Source of the DNA: Sistotremastrum niveocremeum HHB9708 | Taxonomy: Eukaryota > Basidiomycota > Agaricomycetes > Sistotremastrales > Sistotremastraceae | Direction of reading: 5' to 3' | Length of the DNA: 64,000 nucleotides | Assembly: GCA_001630475.1 (NCBI GenBank) | Contig: KV419430.1 | Span: 275,031-339,030 of the forward strand | Shown: positions 1 through 64,000 of the stretch, in pieces | Position numbering within the stretch: position 1 is the stretch's first letter | Layout of the letters: each line of letters starts with the position of its first letter | The notes under the pieces: model-generated | What the model was told of the DNA's origin: nothing | Database searches by the model: none | What the model saw: only the letters and a program-made list of their open reading frames with translations | Program-made: the position numbers and the translations under genes

Positions 1-307
1 CTTCTCGTGGCCCGAGGTTTGTTGGTTGACTACTAGTAGGGGTACTTGCGATGACTTCAGTTGGACGCCTGGAATGTCGCTGGCTGGTCTCTATAGAAGA
101 GCCTTTGGAAGGGCCTACAGAGGAGGCGGCATCTGGCTGGGTCGTTGAATATGGTTCGAATCGACTATCTCCCTTCGATGTGCGAACCGGCCCGATCTGA
201 CCAGTCTTTAGGGAGAGACCGTCATAATTAAGCACGGATTGATCAGAAGGTGGCGATGGTGCTGGTGATAGTGAAGGAGGAGCCGAAGGTTGGTGCTCAA
301 GCCGGAT

Positions 308-1107
308 CTAACAACCGTAAATGACAGCAAAGTGAAAATTTAGGCGGACTCTCACAATTTGATCGACGACGCTACCTCGGGGAGAAGCAGGTCTGCATTC
401 CGAGATCTCTCCTGTGATACCATCATGATCATCTACAAAGGTAGGCTGACTGGCATCACATAACATAACATAACATAAGGTCGCCCGAATGGAGGATTCA
501 GGGTGCGCTGGACCTGCAGCTGGTTCTTTCTCTCGACTGACATGATAGGCCGGCCGACAACTCTGACCCGGGTCGCTCATAACATCTGCTGGATGAGCAG
601 TGTATAATGTCTTGTACATTGTTTTTTTCAGTTGAACGAGTTTGTGGCTTATCGGTGCCTCCAAGCGGACAGGTGGCGGAAAGCCTGAGGATACCGAATG
701 CCTGTGAGGCAGCGCTGAGCTTTCTGGATGCCTCGAAGTTGGAAGGTTCAGTATGGTGGCACCAAACGGTTCATTGGTGAGATAGGGCGTTTCTTTCGAG
801 CCTGTGGAGAAATCCTCAGGTGGGGTCTGTAGACTAGGCCGAGGGCGTGCTCACCGCGACGAGCGCTGGCAGTTTCACTGACCAGCGGCCATGGAATCTG
901 TTGTATTGATACATCCGGCCCTTTTGGGACACGGAAGGGTATGAGATGAGATTGCGACCATAAAGGACGTCCAGGTATCCAGGGCATCGGTCCTGGACGT
1001 CCAGCACCGATAGCATCAAAATGAGGTATTGCCTCGCGAATGCCTGGAAGTCTTATCAGGCTCGAGCTTTTGAGCGCTCTCTCGTCTAAGATGCCATCGA
1101 TATTCAT
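308..1107 (-). CDS. hypothetical gene, unit A of a diverged pair
   Basis: I do not recognise this gene. A reading frame opens at an ATG at 1107 and runs about 119 codons to 748. A second open segment (308-664) follows in another frame, so at least one intron is likely between them. The second segment contains a phrase close to YKTLYTAHPADV that recurs in slightly changed form (YKTFYNAHPADV) in the neighbouring unit B. Both units also share the bases just upstream of the ATG, including a GTGGTGAGTGG stretch and a T-rich block on the plus strand. The pair therefore looks like an old tandem duplication. No domain, signal peptide or membrane segment is evident. It could equally be a decayed gene or a noncoding repeat, and the splice structure is not established. 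Confidence 0.25.
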
Positions 1108-1669
1108 GATGGTAAGAGGAAGAATGAGCAGTGGTTAGATGGACGAGAGGCCAGCACACAGTGGTGAGTGGAGCCACTGTGGAGGTGACAAGACAGGTTC
1201 TTTTATGTAACTCGCTTATTTACAAAAGAGACCGAGCTACTCCTGATAGCTAGCGTCCAGTCAGGCAAGTCTATTCGAGTGGTAGTAAGCCCAGTGAACC
1301 TTGAATCATTCGATTGTCTCCGCCCCCGACGACTCGGACGACAGTACCGCGTTGCATAGTGTCTGGTGTGTAATTTCTTTGTGTATAGTAGTACTAGTCA
1401 TCCGTTACCAGTGTACCAGGCAGCATCCTTGCTAGTCTCTGCATGATGGCCATAGGATGACGGCTGGCAGACAACGATCCTGAAGCTTGATATGAGGTAC
1501 GCCGCCGTACGCGTACGCAGGAGTGCCACGGTGAGTCAAGAATCTGAGCCTGCTCTTACAACGCAGCTTCGGGCGAGAAGGGTTTGCTTTCTGACATCTC
1601 TCCTATCACGCAGAAGATCAGCCCCAAAAAGAATCAGACTGACATTTATAAGGACGTACTGCCGAACGA

Positions 1670-2273
1670 TTATGCGCGCGCTGAGCCTACAACAGGTTCT
1701 TCCTCTCGACTAGAATGATGGATCGGCCCACCACTCTTAGTCGAGTACCCTGCGACATCTGCTGGATGCGCGTTGTAGAATGTCTTGTACAATGTTGCTC
1801 TGGTGGATCCCCAGTTCTCTCCTCGGTGGTCGCTGCTGTCAATCGCACCGGCGTGTCGATGGATCTCAGCCTGACTTGGAGCCTGGGTTGTGATCTCCAG
1901 GTGCCTCGACGTGGGACGGATTGGTGGTTGTGCGATACAAAGTTCAGCGAGGAGATTCAACGAGTCTTTTGCGTCCGTGGAGAAACCTTCAGTTCGGCTT
2001 TGTACGCGTCTAGTAGTAGGCTGTTGTCACACTCACTAGTATTCTTGCTAGGACTCAGGCCCTCACGCGGTGGACTCCATGGGCCTCGCCATCTTTCTGG
2101 CACGACTAGAGGCACGAAGTTCCATTGTCTGGATGGCTGTCTGATTTGATTCAGACACCCTGCTGCGTGCGCATGACGGCCGGCATTGATCTCAGCGAGC
2201 ATATACTAGGAAGGGAGTCGACTTGACAGCTCCCAGCTGCAAATTCGTTCTCGTCTGCCTCCTCGGTATTCAT
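1670..2273 (-). CDS. hypothetical gene, unit B of a diverged pair
   Basis: This is a second copy of the unit at 308-1107. It starts at an ATG at 2273 whose first codons (MNTEE) resemble MNIDG of unit A. Open segments lie at 1957-2202 and 1670-1960 in different frames, so splicing or decay must be assumed. The shared YKTxYxAHPADV phrase is followed in both units by SREKEP/SREEEP. Divergence is heavy and no function can be proposed. The unit may be a pseudogene of unit A or a member of a lineage-specific family. Confidence 0.2.
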
Positions 2274-2279
2274 GATGCT

Positions 2280-3597
2280 TGACATAACTTGTCGAATGAG
2301 AAGTCGGAGTAGAGGCGTGCACCGTGGTGAGTGGAAGAGGGAATGAATCGCCTTTTTATGTACATGTAGTAGTGGTCGAATCGACGAAGGGCCAGCGTAT
2401 TGAAATCAAGTGACATTTCGAGCGTCAGAGGGGCCTTCCGGATGAACTTTTCTAGATCTTATTGCCAGATGTGGTCGGCCAAAGATGAGTACGGTAAACG
2501 ATGGTGGCGTTAAAGTAGCACGAGTCAGGTCGGATTCACGATTGGTCTTAGGAGTAGAAGGTGCTCATCCCACAACCGTGACGTATAGGAGTCAAGAATT
2601 GTACGTGAACTCTCCTATATGACGGTGGATGATTCTATAAACAAAGTTCAAGTTGTAGCCAGCGGGGCAATTATTCCACGAAACTTGGCCTAAATTCAAC
2701 TTGGCCATTATTAGAGGCATTTCGGGGTTCATCTGTTAGTTGATGACTGTATTACGATTGACTTAGCTTATCGAATAACCGGAGACTTTACAAGGTCGAT
2801 TCAGGCAGAGAGCGCTAGCTAGCGGATGTAAATATCATATGCGCATTGTTCTCGTTGGGGGTTTGCTTCCGGGCCGGTTCCGATTTCCGACGGACTCACA
2901 TCCGGCCGCTGGCGCTTATTTGCATCCGCATGGTTCTTTTGACCTGCATTACTTTTATGGAGCTTCTGGCGGCCTGCCACGGTCAGTCTCAATTACTACA
3001 TCAACAAAAACGTCAGGAGTGTTGACTTACAGGTCACTTTATTATCATCCATCTATTCAGGCTATATAACTAATGTGTCTGAACAGGAAAGTTCTTGGGA
3101 AAGTCAAGGAAATACATCCTTTCACAGAGCGCGATATGGAACCGAAGTCAAAATCGAATGAACCTCATCCACCGTAAACCCAAAAAACTCACTATCTAAC
3201 AGGTTTCTAGGAGCCTACTCTGTGCGCTCGATATATCAAATCTAGGTGCCGTCCAGGAGCTTAGAAGACGCCCCTTTCGAAGGTTCTACGCAGACCACGA
3301 TCGTCTGACGAGAACAAATGTATTGGCTGGGAAGCCTCAACTGCACGGCATGCGCCACCGGCGAGATATGAAGGACATTCATGTCCGTAAATTCACTCAG
3401 CTGCTACCTCATCGCAGTGCACTTAGAACGGAGACGACCTGGATCGACACCCGTTCGTCCGGCTACCGCGAAAGTTCGGAAACTACGCGTATCATTTGCT
3501 CCGACAAGTCCGGTAGCGTCAGGTTGGCCTACGATAGCTGCTATGTGATCGCTCGACACTGTGAGAACTCGACATCTTCGCATTGGACATCAAATGC
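2280..3597. other. intergenic, no supported gene
   Basis: Short open frames occur here (for example 2839-3069 and 3323-3709 on plus) but none has recognisable domains or a convincing splice pattern. The stretch precedes the first reductase gene and presumably carries its upstream regulatory region. I see no clear repeat. Confidence 0.5.
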
Positions 3598-3605
3598 TAT
3601 AAAAG
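3598..3605 (+). promoter_or_regulatory. TATA box of the first reductase gene
   Basis: TATAAAAG lies 52 nt before the chosen ATG at 3657. The third reductase gene has a TATAAAA at nearly the same distance from its ATG, which supports both the element and the start codon. Confidence 0.6.
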
Positions 3606-3656
3606 ACCCCACCATGGCGCGACGAGTCCTCATCAAACTACACCCAATACTCTCCG

Positions 3657-6600
3657 ATGTCTTCCGCTTTTCAAGCACCATCTCAAGTTCGCGACCAGCT
3701 CTTGCCTGAGCTTTTCGTTGCGACAGGCACTGCTAATCTAGACCATGTCTTCGCCAAAATAATTGAAGGCGATATCGAGCATCCTGCCATCGGAGAGGTG
3801 ACATGGCGCCAGCTCCTCACTCATGCCAATGCCATCGCCGAATCCTTCTCTCGCAAACTCCAAGTTAGGGAGCCTGGACATCCTACTCGCACTGTCGGTA
3901 TATTGGCCAAGAACGGGTACAGCTACGTCGCGCACTTCCTTGCGGCGTCCCTCAATGGATGGACGGTAAATATTTCTCGTCACATAGAGAAAAGTTGTAT
4001 CCTGACTTGGACATGATCCACGACAGGCGATGTTGATTTCTTCGAAGAATAGTCCCGCTGCGATCGATCATCTCCTCGCAACTTCACAGTCAGAATATCT
4101 TCTGATCGATCAAGACTCTCGCCCTTTGATTCAAGGCTGCGCGTTCAATATTCCGATTCTCAACTTCTTCGACCTCGCGTCTTTACCTCCTCACGGCTTG
4201 CCGTCGCCCAAAACCATCAGTGCCGAGGTCCTGCAGAAAGACATCTTACAGCCGGCTTTTTACATCCATACATCCGGTTCCACCGGTCACCCCAAAATTA
4301 TTCCATGGGTTCGTACCAGGGCTCTGCGTAACCTTTTAGCGGAAGAAACTAACATGCTTCACAGACTCATCAATTTTTCTCGCAGACGGTATACGCATAT
4401 CTCGAGGAAGTCCAAACTTTCCGTGGTTATCTCATGTATGCTTTGGCTCCGATGTGTCATGTGAGTTCTGATCCGTTAATTTTGACACGTGCTGAGATAT
4501 CATCCAGGCGATGGGAGCTATATTCTACCTGGCTTCCGCCCCTGTCGTCGGCAATCCCATTCTCTTCGTCAAATCCAATAAACCCGTGACAGGGGATGCA
4601 CTTCTCCGTCATCTTCGCTCCTTCTCAGATGTCCTTCTTGCGGCTATACCCTCCATTCTTCAAGAGATCGCCGAAGCTGGAGAAAGCGCAATGAAGGAAC
4701 TCGCAAGTCATGTAAAAGTAGCTTTCTTCGGTGGTGCCGCGTTAGATCCCGACGCAGGCGATCTTCTCAGTGCGAATGGCGTGCGAATCCAGACTGCTTA
4801 TGGAATGTACGTCCGACCATTACCTCACAGAACCTCAGCTGATGAACATGACATAGGAGCGAAATTAATATTGCAAGTCGACTGACGCTCCCTACGGGTC
4901 CGGTTAAGCCTGGCGAATGGAAGTACTTGCAGTGGAGAAAAGGATATAATATTCACATGATTCCGATCGAAGGATCCGAGGCAAAGGAATTGATCGTTGA
5001 GGTATAATCTCATTAATGACGCTATCCGCGGCTGTTTGATTAGTATGTGTTAGGCGGCTGAAGATTGTCCAGCCATCATCGACACGGTCGAACCCAGAGG
5101 CTTTCACACCAAGGACACATGGCTAGAGCATCCCGAGAAACCTGGCTGGTGGTGCCACGCGGGACGAATGGACGACATAACCGTTTTGAGCAACGGCGAG
5201 AAGACCAACAATAAACAACTAGGTAACTTCTCCTCCGTTATTCTGTGGTCGTGGATGATTCTAATGCTTCGCAGAAACGATTCTTCTCCGCGACCATCGC
5301 TTCCGGCATGTCGTCGTCTTCGGTCAAGGACGGCCTCAAAATGGAATTCTGGTCGATCCAGCTCCTGTCACTCGATCACTCAACACCTTCGTGGACGACG
5401 TATGGCCAACGATCGAAGCTTTGAACAAAGAAGTTCCCATGCATTCTCGCCTCGTCCGTGAACTTGTTCTGGTCGCACGACCTGATAGACCGTTCTCTCT
5501 TACAGATAAAGGCACGGTTCGCACCAAGATCACTCTCAACCTTTATGGCAAAGAAATCGAAGAGGCTTACAAGAGTATCGAAGAGAACGATAGCTCGAAA
5601 TGGGAGATCCCGGCGGCGTTTAACGCGGAAAGCATCACCGATTTCCTCGTCAAAGTCATAGAAGATATACTAGGCCACGGGATTAACAAGTCAGATGACC
5701 TCTTTGCTCAAGGCAAGTGACTTTTATTCGCTTCGGTTCATTGCAGGCGCTGACATATTGCTCGCGCTTTCAGGAATGGATTCACTTCTCGCCGTCCGAG
5801 TCCGATCCTCCCTACTCCCACTGGTCAAAGCGTCACCCACCCCATTCTTGAAGCTTCCCAGGAACGTCATCTATACCTACCCCACGATCCAAGCATTGGC
5901 CGAGTTTCTCTCTGCCCATCTCGATCCATCTTCCGTCACACACGATATCAGCGCCCATGATAAGGTCCGCGACACGGTCAAAAAATATTCTCGCGGCTTC
6001 AGGCATCGAGTATTCGAAGCTGGATCGGCCGTCGCCGTTACCGGAACTACTGGGAGTGTAGGCTCATTCCTTGTTGCTCAATTGCTGGCGGATCCTACCG
6101 TCCGGATCGTCTACTGCCTGAATAGGAAATCGTCGAAGGACAACGCGAAGAGACAATTTGAGTCGTTCAAGGATCGTGGTCTTGATCTCAAGCTCTTCGA
6201 CAATGTTCCCAAACGGCTACGTTTCTTTGACGTTGATCTCTCGAATCCCAAACTTGGACTTCCTCAAGCCGAATACGAGGAGGTACGTCGATATGTGTAA
6301 CTCTTGATGTCACCGATCTGACTGCCGTTGCAGCTCCGTGATAATGTCACCCACCTCATTCACTCTGCGTGGCAACTCAACTTCAACATGGTCTTGGAAA
6401 GTTTCGAGAAGACGCACGTCGCTGGCGTACGGCATCTCATCGACTTACTCCTTGCCTCTCCTCGCCCTGTCTGCCCGCGCTTGGTGTTCCTGTCTTCCAT
6501 CTCATCAGTCTCGGAATACAAGGAAGGCCCAGAAGTTCCTGAGGTTGCTTTCGATGATCCATCGATTACGAAGATGGGATATGGGACTTCTAAACATGTG

Positions 6601-7272
6601 GGCGAAAGAATCATTCATAATGCAGTAGAGCAGGCTGGACTCAATGGCACTGTCATTCGTATTGGCCAAATCTCGTGAGTTTTCCTGATGATGTATTTGA
6701 TGAAATGGCATTAACTTCAAATTCAGAGGTGGTGTGACAGGTTCATCGGCCTGGACTCGCACTGAGCAATATCCCATCATGTTTACGTCAAGCATCGAAA
6801 TGGGAATCGTTCCCAGCGATCTTCCTGTGAGTACATATCGGTTCTCCTTGCCAGACGGGTGTATCTGACTGTATTCGCCTAGCCTCCTCGTTGGATTCCC
6901 GCAGACGTAACAGCTCGAGTGGTCCTATCGCAGACATTCCACGCCGACGCGAAGCCATTGGAATACTTCCATCTGGAAAACCCAGATCTCACGCCCTGGT
7001 CAGACGTCGCTGAGGTTGTCGCAACTCACAATGGTCGGAAGCTCAAGCTGGTACCCATGGCGGAATGGCTCGCTGAAGTCAAGAGACGGTCCCTGGAGCC
7101 GAATTTCGATGCGGACAAAGTACCGGCCGTCCGTCTTCTGGGATTCTACGAAAATGAGATCACGATGCCTGTTCTTGGAGTGAAGCGTGCGTTGAGCGTT
7201 GCTCCAGAGCTGAAGTTTGGCCCTATTCCGAAATCTTTGATCACCAAATATCTTGAATATCTACACCTTTGA
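3657..7272 (+). CDS. NRPS-like adenylate-forming reductase (A-T-R), copy 1
   Basis: The predicted enzyme activates a carboxylic acid with ATP, holds it as a thioester on a phosphopantetheine arm and releases it as an aldehyde or alcohol with NAD(P)H. I traced 11 exons: 3657-3965, 4027-4308, 4365-4460, 4508-4806, 4857-5001, 5054-5222, 5275-5712, 5774-6282, 6334-6674, 6727-6826 and 6883-7272. They sum to 1026 codons in frame with stop (1025 residues). The adenylation domain shows HTSGSTGHPK, YGMSE and the GRMDDITVLSNGEKTN block. The carrier site is GMDSLLA with Ser as the attachment residue. The reductase has TGTTGSVGSF for cofactor binding and a YGTSK (YxxxK) active site. There is no condensation domain. 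The seventh intron (5713-5773) begins with GC, not GT. The substrate is unknown. The architecture is that of fungal aryl-acid and aminoadipate-type reductases. Confidence 0.93.
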
Positions 7273-7684
7273 GTAGCATTATTTTGTCCAATTACGTCTG
7301 AGAAATAAAAGTAGAAGCAGCGGTACCACCTGTTGAGCCCTAGAGGTGACCTTCGTTGCGCTCACAACTTGAACTTCACAAATACTGAGGAGTTGCTGCA
7401 ATAAGCGGACCTGAAAGGACAAACAGGAGTAACCTCAGCCGAGTACACATAGCACTACACGCTACACAGCAGCGAAATACATTTGCGAGGAGAAAACGAG
7501 AAACCATGGATGATGCGAAAAGAAAGAGAGCAAACTCAAAGAACGAAAGCACAGATGAGCCACGTAGGAAATCCGAACAACAAATATTACTAGTAAACCA
7601 ACAGAACGCCATGCAAGGTCGTGAAAGGTCGTAAAAGGCGTGGATGCGAGGGAACACAATGAAAATATAGGAGAAAGAGTGAAA

Positions 7685-9803
7685 TCAGTCGGAATCTTGA
7701 GCGTTCCAGAGCCCGATCGTCCTATTGCCGGACGTTCTTCGTAGTCGACGCCCCATTGAGCCCTCGATAGCCTGATGCTGAGGGTACTGGTGCTGGACTG
7801 CCCTAGAAGGCTCTGGTGAAGCTGATGAACGGTCGCGTGAACGATATTGGGAAGCAGGAGTATGAGAGGAATGCGAATGCTCAGTGGAAGGAAAAGAGTA
7901 TTGGTGTGCGGGCGCACTATGTGTAGCGGCTGCTGCTGCTGCTTGTGAAGCTGATGAATGTCCCGTCCCTGGAATGACGGTATATGCACTAGGAGATAAT
8001 GGAGGTCGAGATCGGGAGTTTGATCGGGAGTGATATCCTCCGGGCGCCTGGAGTGCATTCTCGTTTGGTGAAATTTGAGGGTACGTCGAAGATGAAGGGA
8101 ATGGTATGGGGCCAGTGTGAGGCGTCCCTCGCGAATGGCTGTGGGGTGCATGTACAAGGTGATCCCGGTGGTCTCGATGCTCTCGAGCACCTTCTTTATC
8201 GCTCAATGGACCGCCATGGCTCCCAGAGCCAGAATTAGTGCGTGTACGATGATGCTGAGGTGGTGCTGGCGGTAGCGACCTCTCCTGTTCACGCGAGCTA
8301 AAATACCCGCTAGTCTGAGGTCGAAGTTGTCGACTACTTTGATGAGAGTGGCTGCGAGATGAGCTAGCAGCAGGTGGCACGGGAGCAAGAGGGCGTTCTT
8401 TAGTGGATGGGGTGTTGTTGGACGAAACCATTGGGACTAATGCTCGTTCGCGGGATCGAACTCTTGCAACCGTCGACGAAGACGCGGGAGCCGAAGCTGG
8501 GGCATCAGACATATAACCATGGCCATCAGGATAAAGCTGTTGGTGTCGAGTATCGGGAGTGACTGCAGGAGTGCTATGGCTATTCGAGCGTGGCTTGGAC
8601 CTTCTGCTGAAAAGTCCTCGGGAGGACGTTGTCCTAGTCACATAACGATCGCGATCGCTATCACTATTGACAGGCGTTTCATATCGCAAGTTATGAGCAG
8701 AATCAAGTATCTACACGTGTATTGGTTAGCATATACGACCCTGAAATTCCGTGGGGAGGCTCACATGAAGGTCAGGGTCAGAACGCTGCTTCACAGAGGA
8801 TCCCCCGCCGATACCGAAAGTGCGTGATTTAGAGCGTTGGGGAGTGTTGTTTGACGGAACTGGCATTCCTGGCATCTCAATAGCCTTATATTTGCCCTTG
8901 AACGTAGTGGATGGTGGAACCTGAGTGCTGGGCGTCTCTGGCTCATCAGAGAATGGGGTTTTGTAGAGAAAATTGACGGGCTCTGGGGGTAATGGGAGAG
9001 GGTTTGCGCGATTTGAATCCAGATCCAAGTTATTGCGAAGCAGCTCGTTGTCTTTTTCGAGATCCAGAACCTATTTTCGGCGGAGGAATGATCAGTGGTG
9101 TGGTACGAATCAGATTAATGTGTTCATTTACTTTGCTGTGGTCAAATCTTCAGCTGAAGTTCCAATGTCGAAATGGCAGAATACACTCACGCATTCAACG
9201 CCCGAATCTTGACCTCATTCTCCTGCATGTGACTGCGCAAAGTCGCCTCTGCCGTCCGTGCTCGTTCTCTATACTGAAGTTTGCTTTCCGCAAGTATGCA
9301 GAGTTTCATGACCAGATCGCAGTAGCTCCTTAGGAGATTATGCTATAAAAAGGATCAGTCAGATAGATACTGGCGTGTCTCAGATGAAGGCGCACCTTAG
9401 AGACTTCCTGCTTTGATAGCCACCCCCGCACATGCTCTGTCTCAGATCTGACATGGGCAAGGCTATGAGTACCTGTGAGATCTGCCAGCTTTGTTTCCAT
9501 CTCGGTCATCTCTGGATCCAACTCCTCTGGATTTTCTTCCGGCTTATCCCCTCCATAGTCGATGTGCAGCTTTATGATCCGCTCCCGATTGAACCAGGCC
9601 CGACATAAATGGCATGAGCTTCCAATAGACTGAGAGCAGTTTCGACATAGACAATGCCCTGATTGTGATTCTCAACGGAGGTATTTATCTCAGCGCTTCA
9701 ATTGCTTACCACATGTAAGGACGACTGGTGTAACTGCGTTCTCCTCGTATTTCTCTAAACAAACATCGCACTGTGAGGCCGAAGCATCCAGAACGATGGG
9801 CAT
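7685..9803 (-). CDS. RING-finger protein with long disordered tail
   Basis: The start at 9803 gives a short N-terminus followed directly by a RING-type zinc finger: CDVC in exon 1, then GHCLCRNC and CHLC in exon 2, so the ring is split by an intron after the third cysteine. RING proteins usually act as E3 ubiquitin ligases that recruit an E2 enzyme. After the ring comes a stretch of charged, probably coiled helix (about residues 80-200, including a segment rich in E, K and R), then a Pro/Ser/Arg-rich low-complexity tail ending in GLWNAQDSD before the stop at 7685. The length is roughly 550 residues. The junction near 9195-9071 does not fit a GT donor in frame; a GC donor would, so that junction is provisional. 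The target is unknown. The gene sits tail to tail with reductase copy 1. Confidence 0.8.
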
Positions 9804-10242
9804 TACGGTGAAGGGTGTAAGATAAAGAGGTAACGGTCGAAACGACTAATTCATGTCAAGATTGCCTCGTGTGCATTATTCTGAGACACCGGGTCCGAGC
9901 GCGTCACCGTATTTGCTCTTTATTTGCGAAACCGCGGCGTTTCGTTATGAGCGATGATGCAGCCACTATGGCCATGAGAAGATGACCGAACATCAAAAGT
10001 CAGCGTATGGTTACTAGATGAGGTACCAAGGTGGAAAATCGGTCGAAGAACTCGACGAAGAAAGTAGACTAACTCTGAATAGCACAGATCTAAATTTGTT
10101 TGGAGGGAAAGCAAAATGCGCTGCCACGGGTCGAGATCCCCGAAGGGTTCGATGCGTGCGTGCGCGGCGACTATATTGATAGTACTGAAGAGCAGTACAT
10201 TCAGCACAGAGCGATTTTGTAAATGACATGGATGAGGAGTAA

Positions 10243-10968
10243 CTACAAACGACGACCACGACGACCACCCTGAGACAAACGTTAATATAGTCCCATACGA
10301 TAGACAAAATCTAGAACGCACCTTTCTCCTTGTGCTATCAGAAGGAACGGGGGTAACATCCTCAATGCGTCCAATTCTCATTCCAGCACGAGCAAGGGCA
10401 CGGAGAGCACTCTGAGCGCCAGGACCGGGAGTCTTGGTTCCAGTTCCACCGGTAGCTCTGAGCTTGATGTGGAGAGCAGTGATACCAACTTCCTTGCAGC
10501 GGGCAGCTACATCCTGAGCTGCCAACATGGCTGCGTAGGGAGAAGATTCGTCGCGATCAGCCTTGACCTTCATTCCGCCTGTTAAAGAATATATGAGAAT
10601 CAGGTTGACAGGACGCTACGGAGAGAACGCACCAGTGACACGGCTAATGGTTTCCTTTCCAGAGGGATCGGTGACATGGACGAAAGTATCGTTGAAGCTG
10701 GCGTAGATGTGCGCAACACCGAAAACGAGTTCACCCTCCGCGACTTGGGGACCAAGAGAGACAGTGGCTTCCTCACGGGGGGCTTTTCCTTTCTTGGGGG
10801 GCTAAATGATACACTCAGTCAGTTACACGTTTTCAATCAGCCAGTCCGAACGTCATCCAATAGCTGAGAGTTGCATCCATTGGATTTTCAACCAGGTACC
10901 CAGCGAGAGTGCGTTCCGTGCACTGTGGAAGAACGCGTGCACTCTCTCAAAGGAATTAAGCTTACCAT
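10243..10968 (-). CDS. RPS14: 40S ribosomal protein S14 (uS11)
   Basis: This is a component of the small ribosomal subunit platform, required for 18S rRNA maturation and subunit assembly. Four exons fit exactly: 10966-10968 (the ATG alone), 10633-10801, 10322-10578 and 10243-10269, giving 151 residues, the usual length of the family. The N-terminus reads [12 protein letters not shown]. The conserved core includes [20 protein letters not shown] and the [18 protein letters not shown] region. The tail ends [13 protein letters not shown], with the last nine codons on their own exon. The first intron sits directly after the initiator codon, a common arrangement for ribosomal protein genes. This housekeeping gene interrupts the reductase cluster, which argues against the cluster being one tightly co-inherited pathway block. 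Confidence 0.97.
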
Positions 10969-11851
10969 TTTGTTGAAGTCGGATGTCGAGGAGGGGTCGA
11001 GAACGATGAGCTTGAGGACTTGAAGTGACAAGGTTTGGAGCGGAGTTACAAACGTCCCACATCGGCAACTTGCCGGACCGGGTCCAATTTGTCTAGACTT
11101 CATCTTTCAGACTTCAACCTTCAAGTTCAACTGCATAAGTTCCTGCAATGGCTGCTGGTCCCTCTATCCATCCATGGCTACACCTCTCAGAAATTTAGGA
11201 CGCAATCCTTTCGGTTTGATGCTCTCAACTAAATTTCTTCTAAGCCACTCTGATGAATTTCACAGGCATTCGTGTCAAATGGATGGGCCGCCCAAAAATC
11301 GTGAAACGCACTGGAACAGAGTGCTCAGAGAAGGCCTGCTTCGTGGTTCCAAAAACCTGGCCCTTTTAAATCTTATGGCGCGGTCTCGAGAGTGGTAAAG
11401 AATACACCCCTCCGAAAAAGACTTGGGATATATTCAGATCGATCCACGTGCACCCTGAGGTGGCATCTCATCCAACGTGAGTACTCGACCAGAAGGGATC
11501 AAGAATCACACGAGTCTGCCTGTTCTTACTGCATCTTCAGACTATGGTGCTCTCCTAATCTGGCTCGAGCCTTTCTGTTGGAACCCGATATAGGAGAACT
11601 AAAGTTTAAAAGGCAACGCACCGCCCATCTTCTGAACTTGCTTCTATGGGTGGAGGCACGAGTCATACGATTGTATCTGACAAGGAGAAACGGAGGTTTC
11701 GGGTGCCCTGACTGCGCCAGATAGCCCATGCAGTCCCAAGAAGGAATTCAACACGCCCGCTGTATGTTCGGTAATTCTGATGGACCACTCCTGAGATATC
11801 TTCTCAGTTGATAAAGACCATGTCGAAGGTGGAGTCCCTCAGGTCCCGTCC
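10969..11851. other. divergent intergenic region
   Basis: About 880 nt separate the starts of RPS14 (minus) and reductase copy 2 (plus), so the stretch probably holds both promoters. Short overlapping open frames occur on both strands with no domains or splice logic. No clear TATA box is seen at the spacing found for copies 1 and 3. Confidence 0.5.
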
Positions 11852-14800
11852 ATGGCTCTCTCCCCTCCTCCCCAGATTCGGGACACACTCGTACACCATT
11901 TGTATCTCAAGACGGAGAAGCAGAAACCTGACGCGATATTCGCGAAAATCATCAATGGCGACGTTTTGGATCCCGTCGCCAATGACATCACTTGGTCCCA
12001 GCTCATGCGAGACGTCTGTTCGGTGACATCGCAGTTGAAGAGTAGCATAAGGCCTCGGACTTCCGGAACGCCTATGAAAGTCGTCAGTGTCCTAGCAAGA
12101 AGTGGCTACAGTTATTTGGTCCATCTTCTCGCCATAATCTCTTGTGGCTGGACGGTATGTTCTTTATGTCAATACCAGACACATAGCAACGAAGACTCAC
12201 TTTGACAAAGGCTGCATTGCTTTCTACAAAGAATAGTCCGGCAGCTCTTGAGCATTTAATCGAGGCCTCGCATTCACAATATGTCCTGGTCGATCAGGAC
12301 TCTCGTGCTCTTATTGAAGGGTGTCTCCTGATGATTCCCTGCCTCGACTTTTTTGACTTGTCCTTGTTGGACGGCGGAGATTCCCTACCGCCCACACAAC
12401 CTGAAAGTACCGTGGTCGAAAGTGAATTGGATGTCCCCGCATTATACTTACATACCTCGGGGTCTACAGGACATCCTAAGCTTGTTCCATGGGTACGAGA
12501 CGCAGTCAATACACATCCAAATTAATCTCATGCGGTGTCAGACTCACCGGTTCATCTCACATGCAATTTTTTCATATCTGGAAGCAACTGAAGAGTACAA
12601 AGGATGCATGTTCTACTGCCTTGCACCGATCTGTCATGTACGTTTCGCTCTAGACATGGGTGATTGTTCCTCAGCTGACGCAGTGATCAAGGCTATGGGT
12701 GCAATGTTTGCGCTTGAAGCTCCTTTGGCGTTCGATTGTCCTATCCTTTTCGCCGAGTCTAAAAAGCCAATCACTGGAGAAGCTCTACTACGTCACATCC
12801 GGCCGTTTTCCAACGTCGCGCTCATTCCGATTCCCTCAATTTTACAACAAGTTGCCGATTCTGGCCCGGAAGCGATGCGCGAACTCGCAAGTCACTTGAA
12901 AGTGGCGTACTACGGTGGCGCAGGGCTTGACGTCGACGCTGGGAATTTACTCAGAGCACACGGTGTGCCTGTTATCTCAGGCTTTGGAATGTTTGGGTTT
13001 CACACTATTCTTTTTCCGGCTAAACCGACTAAACTTCGTATAGGGCTGAAATAAACATAGGATGCTCGATGCTGATACCACATCATAATCTTGACAATGG
13101 CGAATGGTTATACTTTCAATGGAGGAAAGGATACAAAATTCTCATGATCGATTCGGCGGATGAGCCTGACATCAAAGAATGCATTGTCCTTGTGCGTAGC
13201 TCTCGATAACACTCTCTTGTGATGTTTGTGTTGAACCTGGGGATAGCCAGCTGAAGACACGCCAGCAATTATAAACCACCGAGATCCAATCGGATTTCGA
13301 ACTGGCGACCTTTGGAAAGAGAACCCTCACAGGAGCGGCTGGTGGAAGCATGTCGGTCGCGTCGGTGATGTCACTGTGCTGGCCAACGGCGAAAAGACCA
13401 ATAACAAGCAGCTTGGTGAGGCGTACACCTTGCTGTATATACCTGCAGGATTTCTGATAAACTCGCCGTAGAGACATTGCTACTCCGGGATCCCCGAATT
13501 GATTATGTAATTGTGTTCGGAGAAGGCAAGGAACAGAATGGGCTTCTCCTCAGTCCCGCCCCCGTGCTCTCGAGTCCTGCTGCATTTGAGGATGAAATAT
13601 GGCCTCTTGTTCAGCGTATCAACGAAGAGATCCCAAAACATTCCCGGATCAATCGTGAACTGATACTGGTTGCGACTCCAACTCGTCCATTCGCTTTAAC
13701 GGACAAAGGCACCGTACGAGCTAAAGCAACGCTAGCGATGTACGAGAAAGATATTGAAGAAGCATATCGAACGATGGACATGGATGACAGCAATCTCTGG
13801 ACGTTTGATCGAGAGTTCAACCTGGCCAATCTGACAACAAATTTATCTGCGGCAATTGGTCAGATTATGTCCCGAAAGATCTCAGTCTGGGATGACCTTT
13901 TCGAGCAAGGTTATTGCATTCTCGCACACGTGAAATTCAGGCTTATTGTTGAATGTAGGCCTTGATTCGTTCCTTGCCTTTCGCGTTGCCGCAGTTGTTC
14001 GGGGCGCCGCCAGAGCGTCGTCATATCCGGATGCTGTCATCCCAAGAAATGTGGTCTATGTGTACCCCTCAGTCGCAGCTCTCGCTTCTTATGTGCATTC
14101 GCTTGTCCCCTCTACTGCCGAACCTGTCCCCGAAGATGATGCCACAGCAGTCGAAATGATGATCGAAAAGTATTCCGCAAACTTTGTCGTCCAGAATCCA
14201 AACCCGACGGGAGATCTTGATGGCATCGTCGTTGCGTTAACAGGAGCTACAGGCAGCGTCGGATCGTTCATCTTCGCCGAGCTGCTGGTAGATCCGAAAG
14301 TTCAATTGATATACAGTCTTTACCGCCCATCAGTCCAGGATATCGGAGAACGTCAACTGAAATCCTTTGTCGACCGAGGGCTGGATAGTTCTCTTCTTCA
14401 AGAATATGTTCATAAGATCCGCTTTGTCGCAGTTGATCTTGCCGTCGATCGACTGGGGTTAGATGAAGCATTGTACGACGAAGTACGTTTTCTCATTACT
14501 CTCAAGCTATTCTTTGACTGACATGTCGAAGATTGCTCGTGCAGTGACACATATCATACATCCTGCCTGGCACGTGAATTTCAATCTGTCCTTGCAAAGC
14601 TTTGAGAGAACGCACATCGTCGGAGTTCGGAATCTCATCGATCTGGCATTGCTCTCACATCGAAGGACTCGCCCACGCTTCATCTTCTTGTCATCTGTTG
14701 CATCCGTTGCTGGATATTCGGGACCTTCCGGAGTGCCCGAGGAAACGTTCAATAATCCGCAAGTAGCCAGAACGGGATATGGCATGTCGAAATATGCTGC

Positions 14801-15492
14801 TGAGCGGATTCTTGATCGGGCGGTCATTGGTGCTGGGCTGAATGCGGTAGTCATTCGGCTCGGCCAACTTTGGTGCGTTCTGTCTTCACGGTCACGAGCT
14901 GTGTTAAGCTGTTCATCCAGTGGGGCGACAATCGGGACGGGTGCCTGGAGTCCATCTGAGTATATCCCCATAATATTACGATCCAGTCAATTATTAGGTA
15001 GTATACCAAGTGACCTTCCCGTGGGTGTTTTGCGATTCTATCGGTACTTCGGCTTACACGAATCTGCGACAGGATCAACGGTGGCTTCCGGTAGACATTG
15101 CATCCAAAGCAGTTATCTTGCTTTCCTTCAACTCTTCCGCGACGGTGCCTGCATATTACCATGTTGAGAATCCCAAACCAACGCCGTGGAGAGAGATCGT
15201 AGGCATAGTCGCAGATTGCTGCATTCCTAAGCTTCAGCTGGTCCCTATGGATGAGTGGTTAGAGTATGTGGCTCAGCGGTCAAAAAAATTGGAAACGAGC
15301 AGTGTCCCGGCTTCCGCGTTATACGACTTTTTCGCGAATAGGTTCTCGACGCCTCCTCTGATAACCGACAGAACATTGAGTCTTGTCCCATCGGTGAACT
15401 TTGGGTCCATCCCTGGAGATCTGATCCAACATTATCTTCATTACCTTGGACTTATACCTGACGTTGAATTGGAAGATGCAGGCGTCGACTAA
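11852..15492 (+). CDS. NRPS-like adenylate-forming reductase (A-T-R), copy 2 (divergent)
   Basis: It has the same domain order and intron positions as the other copies: exons 11852-12154, 12211-12492, 12542-12637, 12692-12990, 13044-13191, 13247-13415, 13472-13909, 13959-14482, 14532-14872, 14921-15020 and 15073-15492, giving 1040 codons with stop. The adenylation motif is HTSGSTGHPK. The carrier site is GLDSFLA with the Ser kept. The reductase has TGATGSVGSF and a YGMSK active site. It is the most divergent member: YGMTE/YGMSE is replaced by FGMAE, the DDITVLSNGEKTNN block reads GDVTVLANGEKTNN, and the C-terminus has an extra acidic tail of about ten residues (IPDVELEDAGVD). All catalytic signatures are present, so it looks functional. 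The changed motif around the adenylation site suggests a different substrate (inference). Confidence 0.92.
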
Positions 15493-15779
15493 TCCCTACG
15501 GACTTGCCCTGGACACATTTCATGCGTAGTTAAAACAAATTTTTCGATTCAAGAGGCTTCGAAGCATGTCATAATTTGCATTCGGAGGAGCGTTTGCGAC
15601 GTATGACATAGTGCATGTAAAAATAGTCTCCTCATACTAGTCCATTGAAGCGAAGAACAGCTCAATCAATGTGTCTTCCTGTCACGACTCACAACCGAGA
15701 TAAAAAGGTTTCTAGTCGCCCATCGATGGCGTTCGCTTGTGAATTCGCAGGGATGGATCAACTGAGAAGTCTTGAAGCA

Positions 15780-16507
15780 TCGCGGCTTTATACAGTGGGG
15801 GTTACATGGCATAATCATATTGGTCATAGTCATGGGCATAAGCATAATCATAGGCATAATCATAAACATAAACATAGGCATAGGCATAAGCATAAATGGC
15901 ATCAACGCAAGCAAGGCTAAATTCATGACCGCGACCATGATCCTCGAGGTGACCATGGGCATGGCCACGCTTCGCATAACCGAGACTGCGCCGACCCGGA
16001 AGCGTCTGCAGAGCCGTCCATCGCCCGAATCCGACACCCCTCGACGAAAAGCGATCACACATTGCGTGCGAGAGCGGGGAGACCTGAAATAGAGTGGTTA
16101 GCTGAGATCGAGGAGAATGAAAAGAACAACATACGACGAACGGCGAGCCTCGTGCGACAACCTCTCTAGGACGCCTTCCCCAGCCACACATGTGGCCAGG
16201 AAGCAATGCCACTGCGAAAGAAGTTAGAATAGAGTACAATATAAAACGAATAGAATCGACGTACCATGGCACCGCGGCATCCTGCCCCTCACTCCTCCAG
16301 AACGACTTACCCATCACACATGTGACAGGAGCGAAACGGCCACTGCAGACGAGATATAATGTTAGCAACGTATATATGGGAAGATAGTATGAGAGGGTAC
16401 TCACCATGACCACGCGTCGTTCTTGCCGCCTTGCAGGCATCAGAGTGAGGTGAGAGGAGGGAGCAAAAGCGATATCGAAACTCCGCCGAAATGGCCATTA
16501 TTTTATA
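15780..16507 (-). other. repeat-borne unit, left copy (coding status unresolved)
   Basis: Read on minus, the unit has TATAAAA (16501-16507), an ATG at 16440 (MPARRQERRVVM) with an alternative ATG at 16498 in another frame, and three segments that look like introns: each starts with GT, ends with AG and contains CTAAC. Each intervening exon-like block carries a copy of an ACATGTGTG-like motif, readable as HMC or TCV depending on frame. A His-rich stretch (HGHLEDHGRGHEF) comes next, followed by the CATARR simple repeat. No frame joins all blocks without a stop, so it may be a decayed gene or a noncoding transcript. I do not recognise the family. Confidence 0.4.
15816..15905. repeat. CATARR-type hexanucleotide repeat
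   Basis: A degenerate tandem array of CATAAG, CATAAT, CATAAA and CATAGG units. The same array marks the equivalent place in the other repeat units at about 17540-17640 and 62645-62745. Confidence 0.75.
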
Positions 16508-16661
16508 GCTCTGGGAGAGCGGAGTTCTGAATTATTGTCGCCAGAGATACAGCAGTAGAATCCATGTACAGCAGACTGTGTTCGAGACGGAAAACTGACG
16601 TTAGAAACACATCGAAAGCTCAGCGTCGGAGTTGAAGCGAAGTTCAAAGAGAGGCGCCCGA

Positions 16662-16779
16662 GACGCATGCCGGTTAGGCTAGCCGGTGAGTAGCCGGTGT
16701 CGATCCCTTTAGCCCGTTGCCAAGAGCCTTTAGCGCCCATTGCCGAAGCTCGGCTAGATAATTTTAGTTCCGCTTCTCC
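16662..16779. other. spacer of the inverted repeat
   Basis: This non-palindromic spacer joins the two arms and lies between two outward-facing TATA-bearing promoters. A recognisably related spacer, flanked by the same short arms, occurs in the third repeat copy at about 63500-63600, so the spacer is part of the element and not just an accidental junction. Confidence 0.55.
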
Positions 16780-16930
16780 GGCGTCTCCCTTTGAACTTCG
16801 CTTCAACTCCGACGCTGAGCTTTCGATGCGTTTCTAACGTCAGTTTTCCGTCTCGAACACAGTCTGCTGTACATGGATTCTACTGCTGTATCTCTGGCGA
16901 CAATAATTCAGAACTCCGCTCTCCCAGAGC

Positions 16931-17640
16931 TATAAAACAACAGCCATTTCGACGGAGTTTCAATATAGCTTTTGCTCCCTCCTCTCACCTCACTCTGATG
17001 CCTGCAAGGCGGCAAGAACGACGCGTGGTCATGGTAAATACCCTCTCATACTATCTTCCCATATATACGTTGCTAACATTATATCTCGTCTGCAGTGGCC
17101 GTTTCGCTCCTGTCACATGTGTGATGGGTAAGTCGTTCTGGAGGAGTGAGGGGCAGGATGCCGCGGTGCCATGGTACGTCGATTCTATTCGTTTTATATT
17201 GTACTCTATTCTAACTTCTTTCGCAGTGGCATTGCTTCCTGGCCACATGTGTGGCTGGGGAAGGCGTCCTAGAGAGGTTGTCGCACGAGGCTCGCCGTTC
17301 GTCGTATGTTGTTCTTTTCATTCTCCTCGATCTCAGCTAACCACTCTATTTCAGGTCTCCCCGCTCTCGCACGCAATGTGTGATCGCTTTTCGTCGAGGG
17401 GTGTCGGATTCGGGCGATGGACGGCTCTGCAGACGCTTCCGGGTCGGCGCAGTCTCGGTTATGCGAAGCGTGGCCATGCCCATGGTCACCTCGAGGATCA
17501 TGGTCGCGGTCATGAATTTAGCCTTGCTTGCGTTGATGCCATTTATGCTTATGCCTATGCCTATGCCCTATGATTATTATTATGATTATGATTATGATTA
17601 TGCTTCTGTTTATGACCAATATGATTATGCCATGTAACCC
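16931..17640 (+). other. repeat-borne unit, right copy (coding status unresolved)
   Basis: This is the mirror copy of the unit at 15780-16507: TATAAAA at 16931-16937, ATG at 16998, exon-like blocks near 16998-17033, 17096-17173, 17227-17303 and from 17355, and the hexanucleotide repeat near 17540-17640. The three intron-like gaps keep GT...CTAAC...AG. The translated core agrees almost perfectly with the left copy, but the alternative upstream ATG of the left copy is ACA here. The sequence gives no function. Confidence 0.4.
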
Positions 17641-17903
17641 CCACTGTACAAAGCCACGATGCATTAAGACTTCTTAGATGATCTATCCGAGTGAATTCAC
17701 AATCGAACGCCATCGACGGGCTAATAGAAACCCTCACCTCTGGTTTGCGAGTTGTGGCGGGATAACACACTGATTGGGCTGTTGATCGCTGTCATGTATG
17801 AGGAGACTATTGCTACATGCACTTCATCAAGTGTCGCTGTGCTCATCATATTCTAGTCGTAACGCGCACAAACACGTACACTGACATTGAAAGGAATCTA
17901 TTC

Positions 17904-20900
17904 TCACAAACCGAGGTATTCAAGATATTTTGTGATCATGGAATCACGTATAGGACCAAACCTCAGCTCCGGCCCTAATTCCAACGTGCGGTCAACATTC
18001 AGCACAGGCATCGTAATCTGGGTTTCATAAAATTCAAGAAGTCGGGCAGCTGGTATTTTATTGGCATCGGAACGAGGCTCCCGGGAAAGCCGTTTGACTT
18101 GATCGATCCATTCTTGCATAGACACAAATTGGAGCCTCCTGCTGTGATAAGTAGCTGCGACGCCTGCAATGTCCTGCCATGAAGTCAAGTCGGGGTTCTC
18201 CAGATGGAAGTATTCGACAGCCTTGGCTTTAGGGTAAAAGCTTTGAGAGATGATGACTCGAGCAGCCACGTCGACCGGAGTCCATCGGACAGGCTATGGG
18301 GTCATGAAAGTAGGACCGTAATGAAAAGCTTTTGAAGGCTTACTGGAAGATCGATAGGAAATACACCCATTGCTACACTTGACATGAAGAGAATTGGATA
18401 TTGCTCCGTTCTGGACCAGGCTCCCGATCCACATGTCGCTCCACTAAGGCGGTGTCAGGGACTTCCTATATCAATGACATACCGAACACATCTGCATACT
18501 CACGAAAGTTGACCGATACGGATTACGGTACCGTTAAGTCCGGCGTCCCTGACTGCGTTATCGATGATGCGCTCGCCAACAAACTTGGAAAGGCCATATC
18601 CTAGGCCGGTGATGGATGGATCCTCGAATGCCACCTCTGGGACTTGAGACCCTCCGCGATATTGTGCGACCGCTGCAATCGACGAGAGAAATATCAAACG
18701 AGGGCAGTCGGGATGGGGAGAGGACAGAGCAAGATCTATCAGATGACGGACGCCTGCGATGTGCGTCTTCTCGAAGCTTTCGAGTGCCATGTTGAAATTC
18801 AAATGCATGCGGAGTGTATGATGTGGGTAACGCTCTCGCTGATCTACAGTGGTCGTCAGTTCATGAACCATCAATCACCGATAATGTAGCAGCGGCATCG
18901 GCCATCGGGGGAACGTACCTCTTGATAGTCGGCTTCGGTAAGTCCAAGCTTAGAATCAGAGATATTGATATCAAGGAACCGAATCCGATCGCGCATCGTC
19001 TCAAGCACCGCGGGATCGAGTCCTCGATCGCGAAACGCGTTCATTTGTCTTTTCGTCGTGCTCTGTGACGACTTTCGGTTTAAGCAATATATCATGCGTA
19101 CGCCAGGATCCTGGAGTAGCTGAGAGACCAGAAAGGAGCCAACGCTCCCCGTAGTGCCGGTGACAGCTACGACCGCTCGAGCCTCGAGCCATTGTGGGAT
19201 GTCGCGAATAGAGCGCGAAGGAAAGGATCCACAGTACTTTTGGATGACATCATGCACATTAACATGGTCGCTCGTACTCTGGGCTTCGATTGACGGGTCC
19301 AAGTGAGCGGTCAAAAAACCAGTCAATGAGGAAACGGTGGGATAAGTGTATACAATATTCCGCGGGAGACCGAGCCATGGAACTGACGATGCCTTGACGA
19401 GATGGACCAATGCTGATCTGACTTGGAACGCGAGAAGCGAGTCCATTCCTGATGGAGGAGTATTAGTTTGTAGACAATCCAAATCATGTAGGGCAAGCTA
19501 ACCTTGTGCGAATAGATCTTCTGTTTGCTTCACTTCGTTTCCGATAACCTTCTGAATCGCATTGATGATATACATTTCGATGCTGTGCGCATCTATATTG
19601 ACGGGCAGCTGCCAGCTAGAGCTTTCGCCGTTTTCCATGTCGAGATAGGCAGACTCGATGTCCTGTTCATATAGAGATAATGTTGTCTTGACGCGAACGG
19701 TGCCTTTATCGGTAAGAGAGAATGGACGGTTAGGACTGGCGACGAGAACAAGCTCTCTGATGAGGCAAGAGTGTAACGGAACTTCTTTGTTCATCGCGAC
19801 AATGGTAGGCCAGATATCATCAATGAACGACCGTGGATCTTGTGTTCCCGGAGCAGGATCGACGAGTATCCCGTTCTGTGACCGTCCTTGACCAAAGATA
19901 ATGACGTGTTGAATACGACGATCCCGCCGCAATAATGCTTCTATAGGTGAGTGAGAAAAGCAGAGTATGATGATCAAGCAAGACTTCTTACCCAGCTGCT
20001 TGTTATTAGTCTTCAGTCCGTTACTCAACACGGAGACATCGTCGAGTCTCCCAGCATGACGCCACCAACCGGATTTGGTGGAGTGTTCAACCCACGTGTC
20101 TCTCGTGCGAAAGCCTCGTGGAATGACATTGTTGATGACGGCTGGGATATCTAGTCCAGGCTATGTATTTTGTCAGTGACACCGGGAAGCCCCTCTGAAA
20201 ATACCACACAGTACCTCTACTATCAACTCTCTGGCGTCAGAGCCTTCAACAGGAATAAGGTGCATCTTGTACACATTCCTCCATTGTACATAATTCCAAT
20301 CGCCGTCCAACAAAGGCACCTTGGGTAGCGTCAGGGGGACCACCGAGCCGATCTCACTCCTAACATTCAAAACCGTCACACACCAATAGTGATAAAGCGT
20401 CAAAAAAGCTAACTCACGATCCGTAAATATTCTTAAGGAGAATTCCATGCGCGCCGAGCAAGTCACCAGCTGCTGCGTCTAGTCCAGCGCCAGCGAAAAG
20501 CACCGCAGCCGCTTGGTTAGCAAATTCTTCAATGATCTTTTCCCCAGCTCCTGCAATCTCCTGTAAAAGAGAAGGAATAGCAGCAATAATAGTGTTCGAA
20601 AAAGGACGAAGGTGTCGAACGAGGGCGTCCCCATTTAGGGGTTTGCGTGAATTGGCGAAGATGATAGGGCTACCGATTATTGGAGCTGAAGTCAGATAGA
20701 ATATGAAACCGGTGGACTAACAAAGTCAGCCGATACTCAAAAACATATTGAGCATGCCTCACATGGAAAATAGGGGCACAAGAATATAAGGGGTGACCAC
20801 GGAAATCACCAGCGTCCGAGAAGAAGAGATGAACGCACTGGCCGTAGAACTGGTGACTCTGTGGCTAAACTGAGTGATGGTCCAGGCGCCGCGAAGGATT

Positions 20901-21555
20901 TACGCACGCATGGGACGACCTTGGGTTGTCCAGTAGACCCTGAAGTATGAAGATAGTACGCTGTTTTGTGAACCTCTATCTCGAGCAGCTCTGGAGTAAT
21001 GGTTTTGCTGGGCGGCAGGCCGTGGGAAGATAAAGAGGCCAGATCGTAGAATTCGAGAATAGGGATGGCGAAAGAACAGCCTTGAACCAAAGAACGGGAG
21101 TCTCGGTCCGTCAGAAGACATTCAGATCCCGATTCTTCCAGAAGATGGTCTATCGCAGAGGGACTGTTTTTGGTCGAAAGGAACATTATCTAATTGATAA
21201 TAATGAGGACCAGGATCCGTGTGTCACTTCTAAGGGACAGGCTTACCGACCATCCATTCAGCAGCACTGCTAGAACGTGTGGAACGTAATTGTAGCTGTG
21301 CCTCGCTAATATTCCAATCGTCCTCTCGGGCGATCCTGGTTCACGTGGTTCCACACTTTTCGAGAGTTCTTTGGCAATAGAATGGGCTTGCGTTAGCAGC
21401 TGATGCCATGTGGCACTCTCTACTACCGGCTGGTCGATGTCGCCATCTATAATATGAGCAAATACGTGATTAGGATTGAGAGTAGCCGCATGCAAGAAGA
21501 GCTCAGAGATGAGTCGATCGCGTATGTTGGATGGTGCTTCAAAGGTGGAAGACAT
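17904..21555 (-). pseudogene. NRPS-like adenylate-forming reductase (A-T-R), copy 3, one-base frameshift
   Basis: Eleven exons match the paralogues: 21247-21555, 20908-21189, 20763-20858, 20418-20716, 20215-20359, 19992-20160, 19503-19940, 18919-19448, 18504-18843, 18344-18443 and 17904-18293. Ten are of normal length. Exon 9 is 340 nt instead of the 341 nt found in all three other copies. The missing base falls in the codon for a conserved Trp (HSAW in copy 1) at about 18812, and the frame then meets a stop two codons on. All other signatures remain: HTSGSTGQPK, GMDSLLA, TGTTGSVGSF and YGLSK. The usual PW before intron 2 is PC here. Either the gene has just been inactivated, losing most of the reductase, or the assembly has a base error. 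In sequence it is closest to copies 1 and 4. Confidence 0.8.
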
Positions 21556-21607
21556 AGTGGATGTACTGGGGGGCTATAGGGAGTCTTTGCCACCTGTGAG
21601 TATCTGG

Positions 21608-21614
21608 TTTTATA
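21608..21614 (-). promoter_or_regulatory. TATA box of reductase copy 3
   Basis: TATAAAA on minus, 52 nt upstream of the ATG at 21555, the same distance as in copy 1. The core promoter is therefore conserved even though the reading frame is interrupted. Confidence 0.55.
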
Positions 21615-23150
21615 CCCGAAACTGAGAGTACCACATCCAGTAAGACCGAGGATTTTGGGTACTCTTGATGGCGGTACTACAGAAGGAACGTGGGACGTCA
21701 GGTTCTGAATGCCGAAAGACCTGAATATGGGTGCAGGGTTGACTGGACCTCCAAGGAGGCAGCTAACTTTGGGAGATTATTCGGCGGGGGTCCATGGTAT
21801 GGTTGCTCAAAGCTTCTCGGTGCCAGACGAGATGAGGAAAAAGTTATACAGCTCCATGCCACCTAATGAGGGAAAAGTCAGTGGAGGAGCAATGAGAATA
21901 TGAAAGGAATAATAATTACCAAGTGTCGCTCAACGAATACACGGAATCGGCATTTTCGACTTTCTTCCCTCCGCTGCAAGTCACTGAACGAACGCACAAC
22001 TGCTCAAGAACGCCTGACTCATGAAATCGTCAGGACAAGAGACCAGCGACTTTGGAGTGGGGTTTGAACGCGGGTCGCATGGTATGATGGGGATGCAGGT
22101 GACTTCGGTTCTTCAGGACTTTCAGAGCAGAAAATCGGAATCTTTTGGAGAATATATTGACTGTAGGGTACAAGGTAGAGAGCCAGGCGCATGGTCTTGG
22201 TCCAAGGAGTAAGCTCCGGGGCTATATAGAGCTCTGAAGATCGTCTCACCTCAACTCGAACTCTGATCATGCTTCCATATCCAGTGAACCTGAGCAATCT
22301 TCCGCGACACAAAATAGCAAGCCGCATTTGGTACGTCGATTGAGGGCTGGTCTCTGTCCGAAAGAGACACTTTCAAAGGTTTCGGGAAGTTGTAGACTGC
22401 ATCCTGGACGTCCCTTGGGTTAAGGTCAAATTAGCGCTTGCGATCGGAAGACAACTGGCGGGTCTCGGATGAGAAATGAGAACTCGATACCACCTGATAC
22501 CACCAGTCTAGTTCTTTGGTAATTCTGGTGCGGCCTCATAGTTTCTCACACTGAGCCCTCATCAGAAGTGACCTGGGGCGTGAAGCTAAATTTGACGCTA
22601 TCTCTGGTATCCTCCAATCTCATCGAATATTCAACGCGAATTGCCTGAACATCGAGTGACTGGGGTTCAAACGATCAAATTCCAATTCGATCGAATTTTG
22701 GATTTTTTGGTGCGCTGTCAATGAACCGCGGATGTTGTGCTAGTGGCTGGAAAGTGTCGAAAAATCAGCTTGATCGACTTCGGGCGCAGCAGCGCTATAT
22801 TCGTCTGGCTTGTGTAAACTCCCTGGAGGTCCTCAAGCACCGTGCTAGATTTGCAGATCGATAACGGTCACCGCTGGATCACTGTTGTGCTCTCTTCCTT
22901 TCTTCCTCTGCCCTGAGCATGACTGTTTGTTCCCAACCTTATCGAGACGGAGTCAAGCATGACGTGGTGAGAATCGAGAATCTAGGAAACGCATTGCAAA
23001 TTGCATTCGACAGGGTAAGCATCGTATCAAGAAGGTCTGCGCGAATCAATGCTGTTCACCGCAGTATTATGATTATACAGAACTACAATAGCCGCAAGAT
23101 AATCTCGCGATGGGTATCAAACGGTGGCGATCAACGTTATTTACTGCTCC
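21615..23150. other. intergenic, no supported gene
   Basis: About 1.5 kb between reductase copy 3 and the small gene at 23151. Short open frames exist on both strands (for example 22019-22327 minus) but none shows domains, composition or splice sites that persuade me. No repeat recognised. Confidence 0.5.
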
Positions 23151-23546
23151 TTATTCAGCTCGGCGGTCCTGGCTCTGAGCTCATCCCGGGTCTAGATCAA
23201 CAGGGAAGTTAGATCCGTTGACAAAATAATTTCAAAGCTGAAATTACCTGAGGCTGCCCGAGACTCGACTTCACCTGATCACCTGGAATGTAGGGTCCGG
23301 GAGTGTTGAACGCGATGGCATTCTCATCGTAACCCATGCCTTGACCAGGTTGTGCTGGTGCAAGATCGGCGGGATTGTTTGTTTTCTGATCATAGTCTGA
23401 TAAGCCCCACGAGAACCCTAGATCGGGTATGGTATACTTACGGCAGGATGAGGTTGAGTGGAGAACTGTTGTTCAGGCTCGTTAGAGTCCTTGTTCTCTC
23501 TGTCGGATTTGACAGTTTCTTTCAGTTTGTTGAGGATGGAAGACAT
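23151..23546 (-). CDS. small hydrophilic protein of unknown function
   Basis: Three exons give about 97 residues: MSSILNKLKETVKS at the start, an intron after HPA, a middle exon with NNPADLAPAQPGQGMGYDEN, an intron after GQPQ, and a short last exon ending ELNKEQ. The product is rich in Asn, Gln, Glu and Lys with no signal peptide or membrane helix; the N-terminal 15 residues could form an amphipathic helix. Introns have standard GTAAGT/GTAATT donors and AG acceptors, which supports a real gene. I do not recognise a named family. The product is probably a small cytosolic protein. Confidence 0.65.
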
Positions 23547-23769
23547 GGTGGTAATGATGTCGACTATGGGCGAGGAGTGCTGCCTTATATACACTCTGAA
23601 GTCGATTTCCGCAGTGAGGGGCTATGACGTGCTGCACAAATTACGTAATATGACCAGGGCATTGCGTAGTCGAACCTGAAACACTGTCTAAACAACACAA
23701 AGAAACAAAAAAGTGTACAAATAAAACAGCAAGTATGTCCTCGTGATTATATGATGAAATTTCCAGTGC

Positions 23770-25380
23770 TCAATCCCAATCTTCATCATCTTCATCGTCA
23801 CTATCTTCTCCCAAGTTCTCCTTTCTCTTTCGCAGAGCTTGTGCAAGAGACGCTGCCAAATCTCCTCCGGCCGCAGCTCCTCCGGGTGCAGATGGTTCTT
23901 CTTCGGCCGCAGCGACGGGAGGTGGAGGTGGGCTCCGTGCTGGGGTTTGGTCTGTCTTGCGCAACGCTGCAATGCCTCCGGTGCTACGAATAGACGCGAG
24001 AAGATCACCACGGCCCGCAAGAGGAGCCGGGATACCTGCAGGAGGACCGGCTGAAGGACCAGATGGTGCAGGTGGCGGAGGAGGTGGTGGCGGTGGACCA
24101 CTTCCACCGACTGGAGGTGCAGGCGGCGGGGGCGGCGGCGGAGGAGGAACAGGTGCCCCACGTCCAGGAGGTGGTGGTGGGGGAGGAACTGAAGGTCGAG
24201 AAGGGGGCGGTGGTGGAACTGACGGAGTCTGACGTGCCGGAGGGATTGCAGGAGGTGCAGGCGGCGGCGCACTGCGTCCTGGCGGAGGAGGAGGGGCAAC
24301 AGGCGGCGGAGGAGGTGGCGGAGGAGGGGCTACGGCAGGTGGTGGTACGACAGGCCTTGCCGGAGGTTGAGGTATCTCGGCTTGGGGTCGCGAAGGAGGC
24401 GCAGGTGGCGGGGGAGGAGGAGGAGGAGGAGGAGGAGGCGTAGGAGCCGACACGGGGGGTGCTGGAACCTGCGCAATGCTCGTTGTACTATCTGTCTTCT
24501 GGTGACCTGCTCTTCGAGGAGCAGGCGGCGGCGGCGGCGCCTTCCTCTTTCCAGGCCCAGATCTGGGGGGAGCAGGAGGAGATTGTCGAGTGCCTTCGGG
24601 ATGCTCTCGCATGAATTGCTCAACAAGATCGATGTTGTCTTCCAGTTCCTGCCTGCTGATCCCGAATCGGCTGGTAATATCTTGTAAGATATTGGTCCAG
24701 CTAGGATCTACGCCAGCTGAGACAAATCCCTTTTCAGCGTCATAGCCCATGTGGGAGACATGCTTGAAAGAGTCCTGCTGAGGGAGACTGATCTGCGATT
24801 TGTCGATGCGCCCCGGCTTATTCGATTTCTTCTTCGCCGGCTTTGCGCTGGTCGCATTGGGCTTATCTAGAATCGATTCAAAGAATAATGAGATGCCACG
24901 AATCACGGATGTAAATGAAACACGCACTGATCGCATGCTTTGACCGAGTCTGCACCTTCTTGAACAGAACGTTGGCCTCTGAGGCATCGGCGAAGACGAA
25001 TCCAATCTGGCAATCCTAGAGACAACGAACTAATCAGTGAGTCAAGATAATCAGACTTCATCGACACTCACATCGCCAGGGAAAGAATGGAAGAATTCTC
25101 GATCCTTGTAATATTCGAAGTCCCCTTCGTATATCTCATGCTGCCAAATGACACCTCTTGTGCCACTCAGATCAACCATCTTGAAGTAGAATCCACCCTT
25201 GTTGTTGTCGCGGACGAAAGCGAGACCTCCTTGGAGGCCGGTGTACGTCCATCCCGTCGGTGATGGATAGGCATAATAGATGCGTGCAACGGTAGCAGTG
25301 AAGATTTTATAGTTAGAATTCGGCAATTCAGACTTGATTCTGGATTTATCTTGACTGGTTATGGTGGACGAGCTGGGCAT
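23770..25380 (-). CDS. LAS17: WASP/Las17 actin nucleation-promoting factor
   Basis: This protein activates the Arp2/3 complex to build branched actin at endocytic sites. Exons 25072-25380, 24928-25015 and 23770-24866 give 497 residues in frame. An N-terminal WH1 domain (about residues 10-130, with YYAYPSPTGWTYTGLQGGLAF) binds WIP/verprolin. A CRIB-type motif, ISLPQQDSFKHVSHMGYD, follows at about residue 160; it fits the ISxPxxFxHxxHxG consensus and implies regulation by Cdc42/Rac. Budding-yeast Las17 lacks this motif. A long polyproline region (about 240-420) should bind SH3 domains and profilin. Next come a WH2 motif (GDLLASIRSTGGIAALRKT) that binds G-actin and an acidic tail ending DDEDDEDWD, whose Trp contacts Arp2/3. 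Confidence 0.95.
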
Positions 25381-25689
25381 CACGAACGATCGTGGAGGAA
25401 GAGAGCAGAGAGTGTTGGTAAAGGGCAGGCCGCAGTGGTATCACGGTATGTCAACCGCGCACGCTAACCCTTGCCTTGCGTCTAACAAGTCCGCACTATT
25501 GAATTGTAGTCCCAGGAACAAATATATGTATGACCTCAGTCAAGTAATATGATAACATTACAATGAGAATGGGTATCAAAGTCCGAAGTAAAATCCTATC
25601 CCGCCGGGGTATGAGATGGCCTGATAGTCTGGTAGAAATAAAATGTCGATGTCCCGCATTGCCCTGAAAATTTATCTTATCTCGTTGCT
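25381..25689. other. intergenic between WASP and kinase genes
   Basis: About 310 nt upstream of the WASP ATG and downstream of the kinase stop. It likely holds the WASP promoter. Nothing else seen. Confidence 0.5.
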
Positions 25690-28600
25690 CTACTCGTCTT
25701 CTTCTTCTTCCTCTTCCTCTTCTTGGATAGGAAGCTGCCTCTCTCTGAAACCGGTTCCAGTAGGGAGCTGACGCCGTACGGCCTGGGACGTGGAAGGAAG
25801 GTTTTCCTGAACAGGCAGGGCCTTCGGGATAGGGGAATGAGCGCCCTTTGACCTATCCATCCCACGATTGACGGTAAGCAAACCCGCTGAGTTGTTTCCT
25901 GTGGATTGCTTCCCGGTACGCTTTGCACGGCCTGAAGTTTTCGCGACAGACAAGACCACATTAAGGTCATGTTTCTGTTTACTGAAAGTTCCGGATGGAG
26001 TATCGCTGCCTGTGCTGCTGAACGAATCCCTATGAGATGCAGGAAGAGCGCCTTGTCCCAATCCGCCAGCGAATACAGGGCCGTCGTCGTCGATATCTTC
26101 CCATTCGTCGTCATCTCCGCCGGTACTCAGACTGGGTCGTCCAGTGAATACATCTCGTATACTAGTCTTGAGATCGGCTGTGGTCGGTAAGATTTCCACG
26201 GGCGAATGAGTTGAACGATATCGCCAGCCAGGTGGCTCAGCACCCCACGTCTTGCGCCAGCTCGAACCGCCACGTCCGATACTTGCAGAAGTGGAGGGAC
26301 TGGTGAAGGGAGTTTGCCTTTTGTGAGCCACGAAAACGCTGTTATACGTAAGCCTTCGCGGCGTCTGCTCCTCCGTAGGAGAACGTGAAGCGTTGGGACC
26401 TCCGGGTGAATCAGGTGATTGAACCTCTCCTTCCGACCCTTCATTCCCATAGATCGACGTCGGTCGAGAGGAAGCTCGTGAATGGATGCTGGAAGCAGAA
26501 GAATGGGTGCGTCCATGTCCAGGCCTCGAAACGGGCACATATTGTCGAATGACAGTAGTCGTCGATGACTCTCCTGACCCCCTCCTGCGATGGTATTTTT
26601 GGGAAGGAGAAGCAGCACGAGCGGCAATGGATCCATTTGAGCTGTGTGATGGGCTCAATGAACGGCGTTTGTGTCCAACGGGGCCTATTGAGAAACTTCG
26701 GATAGAGGAAGGTCTCGACCCACGATCTGACATCGGGGTTTGGGTGCCGTTGTTCACGCTCTGTCGACTGGCATCGCTACGCGATCGAGTGGGACCAATG
26801 GAAATGATTTGTTGAGGTGAGTCCAGGCGATGTAGGTGAAGGCTAGCACCGCTGGATCTTCGGGAATTGACACTACTCGATCGCCTGGAACTGACGCTCG
26901 CGCGCTTAGGACGATGAGATCCTCTTCCTCCATAACCACCTCTTCCCCTCCTAACAGACCCCCGGTCACCAGCAGTAGACGGAGGCGTGGCCGGTATTGT
27001 TGCTTTCCTCTTGCCCTTGCGATCGTCACCGAACCAGGATTTGAAATTGAACGAGAGTAGCAGACTGGCCCGGTTTTTGCTGTTTCCCTGACCCTCGCCT
27101 TTGGTAGTAGGTGTGGCATCTTTCCGGCCGCTTGTGGAGAAAGTGGCAGATCGTGTGACGCCGATTCGCAAAGGTGACGGGGCTTGGTTGGCTGCCGGAG
27201 TTGATGCACTGGGAACCATCCAAGGCGAGCCCATTGACGTAGAAAGCGAGGGCTCCTCACGTTCAGGAGTTGCCGGTTCGTCCTTTGCGCGAGGGGGAGG
27301 GCTTTTAGTAAGCCGAGAGCTTGAGGTACTTGACTTGCTCTCTTCAGCTTGTGCTGCTTCTTTCTCTTTCTCTTTTTCCTTCTCCTTCGCTTTCTCTTTC
27401 TTCTGTTCTTTCTCCTTCTCCTTCTCCCTCACTCTCTCGTCACTCTTCTTCCTCACCAAGCCACTTGCAGCAGCTTCGAGTGCCGTCGTGGCCCTCTGCA
27501 ACATGCTGACACTGCCACTCCTGGGTTTGGCTGCCCGGCCAGACTTGGGGCTCTCTCCCCTTGGTGTCGTATCATTAGACGTGTGGGATGTACTTGGAGT
27601 GCCGGGAATAGATGTTGTGATCCCTGTATGTAAGAAGGGTATAGGCCCCGGTTTGACCTTCGGCGGAGTCCTGGGCCGCTCGGAATGTGGGTGGCTCGCA
27701 TCCAGTCGTTCGGAAGCGGTCGGAGTCGGGGGAACGATGCCCAGTTGTGGCGCTGATTTAGAATTAGATAAGGTAAGGGAGAAAGTCCTATGACTTGAAG
27801 GAATAATAGGTGGTGAGGGAGTTGAGCGTTCTGGAGGGGGGGTTATGGTTTCCTTTGCCTTAGATTCGACAGGGATTTCAACCGAGGTCGAATCATCTAT
27901 CTCGCTATCAGCCGACAAGAGCCTGCGCTCTCGATCTGCTTTCCGTTTGGCAAGGAGCATCCACCAAATTGCGCTAGACGCGTCGCATGCGTCCGATACA
28001 ACAGAGTGGACCATTTGAGCTGTGTCAAAGCCCATTTTCGCCAAGTCGTTCAAAAGTTCTCTCTCCAGAGGCGTTGAGAAGACTAGGGGAGTTGGGGCAG
28101 AAGAAAGGATTAAGTAGTCTGGACGCTCAGGAATGACCTTGAGGTTAGAGGTGGCGGGGAGTGTAGGAGACTGCGGCGGGGAAAGATCAATGGGTGTAGA
28201 CCTTCGTTTAGTTCGGGCAGGGGTACGTCGTGTACTCCCTGAGGGAGGCACTTCCTCTTCAATGACAGCGTACGGCTTTGATGGAGTTTGTAGACTAAGA
28301 ACGCCGAGTTCATTTGGAGTTTTGATGGTGCTTTGACTCAAATTATGGCGAAGAGACATGATCCCATCTTCATCAAAAGCCTTGTCGTCGTCGTCATTGG
28401 AAGCAGGAGGCAACGATCTGGCTTGCTCTGAAGGAGTCGTCGGAGGTGATGACTCCGGTCCGTCTGAAAAGTTTGACAAAGCTGAATGAAAAGCAGTGTT
28501 GTTGGTGGAATCTGTGGCAGCACTTGAAAGCCCAGATTCAGACATTGGTGCATCTGCTAAGACCGGAGCATAGATCGGACTATTGGCTCTAGTTCGTGCT

Positions 28601-29644
28601 GGAGTCGGTGCTGGGTTCCGAAACCATGCATGACCAAGGATCTGGGCCACGGTGAGTCGCTTTGAAGGGTCCGGTTGAAGTATCTTCCGAATCAAGTCGC
28701 GAGCGTCTGAAAAATAAGGACAATAATCAGGTGGAGCTGGGCGTCGTCATCAACATGTCTGCGTACCTTCACTAAGCCAATCCGGATCCTCGTAGTCTCC
28801 TTTCAGTATAAGCCGCTTCATTTCGGCCTCGTCGTCGTCATCAAAAGGGAGGGATCCTGTGAGGAGAGTATAGAGAATAATTCCCAATGACCAGACATCT
28901 GTTTCCGGCCCAGAATATTTTTGGAGTCGAATCATCTCGGGGGATGCATACCTAGAGATGAATGAGTTTGTTTCAAGTAGAGACGGAATGTCGACATACG
29001 CAGTAGTTCCACAGTATGTATCCAGCAGTGTGCCTCTCTCGAACTCTCTAGTGAATCCGAAATCTCCAAGCTTCACCCTACATCTTTGATCCAGCAATAC
29101 ATTCTCTAGCTTGAGGTCCCTATGGACCACCCCTCGTCCATGGGCGTATGCTAAGGCCAAGCACAATTGGCCGAAGATCCGTTGACAATCTTCCTCGGTG
29201 AGGTGCCTCTGCTCGACAAGATAATCGAACAGCTCTCCACCCGAGCAGAGTTCTGTCACGAGCCAGACATATGTCTCTGTCGCAATGACCTCATAGAGCT
29301 GGGCGATGTGGGGGTGGTGCAGTCGTCGGTGATGATGTATTTCTCGTGTCAGAGATGCAGAGACCGCTTTCGGAATCTGTTTGATAGCGACGCGGGTGGA
29401 TGTGAGACGATGTGTTCCCAGACGAACTTTGCCATAAGTTCCTGAGAAGAAGTCAATATCCTGATCGAAATGCAGGCAACGTTGCACGTTTCTTACCCTC
29501 GCCGATCACTTTGCCCAATGTATAGTTGCCAACGACACGTATCTTCGAGGAAGAAAGTTCTTTGCCTAGTTCCGAATATGCTTGCGCGAGTGTTGCGCGT
29601 TGATTTTGAGATTGAGTATGCCTATGGCCGTGTGTAGTCGACAT
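25690..29644 (-). CDS. large Ser/Thr protein kinase, CAMKL/Kin4-like
   Basis: Exons 29497-29644, 29000-29441, 28767-28951 and 25690-28706 sum to 1263 residues. The kinase domain is at about 30-330: glycine loop GEGTYGKVRLG, catalytic VAIK lysine, HRDLKLENVLL catalytic loop, DFGFTREF and a TTAYASPEM activation/P+1 segment. Sequence style fits the AMPK-related (CAMKL) group and the Kin4 branch in particular, which acts in spindle-position or polarity control; this assignment is inferred. At about residue 550 a segment LLNDLAKMGFDTAQMVHSVV resembles the UBA-like helix bundle of AMPK-related kinases. The remaining 700 residues are Ser/Pro/Arg-rich and disordered, with a Lys/Glu-rich tract and a terminal poly-Glu run. 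I start at the ATG at 29644 because the frame upstream offers only TTG. Confidence 0.88.
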
Positions 29645-30467
29645 CAGGCATTCCAACGGTGATGAGAGGGAGCGTGACGTGACATTTCTGTGTCACCGTT
29701 TCCATCCCTGCAAAATTGCAAACGCGATCGCAACGCCTCTTTCTGTTATTTGGGGGTTTGCTGCAGCCAGTCACGCTCAAGAGCCCTAACATCTTGCCGT
29801 TCCATTACACTTCTTCTTGGCTGAGCCGGTTATGAGAGTTAATACTGGCTCGGAAGCATTTTTGTGGAGAGGGCTTGAACAGATGACCCTCATCCTCATG
29901 CGCACTCTCAGCAAGCCAGGGTGGCTTCTTTCTATTGCCAACCATACGTGATGACTATTGCGTCAACATGATATTTGGAACTCATTTTCCCGGGGCCTAT
30001 TCTTAATGGCTCTGGGTCTCGAGATTGTCTCTGTCGTGTTGTCATCGGTGGTACCCTTGGTGGGCTCACAGGGTCTCATACTAGCCAAAAGCGATCGTCG
30101 TAATAATCACGTCTAGGTAAATCTCTTGGCCGATACATTACCAGTAACAATACGAACTGCGACTAAGATACTCTCTTTGCAGGGCTGGTTCAGGAGCCGC
30201 AATCAATTTGGAAACTTGATAACGCCGCCATCTCTGCACACGGACGCCGGCGTCTATGAACGAGGTCAAAGAGTAATCGCAGACCCAGCGGTAACCATAT
30301 GGGGAACTCATTCGACTAAAACCTCCGGACAACGAGGGAATGTCAGGGTTCCTTGCCACAGAGACAGAAGAAAGGAAAACATAGCCCTAATATTCGAGGT
30401 TAGCATCCAGCTGTGACCTTGAACTGAATGATGAACTAACAGTGAATTCGCTTTTCAGGAATCCTTC
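29645..30467. other. intergenic, no supported gene
   Basis: About 820 nt between the kinase start and the end of the next minus-strand gene. It probably includes the kinase promoter and a 3' UTR. Short frames at 30126-30416 (plus) and 30138-30359 (minus) have no recognisable features. Confidence 0.5.
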
Positions 30468-31271
30468 CTAATGAATTTCATTCAGTGAATGGTCTTGATA
30501 CGCAGGTGGCACTAGTATCAGCCCACTACTGCCCGACATAGTGGGCGAATGTGATCCACTGCTCATGATCGAGACTCCTCCGTCCACCTCCTGCATCCGC
30601 GGAGCTCCCGTGAATTCGTCTCGGAAATCCAGAAGCATTGGCGTCGGATGCATCTTCGATGGAGACGAGGGTTCAGATTCTGTCGCAAATTGTGACGACG
30701 TCGACGGCAGAGAATCGGTCTTCAAGGTAGTGACAGGATAAGGATGAACCAAAGCTGGTTGACTTCCTGATCGTGTCCCCGGCGCCGCCGAGTCTCCTAT
30801 TAGATCCATGTGATCTTCCGCAGATCCTCTTCGCCGACGTGAGATACGTCTATACAACAAGAAAGCCAACGCTAGAATAATAGCGCTGCCAACGAATGTC
30901 GGGACCACTATTGCAGCGATTATGCCAGGTCTCAATGCAGCCGCACGCCCATCAGACCCTGCAATACCACCGATGGCCGATGGCGAGCTGGATCCTAGAA
31001 CCGTTGAAGTGGCTGTGGTGGAAGGAGTGAAGTCGTGGCCATGGTCTGTGTCTGAGGAGGAGGGGATCGAAGATGGCAACGACATCGACACTACCGAGCT
31101 GATGGTCGAACTAGACGAGCCAGTCGACGACCCTGATGCTGCCGTCGACGAACTCGCAGGAGGGGCTTCCTCAGAATGACTCTCTCCCCCACCTCCCTTC
31201 GCTGACACTCCAGTGGCGATCGTTGCAAGGCCTAGGATCAAAAGCTCGAGTTTCTTGGTTATGAGGACCAT
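30468..31271 (-). CDS. single-pass surface protein, Ser-rich, unknown function
   Basis: A single exon of 267 residues. The N-terminus (MVLITKKLELLILGLATIAT) is a signal peptide cleaved around GVSA. An extracellular Ser/Thr-rich stalk follows (about 25-120), probably O-glycosylated. One transmembrane helix lies near residue 125 (GIIAAIVVPTFVGSAIILAL), closed by an Arg-rich stop-transfer YRRISRRRRGS. The cytosolic tail of about 110 residues is rich in Ser and Pro. This layout resembles wall-stress sensors of the Wsc/Mid2 type, but no cysteine domain is present, so a sensor role is only a suggestion. The gene lies head to head with the Swi5-like gene, less than 250 nt away. Confidence 0.8.
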   Translation of the reverse strand: MVLITKKLELLILGLATIATGVSAKGGGGESHSEEAPPASSSTAASGSSTGSSSSTISSVVSMSLPSSIPSSSDTDHGHDFTPSTTATSTVLGSSSPSAIGGIAGSDGRAAALRPGIIAAIVVPTFVGSAIILALAFLLYRRISRRRRGSAEDHMDLIGDSAAPGTRSGSQPALVHPYPVTTLKTDSLPSTSSQFATESEPSSPSKMHPTPMLLDFRDEFTGAPRMQEVDGGVSIMSSGSHSPTMSGSSGLILVPPAYQDHSLNEIH

Positions 31272-31504
31272 TCAGCGATAGTTTGGGGAGGAGAAGAGTG
31301 GGTGGGAGGGAAGCGGTGTTTCCCATTTGACTTTCTTCAACCCTCTCATGTAGTCTCTGGGCGTGGGTGTTGCTTTGAGTAACGATGTGAACGATTCCAG
31401 GCTGCGGAGCTATGCTGACGTAAGAAAATCGAGAGTTCTCACGACCTCAAACAACTCAAACGCGTCAACAACGCGCCCACTAAGCTCAGTCTGCTTCCGT
31501 TCTC

Positions 31505-31955
31505 ATGTCGTCGAAAGTCAGGCCTCGTCAATCTACAGACCTTGGCCTCAGGCTCATCGCATTCTCAGAAAACTGATATCAAAGCTCGCGCTCTGGCCCT
31601 CCAAGCCGAAATCGATGAACTGAAGAGCAAGCTCGGGTGAGGCAGTTTGTGCCAGGGGGTTATAGGTCTTACATGAGCGGTTCAGCAAGGATGTGGTCGC
31701 AGAAGTCGTCGTCAACAAGCACATCAAGCTCTTGCATCAATACAATGAAGCTAAAGATGCCACACAGGTCCGTGCTATGTTCACCGTCTACATCCTGTAG
31801 ACATTTCTCGCCTATGTTCTAGATACTCATAGGACGGGTATGTTTCCCTCTTTTGACGGGTCTAAAAATTTATTCCAGAATCAAAGCTCGCCGCCGCTCG
31901 ACAAACCACCGTAAAGAATTTGCACGAAGAATATGGGCTTGGTGCTGAGGATTAG
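31505..31955 (+). CDS. swi5: Swi5/Sae3-like recombination mediator
   Basis: Swi5 with its partner Sfr1/Mei5 stabilises Rad51 and Dmc1 filaments in homologous recombination. The clear part is the C-terminal half: a coiled segment (LALQAEIDELKSKLG), then KDVVAEVVVNKHIKLLHQYN (the VxKHIxLLHxYNExKD signature of the family), then ILIGRLAAARQTTVKNL and HEEYGLGAED at the stop. Two introns are standard; the last uses an AAG acceptor ahead of CTCGCC. The 5' end is unresolved. The frame leading into the coiled segment has no ATG, and the ATG at 31505 would need a 22 nt intron, too short to be usual, so either there is a base error or a start exon I could not find. The family is typically 80-90 residues, which this matches. 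Confidence 0.7.
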
Positions 31956-32376
31956 AGTTCCGAGTCTTCCGTCTTCGAAACGACAATTATTGATAATCTT
32001 AACCTAATGACTAAAGGGTCGAGTACCCTGTGTTTAATATAAGAAGATGAACCTCGTACATCATTGCTTTTGACCTCCTATTGTCAGGCACTCCAGATCC
32101 ATGAATTCTAACGAGCGTGCGTGCAATTTCATCCACCGTGACGCTGCCTTTCCTTCGTTTTCTGGAAGATTAAGCATTGCCCGAACATGGCGCTAGACCC
32201 CGGACGCGGTCGTCAATCGTCTCGTATCCACTTCTGTTGCAACGATCGTACCATCTGGAGACGGCGCCCTTCTTCGAGGGTACCAGTACCGTACAGCTTG
32301 ATGATTGCCTCGGTGCCGCCTCCACTGCGACGCGATGAATTTGACTAGAGGACCAGAGCGCTCTAGCGATGGCTCA
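31956..32376. other. intergenic between convergent genes
   Basis: About 420 nt between the 3' ends of the Swi5-like gene (plus) and the membrane protein gene (minus). It should hold both 3' UTRs. No gene seen. Confidence 0.5.
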
Positions 32377-34526
32377 CTACCGGCAGCTTTCGCTGTGAGG
32401 TGTGCAGCGAGAGCGAAAGCTCTGAGATACGATTATTAGGCTTGCAGTATGGGCTAATGGGCTGAAGAGACTCACTGGTCGCAGAAAAGGATCTGCATTA
32501 TAAGAAGTGCCGTCAACAACATCACACACCAAGCTAGCCAGAATCTTCCCAGCGCGCTTGCTTCTGCTAACTCGGTCCACATACGAACCAGCCAATAGAT
32601 AGTCAAGGCTATCGGCACCAACTTCTGAAAGTACCCAATCCAACTGGCGAACGTCATGATGCGCGCAGCCCAGGACAATAAGTGCTTTTGTCGGTTTGGG
32701 TGATTGCCAAGAAGCTTGTGATAATTGGACATGTGAGAGAGCAACATTCCAAGGTAGGTAGCTTGTTCGGTTGACGCTTGAAGGATCCACCACTGACCGA
32801 GACGAAACAGCTCGAAGTCTACATCAGGCAATCAGCAAGGAAGTCATTGATTTCAATTTCTTGCGCTATACCTCTTGTATAAAAGACGGTGATTTGACCG
32901 AGGAAGAGGAGTGCGAATGTAAGAATATGATGGATATATATATGCGCATGCGGCTCGCTAAATCTGATCCGTTGGACTTGTGAGCATCCATTTGTCAAGT
33001 AGAAATGGAGAGTGCTGAGACGAACATCAATTCCAATGCATACGCTGAGTAAAAACATAAACATCTCGCTGAATGGTGCGACAAAAAGGACTTACGCAGG
33101 ACAACTAACTTTATAGCAATGATTATAAGCTTGTAATCCCTTAAAGAGATATAGGTCATTGGAACGCGCAGAAGGTCAAAGGCAGCCAGTTGTATGCCGA
33201 GAACAATTGTAGATAAAATAAGATTCGAGCCTTGACGGAAACTGGGCGATTTTATTTAGCAACAGACAAAGAATGATTGAGTAGAAAGACCAACATTTGT
33301 TTGACACGCGACTCTATCTCTAAACGTCTCTCAACAGTCATCATATCTCCCGACGAAATTGAAGTTTGTTCCAAGTCAGATGTCGTCTTGCCTCGTGCAG
33401 GGCTGGGACGGCCAATTCGAGGCACACACCAAAGTAGCACGAGCTTTGAAATTATGGCATACATGAAGACAAATACAATGCTATCCAACATCACAATTAA
33501 CGTTGAGCTGGGCCAAGTCGAAAGCGTTTCTCACCTCCAAGTTTCCGGTGCCCAAACTGTCATTAAATCGTATTTAGTAGCTGCAATTGATATTAACTCG
33601 GCAATCTGTTCCGTGGACGACCTTCCGATCTCAGCAGGGGGGAAACTGGCTAAGGCCCCTTCGTACGCTTGGAGATTTGAGTTCACGGAAGTAAGGTTTG
33701 TGGCAAGGGCTTCGATCGTTGCGTTAGAAAGGGTGGCTGTAGCGGGAGATAGAACATTGGAGAGGGATTGTAGCAGTGTGGCAAGTTCAGTCACGTTAAC
33801 TTCGGCGTTTATATCTCCAGGAAGGGCATTGAGAGTAGCAATCAAGCTACCGGTGACATCACTGAGGGACGTAGAGTTGTGCGAAACAGGCAGAGAGATG
33901 ATGGCCATATGAGAGACCGCGATGAAGCTCAACGTCCCGACAGCGCCACCAAGTCAAAGAGCCCAGAGACATTGACCAAGTGTCTAAGCATTTGAACCAC
34001 TCCCGAAGAGATTGTTTGCACTGGACGAGAAGCTTCTCGGTGACCCCATAGGTATTCTTCCACAAGACGCTGCCTCAGGGTTGATCAGGATCAAAAAACA
34101 GTTGATAGAGTACTCCATGCCACCGGACGACCCTAGACGCATCACTGAACTTGATGGTCGAAAACCAAGCCCGAGTTGGATCAAATGCACCTTCTCAGGC
34201 CTCGAGACATGCTTAGTACGGCTTTCGTCCTTCGTTTCACAGAGTTGATGGGCCCGGGGACAACAGCCAGAACTCAAGCAGGCCAAATACCGAAACATAG
34301 CACCAATCGTCCAAGTCAAGACCGAGAATGATAAGAAATGAAGGTTTCTCTCAGCATGAGCCCACGACGAATCAAGATGTAAGATAGCATGGCTCAGTCG
34401 AGATGGAATACCAGCAGGAAGCCAATGCTGTGTATGATATGATGGATCATTGATGGTTTCGTCGGTGGAAAAGATGGGCAATATTGAGACGCAAGATGCA
34501 TCGCCTCCGTGGGAGGCGTCGGTCAT
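32377..34526 (-). CDS. multi-spanning membrane protein, unknown function
   Basis: I do not recognise the family. Several exons are visible on minus. An N-terminal part (34526 downward) contains WLPAGIPSRLSHAIL and hydrophobic FLSFSVLTWTIGAMF. A segment with a membrane helix (GTLSFIAVSHMAIISLPV) leads into an Asn/Ser/Thr-rich probable extracellular region (33531-33912). A further helix, SIVFVFMYAIISKLVLL, follows with a charged cytosolic loop. Two to four more hydrophobic stretches come next, including YLGMLLSHMSNYHKLL and LAWCVMLLTALLIMQIL, before a short basic C-terminus at 32377. At least six exons are needed and I could not fix every junction. Asn-rich ectodomain plus several helices suggests a plasma-membrane protein, possibly specific to mushroom-forming fungi. 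Confidence 0.6.
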
Positions 34527-34686
34527 CTCGGACGACGGTGCGATTCTTCCCCATTTTCTCTTTGCGTGCCCACCGCCATCAATCAGGGAACCGGAACACG
34601 ATTTTCGATTTCAAGCCTGAATATCCCACCACTATATACAGAAACGGAAATAAAGCTGAATGGTATTATATTCATGATGCCGCGGG

Positions 34687-35890
34687 TCACAGCCAGACGA
34701 ACGATGACCGTTGCTGAGCATTGGTGTCTGTACTTCTTGCTAACAAAGTGAGATTTGCTCCTCCCTGGCTTCGCTCGTATACCGCAACACCTCCACCAGT
34801 TAAACCAGCGGCAATAATATACTCATTATTGGGCCCACCGATCCCCATCCCTCTTATTTGATTGAGGCCGGTGAAAACTTGTGTGACCAACTGCAGCGGA
34901 TTCGTCGAGAAAATGGCAATGGAATCCCCTCGCGGATCGGGATTTCCGTTGTTAAGGCGGTTGGAAGCGTAGATGTATTGTGTAGGGTATTGTGAGTTGG
35001 GATTTGGCATCAAAAGCTCCCCGGCACCGTATTGGCTCGTGGTGGCGCCAGCAGGGGTGATTGGCAATGAAGAAACGATAGGAGCCGTCGTTGTCGTCGG
35101 TGAGCAAGGTATACATTGCTGGGTTAAAGTGTTTGCGTCTTCATGTAGGACATACATCGTGGTCCCGGATATGGCTATACGGCGAGGTCCACTTCCCGAA
35201 GGTTGAGGAATGTACCCATTGATGGCCCAGGTACCAGTAGAGTTACTCATTCTCCACACTTTGTCGGCGCCCTTGTTACAAGGTCATGAGCATCCGCGCT
35301 CTGGCCTAAACAGATGAACGTACTAGATCGGCGATGAACATTTCCGGGTCGTAACGTGCAAGAAAGTGAGGATGTGATTGTCCCCCATTCGCGGTAAACG
35401 AAATCAAGGGAGGATTGGAGTTGGCAAAGTGAACGAGATCAGAGCTCAGAGGGAAAAATTCTGCATTTCCACTGTTATACTGCAGCCGGCTATAAGATTT
35501 TACTAATGCGTGAGCGAAAATGAAACTCACATTGAGAGCAGCAATTGTCTGTCCGTCGGGCAATGGGGTCGCGAACGCCGGTCCATTTCCTCCCGTGTAA
35601 ACCGTCGAGACTTGAGTCAGAGCACCTCCAGAACCGATGTTGAAGGTCAGCAGTTGTCCGTATGAATTCTCATTTGTAGCGCTATGAATTCCGCATCAGC
35701 CCTTGTCATTCGCAGAATTAAGGCAAGCTCACTAGAGGACATTGGGGTTGATCGGGCTCTGGGCGATCCATGATGGATTTGTGCCCGCTGGTGACGTGCC
35801 TTGAACAGTCAACGAAGGAGGCGAGCTTTGGAATAAGAAAGATGTAATGACAGATGTGTAGCCGCCAGCCAGAATAGTAAACGAGACCAT
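34687..35890 (-). CDS. lactonase-fold beta-propeller protein, tandem copy 1
   Basis: The product resembles the seven-bladed propeller family of fungal 6-phosphogluconolactonase and carboxymuconate-cyclase-like proteins. The N-terminus is MVSFTILAGGYTS, the family's opening strand. The C-terminal exon has PSGSGPRRIAISGTTMYVLH, YIYASNRL-NNGNPDPRGDSI, and LNQIRGMGIGGPNNEYIIAA, ending SSFVWL. The pattern of a propeller strand, NR followed by a DSI/DSV turn, then RGM..GPNN, is shared with the next gene. There is no clear signal peptide from the chosen ATG at 35890; an upstream ATG (35935) would add a hydrophobic start. The length is about 370 residues over four exons. The substrate is unknown, and many such fungal proteins lack tested activity. 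Confidence 0.8.
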
Positions 35891-36335
35891 AGCGATTGCA
35901 CCGAGGGTCAAGAACGCCACCCAAGAAGGTCCCAATTACTTGCAGCGGTACATATAGACAAGTATTGCGCCAGACTATGTCTAAAAGACATCCTCGGACA
36001 GTCACCGGGTATCCAGGAAGCTATTTCACAGGTGGTGAAGTCATATGCGGCATATCTATGGCTGCTTTCGGCTGAATCTAGCATTCACCGTAGAAACTCC
36101 TGGATAACCAACGGCGGGTCTTTCGAAGGTACCATTTATTTTAGAAACAGCTTCAATGTTAGAAGTCGCGGTCCTGAGATCTCATCGTCACGGCACAGAT
36201 GGGAAGCATGAGCTCATCGTCATTTATAGGAGGTCGAGGCAGCAGAGCAGAACATCGGCTGCGTCAAGGCAAGGCTCAAAAAGGCTTTCAAACTCCGATC
36301 CTAGCTCTGACCAACATCATATATTTCAGGATAAA

Positions 36336-37542
36336 TCAAGTCAGCCATATGAATGTGGATCGGTCTTGCGAGACTGCTTCGGTGTTACGCGCCAACAATT
36401 TCAGACTCGCCCCACCATCTATTCTCTCGAATACAGCGACGCCACCGTCAGTCAAGCCCGCCGCGATCAGGTATTCATTGTTCGGGCCGCCCAACTCCAT
36501 GCCACGTATCTGGTCGAGTCCAGTGTACACTTGCGTTACGAACCGCAGAGGGTTAGTGGCAAATATAGCAACGGAATCGCCTCTTGGATCCGGGATGCCC
36601 GTATCTCGGTTAGATACGTACAGAAACTCTTGAGGGAAGAGTAGATTCGGCTTAGGGAAAAGAAGTTCGGCGGCATGGTAGGTCCCGTTGGTGGTGTTCA
36701 CTCCTGGAGGAGTGGTCAACAGAGTTTTGATCGTCGGATCCGCTGTGGAGAATCGGGAAGCAGGAATGATTTGTTCCGATAGAGAGTTGAATAATTCGTG
36801 CAAGACGTATATGGTATTTCCCGAGATTGCCACCCGACGAGGTCCACTTCCAGATGGTTGAGGGATGTATCCGGTGACAAACCAGGTGCCATTCGTCTCT
36901 TGCGATAATCGCCAGATCTTATCGGCACCCTACCATGACGTCAGATGGGGAAAGAGGCACACGACAAAATACTTACAAGATCTGACACGAACACCTCCGA
37001 GTTATACTGGGTGAAGAAATGAGGATGCGAAAAGCCGTTGACAGGCGCTTGAAAGGTAATAGTCTGAGGCGATCCGAAATGCAACAAATCGCTGCTGAGG
37101 GGTACGAATCTGCCGTTTCCAGTGTTGTACTATTTTCTCAACGTCATTCTCCGTGATCTTGAGAAAAGATTCAACGCACATTTAGAATTAAGGCTTGCTT
37201 GCCGTCCGACAGAGAGGCCGTAAAGGCCGGATCGTTCCCCAAAGACGGAATACTTGAAACTTCATGCACCGCTTGACTTTTGTCTATCGTAAAGGATAAC
37301 AAGGATCCGATGGTATTCTCATTAGTGCCACTTGATGAAATTAAGCAATGATCCTGATTCTTGATCAAAGGTGCAATAACTCACTAAAGCACACTTTTAT
37401 TCAAGGGACTCAGTGACAGCCAGGACACATTGTTGCCAGCCGGATAGGTATCCACCACACTGAGTGAGGGAGGCGAGGTCTGGAATAACAGCCTGGTGAT
37501 AAACGTGGTGTATCCACCGGCTAAGATGGTGAATTTGACCAT
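36336..37542 (-). CDS. lactonase-fold beta-propeller protein, tandem copy 2
   Basis: This is a paralogue of the preceding gene, same strand, with about 450 nt between them. It starts MVKFTILAGGYTTFITRLLF at 37542, aligning with the other copy's MVSFTILAGGYTS start. It ends STFIWLT at 36336. Shared blocks include GPRRVAISGNTIYVLHE, FLYVSNRDTGIPDPRGDSV and LDQIRGMELGGPNNEYLIAA. Intron positions, judged from the breaks in the open frame at about 36910-36975, 37132-37182 and 37325-37385, correspond to those in copy 1. All blades appear present, so it looks intact. The pair arose by tandem duplication. A role in lactone or sugar-acid metabolism is inferred only from the fold. Confidence 0.8.
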
Positions 37543-38463
37543 GATGCGTAGAGGCGAAAGGGATGATGCTCGACAACATTGCCCTCGGAGTTTTATGTGC
37601 AGGAAGTATCCTCGTCAGCTGGACAGATCGCCCAGATACATGGTGCAAGGGAGCTTCTTGGATTCTTGATTTCTCTCGGTGACCCGTCGCGTGCTGACAG
37701 TGACACATCGAGACGACTGGCTGTCATCTCGAGCAAATTGAGTAGGAGGAGACAGCAAAGCGTTCGATTATCATGTTGGAATACGACTCCTGCGCTCCTT
37801 TATCGCATTTACTCCCTTCCAGGTCTCCGAAGTGGATTGTGAAATAGGTTTGATCACATTCGGAAGGCGTTTGCGATGTCGATTGGGTACAATCTCGTGG
37901 GGTCGATGCACCCCCTCCATGAGATGATCTGAGCGAAGGATGTCGCAAAGTCCTTGGAGTAACATCGCTACAACTCGGATTGTGCAGGCAGAGGAGATGA
38001 ATCGATTCGGTGACAAGGTGGATGAGATCATGGCGTCTGTTAGCCATATTGGATCAGAAGCCATATTCTAACGAATCTAAGAACTTCAGCTGCTGACCTA
38101 AGTATACTGTCGTAATTCTGCGCTCTGAAACGAAGTGCTCTGCATTTCTCCGCGAAGATCTTGAAAGCCTCTTCGGCAGTAAGCCAGACGAGGCCAGCTT
38201 ATTGGGCGAGATAGCGGTCGTAACGTATGAGCTCGACAAGTTGGAGAATGATTTCCACGATCAATTTAGTCACAGAGGCAGCATGATAGGTTGTAGATGT
38301 GCGTGATGTAAGATAGAATGGAGAGAAGCAAAAAGATGTTTGGTTTGGCCGTAGAGTACTATGCACGGCAGCAAGAGAGAAAGAGGCACAGGCGCCGTCC
38401 TTTTCTATACATATCTCGCTTACCAGTAGTCCCTACAGTACGGATTAAATTTTCACTTTTTCT
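37543..38463. other. unassigned region with possible gene remnant on minus
   Basis: On minus, fragments such as VEIILQLVELIRYDRYLAQ and LTAEEAFKIFAEKCRALRF (about 38260-38110) read like protein but are separated by a stop, and no start or splice pattern joins them. Other frames here (37771-38064 minus, 37579-37842 plus) are less convincing. It may be a decayed gene upstream of the lactonase pair. Confidence 0.25.
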
Positions 38464-39630
38464 CTAGAAATCAGTCCCAGTTGACCACTCCTTCCACTCC
38501 TTGGCTTCCGTCATGCGCCTTGCACTCCAATCTAATATATTCCCATACGAGTCGTCTCCTAGGGCAAGACGAACCGGCAGAGTTTTGCCTCGTGCAAAAC
38601 CTTCGCCTTTGAGAGCCTCGAAGATACGCTGAGCACCTTTTATCGGATCTCCCGGTTGATGAAAGTCCTCGGTCAGGTGTTTTGCCATGACACCTGCCGT
38701 TTCATCATAATCTGGAATGTGCCTTGCAGGTTTCTTGCTGTTGTCACCCTATAAAAAACGATGGGGTCAGGGTCACGTTCGAACGTATACAATGAGGACG
38801 TGCAGACCTTCCAGACACTTGTTCGAAAATCACCGGGCTCAATACAAGTCACTTTGATATTCAGCGGTCGCAATTCACAGGCCAAGCACTCGGTGAGTCC
38901 TTGGGGGAAGGTTAGCGTGAATCAGCTGTCAGACAATAAAGCGTACCAGCTAAAGCATATTTTGTGGCGATGTAACTTCCGACCCCAGGAAATCCCATGA
39001 AGCCTCCTCGAGAACCAATCATGGCAATTGCACCACTTTTCCTCTCACGGAAATGAGGGAGAAATGCTCTCGTTACATTTACTGATATAGTGAGTCAACG
39101 GAAGCGTTTCTATCATCATGAAAGGCACTCACTGACTCCGAAGAAATTCGCGTTAAATTGTTTCTGTATATCTTCCGCACTGAATGCCAGGTTCACCGGG
39201 TAAGCAAAGGATGAGTAAAACACTAATATACTTATTCTCTTCCATGGCGCCTTGCAGAACATATCTACAAAACGATCAGTTCATGCCAAACTGCTATATG
39301 GATTGAGTGAGAATACCCCGCGTTGTTGACCAGTATGTCCACAGCTCCATAAATCCCAATAGCCTGCTTTGCTATGCTCTCGAGCTCGGTTGGGTCAGCC
39401 GTGACGTCCAAAGCAAGCACATCTGCCCCGGCTTGCTTCAAATCGACGAGTCTTTCTTCAACGTTGCCTCTTGATGTCGCAATGACCTTATCTCCTCGTT
39501 TCAGAGCGCCTGGGATATGAGTAAGACCAGGATCAAGGCCGCACCGGGGATTTTGAAAATAATACGCACATAAAGCGAGATCATGTCCAAAACCCGAGCT
39601 ACACCCCGTAATGAGCCAGACGGACGACAT
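38464..39630 (-). CDS. short-chain dehydrogenase/reductase
   Basis: An NAD(P)-dependent oxidoreductase of the classical SDR fold, about 280 residues. Exon 1 starts MSSVWLITGCSSGFG, the TGxxxGxG cofactor loop. Then come ALKRGDKVIATSR, the LDVTAD acidic turn, NNAGYVLQGAMEE (NNAG motif), a Ser on GAIAMIGSRGGFMG, and the catalytic SYIATKYALA (YxxxK). The next exon has LNIKVTCIEPGDFRTSVW, and the C-terminus carries the substrate cap ending STGTDF at 38464. Seven or so introns are consistent with GT-AG junctions. The overall pattern is that of fungal SDRs annotated as NAD(P)-binding oxidoreductases. The substrate is not predictable. It could act downstream of an aldehyde-producing reductase, but nothing in the sequence ties it to the A-T-R genes. 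Confidence 0.88.
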
Positions 39631-40494
39631 GACTTGAAGTTTTGGATTGATAGATTGAGTCTGACTCTTGGTCTGACTTCAAACTTCGAGCTGCAAGCGG
39701 AAGCAAATTTATAGCATCAGGAACGAAGCTCCCACTGTATGGACAAGTGACGTCGTTCAGTGGGCGGCGATCGGCGGTGAAATGCATGACACAGCTGAGC
39801 CCAAGTGTTGCCCTCGGTGTTGCTCGGTATATAATGCTCCTATCAGTGAATTTCTTCGGGATCTGATGCCCTGAGGAGTCCTGAATTTTCAGCATGTTAG
39901 ATGTATAGAAATGTGAGGAGAAATGACTGACAAGTGAGGTGTGTTTGGACATGTTTGTGCTCTCGCAAAATTTTCTACTCCTTGACCACCCAGTCAACCC
40001 AACAAAATTCAGCTCTGCGCCTCATATACAACACGATCGCACACTTTACTGAAATCAATACAACGTTTTCACTGCGACATTGTTGGTGTTGCTATTGGTT
40101 TTAGTTGTCCCGAAAAGCTATCTGTGAATCCTGTCCGAGCCCTGTCGACGCACACTTGTGTACAGAGTCAGCGGGGTACCAACCGCAGTCTCTGAAGTGG
40201 TATATCTGTGCAATAGCAATAATGTGGCATTTCCTGGCGTTCCTCTCGGTCACGCAAGGCTGTCTTTGATCCCAAAGGAGACGGTCATTGGAGCATCCGC
40301 ACATCTGTCATTTTTGAGTATTTTATTCTGTCCTCCTTCCCTTTCGTATTTATTTGTATTTGAACTATGTACACTTGACAGGACCGATCATCCATAATCC
40401 ACTTCCTTGCATCGCTGTAATTCGGACCATTGGATTTACTTGGTCTTGTGAGCTGAATCATGAGGGGGCTATCATGCACCATTCAGTACGGCCT
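39631..40494. other. intergenic, no supported gene
   Basis: The stretch between the SDR start and the small HTH gene. Frames on both strands are short and featureless. It likely includes the SDR promoter. Confidence 0.5.
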
Positions 40495-40880
40495 TCAAGT
40501 CGGGATTTGCGCAAGACTTCTCACCGCGTCTTTGATGTCAAGAGCCTTGGCAAGAGCATCGAACTCTTGTTTGGTTGGGGTCACCTTTCCAGTGCAGACT
40601 GCATCTACGTTCAGGACCAGATATTGCTCCGCGACAAGAATCACTCACCATCGATAACATGTTGCTCAGGTTGGCCGATCTTGGCCGCGATTTGTGCATA
40701 GGAAAGCCCTGGCGTAGCGTCCTCAATGACTTGACCCAAGCGGATACGGAATCGAAGGTCAACGTACCTGAGCGTTCCTTAGCGGCAGCAAGAGCCTAGC
40801 GGAGGGTGAGTCGAAGTCGTCTTCGTCTTCATCGAAACCATCTTCGGGGTACTTACAACACATTGAGGGTTAGGGGGCAT
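40495..40880 (-). CDS. single-domain helix-turn-helix protein, cyanase N-domain-like
   Basis: Four small exons give about 71 residues: MPPNPQCV, ALAAAKERSG, LSYAQIAAKIGQPEQHVID, and a last exon with CTGKVTPTKQEFDALAKALD ending SLAQIPT at 40495. The arrangement of an A-helix with EAK/AAK, LSxxQIAxxIG, then GxVxPTxxEFxxLAxAL resembles the N-terminal helical domain of cyanate hydratase (cyanase), where it serves in dimer packing. The C-terminal catalytic domain with the Arg-Glu-Ser site is absent, so it should not degrade cyanate. The splice choice in the second intron rests on keeping this frame. It may act as a small DNA- or protein-binding factor; function unknown. Confidence 0.6.
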
Positions 40881-42940
40881 TCTGATGGTATAGCAAGGAT
40901 ACAAGGGTGGTGTGGGGTTTCCGAGACTCCAATTGACCCTTTATGATGAGGCTGCGGAGATCCGGCGCGCCCTGAGAGGAATTGCTTATTTTTTCGGATT
41001 ATTATCTGAATGCATCCGCCAATGCGATCATTGATCCCGAAATACCAATCCATGCTCCCTGAGTCGTACACGTATCCCAATACCGATTGGATTCGTGCAC
41101 CGCTGTCGGGGGTAGCTACCGTTCGCTCTATTTTCGCCCTGAACTCATCGCTCAGCAAAGTTGCGATTGCGCAAATGGAGTCACTTTCCCCGGATTTCCC
41201 AAATTGCCATAGTAGTCAGCTGAGTCGATCAACCTCCTGAAAGTCGTATTCTTTCGGCTACCCCGTCGGTATCTCCGCATAGCATTGGCTTCTTACGACT
41301 ACATACTCTCTCATAGTCAATCTGATGGTATCACTTGAATCCATTACTCGATTTGTACCTGTAGATCCACGCGACTTTACTGTAATCCTTGCGTATGGCT
41401 TCATTTTGGCTTCATTGCTCTGCTGTCAAGGTGGCGGACTTTCAAGAGTATAATGATTGATATTCGAGAACTTACACCAACTCTGACATCGATAGAGATT
41501 GCTAAGCAACAAGAGATCGACTGAGACAAGACTCCCTGCTGCAAGACGCAACTTGACGATGATACGGAACGGAGTCGTAAACTCAATAGCGAGGTACATC
41601 GGTAAGACCGCCCGGAATACGATCTTCGAATTTAACCAGATGCTTCAGCTGCCCACTGTTGCCGCAATGGATCAGATCCATCTCATCAATGCAAGAGAGC
41701 AACCAAGAGACCGAGTCTTCATGGGACCACTGGCAGTGATCGCATTGAATGAAATGTTGAACGTCGAGATATCATCGTCGAATGGTTTTTAGGGATAATA
41801 TTCCCATCAAGTGAAATAGGGAGGGCCTAAGATGTCGCCATGTGTCGGTAAAACAGAGCAGTGTATGGAGTATTGGCTTGACTAAAACAGCGAGGGCGAT
41901 AGAAGAGACCAGGAACACGACGGGCCTGCCAGTGAGTACTGTACTTACACGACCACGACATACTGCCGTTACGGCGTTACGTTTTTGAAAATACGACATA
42001 CAAATACCAAAATATATTCAAATATTCGCAATCGATGATATATTGTGTTTCCGAGAGTTATGAGGTGTGTCGACACATGTGTTTGCGCAGGAAGGAGCTG
42101 AGAGTGTCGAAAATCGTGCATCTCCGTGGGCGCTCCGTGGGCGCTTAGCGTGTGAAATATGTCAAGGTCATGTAGGTACAGTAAATCCGCGACCTCGAGC
42201 GTTTGCGGGGGCGTGGACGGGGCTCTCTCGCCTCAACCAATCTTCGTGTGTGTATAGAAGCTGAAGCTGTTCTGATGACAGGCATCCTTAGATGTCCCAC
42301 AATCGTACAAAGTGACTTCGCTCCAGCGCTGAATCAAATTTCTGAATCATTTCGAGGGAGTATAATCATAGAACTCACTCTCTGCACGCAGCTCGTATCT
42401 CAATTGCACGAACGTTTCTCCTCCAGCGCAAATTGGCATGCTCTTGGTACGACAGCGCACGAGCGAGCAGATCCTGCACAAGCTGAAGGACGATGACAGG
42501 TCAAGAGCATTCTTCGTTGGTTCTCAAATAATATAATTCGCTCAGCTCCAATTTTGCGCAACTCTGAAGCACCGGAAATTTCTCCAACGCCGCGTTATTT
42601 TCAGGTCGTGAGCGTCGCTTCCAGCCTGCCAAAGTGGTCAGCCTGAGTACAATTTTGGTTTCCGTCCGAGTTCCGTGGTGATCATTGGCTGACGGCGCTT
42701 GTTTGCTCCTAACTTCTTCACCCATAGTCTTTCGGTCTTTCTCACCATTATTTCTAGACCTGTGCCATTCAAGTACAATGAGCCCTGGTTCTTTTCAGCT
42801 GGGGATAACGCTCGTCCCGTCGACGTTGATCCGTGGCCCGTTACACCTTGAACCCTACATTGACCTCGATCTTCGCAACAACACGCGTTGAAGGCTACCC
42901 AGCGACATACAGATATAACTCTTGCTAGTTCAAGACTCAG
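40881..42940. other. 2 kb intergenic region, no supported gene
   Basis: The largest gene-free stretch next to a reductase gene. Several short frames (41499-41792 plus, 42203-42496 plus, 42501-42725 minus) lack domains or splice logic. It probably contains the upstream region of reductase copy 4. A GATATAACT at about 42908 may serve as its TATA-like element, weaker than in copies 1 and 3. Confidence 0.45.
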
Positions 42941-45900
42941 ATGTCTTCATCTTTCATCCCTCCACAGAAAATTCGGGACCAGCTCGTGTCAGAATTGTTC
43001 ATCCAGACAGCCATTCTCAATCCCGACCGCACGTTTGCTCACGTCATAGACGGGGATGTCGCACATCCTGTCGTAGAGAGTATAACATGGAGTCAGCTTC
43101 TCGCTCATGCCCATTCTATTTCAAAAGAACTGTCAAACTGGGTGCAACCACAGGAAAGCGGGCTTGCTCCGCGTACCCTTGGTCTATTGGCCAGGAATGG
43201 CTACAGCTATGCAGTGCATCTTTTAGCAGTGTTGCTGAATGGATGGACGGTTAATATCGCCTTGAATAACGATATTCTCATTCACCAATTCTCTGGTAGG
43301 CGACGTCGATCTCGATCAAGAACAGCCCTTCTGCTATCGATCATCTCCTACACACCTCAGGAGCAGAATACCTCCTCACCGACCAAGACTCTCGTCCTCT
43401 AACTGTGGGGTGCTCCTTCAAAATCCCCGTCCTCGAATTCCGCAACTTGTCAACTTTGCCTTTCCACGGCATGCCTTCTCCCAAGTCTGTCACTCCGGAG
43501 GCGCTGGACCAAGCGGTCCGGCAGACTGCTTTCTATTTTCATACTTCGGGGTCCACCGGACACCCGAAGGTCATCCCATGGGTATGTCGATTCTGAACCG
43601 TCTTCCCCCCCCCTTGATACGGACTGAGATTCTCTGCAGACCCATCAGTTTTTTGGTCAGATTGTGACATTATACTTACCAGATGTAGAGGGTTATCATG
43701 GTCACCCGATTTATTGTCTAGCGCCAATATATCATGTAGGTATCAATCAGAGATGACTCCAAAACAGTGCTCAACCCGCTTATAGGCTATGGGGACGATA
43801 TTTTCTTTAGCTTCTGCATTAATCGTTGGGAGCCCTTTGATTTTTGTCGAAACTCGGAAGCCTATAACCGGAGAAGCTTTGGTTCGGCATCTTCGTCCTT
43901 TTTCGGAAGTCATCGTTGTTGCTGTACCATCAATATTACAAGAAGTCGCAGAAGCCGGTGAAGCTGTGATCAAGGAATTTGCAAGTCGAGTGAAAGCGGT
44001 ATTTGTCGGAGGTGCCGCTTTCGATGTTGCAGCGGGAGACTTATTGAGTGCATATGGAGTGGCCATTCAGACTGTCTACGGAATGTAAGTCCATTTCTGT
44101 GATTTGAGTTTCACGTCTGACAGTATCTCAGGACTGAGATCAATATGGCGGGTCGTCAAACAGTCCCAAAGTCTCCTCAAGGGAACGGAGAGTGGAGATA
44201 CGTGCAGTGGAGGGATGGATATAAACCTCACCTTATTCCGATCGAAGGCTCGAACGCGAAAGAATTGATAATCGAGGTATTCCTTTGCGGCTCGGTTTCG
44301 AGATTTGACTTGCTGACAAGCTGTTAGCCAGCTGAAGACTCACCGGCAGTCATCGACCACGATAATTTGCGAGGATTCCGCACCAGGGATACATGGCTCG
44401 AGCATCCTATCAGACCTGGATGGTGGGTTCATGCGGGTAGATTAGATGACATCACAGTGTTGAGCAATGGAGAGAAGACTAACAACAAGCAGCTTGGTGA
44501 GCTACCTGTTCCTTCTGCTGATAAATCATCTTATTCTTCTGAAGAAATAATTTTACTCCGGGACCGTCGTATACGAAACGTAGTTGTCTTCGGGGAAGGA
44601 CGGCTGCAGAACGGAATACTGGTCGATCCTGTCACGGATATTCAGGACCCGCAGTCATTTATTAATGACATCTGGCCGACAGTCGTGGCCATGAACCAAG
44701 AAGTTCCGTCGCATTCTCGTCTGGTTAGAGAACTCATTCTTGTCGCGGATCCTGATCGCCCGTTCGCCTTCACTGATAAGCGCACTGTCCGTGGGAAAAC
44801 GACCTTGGCCCTCTACAAGAAAGAGATTGATGCAGCCTACAAGAATCTGGAAGGAAGTGAAAGCCCTGAGTGGGAAATTCCTAGGACTTTCGATGCTCAG
44901 AGCATTCAAACATTTATTGCTACCGTCGTTCGAAGCGTTCTAGCTCGTGAGGTGAATGAGACGGAGGACCTCTTCGCCCAGGGTGAGCTCATCCTGCATC
45001 GTGTTACGAGCTTTATTGACATGTATCTTCTCGGATTAGGCATGGATTCCCTTCTTGCAGTCCGAATCAGATCCTCTCTTCTGCCTCTCATAAAAGCGTC
45101 ACCGCAGCTAGCGTTAGACCTGCCCAGGAACGTTGTGTACACTTACCCAACAGTTTCTTCTTTAGCTGCTTTCCTCTCCGCCAAACTCGATCCCTCTTCT
45201 GAAGCCCCTGCTGTTAGCGAACACGACAAAGCCCGTGATCTCATCAAAAAATATTCCGAAGGCCTTAATCCACACTCCCCCGATGTCACACAGAACGTCA
45301 GGTCAGGATCCGTCGTGGCTGTTACCGGGACTACGGGCAGCGTTGGATCTTTCCTCGTGGATCGCTTGCTTCGGGATCCCGAAATTGACAAGATCTACTG
45401 CTTGAACAGAAAATCATCGAAGAAGACCACGGAACGCCAAACAGGTGCATTCCAGGACCGAGGCCTCGATCATTCTCTGCTCGAGACCATGCCAGACCGT
45501 CTGCGGTTCATCGATGTTGATCTCTCACAGAGCAATCTCGGACTCTCCGAAGTAGACTACGACGAGGTATGTGTACCTGAATGCTTCTTCTCGTGATTTT
45601 CTCAAGGTTTACGCAGCTTCGGAATAACATTACCCATCTTATCCACACAGCGTGGCATCTGAACTTCAACCTCTCTGTCGAAAGTTTTGAGAAGCCTCAC
45701 ATCGCCGGCGTACGCCATTTGATCGATCTCGTCCTCTCTTCTCCCCGACCGGTCTGCCCTCGCTTTGTTTTTCTGTCTTCAATATCGGCTGTCTCGGAAT
45801 ACAAAGAAGCTCCAGAAGTCCCGGAAGTGCCTCTGGACAATCCTTCTGTTGCAAAGATGGGCTATGGTCTGGCTAAATTCGTCGGCGAACGCATCATAGA

Positions 45901-46564
45901 TAACGCTGTTCGTAGAGCCGGACTTAACGGTATTGTCGTCCGTGTAGGCCAAATATCGTAAGTCTTCAATTGGACTCGATTTCCTTTCACTCAACTAGGA
46001 TCATTAATATCACCTCAGCGGAAGCGCCTCCGCATCGGCAGCCTGGTCTAGAACCGAGCAATATCCAATGATGTTCATCTCAGGCATTGAACTTGGGATG
46101 TTTCCGAGTGACCTTCCTGTAAGTCATCGAGTTTTGTTGTAGCCGTTTGATGTCTATTCTGATCGGTCTTGTAGGCTGCGCGTTGGATTCCAGTCGACGT
46201 GGCTGCCCGAGTAATTATTTCTCAAAGCTTTCACTCTGACGCTAGAGCCCTCGATTATTTCCATCTTGAGAATCCCGAAGCCACGCCATGGTCAGACGTC
46301 GCAGAGGTTGTGTCGGGGCACAATGGGAGAAATATACAGCTTGTTTCAATGAAGGAATGGCTCGCCGAACTCAAGCAGCGTTCCCAGGAGCCGGATTTCG
46401 ACGCAGAGAAGATCCCAGCTTTCAGGCTACTAGGATTTTATGAGGAAGAGATCACGATGCCGATTCTTGGAGTTGGCCGCACGTTACAAATCAGTCCGGA
46501 GCTCAGGTTTGGGCCCATCGCACGAAGTCTAATCACAAAATATCTCGAGTATCTTCGGTTATGA
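42941..46564 (+). CDS. NRPS-like adenylate-forming reductase (A-T-R), copy 4
   Basis: It has the same architecture as the cluster at 3.6-21.6 kb although 21 kb away. Exons: 42941-43249, 43300-43581, 43640-43735, 43786-44084, 44132-44276, 44328-44496, 44545-44982, 45040-45566, 45617-45957, 46019-46118 and 46175-46564, totalling 1031 residues. Motifs: HTSGSTGHPK, YGMTE, GRLDDITVLSNGEKTN, carrier GMDSLLA, reductase TGTTGSVGSF and YGLAK. The enzyme should load and reduce an unknown carboxylic acid. Two of its introns (44497-44544, 48 nt; 44983-45039, 57 nt) are multiples of three without stops, so unspliced transcripts would still be in frame; the second lies immediately before the carrier serine motif. 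The first of them ends with an AAG acceptor. The gene appears intact. Confidence 0.93.
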
Positions 46565-46912
46565 ATTGGGACTTTCTTCTGAGTCACACTGTAATAAAAG
46601 TGTAGGCTGCACTGGCTCCAGTGAAGTCCAGAGATCTGAGCGGTGAGCATCGATGAATCGCGTGCTATGCAAATGGTTCCCTACGATGGAGCTTGCTGTG
46701 CGTTGGAACGCCGTCTGTTGACCGTGAAGTGATCTCGTTCGATAATCCACGGGAAAGATTGCTGTGACGCAAGATACCGGCAATCACCGAATGCTCGCCG
46801 TTGGCGGTTGCCGGGATGGCGACGGTCTCCTAAAAGCAAAATGCTGCTCGCATGAGCTCACACCTAGGTTCTGTTCGAGCCCTCCGGCATTCTTGCTTCG
46901 CATCTATCTTCA
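46565..46912. other. intergenic
   Basis: About 350 nt after reductase copy 4. It likely contains its 3' UTR and the promoter of the next plus-strand gene. Nothing further recognised. Confidence 0.45.
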
Positions 46913-48671
46913 TGTCTATTTCAAATAGGATGCCCTGGAAGACAGCGAATGCTCTGATACAGCTCATTTGGCTGGCGAGATTACCGACCGCAGTCATTGG
47001 GCAGCAATTCGCCTTTACCTGGGGGTTCAATACGGTGCGGATTGGCCCCTCTATGGTATTCTTGTTCATAGCCTTATCCTCGAAATTTGTAGTGGACCAA
47101 TACCTCGTTGCCGCAATGCCAGCCTTTACAACTTTTTGTTGGCGTTGACGCCGGAACAGTTAAACCATCCCCGCCATATTATTTACTCGCCTATGAAGTC
47201 AATGGGTCAACGTCGCTCAGTTCCTTGGGCTCGGATATCAGCAACATGTATTGGACCGCCCAACAATCTCAAGGTGCGCTCAATTTCTGTGGCTTGTTGA
47301 GAAAAACTTGTTAACTGCCTTCCTTAGGATCCCAACTAGTGCTCGCTATGTTGGATGACGCGGGGAACTCAGGAGGGATCCTGAACGGCACTTATACGAT
47401 TGGTGCGTCATAGTTCTTTTCCCTGATCGATATCTGTACCTGATTATTCCAAATCAAGCACAAGGCAGCAATAACTGCAGTGCACCTGCCACCCCCAAGA
47501 CCGACTTCTCTGTCAGTACCAACGCTTCAACATCTCTTGACACTTGCTCCGCGATCGAAATCTCAATAAAGGGTGGAACGCCGCCTTATACGATATCTAT
47601 TATCGAGGAGAACGCGGTTGCTCCGTATAATACGACCCTGTCGACCAATGATGATACCTATCTCTGGGTCAACAATCTGTTTCCCGGAGTCACGATTATT
47701 TGTAAGTGTCTGGATTTTATGCTGAGGCTGGAACTCATGTGTCACTGTTATTCTTATAGTGGCTGCTAGTGATTCGTGAGTCGGATTACTTTTCTTGATC
47801 AATGCAATTAACGCACACCTACAGGGCCGGAGCTTGGGGCAAGAACACGGAGTTGATCACTCTCACGGGTAATTCAAATACACATTGTTCGTATACGTCG
47901 ACAGCGTCAAACTCGTCATCCTCCGGCAATAACTCATCTTCCTCGACCTCACATTCCGGTATGGGAGCAATAATTGCCGGGGTGATCATTGGTATTGCTG
48001 CTTTTGCCATTCTTGGCTGGTTTTTCATCTATCGAAGACGTCGGCGTCGGCATAGTCAGGGCGGATGGGATCTCAACGCTTTTCCTGGGAGGAAGAAAAA
48101 CATTGAAAGATCGCCAAGCTTTGCTTTCCATCCCATGCCTTCGGATGCTGAGCTGACACCCTTCGAGCTGCCTCCATCTGGGCAATCCCACCAGCGGGAG
48201 GGTTCTGGCGTTGGATATCCTGTTGATCCTAGTGAACGAAATTCCTATACCGACGAGCCACCTCGGACATCGCCCAGGGCGGGCTATTTCGGCGTAGCTG
48301 ACAGCGCAAATACCTCGACATTACACTACCCTCCTTCGAATTATTCGCCTTACGATAAAGGACGAGCTGCTGGGACTTCACGACCCACTTCCTCTCTACA
48401 CCCCAGTTCATCTGGAGGGACCTTGTTTACCCGGAACCCAGATGCTAGCGCGTCGACAGCCTCATCACAGAATGCCGTAGACAAACGACGGCAGATGATG
48501 GAGAACAGTGCAACAAGTAGCACTGTGGGCCAAAGACCAGTGTATCAGCACGCAGACGCTGGCTCTATCTCAAGCCCAGATATTGAAGAAGTCGAAGAAA
48601 TTCCTCCTGCATATCCTGGCCCTAATTCTTCGAGACGTGCAGGAGACACCTCACCTGATGAACGATCGTAG
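46913..48671 (+). CDS. single-pass surface protein with SprB-like ectodomain
   Basis: The secure part begins at 47093 (WTNTSLPQCQPLQLF). An ectodomain with GGTPPYTISI, a motif seen in SprB/PKD-like beta repeats, and several N-glycosylation sites leads to a Ser-rich stalk. One transmembrane helix (GAIIAGVIIGIAAFAILGWF, about 47965-48025) is followed by a basic stop-transfer YRRRRRRH and a long Pro/Ser-rich cytosolic tail to the stop at 48671. A 16 nt micro-exon (47760-47775) coding for about five residues joins the ectodomain to the stalk exon; both neighbouring introns have good GT-AG ends and the phase works. The first exon is uncertain: an ATG at 46913 spliced at 47056 is possible but does not give a clean signal peptide. 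Function unknown. It may sense or bind the cell wall. Confidence 0.7.
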
Positions 48672-48918
48672 CGCTTGCTAGTTTCTTGATGTGGATGATC
48701 TATTTTTCGGACAGTTTCAGTTTTTCGCTCTCACAAGTTTTCTCAATGCATGTTGTATAGCACTTTCCATCTATCCATCTCAAATGTATGTCGGACCATT
48801 ACATTATAGCGATACTAGTATATTCAGCGTATCACTCTCCTCCTTGCCTGGTGGACCTGCTTCCTCAAATGCTGTGACAGCGCGCTGTGACACGCACTTT
48901 CTCCTCATCCCGCCGACT

Positions 48919-51900
48919 ATGGCGCGCGGCGGATTCGGTGGCGGAAATCGCAAGACTTTCGGTCTCACATCTCAATCTCAATGGCGTGGACGAGGATCAT
49001 ACAGAGGTGGGAGAGGCCGTGGTAGAGGCCGTGGAGGGGGCAACAACAATAACCTCCCAGCGCCGGAACGACAAGACGACGCCACGCTGCTTCAGGAACG
49101 CTTTGAAGAGATCAGGATCAGAGACGAGGTTGATGAGAAGATGGGGTTTCCCAGAATAATGGAGGGACCTAAGAAAGAAGGGTGGCTTGTGAACATGGCT
49201 CCTGTACGTTTGTCGCTCCACCTTTTGATCTCTAAATTGAAGTTATCCAAAGACTTTAGTGAAGGATCCGGATTGGCCGGGCGGCAAATCTGCAGTGGAA
49301 TTTTACTTCATCGAAAATGATGGCAGTCTGTTTAAGACGACGCTGGTGCAAGAGCCGTACTTCTACATTGCTGCCAAGGTGCGATACACCCGACTTCCCA
49401 ATCGCTTTTCGCTCATGATGATCGCAGTCTGGAATGGAGACGATGGTCGAGGAATATCTCCTCAAGAAATATGAAGGAACACTCTTCCGCGTCGTCCGCG
49501 ACAAGAAAGAAGATCTCAAGCTGCCCAATCACTTGCTGGGCCATCGCAGGCTATACCTACAACTCTGCTTCCGGAATGTTTCCGACCTTTTGACAGTCCG
49601 TCGTGATCTTCTTCCTCTCGCACAAGCCAACGCTGCCAAAATCGATGCTGTTGATGCCTACGCCGAGGTGGTTCATGCCGAAATGCACATCGAAATCGAC
49701 GAGGATGTCGAGGCATCAAAGGCTGCCAAGGACCCGCGAGATGCCATCATCGATATACGAGAATATGACGTCCCATATTACCTTCGTGTGGCCATCGACC
49801 AGGACATCCGTGCCGGTCTGTGGTATGCAGTTACGTTTGTGGACGGAAAACCATTGTTCCACCACCTCGCAGATCGCGTGAAGCGTGCTGAGCCTGTGGT
49901 TATGGCTTACGATATCGAGACTACGAAAGCTCCTCTGAAATTCCCGGACCAAGCTATTGATCAAGTTATGATGATTTCATACATGATCGATGGCCAAGGT
50001 TTCCTTATCACGAATCGCGACATTGTCAGCGAAGACATTGAAGACTTCGAATACACCCCGAAGGATGGCTATGAAGGCCCTTTCACAATCTTTAACGAAG
50101 CTGACGAAGAAGCGGTGCTTCGTCGCTGGTTCGAACACATACGGACGGCTCGCCCCACAGTCATGGCGACGTTTAACGGCGACTTCTTCGATTTTCCATT
50201 CGTCGCAGCAAGGGCCAAGGTTCACGGCCTAGATTTGTATCTCGAGACTGGCTTTGCCATCGACTCCGAAGAAGAATTCAGAAGCCGTACTTGTGTACAC
50301 ATGGATTGCTTCCGCTGGGTAAAGCGGGATTCCTACCTTCCTCAAGGAAGTCAAGGCTTGAAGGCCGTCACGGTGGCCAAGCTCGGTTATAACCCGATCG
50401 AGCTTGACCCAGAACTCATGACACCGTAAGTCATTTTCCAAGTTTTCTTGTTTTATTCTAAAATTGCTCGCTAGGTATGCTGTTGAACAACCTCAAGTCC
50501 TCGCGCAGTACTCCGTATCCGATGCCGTTGCTACGTATTATCTATACATGAAATACGTCAACCCGTTTATCTTCTCTCTCTGCAACATCATTCCTCTGAA
50601 TCCGGACGAGGTTCTTCGGAAAGGATCGGGGACATTGTGTGAAACTTTACTGATGGTATGTGTAGCTTTTTCCTGATTGAAATCATTGTCATCATTTTGC
50701 ATCAAGGTCGAAGCATATCGGGGTAACATCATCATGCCCAACCGACACGAAGAGGAGCATGGTAATATGTTCGAAGGTCATCTAATAGCGTCGGAGACCT
50801 ACGTCGGAGGTCATGTGGAAGCTCTCGAAGCAGGCGTATTCAGGAGCGATATTCCGACCCATTTCAAGATTGATAAAACAGCGGCCCAAGAGGTGCGCGA
50901 TTTATTATCTGCAGGGCATGTCATATACTCAACGGCGGTTTTAGCTCATTGACCAACTCGATGCCGCTCTCAAGTTTTGCATCGAGGAAGAATCGAAATC
51001 CTCGCTTGATCAGGTTGCCAACTATGACGAAGTCAAGCAGCAGATTACCGAAGCCCTTGAGGAGATGCGGGACAACAACATCCGGAGCGACAAACCTCTG
51101 ATCTACCATTTGGACGTTGCTGCGATGTACCCAAACATCATGTTGTCAAATCGGCTTCAACCCGATTCGGTTGTGGACGAATCTGTATGCGCCGTGTGCG
51201 ATTACAATCGACCTGGCAAACAATGTGATCGTCGAATGAAGTGGGCATGGAGGGGCGAGTACTTCCCTGCACACCGTGACGAATTCAACATGGTCAAGCA
51301 TGCTCTCGACCAAGAACAGTTCCCTCCTAAACGCCCGAACGATCCGAAACGCCGCTTCCACGATCTGTCCCCCGCCGAACAGAGCGCGTTGCTGCATAAG
51401 CGATTAGGGGATTATTCACGGAAGGTCTACAAAAAGACGAAAGAAACCAAGGTCATCGAGCGGGAATCCATCATCTGTCAGAAAGAGAACCCATTCTACA
51501 TTGACACTGTTCGTCGGTTCCGTGACCGTCGATATGAGTACAAGGGCCTCCTGAAGACCTGGAAGAAGAACCTGGAGGGCGCCATTTCAGGAGGAAAGCC
51601 GATTGCAGAAATAGAAGAAGCCAAAAAACTTACCGTTATATACGACTCCCTCCAACTCGCTCACAAGTGCATTCTCAACTCCTTTTACGGATATGTGATG
51701 AGAAAAGGCGCTAGATGGCACTCGATGGAGATGGCGGGCATCACCTGTCTGACAGGAGCGACGATTATCCAAATGGCGCGTCAACTCGTCGAGCGCATAG
51801 GTCGTCCGCTTGAATTGGACACCGACGGCATTTGGTGTATGCTACCCAGTATTTTCCCCGAGAACTTCAAGTTCAAATTGAAGAGCGGGAAAAGTATTGC

Positions 51901-54900
51901 GTTTTCGTACCCTTGCACCATGCTAAACCACCTCGTTTATGATGGGTTCACCAATCATCAATATCACGATCTAGACCCGGACACAGGCGAATACAAAATT
52001 CACTCCGAAAACTCCATTTTCTTCGAACTGGACGGCCCTTATAAGGCGATGATTCTTCCGTCTTCAAAAGAAGAGGACAAGCTTTTGAAGAAGCGATACG
52101 CAGTCTTCAACGACGACGGCTCCTTGGCAGAGCTCAAGGGGTTCGAAGTCAAACGTCGCGGGGAACTCCAGTTGATCAAGATATTCCAGTCGCAGCTCTT
52201 CGAACGATTCCTTCTCGGAACAACCACAGAAGAATGCTATGCTGCTGTTGCGGAAGTCGCTGATCGATGGCTTGACGTGCTCTTCACCAAAGGCGAGAGT
52301 CTCGAAGATGATGAGCTTGTCGAACTCATCGCCGAGAATCGAAGCATGTCGAAAACGCTGGCTGAGTATGGCGCGCAGAAATCTACGTCTATCAGTACTG
52401 CAAAGCGTTTGGCAGAGTTCTTAGGAAATCAAATGGTCAAGGACAAAGGATTGGCCTGCAAATTCATCATTTCCGCGCGACCCATGGGCGCTCCAGTGAC
52501 TGAGCGTGCGATTCCTGTCGCCATTTTCTCGGCCGAAGAATCTGTGAAACGCACTTATCTGCGTAAGTGGCTGAAGGACAACAGCCTTGCAAATTTTGAG
52601 CTGAGATCCATCTTGGATTGGAATTACTACATCGAACGTCTGGGTTCAGTTGTTCAAAAGCTTATCACAATTCCGGCAGCCATGCAGAAAGTGTCGAATC
52701 CTGTTCCCCGCATACACCATCCTGATTGGTTGCAGCGTCGCGTAGCTGCGATGGACGACAAGTTCCAGCAACACAAGATGACCGACTTCTTCAAGAAAGA
52801 GGACAGACCCCGTCGCGAGGTGGCCGATATCGAAGATTTTGGAGACGAAGATGATGAAGCCCCCTCTAAACGAGGCGCATCCGAAGAGCGCACGGTGGCT
52901 CCTGTACCAGCTCCTAAGCCATTACCAGATCCGAGCAGAAACTATCGGGCGTGGCTTCGCGCTATGCGTCCGCGGTGGAAGGAGCGTCTGGAAGCTCGAG
53001 CAGCTGGTTCGGGTACCCTTGTGCCATCGATGTTCCGAGGCGTGAAAGCTAAAGCTGTCCCAAGCACCTGGGACATCCTTCAAATCAGGCCGGGCAGAGG
53101 TCACGGAAAATTTATAATGTGGCTTTCTCTGGCAAATGAGCTGGTTGCCATACCCTTGCGAATTCAACGCGAGTTCTATATCAATTTCAAGACTTCTCCT
53201 GATGATGGGCTCTTTCTTCCGGACTATACACACGAAGCCGTCACTCGAACACTGCCTCAGAACCGCCCTTGCCTTTTCCTTACCAAAGTGACGGTGGCAG
53301 AGTTCTTTTACCACGAAGCCGAATCTCATTTTATGCATCTCACAAGCAATTCCGACATTGACGGCATTTACGAACGACAGGTAAGTTCGCTTGAAATAGT
53401 CGGCTAGCACTGCTTAACTGTTCGACTAGGTCCCATTAGTCGTTCGTGCCTTGCTGAAATTGGGACTACGTTGCTCAGCCTCTCAGCCCGATTTCACACT
53501 CAACAGAGCCCGCAATGTTGGTTTTGATCTCCAACAACTAGAGACGTCGGCATCTTCCAAACAACGTCCATATCTCGCTGATCGACCCAAATTTGAGCCC
53601 GTCTTCCTCTTTCACGCTTCTTCGTCGGACTCTCGTATCCACGTATTTGCGCTTTTCGACCCCGTCGGCGGCGCCCGCATTCACATCATCGATCCTTCGT
53701 CTCAGCGACAGCGATTGGTGCAACTGCAGGAGACTTATGCTGAGTTTTGGAAGCAACGTCCGACTACCGAGACCCTGGTCAAGCCACCTAAGAATGTGTC
53801 TTTCGAAACTGTGTACCATGGTAGCTTGTCGACGGCTTTCAAAGGCCTCACGCGAGAGCTGAACAATCTCGAGAATCAGTCTCACGTACTGGTGATTTCG
53901 TCCCATAAAGATGTTGATTATTATGAGGCGAACATCAGCAATCTGATCAAGTTTCCCGTCTTCATGATGGCTGGACCGAAGAAGGCTCACTCGCTCGATG
54001 GCCTTCTCTGGCAGAAGGACGTCTCCAAGAAAATGTTCAGTCGATACATCTTCCTGGGTCGTTGGCTGTACGAGCTGACCGAGAAAGCTAAATATTTCAA
54101 CGTGCCGCTGGGGAATATTGACGGGGAAGATTCGTTGTCTTGCCAAGATTTAGATTTCGCACGACGGCTTGTCAAACAAGACATGCTGCTTTGGTGGTCA
54201 CCATTGCCGAAACCCGACCTTGGTGGAGTCGAAGATCTTAACACAGTCGTCGAGGAGCCCAAGAATCCCGAATACTGCACTCCTGGATTATATACAAACG
54301 TGAGCATCGCCGTCAACATGTATAATCTTGCCATCAACTCCGTCATCCAATCATCACTCGTCAACGAGATGGAAGGAAGTGGAGGTACTACCGCATTCGA
54401 CGCCTCCCATATTTTAGAAGACTACACAAATAAGGGCCCACAGACTGCTCTCACACTCGGAGAATCGGCAACATCGGTGCAAGTTTTCCAAACGCTCAAA
54501 ACGATGGTCAAAACATGGGTCATAGATGCTCATCGAATCCCAGGAGGACCGGCAGAGCTCTCGGTCGAGCACTTTTGGCGCTGGTTGTGCTCTAGTGCCT
54601 CGGCGATGCACGACCCGAGCCTTCAAAGGTTCGTGCATGGCTTGATGAAGAAGACATTCTATCAATTGCTAGCCGAATTTAAACGTCTTGGCTCCAATGT
54701 CATCTATGCTGATTTCAACACCATTTGGCTTGTGACATCGAAGCCGCCAGGAGCAGCCTACGCTTATAGCACCTATATTACGACAGCCGCAACATCTCAT
54801 GATCTTTTCCGACATATCCTTCTCCGCACAGAAACCTATTACAACTTCCTGTTGTTCTTGGACAACGCGAACTACGGCGCTATCGTCTGCGAGAACCCCG

Positions 54901-55904
54901 AGGAAGATAAGCTACCAGAAGATGGACTTCCCCTTGCCATGAGCTGGAATATCGCTGCCTTCCTTCCTCCCGCATTCCAGCCTCACTTCCGACAAGCTGT
55001 TGCTTTCTTCATCGTCGAGATGGCTATGATCAAGACGCGGCAGAATGGAGGCTTGCGGATGCCGCTGCGAGTGCTCCAGAACTTGACGCAAGACACCGCA
55101 CCTTCCCAGGACGCTGCGAAGATCAAGGAGTTAGAAGTGTCTCAGGCGTTTATCGCAGAACGCTTGACGCGCAAACTCCTCAGTATGGTTTCCAAAGTTA
55201 TCCATGAACATCAGGCAGCGATCATGAATAACCCAACATTGCCTACTGAACACCGCTTCCCAATTCTCCCGGGGTCTCACATCAACATGGAAGACCCTGC
55301 TTTTGAATTTGTCAAATTCGTCTGTGCGGCTTTCTCCCCCGCATCTAAGGATTATGGCAATGAGTTGGGGATCTTGCGTCGCAATCTCCTCGAGATCGTG
55401 GGCGTCAAAGAATTCAACGATGCGGCGATATTCAAGAATCCTTGCGAGCCTTTCAAATTGCCCATGGTCATATGCCAATTCTGCGATCACGTCCGAGATT
55501 TCGATTTCTGTCGCGATCAGGAGTTGATGACTTCTACCGGCCCTTCCGCGCGTTGGCTGTGTCCTATGTGTGATGGCGAATACGATCGATTGGCGATTGA
55601 GTTCATGCTTGTCTCTTGCGTCGATAAGATAATCGAACTTTTCGGCGCTCAGGACTTGCGATGCCATCGTTGCAAACAGTCAAGGGCTGAGAATGTTTCG
55701 AGGAGCTGCACGTATTGTTCCGGCCATTATGAGCTTACGGTCAATAAAGTCGAGTTGAGGCGGCGGTTGAGGACCATTGTTAATATCAGCATTGTCCATG
55801 GCTTAGACAAACTAAAGGTAAGAAGAATCATAACTGCACGCTGTTCGCTTCTGACTTATGCACGACAGTCTTACGCACAAAATGTATATGATTCTTGGCA
55901 GTAA
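48919..55904 (+). CDS. POL2: DNA polymerase epsilon catalytic subunit
   Basis: The leading-strand replicative polymerase. Eight exons (48919-49203, 49253-49378, 49428-50425, 50475-50655, 50707-50892, 50945-53380, 53430-55817, 55869-55904) give 2211 residues, the normal size. The N-terminus carries a Gly/Arg-rich patch. Proofreading exonuclease motifs: [10 protein letters not shown] and [10 protein letters not shown]. Polymerase motif A is [20 protein letters not shown], and motif C is LDTDG. A CxxC pair in the catalytic half (CAVCDY, with further cysteines) fits the polymerase-domain Fe-S cysteine cluster of the family. The C-terminal inactive half ends with two zinc modules, CQFCDHV...CPMCD and CHRCK...CTYC, which bind the B subunit. 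Everything expected is present. The ATG chosen is only 248 nt after the upstream gene's stop. Confidence 0.98.
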
Positions 55905-56017
55905 GGCCAAGGATCTGGGATGATGATATTACAACGGATATTGCTTTCATTCTTGCATTACTGTATCATTAGACACGCTACGTTTCGCCATGCTTGTATT
56001 CATTATACCATAACTAA

Positions 56018-56847
56018 TCAATGTTTCGCCCAAGAAGGAGGCTCATCTTTGCCTGGGGGTACCATCAGTTCGCGGGAAGAAACAGCAAGGCGAAGAGTTA
56101 ACTCACCAGCGTCTTCCAATTCGTCGCCTTCTTCCTTAGTGTGATGCACTGTCTTCGCATTGTGCTCCGCAGGCGCATATACTAACAGAAAAGAATAAAT
56201 TTCATGATGTGAGGATAAAGGTCGAAGCTCGCACCGGTGTAAAGGACCAGGGGCGTCTTTCCGATATTGAGGAAATTGTCTGTGTGAAAGTTAGGCCTGC
56301 CTCGGAGGGCAATGGTCAAAGACGGGCATACGTTTGGTACCAGCTGGGACAATCACAAGATCTCCAGGGTTAATTTGCTTCTCCTCTCCGCCGACGATAG
56401 CTTTGGCAGTGCCCTCAGTGAACGACAGGTGTTGGTCGACGGTATGGATCTAAAACTCGCTCAGTCAGATGGGATCTACTGTGCTTGACGGAAGTGGGAG
56501 CTATACCTCTTCTCCAATTTCTCCTCCTACAGGGATGGTCATAATCACGAGCTAGATATATGCGCATTAAAGACTATCTCGCCATCGCTGGAAGGCAGAA
56601 GGCATACCTGGCTATGTTCGCCAGTCCATAGGACTCTTCGGAACTCTGTGAAAACGATGAGACATGCACAATGTAGGTTGTAGATAAACGTACCTGCAGA
56701 CGAATGAGCCGTTGAGTCGATCTTGGGGAAGTAAGCCATCTTCTTGGCTGGAGGTGGTGGTGAGCTACGAGACATGTTTGCTGCTTGGATTATTGGGCGG
56801 GAACGGGGCAAAGCGCGGATGAGGTTGGAAGTGAGGGGACGAAACAT
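56018..56847 (-). CDS. cupin-domain protein
   Basis: A small metal-binding beta-barrel protein, about 180 residues in six or seven exons. Start MFRPLTSNLIRALPRSRPII is basic and amphipathic, suggesting a mitochondrial presequence; later in-frame starts (MSRSS, MAYFPKIDS) could yield a cytosolic form. The cupin core runs RRVLWTGEHSQ, LVIMTIPVGGEIGEE, IHTVDQHLSFTEGTAKAIVG, then the second motif GDLVIVPAGTKHNFLN (PxGxxH) and an end LEDAG-KDEPPSWAKH. The last intron (GTGAGT...CCCCAG) separates the Gly from KDEPP. Cupins of this type are found widely in bacteria and fungi with mostly unknown roles. The convergent POL2 stop is only 114 nt away. Confidence 0.85.
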
Positions 56848-57188
56848 CGAGAGGGCGGATTGGAGAACGCATATTTATATTTCCTCGAGACCTTTATATG
56901 CGGTCACGATCGCAGGAAAACGAAGATGAGAACTCAAGATCGATTCCGGAGTCCGACCTACGTAATTCCTCGGGATCGTGGAATTTGAAGCCGAGATGTC
57001 CGGGAGCGCTGATGCAACGCTGAGGAGCTCATTGAGGTCATAGGCCCGACTTATAGAAGTTTAGATAGAAGAATATAGAATTAGTATGTCCATCGCGTTA
57101 CGCACATCCACTCGTTCGCGACCTTATATGTACATACACCAGAGAAATAGACCATTAAGCATGTACTACAATGAAACAAGGTGGGACT
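56848..57188. other. intergenic
   Basis: About 340 nt upstream of the cupin start and downstream of the SNARE stop, so it holds the cupin promoter and the SNARE 3' UTR. No gene seen. Confidence 0.5.
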
Positions 57189-57810
57189 CTAGTGATGAGT
57201 CGACTTGACGATGGGTACGACAATGATGATGATGAGGATCACAATTCCGACGCCGATGATGATACGCATCTGTAGCGCAAGAGGTCAGAAAGTGATCGAC
57301 GCATTGGATACGAAGCCGGCTGACCTTCATGTCTTTCCACCACATATTCTGAGAGTCTAATGAGCATCGCTCCGTGAGACCAGACGACCAAGGAGACGCA
57401 CCTTTCGGACACGATTTGCGCCCCGGACGAAACCCTGAGCACTAACAGCAAGGTTGTCTGTAAGATGAAGAATCAATACGACTGCTGCAAATGACGAAAC
57501 GCGCAGTAGTTCGCACCTGTCTTATCCTGAAGCGAATCCAGTCTCTCTCCTCTCTCAGCGACTTTGGTGATGTTCTCTCTCATTATCCCGACGGTGTCGT
57601 CAATTTGTTGTTGGATAGCAGCAGTTTTAGGGTTTCCCGGACGACTGCCTCCAGCTTCTGGACCGGCAGAGCCACCTCGGGGAACATAAGGGTCGTATGG
57701 TTCGGACCTAAGCAGTATCGGGGTGAGCCAGCCAGTATGACGATTCCCAGGAGTGACAAGACATTCAAGACAGCATCTTGCGTGTCCTTAGCCAGGGAAA
57801 CCACATACAT
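57189..57810 (-). CDS. SNC1: synaptobrevin/VAMP-type R-SNARE
   Basis: A vesicle SNARE for fusion of secretory vesicles with the plasma membrane and for endocytic recycling. The start codon is itself interrupted: exon 1 holds only AT (57809-57810), followed by GTATGT...TTAG (57708-57808) and then G TCC GAA, giving [14 protein letters not shown]. The SNARE motif follows: [39 protein letters not shown], with the zero-layer Arg in AERGERL, then [13 protein letters not shown] or close to it and a C-terminal membrane anchor ([20 protein letters not shown]) ending KSTHH. Five exons in all; the anchor exons are short. The length is about 118 residues, typical of Snc proteins. No other frame gives a Met at this N-terminus. 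Confidence 0.92.
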
Positions 57811-59689
57811 TATTTAGAGTTCGGGACTGAGGTGGATTCGAGATGAGATTCGGCCAACGGCATTCATATGGAGTGCAAATACATACATTGGTATATGAGG
57901 TCTTCGGTCGTAAACTGCGACTAGCGCAGAGCTTAAATGTCTGGAGGATGAGTGATGGGAGCAGCGAGGATGAACGACGGTAGCCAAACAATCGTCAACA
58001 AAGCCACCTCCTTTCGAAGTTTCACTCCAGGCCAGTGCTGCGCTCTGCACAGTCTGATTTCCGCTCGGCTCAAAAGCTGTCCGAGACGAACTTACGCGTC
58101 TGCCATGGCAAGATTGCAAGTGGGCAAGGTGGATTTGTCATACAATGAGAGGCGGTCATGAAAGAGCGCCCTATAGTTTCGACTCTTTTCTCAGGACGCG
58201 AGGTTCAATTCAGAAGAAAAGATCTGGGATAGCATGGCGATTCATCATCCTCTTTGTGTCGTCTCCGGCGTGCCTTTCTCCTCGTCCTTCTTCCTAGATC
58301 ACCGTGGTAAGTAAACACTAGTCTCTCTCGTCGACATGATTTTGAATGCTGACTACTTAGATTAACTGCAGCTTCTGCGCCTTTCCATCGTCCGGCCAAT
58401 TGTCCATGCCGCCTTTCTTCCACCTTCAGAATATCAAGGTTCTTTCGGCAGCCATGAAGTTTAATTTGGTACTCTGGTCGCACTTCGACGAGCAACGGGC
58501 CGCCCTTGAGGCATGATCTTGTCTGACACTGCTGGCGTTTATCGGTGCTTCAACCCGGAGGTTGAAGGGTTGTAGTGCCATGCTCAGTTAGCTCTGTCCA
58601 CGATTCTTGCGATTCCGCTTTTCTTCAAGTTGGACCCTGTAGAGACTGGTCGTCTGAAAATGCATCATAATCTTCGGCATGTTGGAATTCCTCTGTAAGC
58701 TTCTTGAACGTCTGTTTGCGCCACACAATAACTGTTATTTCAGTTATCATTATCTCCAGCGACGGCGACGGCGAGGTCTATAGCAGTGGTGCATGTGGCA
58801 ATTTTCGAATGCTGTTGCCGCGAGAACTTATATCGCTCTGCATGAGGGCATTGCCTGACTCCATTCTCTCAGCTACTCGTTCCCTTCGATCGTGCCGATC
58901 TCGTCACAAACGCGCGTGCATACAAAGATACAAATGGCTGCAACGTCCGGTCGACATAGCGCTAAACAAGTCCAGCTGATATTAGTGTTACAATCAGCCC
59001 ATCGTCCGATCAATTTACCACAAGGCTTCACGTCGTCCATACGAAATTCGGTGGCACCATTGACACATTTCCTCATCTCGTTTGGCGCCCACGTTAACGA
59101 ATGGATCCCTCCAATGCAGGCCCAGTGAAACTCTGAGCGGACCGATCTCAAAAGGAGACAAGGAATCATGGCATCATACTATCTTCTCTGGTTACACCTT
59201 CTCTTCCGTGCTTCACCCTCACTCTTCGTACTGTGTTTTCTGATGGTGTCTTAGGTGACATACCCCACCAATGTGAACGTTCTATAGCCGACGACAGATT
59301 CGGGCAAACTGGTAATCAGATGTGGTGAATCTGCCTCGAGGACGGATATTCGTTATCTGAAGTTATCATTCGTTGACTTGATCTGAACTATCTCGCTCGG
59401 ATACAGCCTCATCGAGGGCGCCGTCCGCCGCTTTGGATCGCGATTCGAAGAGTCGACGGTTGTCATACAGAGGTCACTCTATGATGAAGGATGCTTCAAG
59501 AACCCCATATATCCTCCGAATCTCTAAGCTACTGTATGGCCGAGCCGTATTAGACCGTCCTATCGCTCGTTTCGTCCGAAACTCGGCCTCAACGCATCTA
59601 GGTCTCGCCTCAAAAGCGTTCAAGTTCAATTGAATAGAGAGACTACCAAGGCCGGTAGTTTTGAGGCGGACACAAGTGATAGGTTATGA
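57811..59689. other. intergenic, no supported gene
   Basis: About 1.9 kb with no convincing gene. On plus at 58226-58450 a GTAAGT...ACTTAG intron-like gap sits between short open segments, but I could not build a frame. Frames at 58704-58979 and 58873-59169 overlap each other on opposite strands and have no domain. Confidence 0.45.
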
Positions 59690-59790
59690 TAAAGTCGAAG
59701 CATGTTAGACATAATCATAATTAAATCATAGACATGTGCATAGGCATAGCGGCATCAATGCAGGCACGTACTGTACAGAACGAGGGCATT
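59690..59790. repeat. remnant of the repeat-unit tail
   Basis: A stretch with CATAATCATAA-type units followed by CATAGGCATAGCGGCATCAA and GCAGGCA. The same order ends the copy at 62640-62760, in the same orientation. It is therefore a fragment of the repeat family found at 15.6-17.8 kb, placed just outside the TIR element. Confidence 0.65.
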
Positions 59791-59816
59791 CAACAATAAA
59801 ATAAAAGAGTAACAGA

Positions 59817-60098
59817 CGAGAATCCCGACTTCCCTCACCTAGTGGTTAGCACTACCCCCACCATTCCAGGTAAGGCGTCACCCCGAAGGATGAGGTGCTC
59901 CAGTTCGGCGTTTGCAAGGAGAAGCCGCGACTCGTCCACCGGCAGACTATCTCACCGGGCCGGTCGTCGGCTATGATACCAGCACGCCCTTCCGGACGTT
60001 TTGACTGAGTTGAACCTGGGTCGCGACATCCAGTTACTCAGCCCTGTGGCTCATAGCGTTCTTCCAACCAAGCTACTTCATCTGACGTTAGTCTATAT
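59817..60098. repeat. left terminal inverted repeat
   Basis: About 280 nt starting GAGTAACAGACGAGAATC. Its reverse complement is found at 62045-62338. Shared blocks include CTTCCCTCACCTAGT, GGCGTCACCCCGAAGGATGA and GACTGAGTTGAACCTGGGTC. I estimate identity at roughly 75-80% by eye. Confidence 0.85.
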
Positions 60099-62044
60099 GT
60101 GTGTACCATTCCTATAAGCATTTGTTTTTCCCCTTTGTTGCCCCCATTGTGAGATGCGGTGCACTCCGGTTTCCGAAATATGCTTTCGCACAGAGCAAGT
60201 GCTTTCAAATTACTTATTCAGGTGGTCCTCTTTCATGTCTAGCATACACAGGAATGTCTAGCCTCTCGCTATCTGACCCTCTTTTGAGCCTCAGATTCGT
60301 ATTGTGGTCTCGCATATACTGTTGCCATTGAGGGACGCAAGACGTTGATGAGAACGTTGTCGGTGGCCAAGGATGTTGCCCCAGTCAGTATCTGCAATTC
60401 GCCAACTTGTACTGGGGTCTTGCTAAAGATCCGATAGCACTCGTTGTATACTATCCCCTGTCAAATCGAGGGAAACTGAGTGAAAATGGTCCTATATTAG
60501 AGTCTCAGGCTCATCGAATCCGCCCCGCTTGACTAACTTGCGCCATCATCCCCTGGACAACACTATATTCATCTGGAGAGCAAAGGCTCTGGACTTGACC
60601 AATTTGCCATCCACAGCCATGACATCAATCACGGCCATCAGCAGAGAAAATTCTGGTGGCATGGAAGCGAAATGTCAGTAAAATCCTTCAATTCCATCGG
60701 TTCAATCCCGCTGATCATTCAACAGGCATATTCTACGAAATAACCTCTGGAAGGATCAAGCAGTCATTCGCTCAGGCTGTTGGGATGGATGCTATGAGAG
60801 AATGTTGAGAGCAGGGCGCAGTCGTCGTCCACCGCACGAGCACACTATTGGTCGCGATGAACGGCGGTCGTGCCACCCCAGGTGAGTCACAATTTCCATC
60901 ACCTTTGAGCTGCTTGTAACACTCCTGTGCTCTCTAGGCTAGTCACATTTGGTGGGCCCCCAAAGAGTACACCGACACATTCGGTCCGCTTGTTATCATT
61001 GATTTTCCATTCATAACGTTTGACACGATTTCGTGTAGGTTCATCTTCAGATCTCCTCACCACTGTTCTCTGACTCTGCTCTCTGGATTGAGCTCTGCTA
61101 CGCCTTAGTCGCATGCGAAGACGGGCTCTCTTGGCCAAGGTCCGTAATGCCAGTGAAAGTCCGCGAGAGCGATCTTCAGCGGTCAGAAGAATCAGAGCGA
61201 CTGATGCTACGATCTCAAAACCTATCTGTCAAATGCTTTCTTGCAATATCTCGGGCCTCCGATCTTCAAGCGTGTACAGGCCTTCGTTCACATGGTTCAT
61301 TTATCTGACGATCAACAACTTTGCCTCGACGCAACCCTGTTCCAGGGATACATATGACTTCCCTCTTGCATAGGCCACTTTCGTCGTCATGATAAACACG
61401 CCACTTTTGTCAGATCGTTGGCGCATTTCTTGCGGCTCTTATGTCTGGTATAGTCTTTTACTTCTTGGCTTTCCGCTGTTCATGAGATCAATGTTCACAG
61501 ATTGCTCGCATACAATTTGGTGGCAGCTTGCTCTGTCCAATGTCTCCAGCTTTTCTTGGTCGCGTCAATGGGAAGAAAATTGGAATCCGACTTAGAAGAG
61601 AGAAATGATCATTCCCATCAGGAAATGGGGTCCCGAAACCAAAGTCGATCCATAGATGCAAAGGACCGTGAAATATCCCATAGCCTTGCTCTCGATGTGA
61701 TCTCGGTCTTGCCATATCCGTGCAGGCTTTCCTTCCAAGCTCTCCCCACACATCTGGTCATCAATTGCACTTCCAGGACGCACCTTTTAGCTTTGAACAA
61801 ATACCGCCGCATATTCTGATTACAACATCTATCTGACGACATGACTGCTCTCTCCTGCGCTATTGGCGGACTCGACAGCACACACACTCGGGATCGGACA
61901 ATGCTGATGGAACTGCTTTACTCTGGTAGCAGATCTCGCACCGTCCCGAATATAGATGCGTTCGTCGGAATCCGGAGCTTCAAAGCGCACTGCCTTGCGA
62001 GAAGTACTGTCAAGGGGATAAAGAAGTGCTTATTGTCTGTCGCT

Positions 62045-62338
62045 ACCCTATATACTAACGGTGGGCGAGGTAGCTTAGGCGGAAGAACGCTGTGTATCAC
62101 AGGGCTGAGTAACTGGATGTCGCGACCCAGGTTCAACTCAGTCAAGCGTCCATGGGGACGTGCTGGTACATGGCTGACAACCGCCCTAAGTGAGACCGTC
62201 TAGCGGTGGACGAGTCACGGTTTCTCCTTGAACACGCCAAACTAGGACCATCTCATCCTTCGGGGTGACGCCCGATCCATGGGGAAAGGGGTAGTGGACC
62301 TACTAGGTGAGGGAAGACGCGATTCTCGTCTGTTACTC
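62045..62338. repeat. right terminal inverted repeat
   Basis: Inverted partner of 59817-60098, ending GATTCTCGTCTGTTACTC. Small insertions and many substitutions separate the two. Confidence 0.85.
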
Positions 62339-62639
62339 ATTTTGTTCCAACTTATTATTATTTCCCCAAAACTCAGGGACACTTGTAGAGCTTTGGGTTC
62401 TGCTCTGCCGTTCTCTTGCAGATTACCGTCATTCTATTGCTTGATGCACTCACGCGTACGGTTAGCAGCAATCGGATGTCGGCGCTTCTCGTAGACGGTA
62501 GACTCATCTGCTCAGGACTTACCGCTGGTGATCTGTGGGACAGGATGGTCGCTTCTGGTGCGATGATGGATGTTGGGCAAATGCTTTCTCTCGGACAGAT
62601 ACCGCGGGCTACTACTAAGGAGATAGGAGAAGTTTTGGG

Positions 62640-63655
62640 GCATGTAATACTAGTATTAGACATAATCATAGACGTAGACATAATCATAAACATAATCATA
62701 GGCATAGACATAGACATAAGCATAGGCATAGCGGCATCAACGCAGGCAGAGCTAAATTCATGACCGCGACCATGATCCTCGAGGTGACCATGGGCATGAC
62801 CACGCTTCGCATAACCGAGACTGCGCCGACCCTGAAGGCCTGAAGCGTCTGCGGAACCGTTCATCGCCCGACTCCAACACCCCTCGACGGAAAGCGATCA
62901 CACATTGCGTGCGAGAGGGGGGAGACCTGAATGAAAGTGGTTAGCTGATGTAGACGAGAATAATAAGAACGACTTACGACGAACGGCGAGCCTCGTGCAG
63001 CGACCTCTCTGGGACGCCTTCCCCAACCACACATGTGGCCAGGAAGCAATGCCACTGCGAAGAGCGTCAGAATGTTATGAGATAGATAGAGAATAGACTC
63101 GACGTACCATAGCACCGCGGCATCCTGCCCCTCACTCCTCCAGAACGACTTACCCATCACACATGTGACAGGAGCGAATTGACCCTGCAGACGAGAGACG
63201 GGGTTAGCACGAGCGAGACAGACGAGACGATGAGATGGACTTACCATGGCCACGCGTCATTCTTGCTGCCTTGCAGGCATCAGAGTGAGGTGAGAGGAGG
63301 GAGCAAAAGCTATATTGAAACTCCGCCGAAATGGCCGTTGTTTTATAGCTCTGGGACAGAGGAGTTTCATGAATTGTCGCCAGAGATACAGCAGTAGAAT
63401 ACATCTACAGCAGACTATGTTCGAGACGGAAAACAGAGGTTGGAAACACAGCGAGAGCTCAGCGTCGGAGTTGGGACGAAGCTCAAAGGGAAGCGCCGGA
63501 GAAGCACACCGGCTACTCTAGGCGGTTGATAGCCGGTGCCGATCCCGTTGCCAATTGTCCTTAGCGCCCGTCGCCGAAGCTCGGCTTGATTCATTTTAGT
63601 TCCGCTTCTCCGGCGCTTCCCTTTGAGCTTCGACGCTGAGCTTTCGCTGCGTTTC
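62640..63655 (-). repeat. third copy of the inverted-repeat unit
   Basis: This copy carries, read on minus, a TATAAAA (63341-63347), an ATG at 63280, three intron-like gaps with CTAAC or CTGAC before AG, the ACATGTGTG blocks and the CATARR array (62645-62745). Exon-like blocks match the copies at 15.6-17.8 kb closely while the intron-like gaps differ, as expected for a transcribed and spliced unit. The ATG used in the other copies is followed here by a stop after seven codons. Beyond the promoter it keeps the spacer and only about 60 nt of a second arm (to about 63655). It forms a shorter hairpin than the full inverted repeat. Confidence 0.75.
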
Positions 63656-64000
63656 CATCTCCGTCAATCATTGTTTGGGAGGCACAGAACAGGGTATACA
63701 GAGTTGAGATTGGCAGAGGATGAGCTCAAGCGCTGAAGCTAAGTATGATCCAAATAACGCCGCTCAGCCTTGTTTCGTCCAAGTCACACAGCGGACCCTG
63801 GACAGATTTCTCAAACGAAAATGGTGGGAATATTGTGAGATTGTGTCACTTTATCCCCGGGTTCTCGAAGGGAGGAAAGTTTGAGAAAATGCTGAGAATA
63901 GCGGCCTTTCCGGGAATATGTTGAGATTATGCCCATTTTCGCAGAACTTTCTCGGTGAGTAAAAGCTGAATTGATGAAACAGGATCTCAGCGTATTCTCA
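63656..64000. other. end of window, no feature recognised
   Basis: About 345 nt after the third repeat copy with no supported gene or repeat. A gene could start beyond the window. Confidence 0.4.

Follow-up and report, generated by a model that had tools for sequence, protein, structure and literature searches.

Four A-T-R reductase genes at one Sistotremastrum niveocremeum locus: probable old local duplicates, one frameshifted and with a divergent predicted pocket

Four similar adenylate-forming reductase genes lie near one another in the genome of Sistotremastrum niveocremeum HHB9708, raising the question of whether they arose by local expansion and whether the copies have since come to act on different substrates. 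We analyzed the window in which they lie, a 64,000-nt stretch of contig KV419430.1 (positions 275,031 to 339,030), and give window positions throughout. Our preferred reading, to which we assign a probability of roughly 0.78, is that the four genes are old local duplicates of a single A-T-R reductase, with nearly the same predicted substrate pocket in copies 1, 2, and 4 and a changed pocket together with a frameshift in copy 3. The genes form a real and old group that belongs to a known kind, and only copy 3 is noteworthy.

Gene structure, divergence, and descent

A small gene finder that takes splicing into account supplied models for the entire window, and those of the four copies were then set manually on the basis of splice signals and homology. 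The resulting models bear out the original prediction of four A-T-R genes with 11 exons each. Copy 1 (3657..7272, + strand, 1025 aa), copy 2 (11852..15492, + strand, 1039 aa), and copy 4 (42941..46564, + strand, 1031 aa) are intact, with exon lengths of 309, 282, 96, 299, 145, 169, 438, 509, 341, 100, and 390 nt in copy 1; 303, 282, 96, 299, 148, 169, 438, 524, 341, 100, and 420 nt in copy 2; and 309, 282, 96, 299, 145, 169, 438, 527, 341, 100, and 390 nt in copy 4. Copy 3 (17904..21555, − strand) follows the common plan as far as exon 8, which has 530 nt, and has lost 1 nt from exon 9. The near-uniform exon lengths noted earlier therefore hold in all four copies for the exons of 282, 96, 299, 169, 438, and 100 nt, but in only three for the 341-nt exon, which measures 340 nt in copy 3. 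Each gene is interrupted by ten introns of 46–75 nt, at matching places in all four copies as had been proposed. Copies 1, 2, and 4 share one set of ten intron phases (0, 0, 0, 2, 0, 1, 1, 0, 2, 0); copy 3 has the first eight of these, and its last two deviate because of its exon 9 deletion. A supposed loss of introns 6 and 7 from copy 4 was rejected, both being present and merely open in frame. Intron 7 of copy 1 (5713–5773) has GC-AG borders, while GT-AG is found at that intron in the other three copies.

The layout of the group agrees in most respects with what was expected: copies 1 to 3 fit within 18 kb (3657–21555, 17.9 kb), copy 4 starts 21.4 kb past the start of copy 3, and a ribosomal S11/RPS14 gene (PF00411, E 4.5e-45) sits between copies 1 and 2. 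Since the span from 3657 to 46564 also holds unrelated genes, with WASP-like, protein kinase, two lactonase, and SDR genes interspersed, it is not one unbroken array. No fifth copy was found in a six-frame self-comparison of the window (stop-free pieces of at least 30 aa, E up to 1e-4).

The encoded proteins have diverged considerably and, as predicted, copy 2 the most: it is 45–47.5% identical to the others, while copies 1 and 4 share 64%, copies 3 and 4 share 60.5%, and copies 1 and 3 share 59% identity. Nonsynonymous differences amount to 0.22–0.38 per site, and synonymous differences (pS) of 0.70–0.77 are saturated in all pairs, so the duplications are old rather than recent and cannot be dated. 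Taken with raw pN/pS ratios of about 0.3–0.5, this saturation indicates copies that are old and look constrained. There was no sign of recent gene conversion, the best 150-nt window being 75% identical. An unrooted tree of the four copies pairs copy 3 with copy 4 and gives copy 2 its longest branch (0.97). A tree of the R domain with two far outgroups (8aep and MxaA) failed to place the root, joining copy 2 with copy 3 at supports of 69–73.

The saturated silent sites would also be expected of four separate ancient lineages that lie close by chance, and the low identity of copy 2 and the position of copy 4, 21 kb off and behind unrelated genes, fit such an origin as well. Common intron places are ordinary for paralogues and are evidence of common descent, nothing beyond; even so, the occurrence of the same ten intron places in all four copies, together with the 59–64% identity among copies 1, 3, and 4, argues for common descent, and we regard chance proximity of separate lineages as unlikely. 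Local duplication remains our preferred account of the group.

Family assignment and expected reaction

By anatomy, all four copies are predicted to be A-T-R carboxylate reductases, with domains and motifs of a known kind. Pfam matches to PF00501 (AMP-binding) and PF23562 (AMP-binding_C_3) exceed the cut-off in every copy. PF00550 (PP-binding) does so in copies 1 and 4 and falls just short in copy 3 (20.0 vs 20.8 bits); at E 0.001 Pfam did not recognize this domain in copy 2, which nevertheless has the GLDS site with its serine, and the carrier serine (S583 of copy 1) is retained in all four. The PF07993 (NAD_binding_4) match of each intact copy (1, 2, and 4) runs to position 257 or 258 of the 258-position profile, but that of copy 3, when spliced like its relatives, only to position 96. 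Residues K193, E331, D398, R415, and K518, which correspond to the catalytic positions of ANL enzymes, are retained throughout, as are the TGxTGSVGSF nucleotide site and the GYGxxK site. NCBIfam thioester-reductase models also matched all four copies; for TIGR01746, copy 1 scored 162 bits, below the curated cut-off of 213.35. No condensation domain was matched in any copy (Pfam, E 0.001).

Among solved structures, copy 1 as a whole is matched best by the R domain 8aep (E 1.3e-49; 32–39% identity over the R domain), and the best matches to the A domain are the 4-chlorobenzoate-CoA ligases 2qvz and 3cw8 (E 2.4e-11); these are the nearest solved R and A domains by sequence, yet far relatives. Exon 2 of copy 1 searched alone gave no match in the PDB. 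A scan of prokaryote genomes returned five relatives at 22–23% identity, and these five loci were rejected as a tree root for being too distant; no relative was present among 111 pattern matches in viral contigs.

Duplicated L-alpha-aminoadipate reductase (Lys2) genes would have the same A-T-R order, and TIGR03443 does match all four copies at E up to 0.001. However, copy 1 reaches only 76.7 bits against the equivalog cut-off of 1030.1, and its H229 aligns to the aspartate of the NRPS psoA A domain, a residue that presumably holds the amino group, so that a Lys2 identity has next to nothing to recommend it. Assignment to the bacterial carboxylic acid reductase model NF041592 was likewise dropped, copy 1 scoring 52.4 bits against an equivalog cut-off of 1300.

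Judging from these domains and motifs, each intact enzyme would use ATP to activate a carboxylic acid, attach it to the T domain through the phosphopantetheine arm, and set it free at the R domain as an aldehyde, using NADPH, as published for relatives. An alpha-amino acid is an improbable substrate, and an aryl or other small acid would be the likeliest class.

Predicted substrate pockets and the broken frame of copy 3

Ten pocket positions were mapped onto copy 1 from what we take to be the pocket residues of 4-chlorobenzoate ligase; the alignment is a distant one, and 329 was used for 328. The comparison of pockets that had been suggested sets copy 3 apart and leaves the other copies nearly alike: the predicted pockets read AHAMAGAMNI in copy 1, AHAMIGGMNI in copy 2, AHAMVGVMNM in copy 4, and AHSTAAISGS in copy 3. 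Copy 2 equals copy 1 at 8 of 10 residues, and copy 3 is the outlier with 2–3 of 10. Copies 1, 2, and 4 differ chiefly at 326 (A/G/V), 274 (A/I/V), and 334 (I/I/M), and differences at two or three places are what would be expected for related substrates. Comparing pocket with A-domain identity pair by pair, p fell below 0.05 in one of six pairs (copies 3 and 4, p 0.018), the other five giving p 0.107–0.754.

The frameshift in copy 3, absent from the original prediction, lies within the R domain, in exon 9 (18504..18843, − strand). Spliced like its relatives, the gene meets a stop at 18799–18801 and encodes 770 residues, ending inside the R domain; in the other frame, clear homology continues through exons 9, 10, and 11 to the conserved-end stop at 17904, and the GT-AG splice sites are preserved. 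A second acceptor, lying 5 nt downstream, would bring the frame back and was picked by the gene finder unprompted, at the price of about 13 residues swapped for 11 others around the conserved R-domain IIHSAW. Because the sequence past the frameshift is without relaxed constraint, the frameshift would reflect either a very recent event or a base that the assembly has dropped.

This constraint is visible in the private changes, that is, sites at which a single copy departs from the other three. In the A domain (538 columns) these number 15 in copy 1, 17 in copy 4, 38 in copy 3, and 67 in copy 2. The corresponding counts, again for copies 1, 4, 3, and 2, are 3, 3, 4, and 24 in the T region (100 columns); 4, 3, 5, and 11 in the R domain before the frameshift (101 columns); and 10, 11, 8, and 55 past it (261 columns). 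Relative to copies 1 and 4, copy 3 is therefore fast in the A domain only (A vs T+R, p 0.027).

What has become of copy 3 can be read in several ways. Its frameshift and early stop, along with the excess of private A-domain changes over copies 1 and 4, are what a young pseudogene would display if its A domain had already escaped constraint beforehand. The odds are somewhat against this, although it deserves serious consideration: we saw no further disruption, the splice sites and the alternative frame have survived to the end of the gene, and the T and R domains show no relaxation. The same A-domain changes may instead have altered the pocket for a different acid in a copy with a new function, the frameshift then being a sequencing error or bypassed through the second acceptor. 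Of the seven pocket positions that are identical in copies 1, 2, and 4, copy 3 departs from five, compared with 33 of 219 such positions elsewhere in the A domain (p 0.0017); the catalytic positions are retained, the R domain changes at a normal rate on both sides of the frameshift, and the gene finder chose the in-frame acceptor without guidance. That first pocket list, however, had one 4-chlorobenzoate ligase position exchanged for its neighbor with the alignment in view, and the enrichment shrinks with the strict list (4 of 7, p 0.0165), with the four pocket strands (p 0.053), and with the A4–A5 stretch (p 0.20); bypass would, moreover, displace the conserved stretch around IIHSAW. A new function for copy 3 is accordingly a tentative proposal, and one that we are inclined to doubt.

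An enrichment of copy 3 changes in the predicted pocket is suggestive, but as the wider definitions of the pocket give p 0.053 and 0.20, we do not take it as shown. We can also imagine, as a decidedly improbable case, that copy 3 was adapted to a different acid with its reductase half still under constraint, and that it is now either active on a substrate the other copies do not share or a nascent A-T protein whose reductase has just been cut off. If that were true, the cluster would hold conserved and newly specialized reductases together.

These results bear unevenly on the earlier proposal that divergence near the adenylation site points to new substrates. Such divergence does not apply to copy 2, whose pocket is close to that of copy 1, and applies weakly to copy 3 (p 0.0017–0.20, depending on definition). 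New substrates accordingly do not follow from divergence in general, and are plausible for copy 3 alone, a gene that is frameshifted in the assembly. Should the pocket change of copy 3 be real, the four genes would offer a naturally occurring set of matched reductases in which to relate pocket residues to the choice of acid, a relation that one study calls unclear until now (PMC9605436). Position 326 in this set is A, G, V, or I, and two solved 4-chlorobenzoate ligase chains also differ there. Otherwise, the group is one more case of clustered basidiomycete-type reductases.

Published counterparts and surrounding sequence

Kalb 2014 and Brandenburger 2018 are said to be the core papers on these reductases. 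Local expansion, as originally proposed, stands insofar as a paralogue family occupies one place, but it is not novel, as the same arrangement is published for the white-rot basidiomycete Phlebia radiata, in which Nrl2–Nrl4 are clustered and Nrl5 is nearby (PMC6540522). There too, three adenylate-forming reductase genes lie together with a fourth close by, a likeness of published description rather than of sequence. The P. radiata cluster has GH12, AA3, and GH131 genes close to it, whereas none were found by Pfam among 10 neighboring models here, and the P. radiata genome has a GC content of 53%, vs 49.7% for the present window. Beyond this report, nothing joining these reductases, gene duplication, and a cluster was found in the portions of the published literature available to us.

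Other fungi provide looser parallels. A survey of fungal carboxylate reductases recognizes 84 in seven clades, of which clade V is mainly basidiomycete (PMC9605436); those enzymes and the four copies share the A-T-R order and an expected ATP- and NADPH-dependent formation of aldehydes. Pleurotus eryngii, a lignocellulose-degrading basidiomycete, resembles the present group in having four putative carboxylic acid reductase genes, which are proposed to convert 4-hydroxybenzoate to its aldehyde, with no cluster described in the text available (PMC8227661). Combat between two brown-rot fungi is accompanied by a rise of two NRPS-like proteins in one of them (PMC7399148), and two NRPS-like genes stand beside a PKS in Hericium (PMC11643632). 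No comparable A-T-R gene cluster is described in the accessible parts of PMC11643632, PMC8779187, or PMC2823734.

The neighborhood, too, gives little reason to regard the group as the undescribed biochemical system that had been envisaged. Pfam identified the RPS14, WASP-like, protein kinase, SDR, and two lactonase genes, and among 10 neighboring models or model parts (3 of them without any match) there was no match to a PKS, terpene cyclase, P450, or transporter. With the domains and motifs of known carboxylate reductases and no natural-product partner in these 10 models, a new system is not supported. The SDR at ~38–40 kb could act on an aldehyde, but nothing ties it to the group. One neighboring model called a cyanase by eye had no Pfam match, and a DNA polymerase epsilon-like gene nearby is a candidate by eye. 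Neither structured RNAs nor tRNAs were detected at Rfam gathering scores or by ARAGORN.

Several duplicated elements were also seen in the window. The two lactonase (7-bladed beta-propeller) genes are adjacent (33929–38064, − strand) and represent another old local duplication. Copies 2 and 3 lie tail to tail, and between them is a large near-palindrome (15610–17823) whose inner arms of 794 nt are 98% complementary and 105 nt apart, the figure for the full 2.2 kb being 91%. A small open frame pointing outward lies in each arm, with no Pfam match for the element at E up to 1, and the arms end in hexanucleotide repeats. A third copy of this sequence, as a single arm 83–85% identical, occurs at 62641–63655, and the sequence is thus either a dispersed repeat or a small gene family. 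The segments 59803–60135 and 62012–62342, each of about 330 nt and 78% identical to one another, form a separate inverted repeat.
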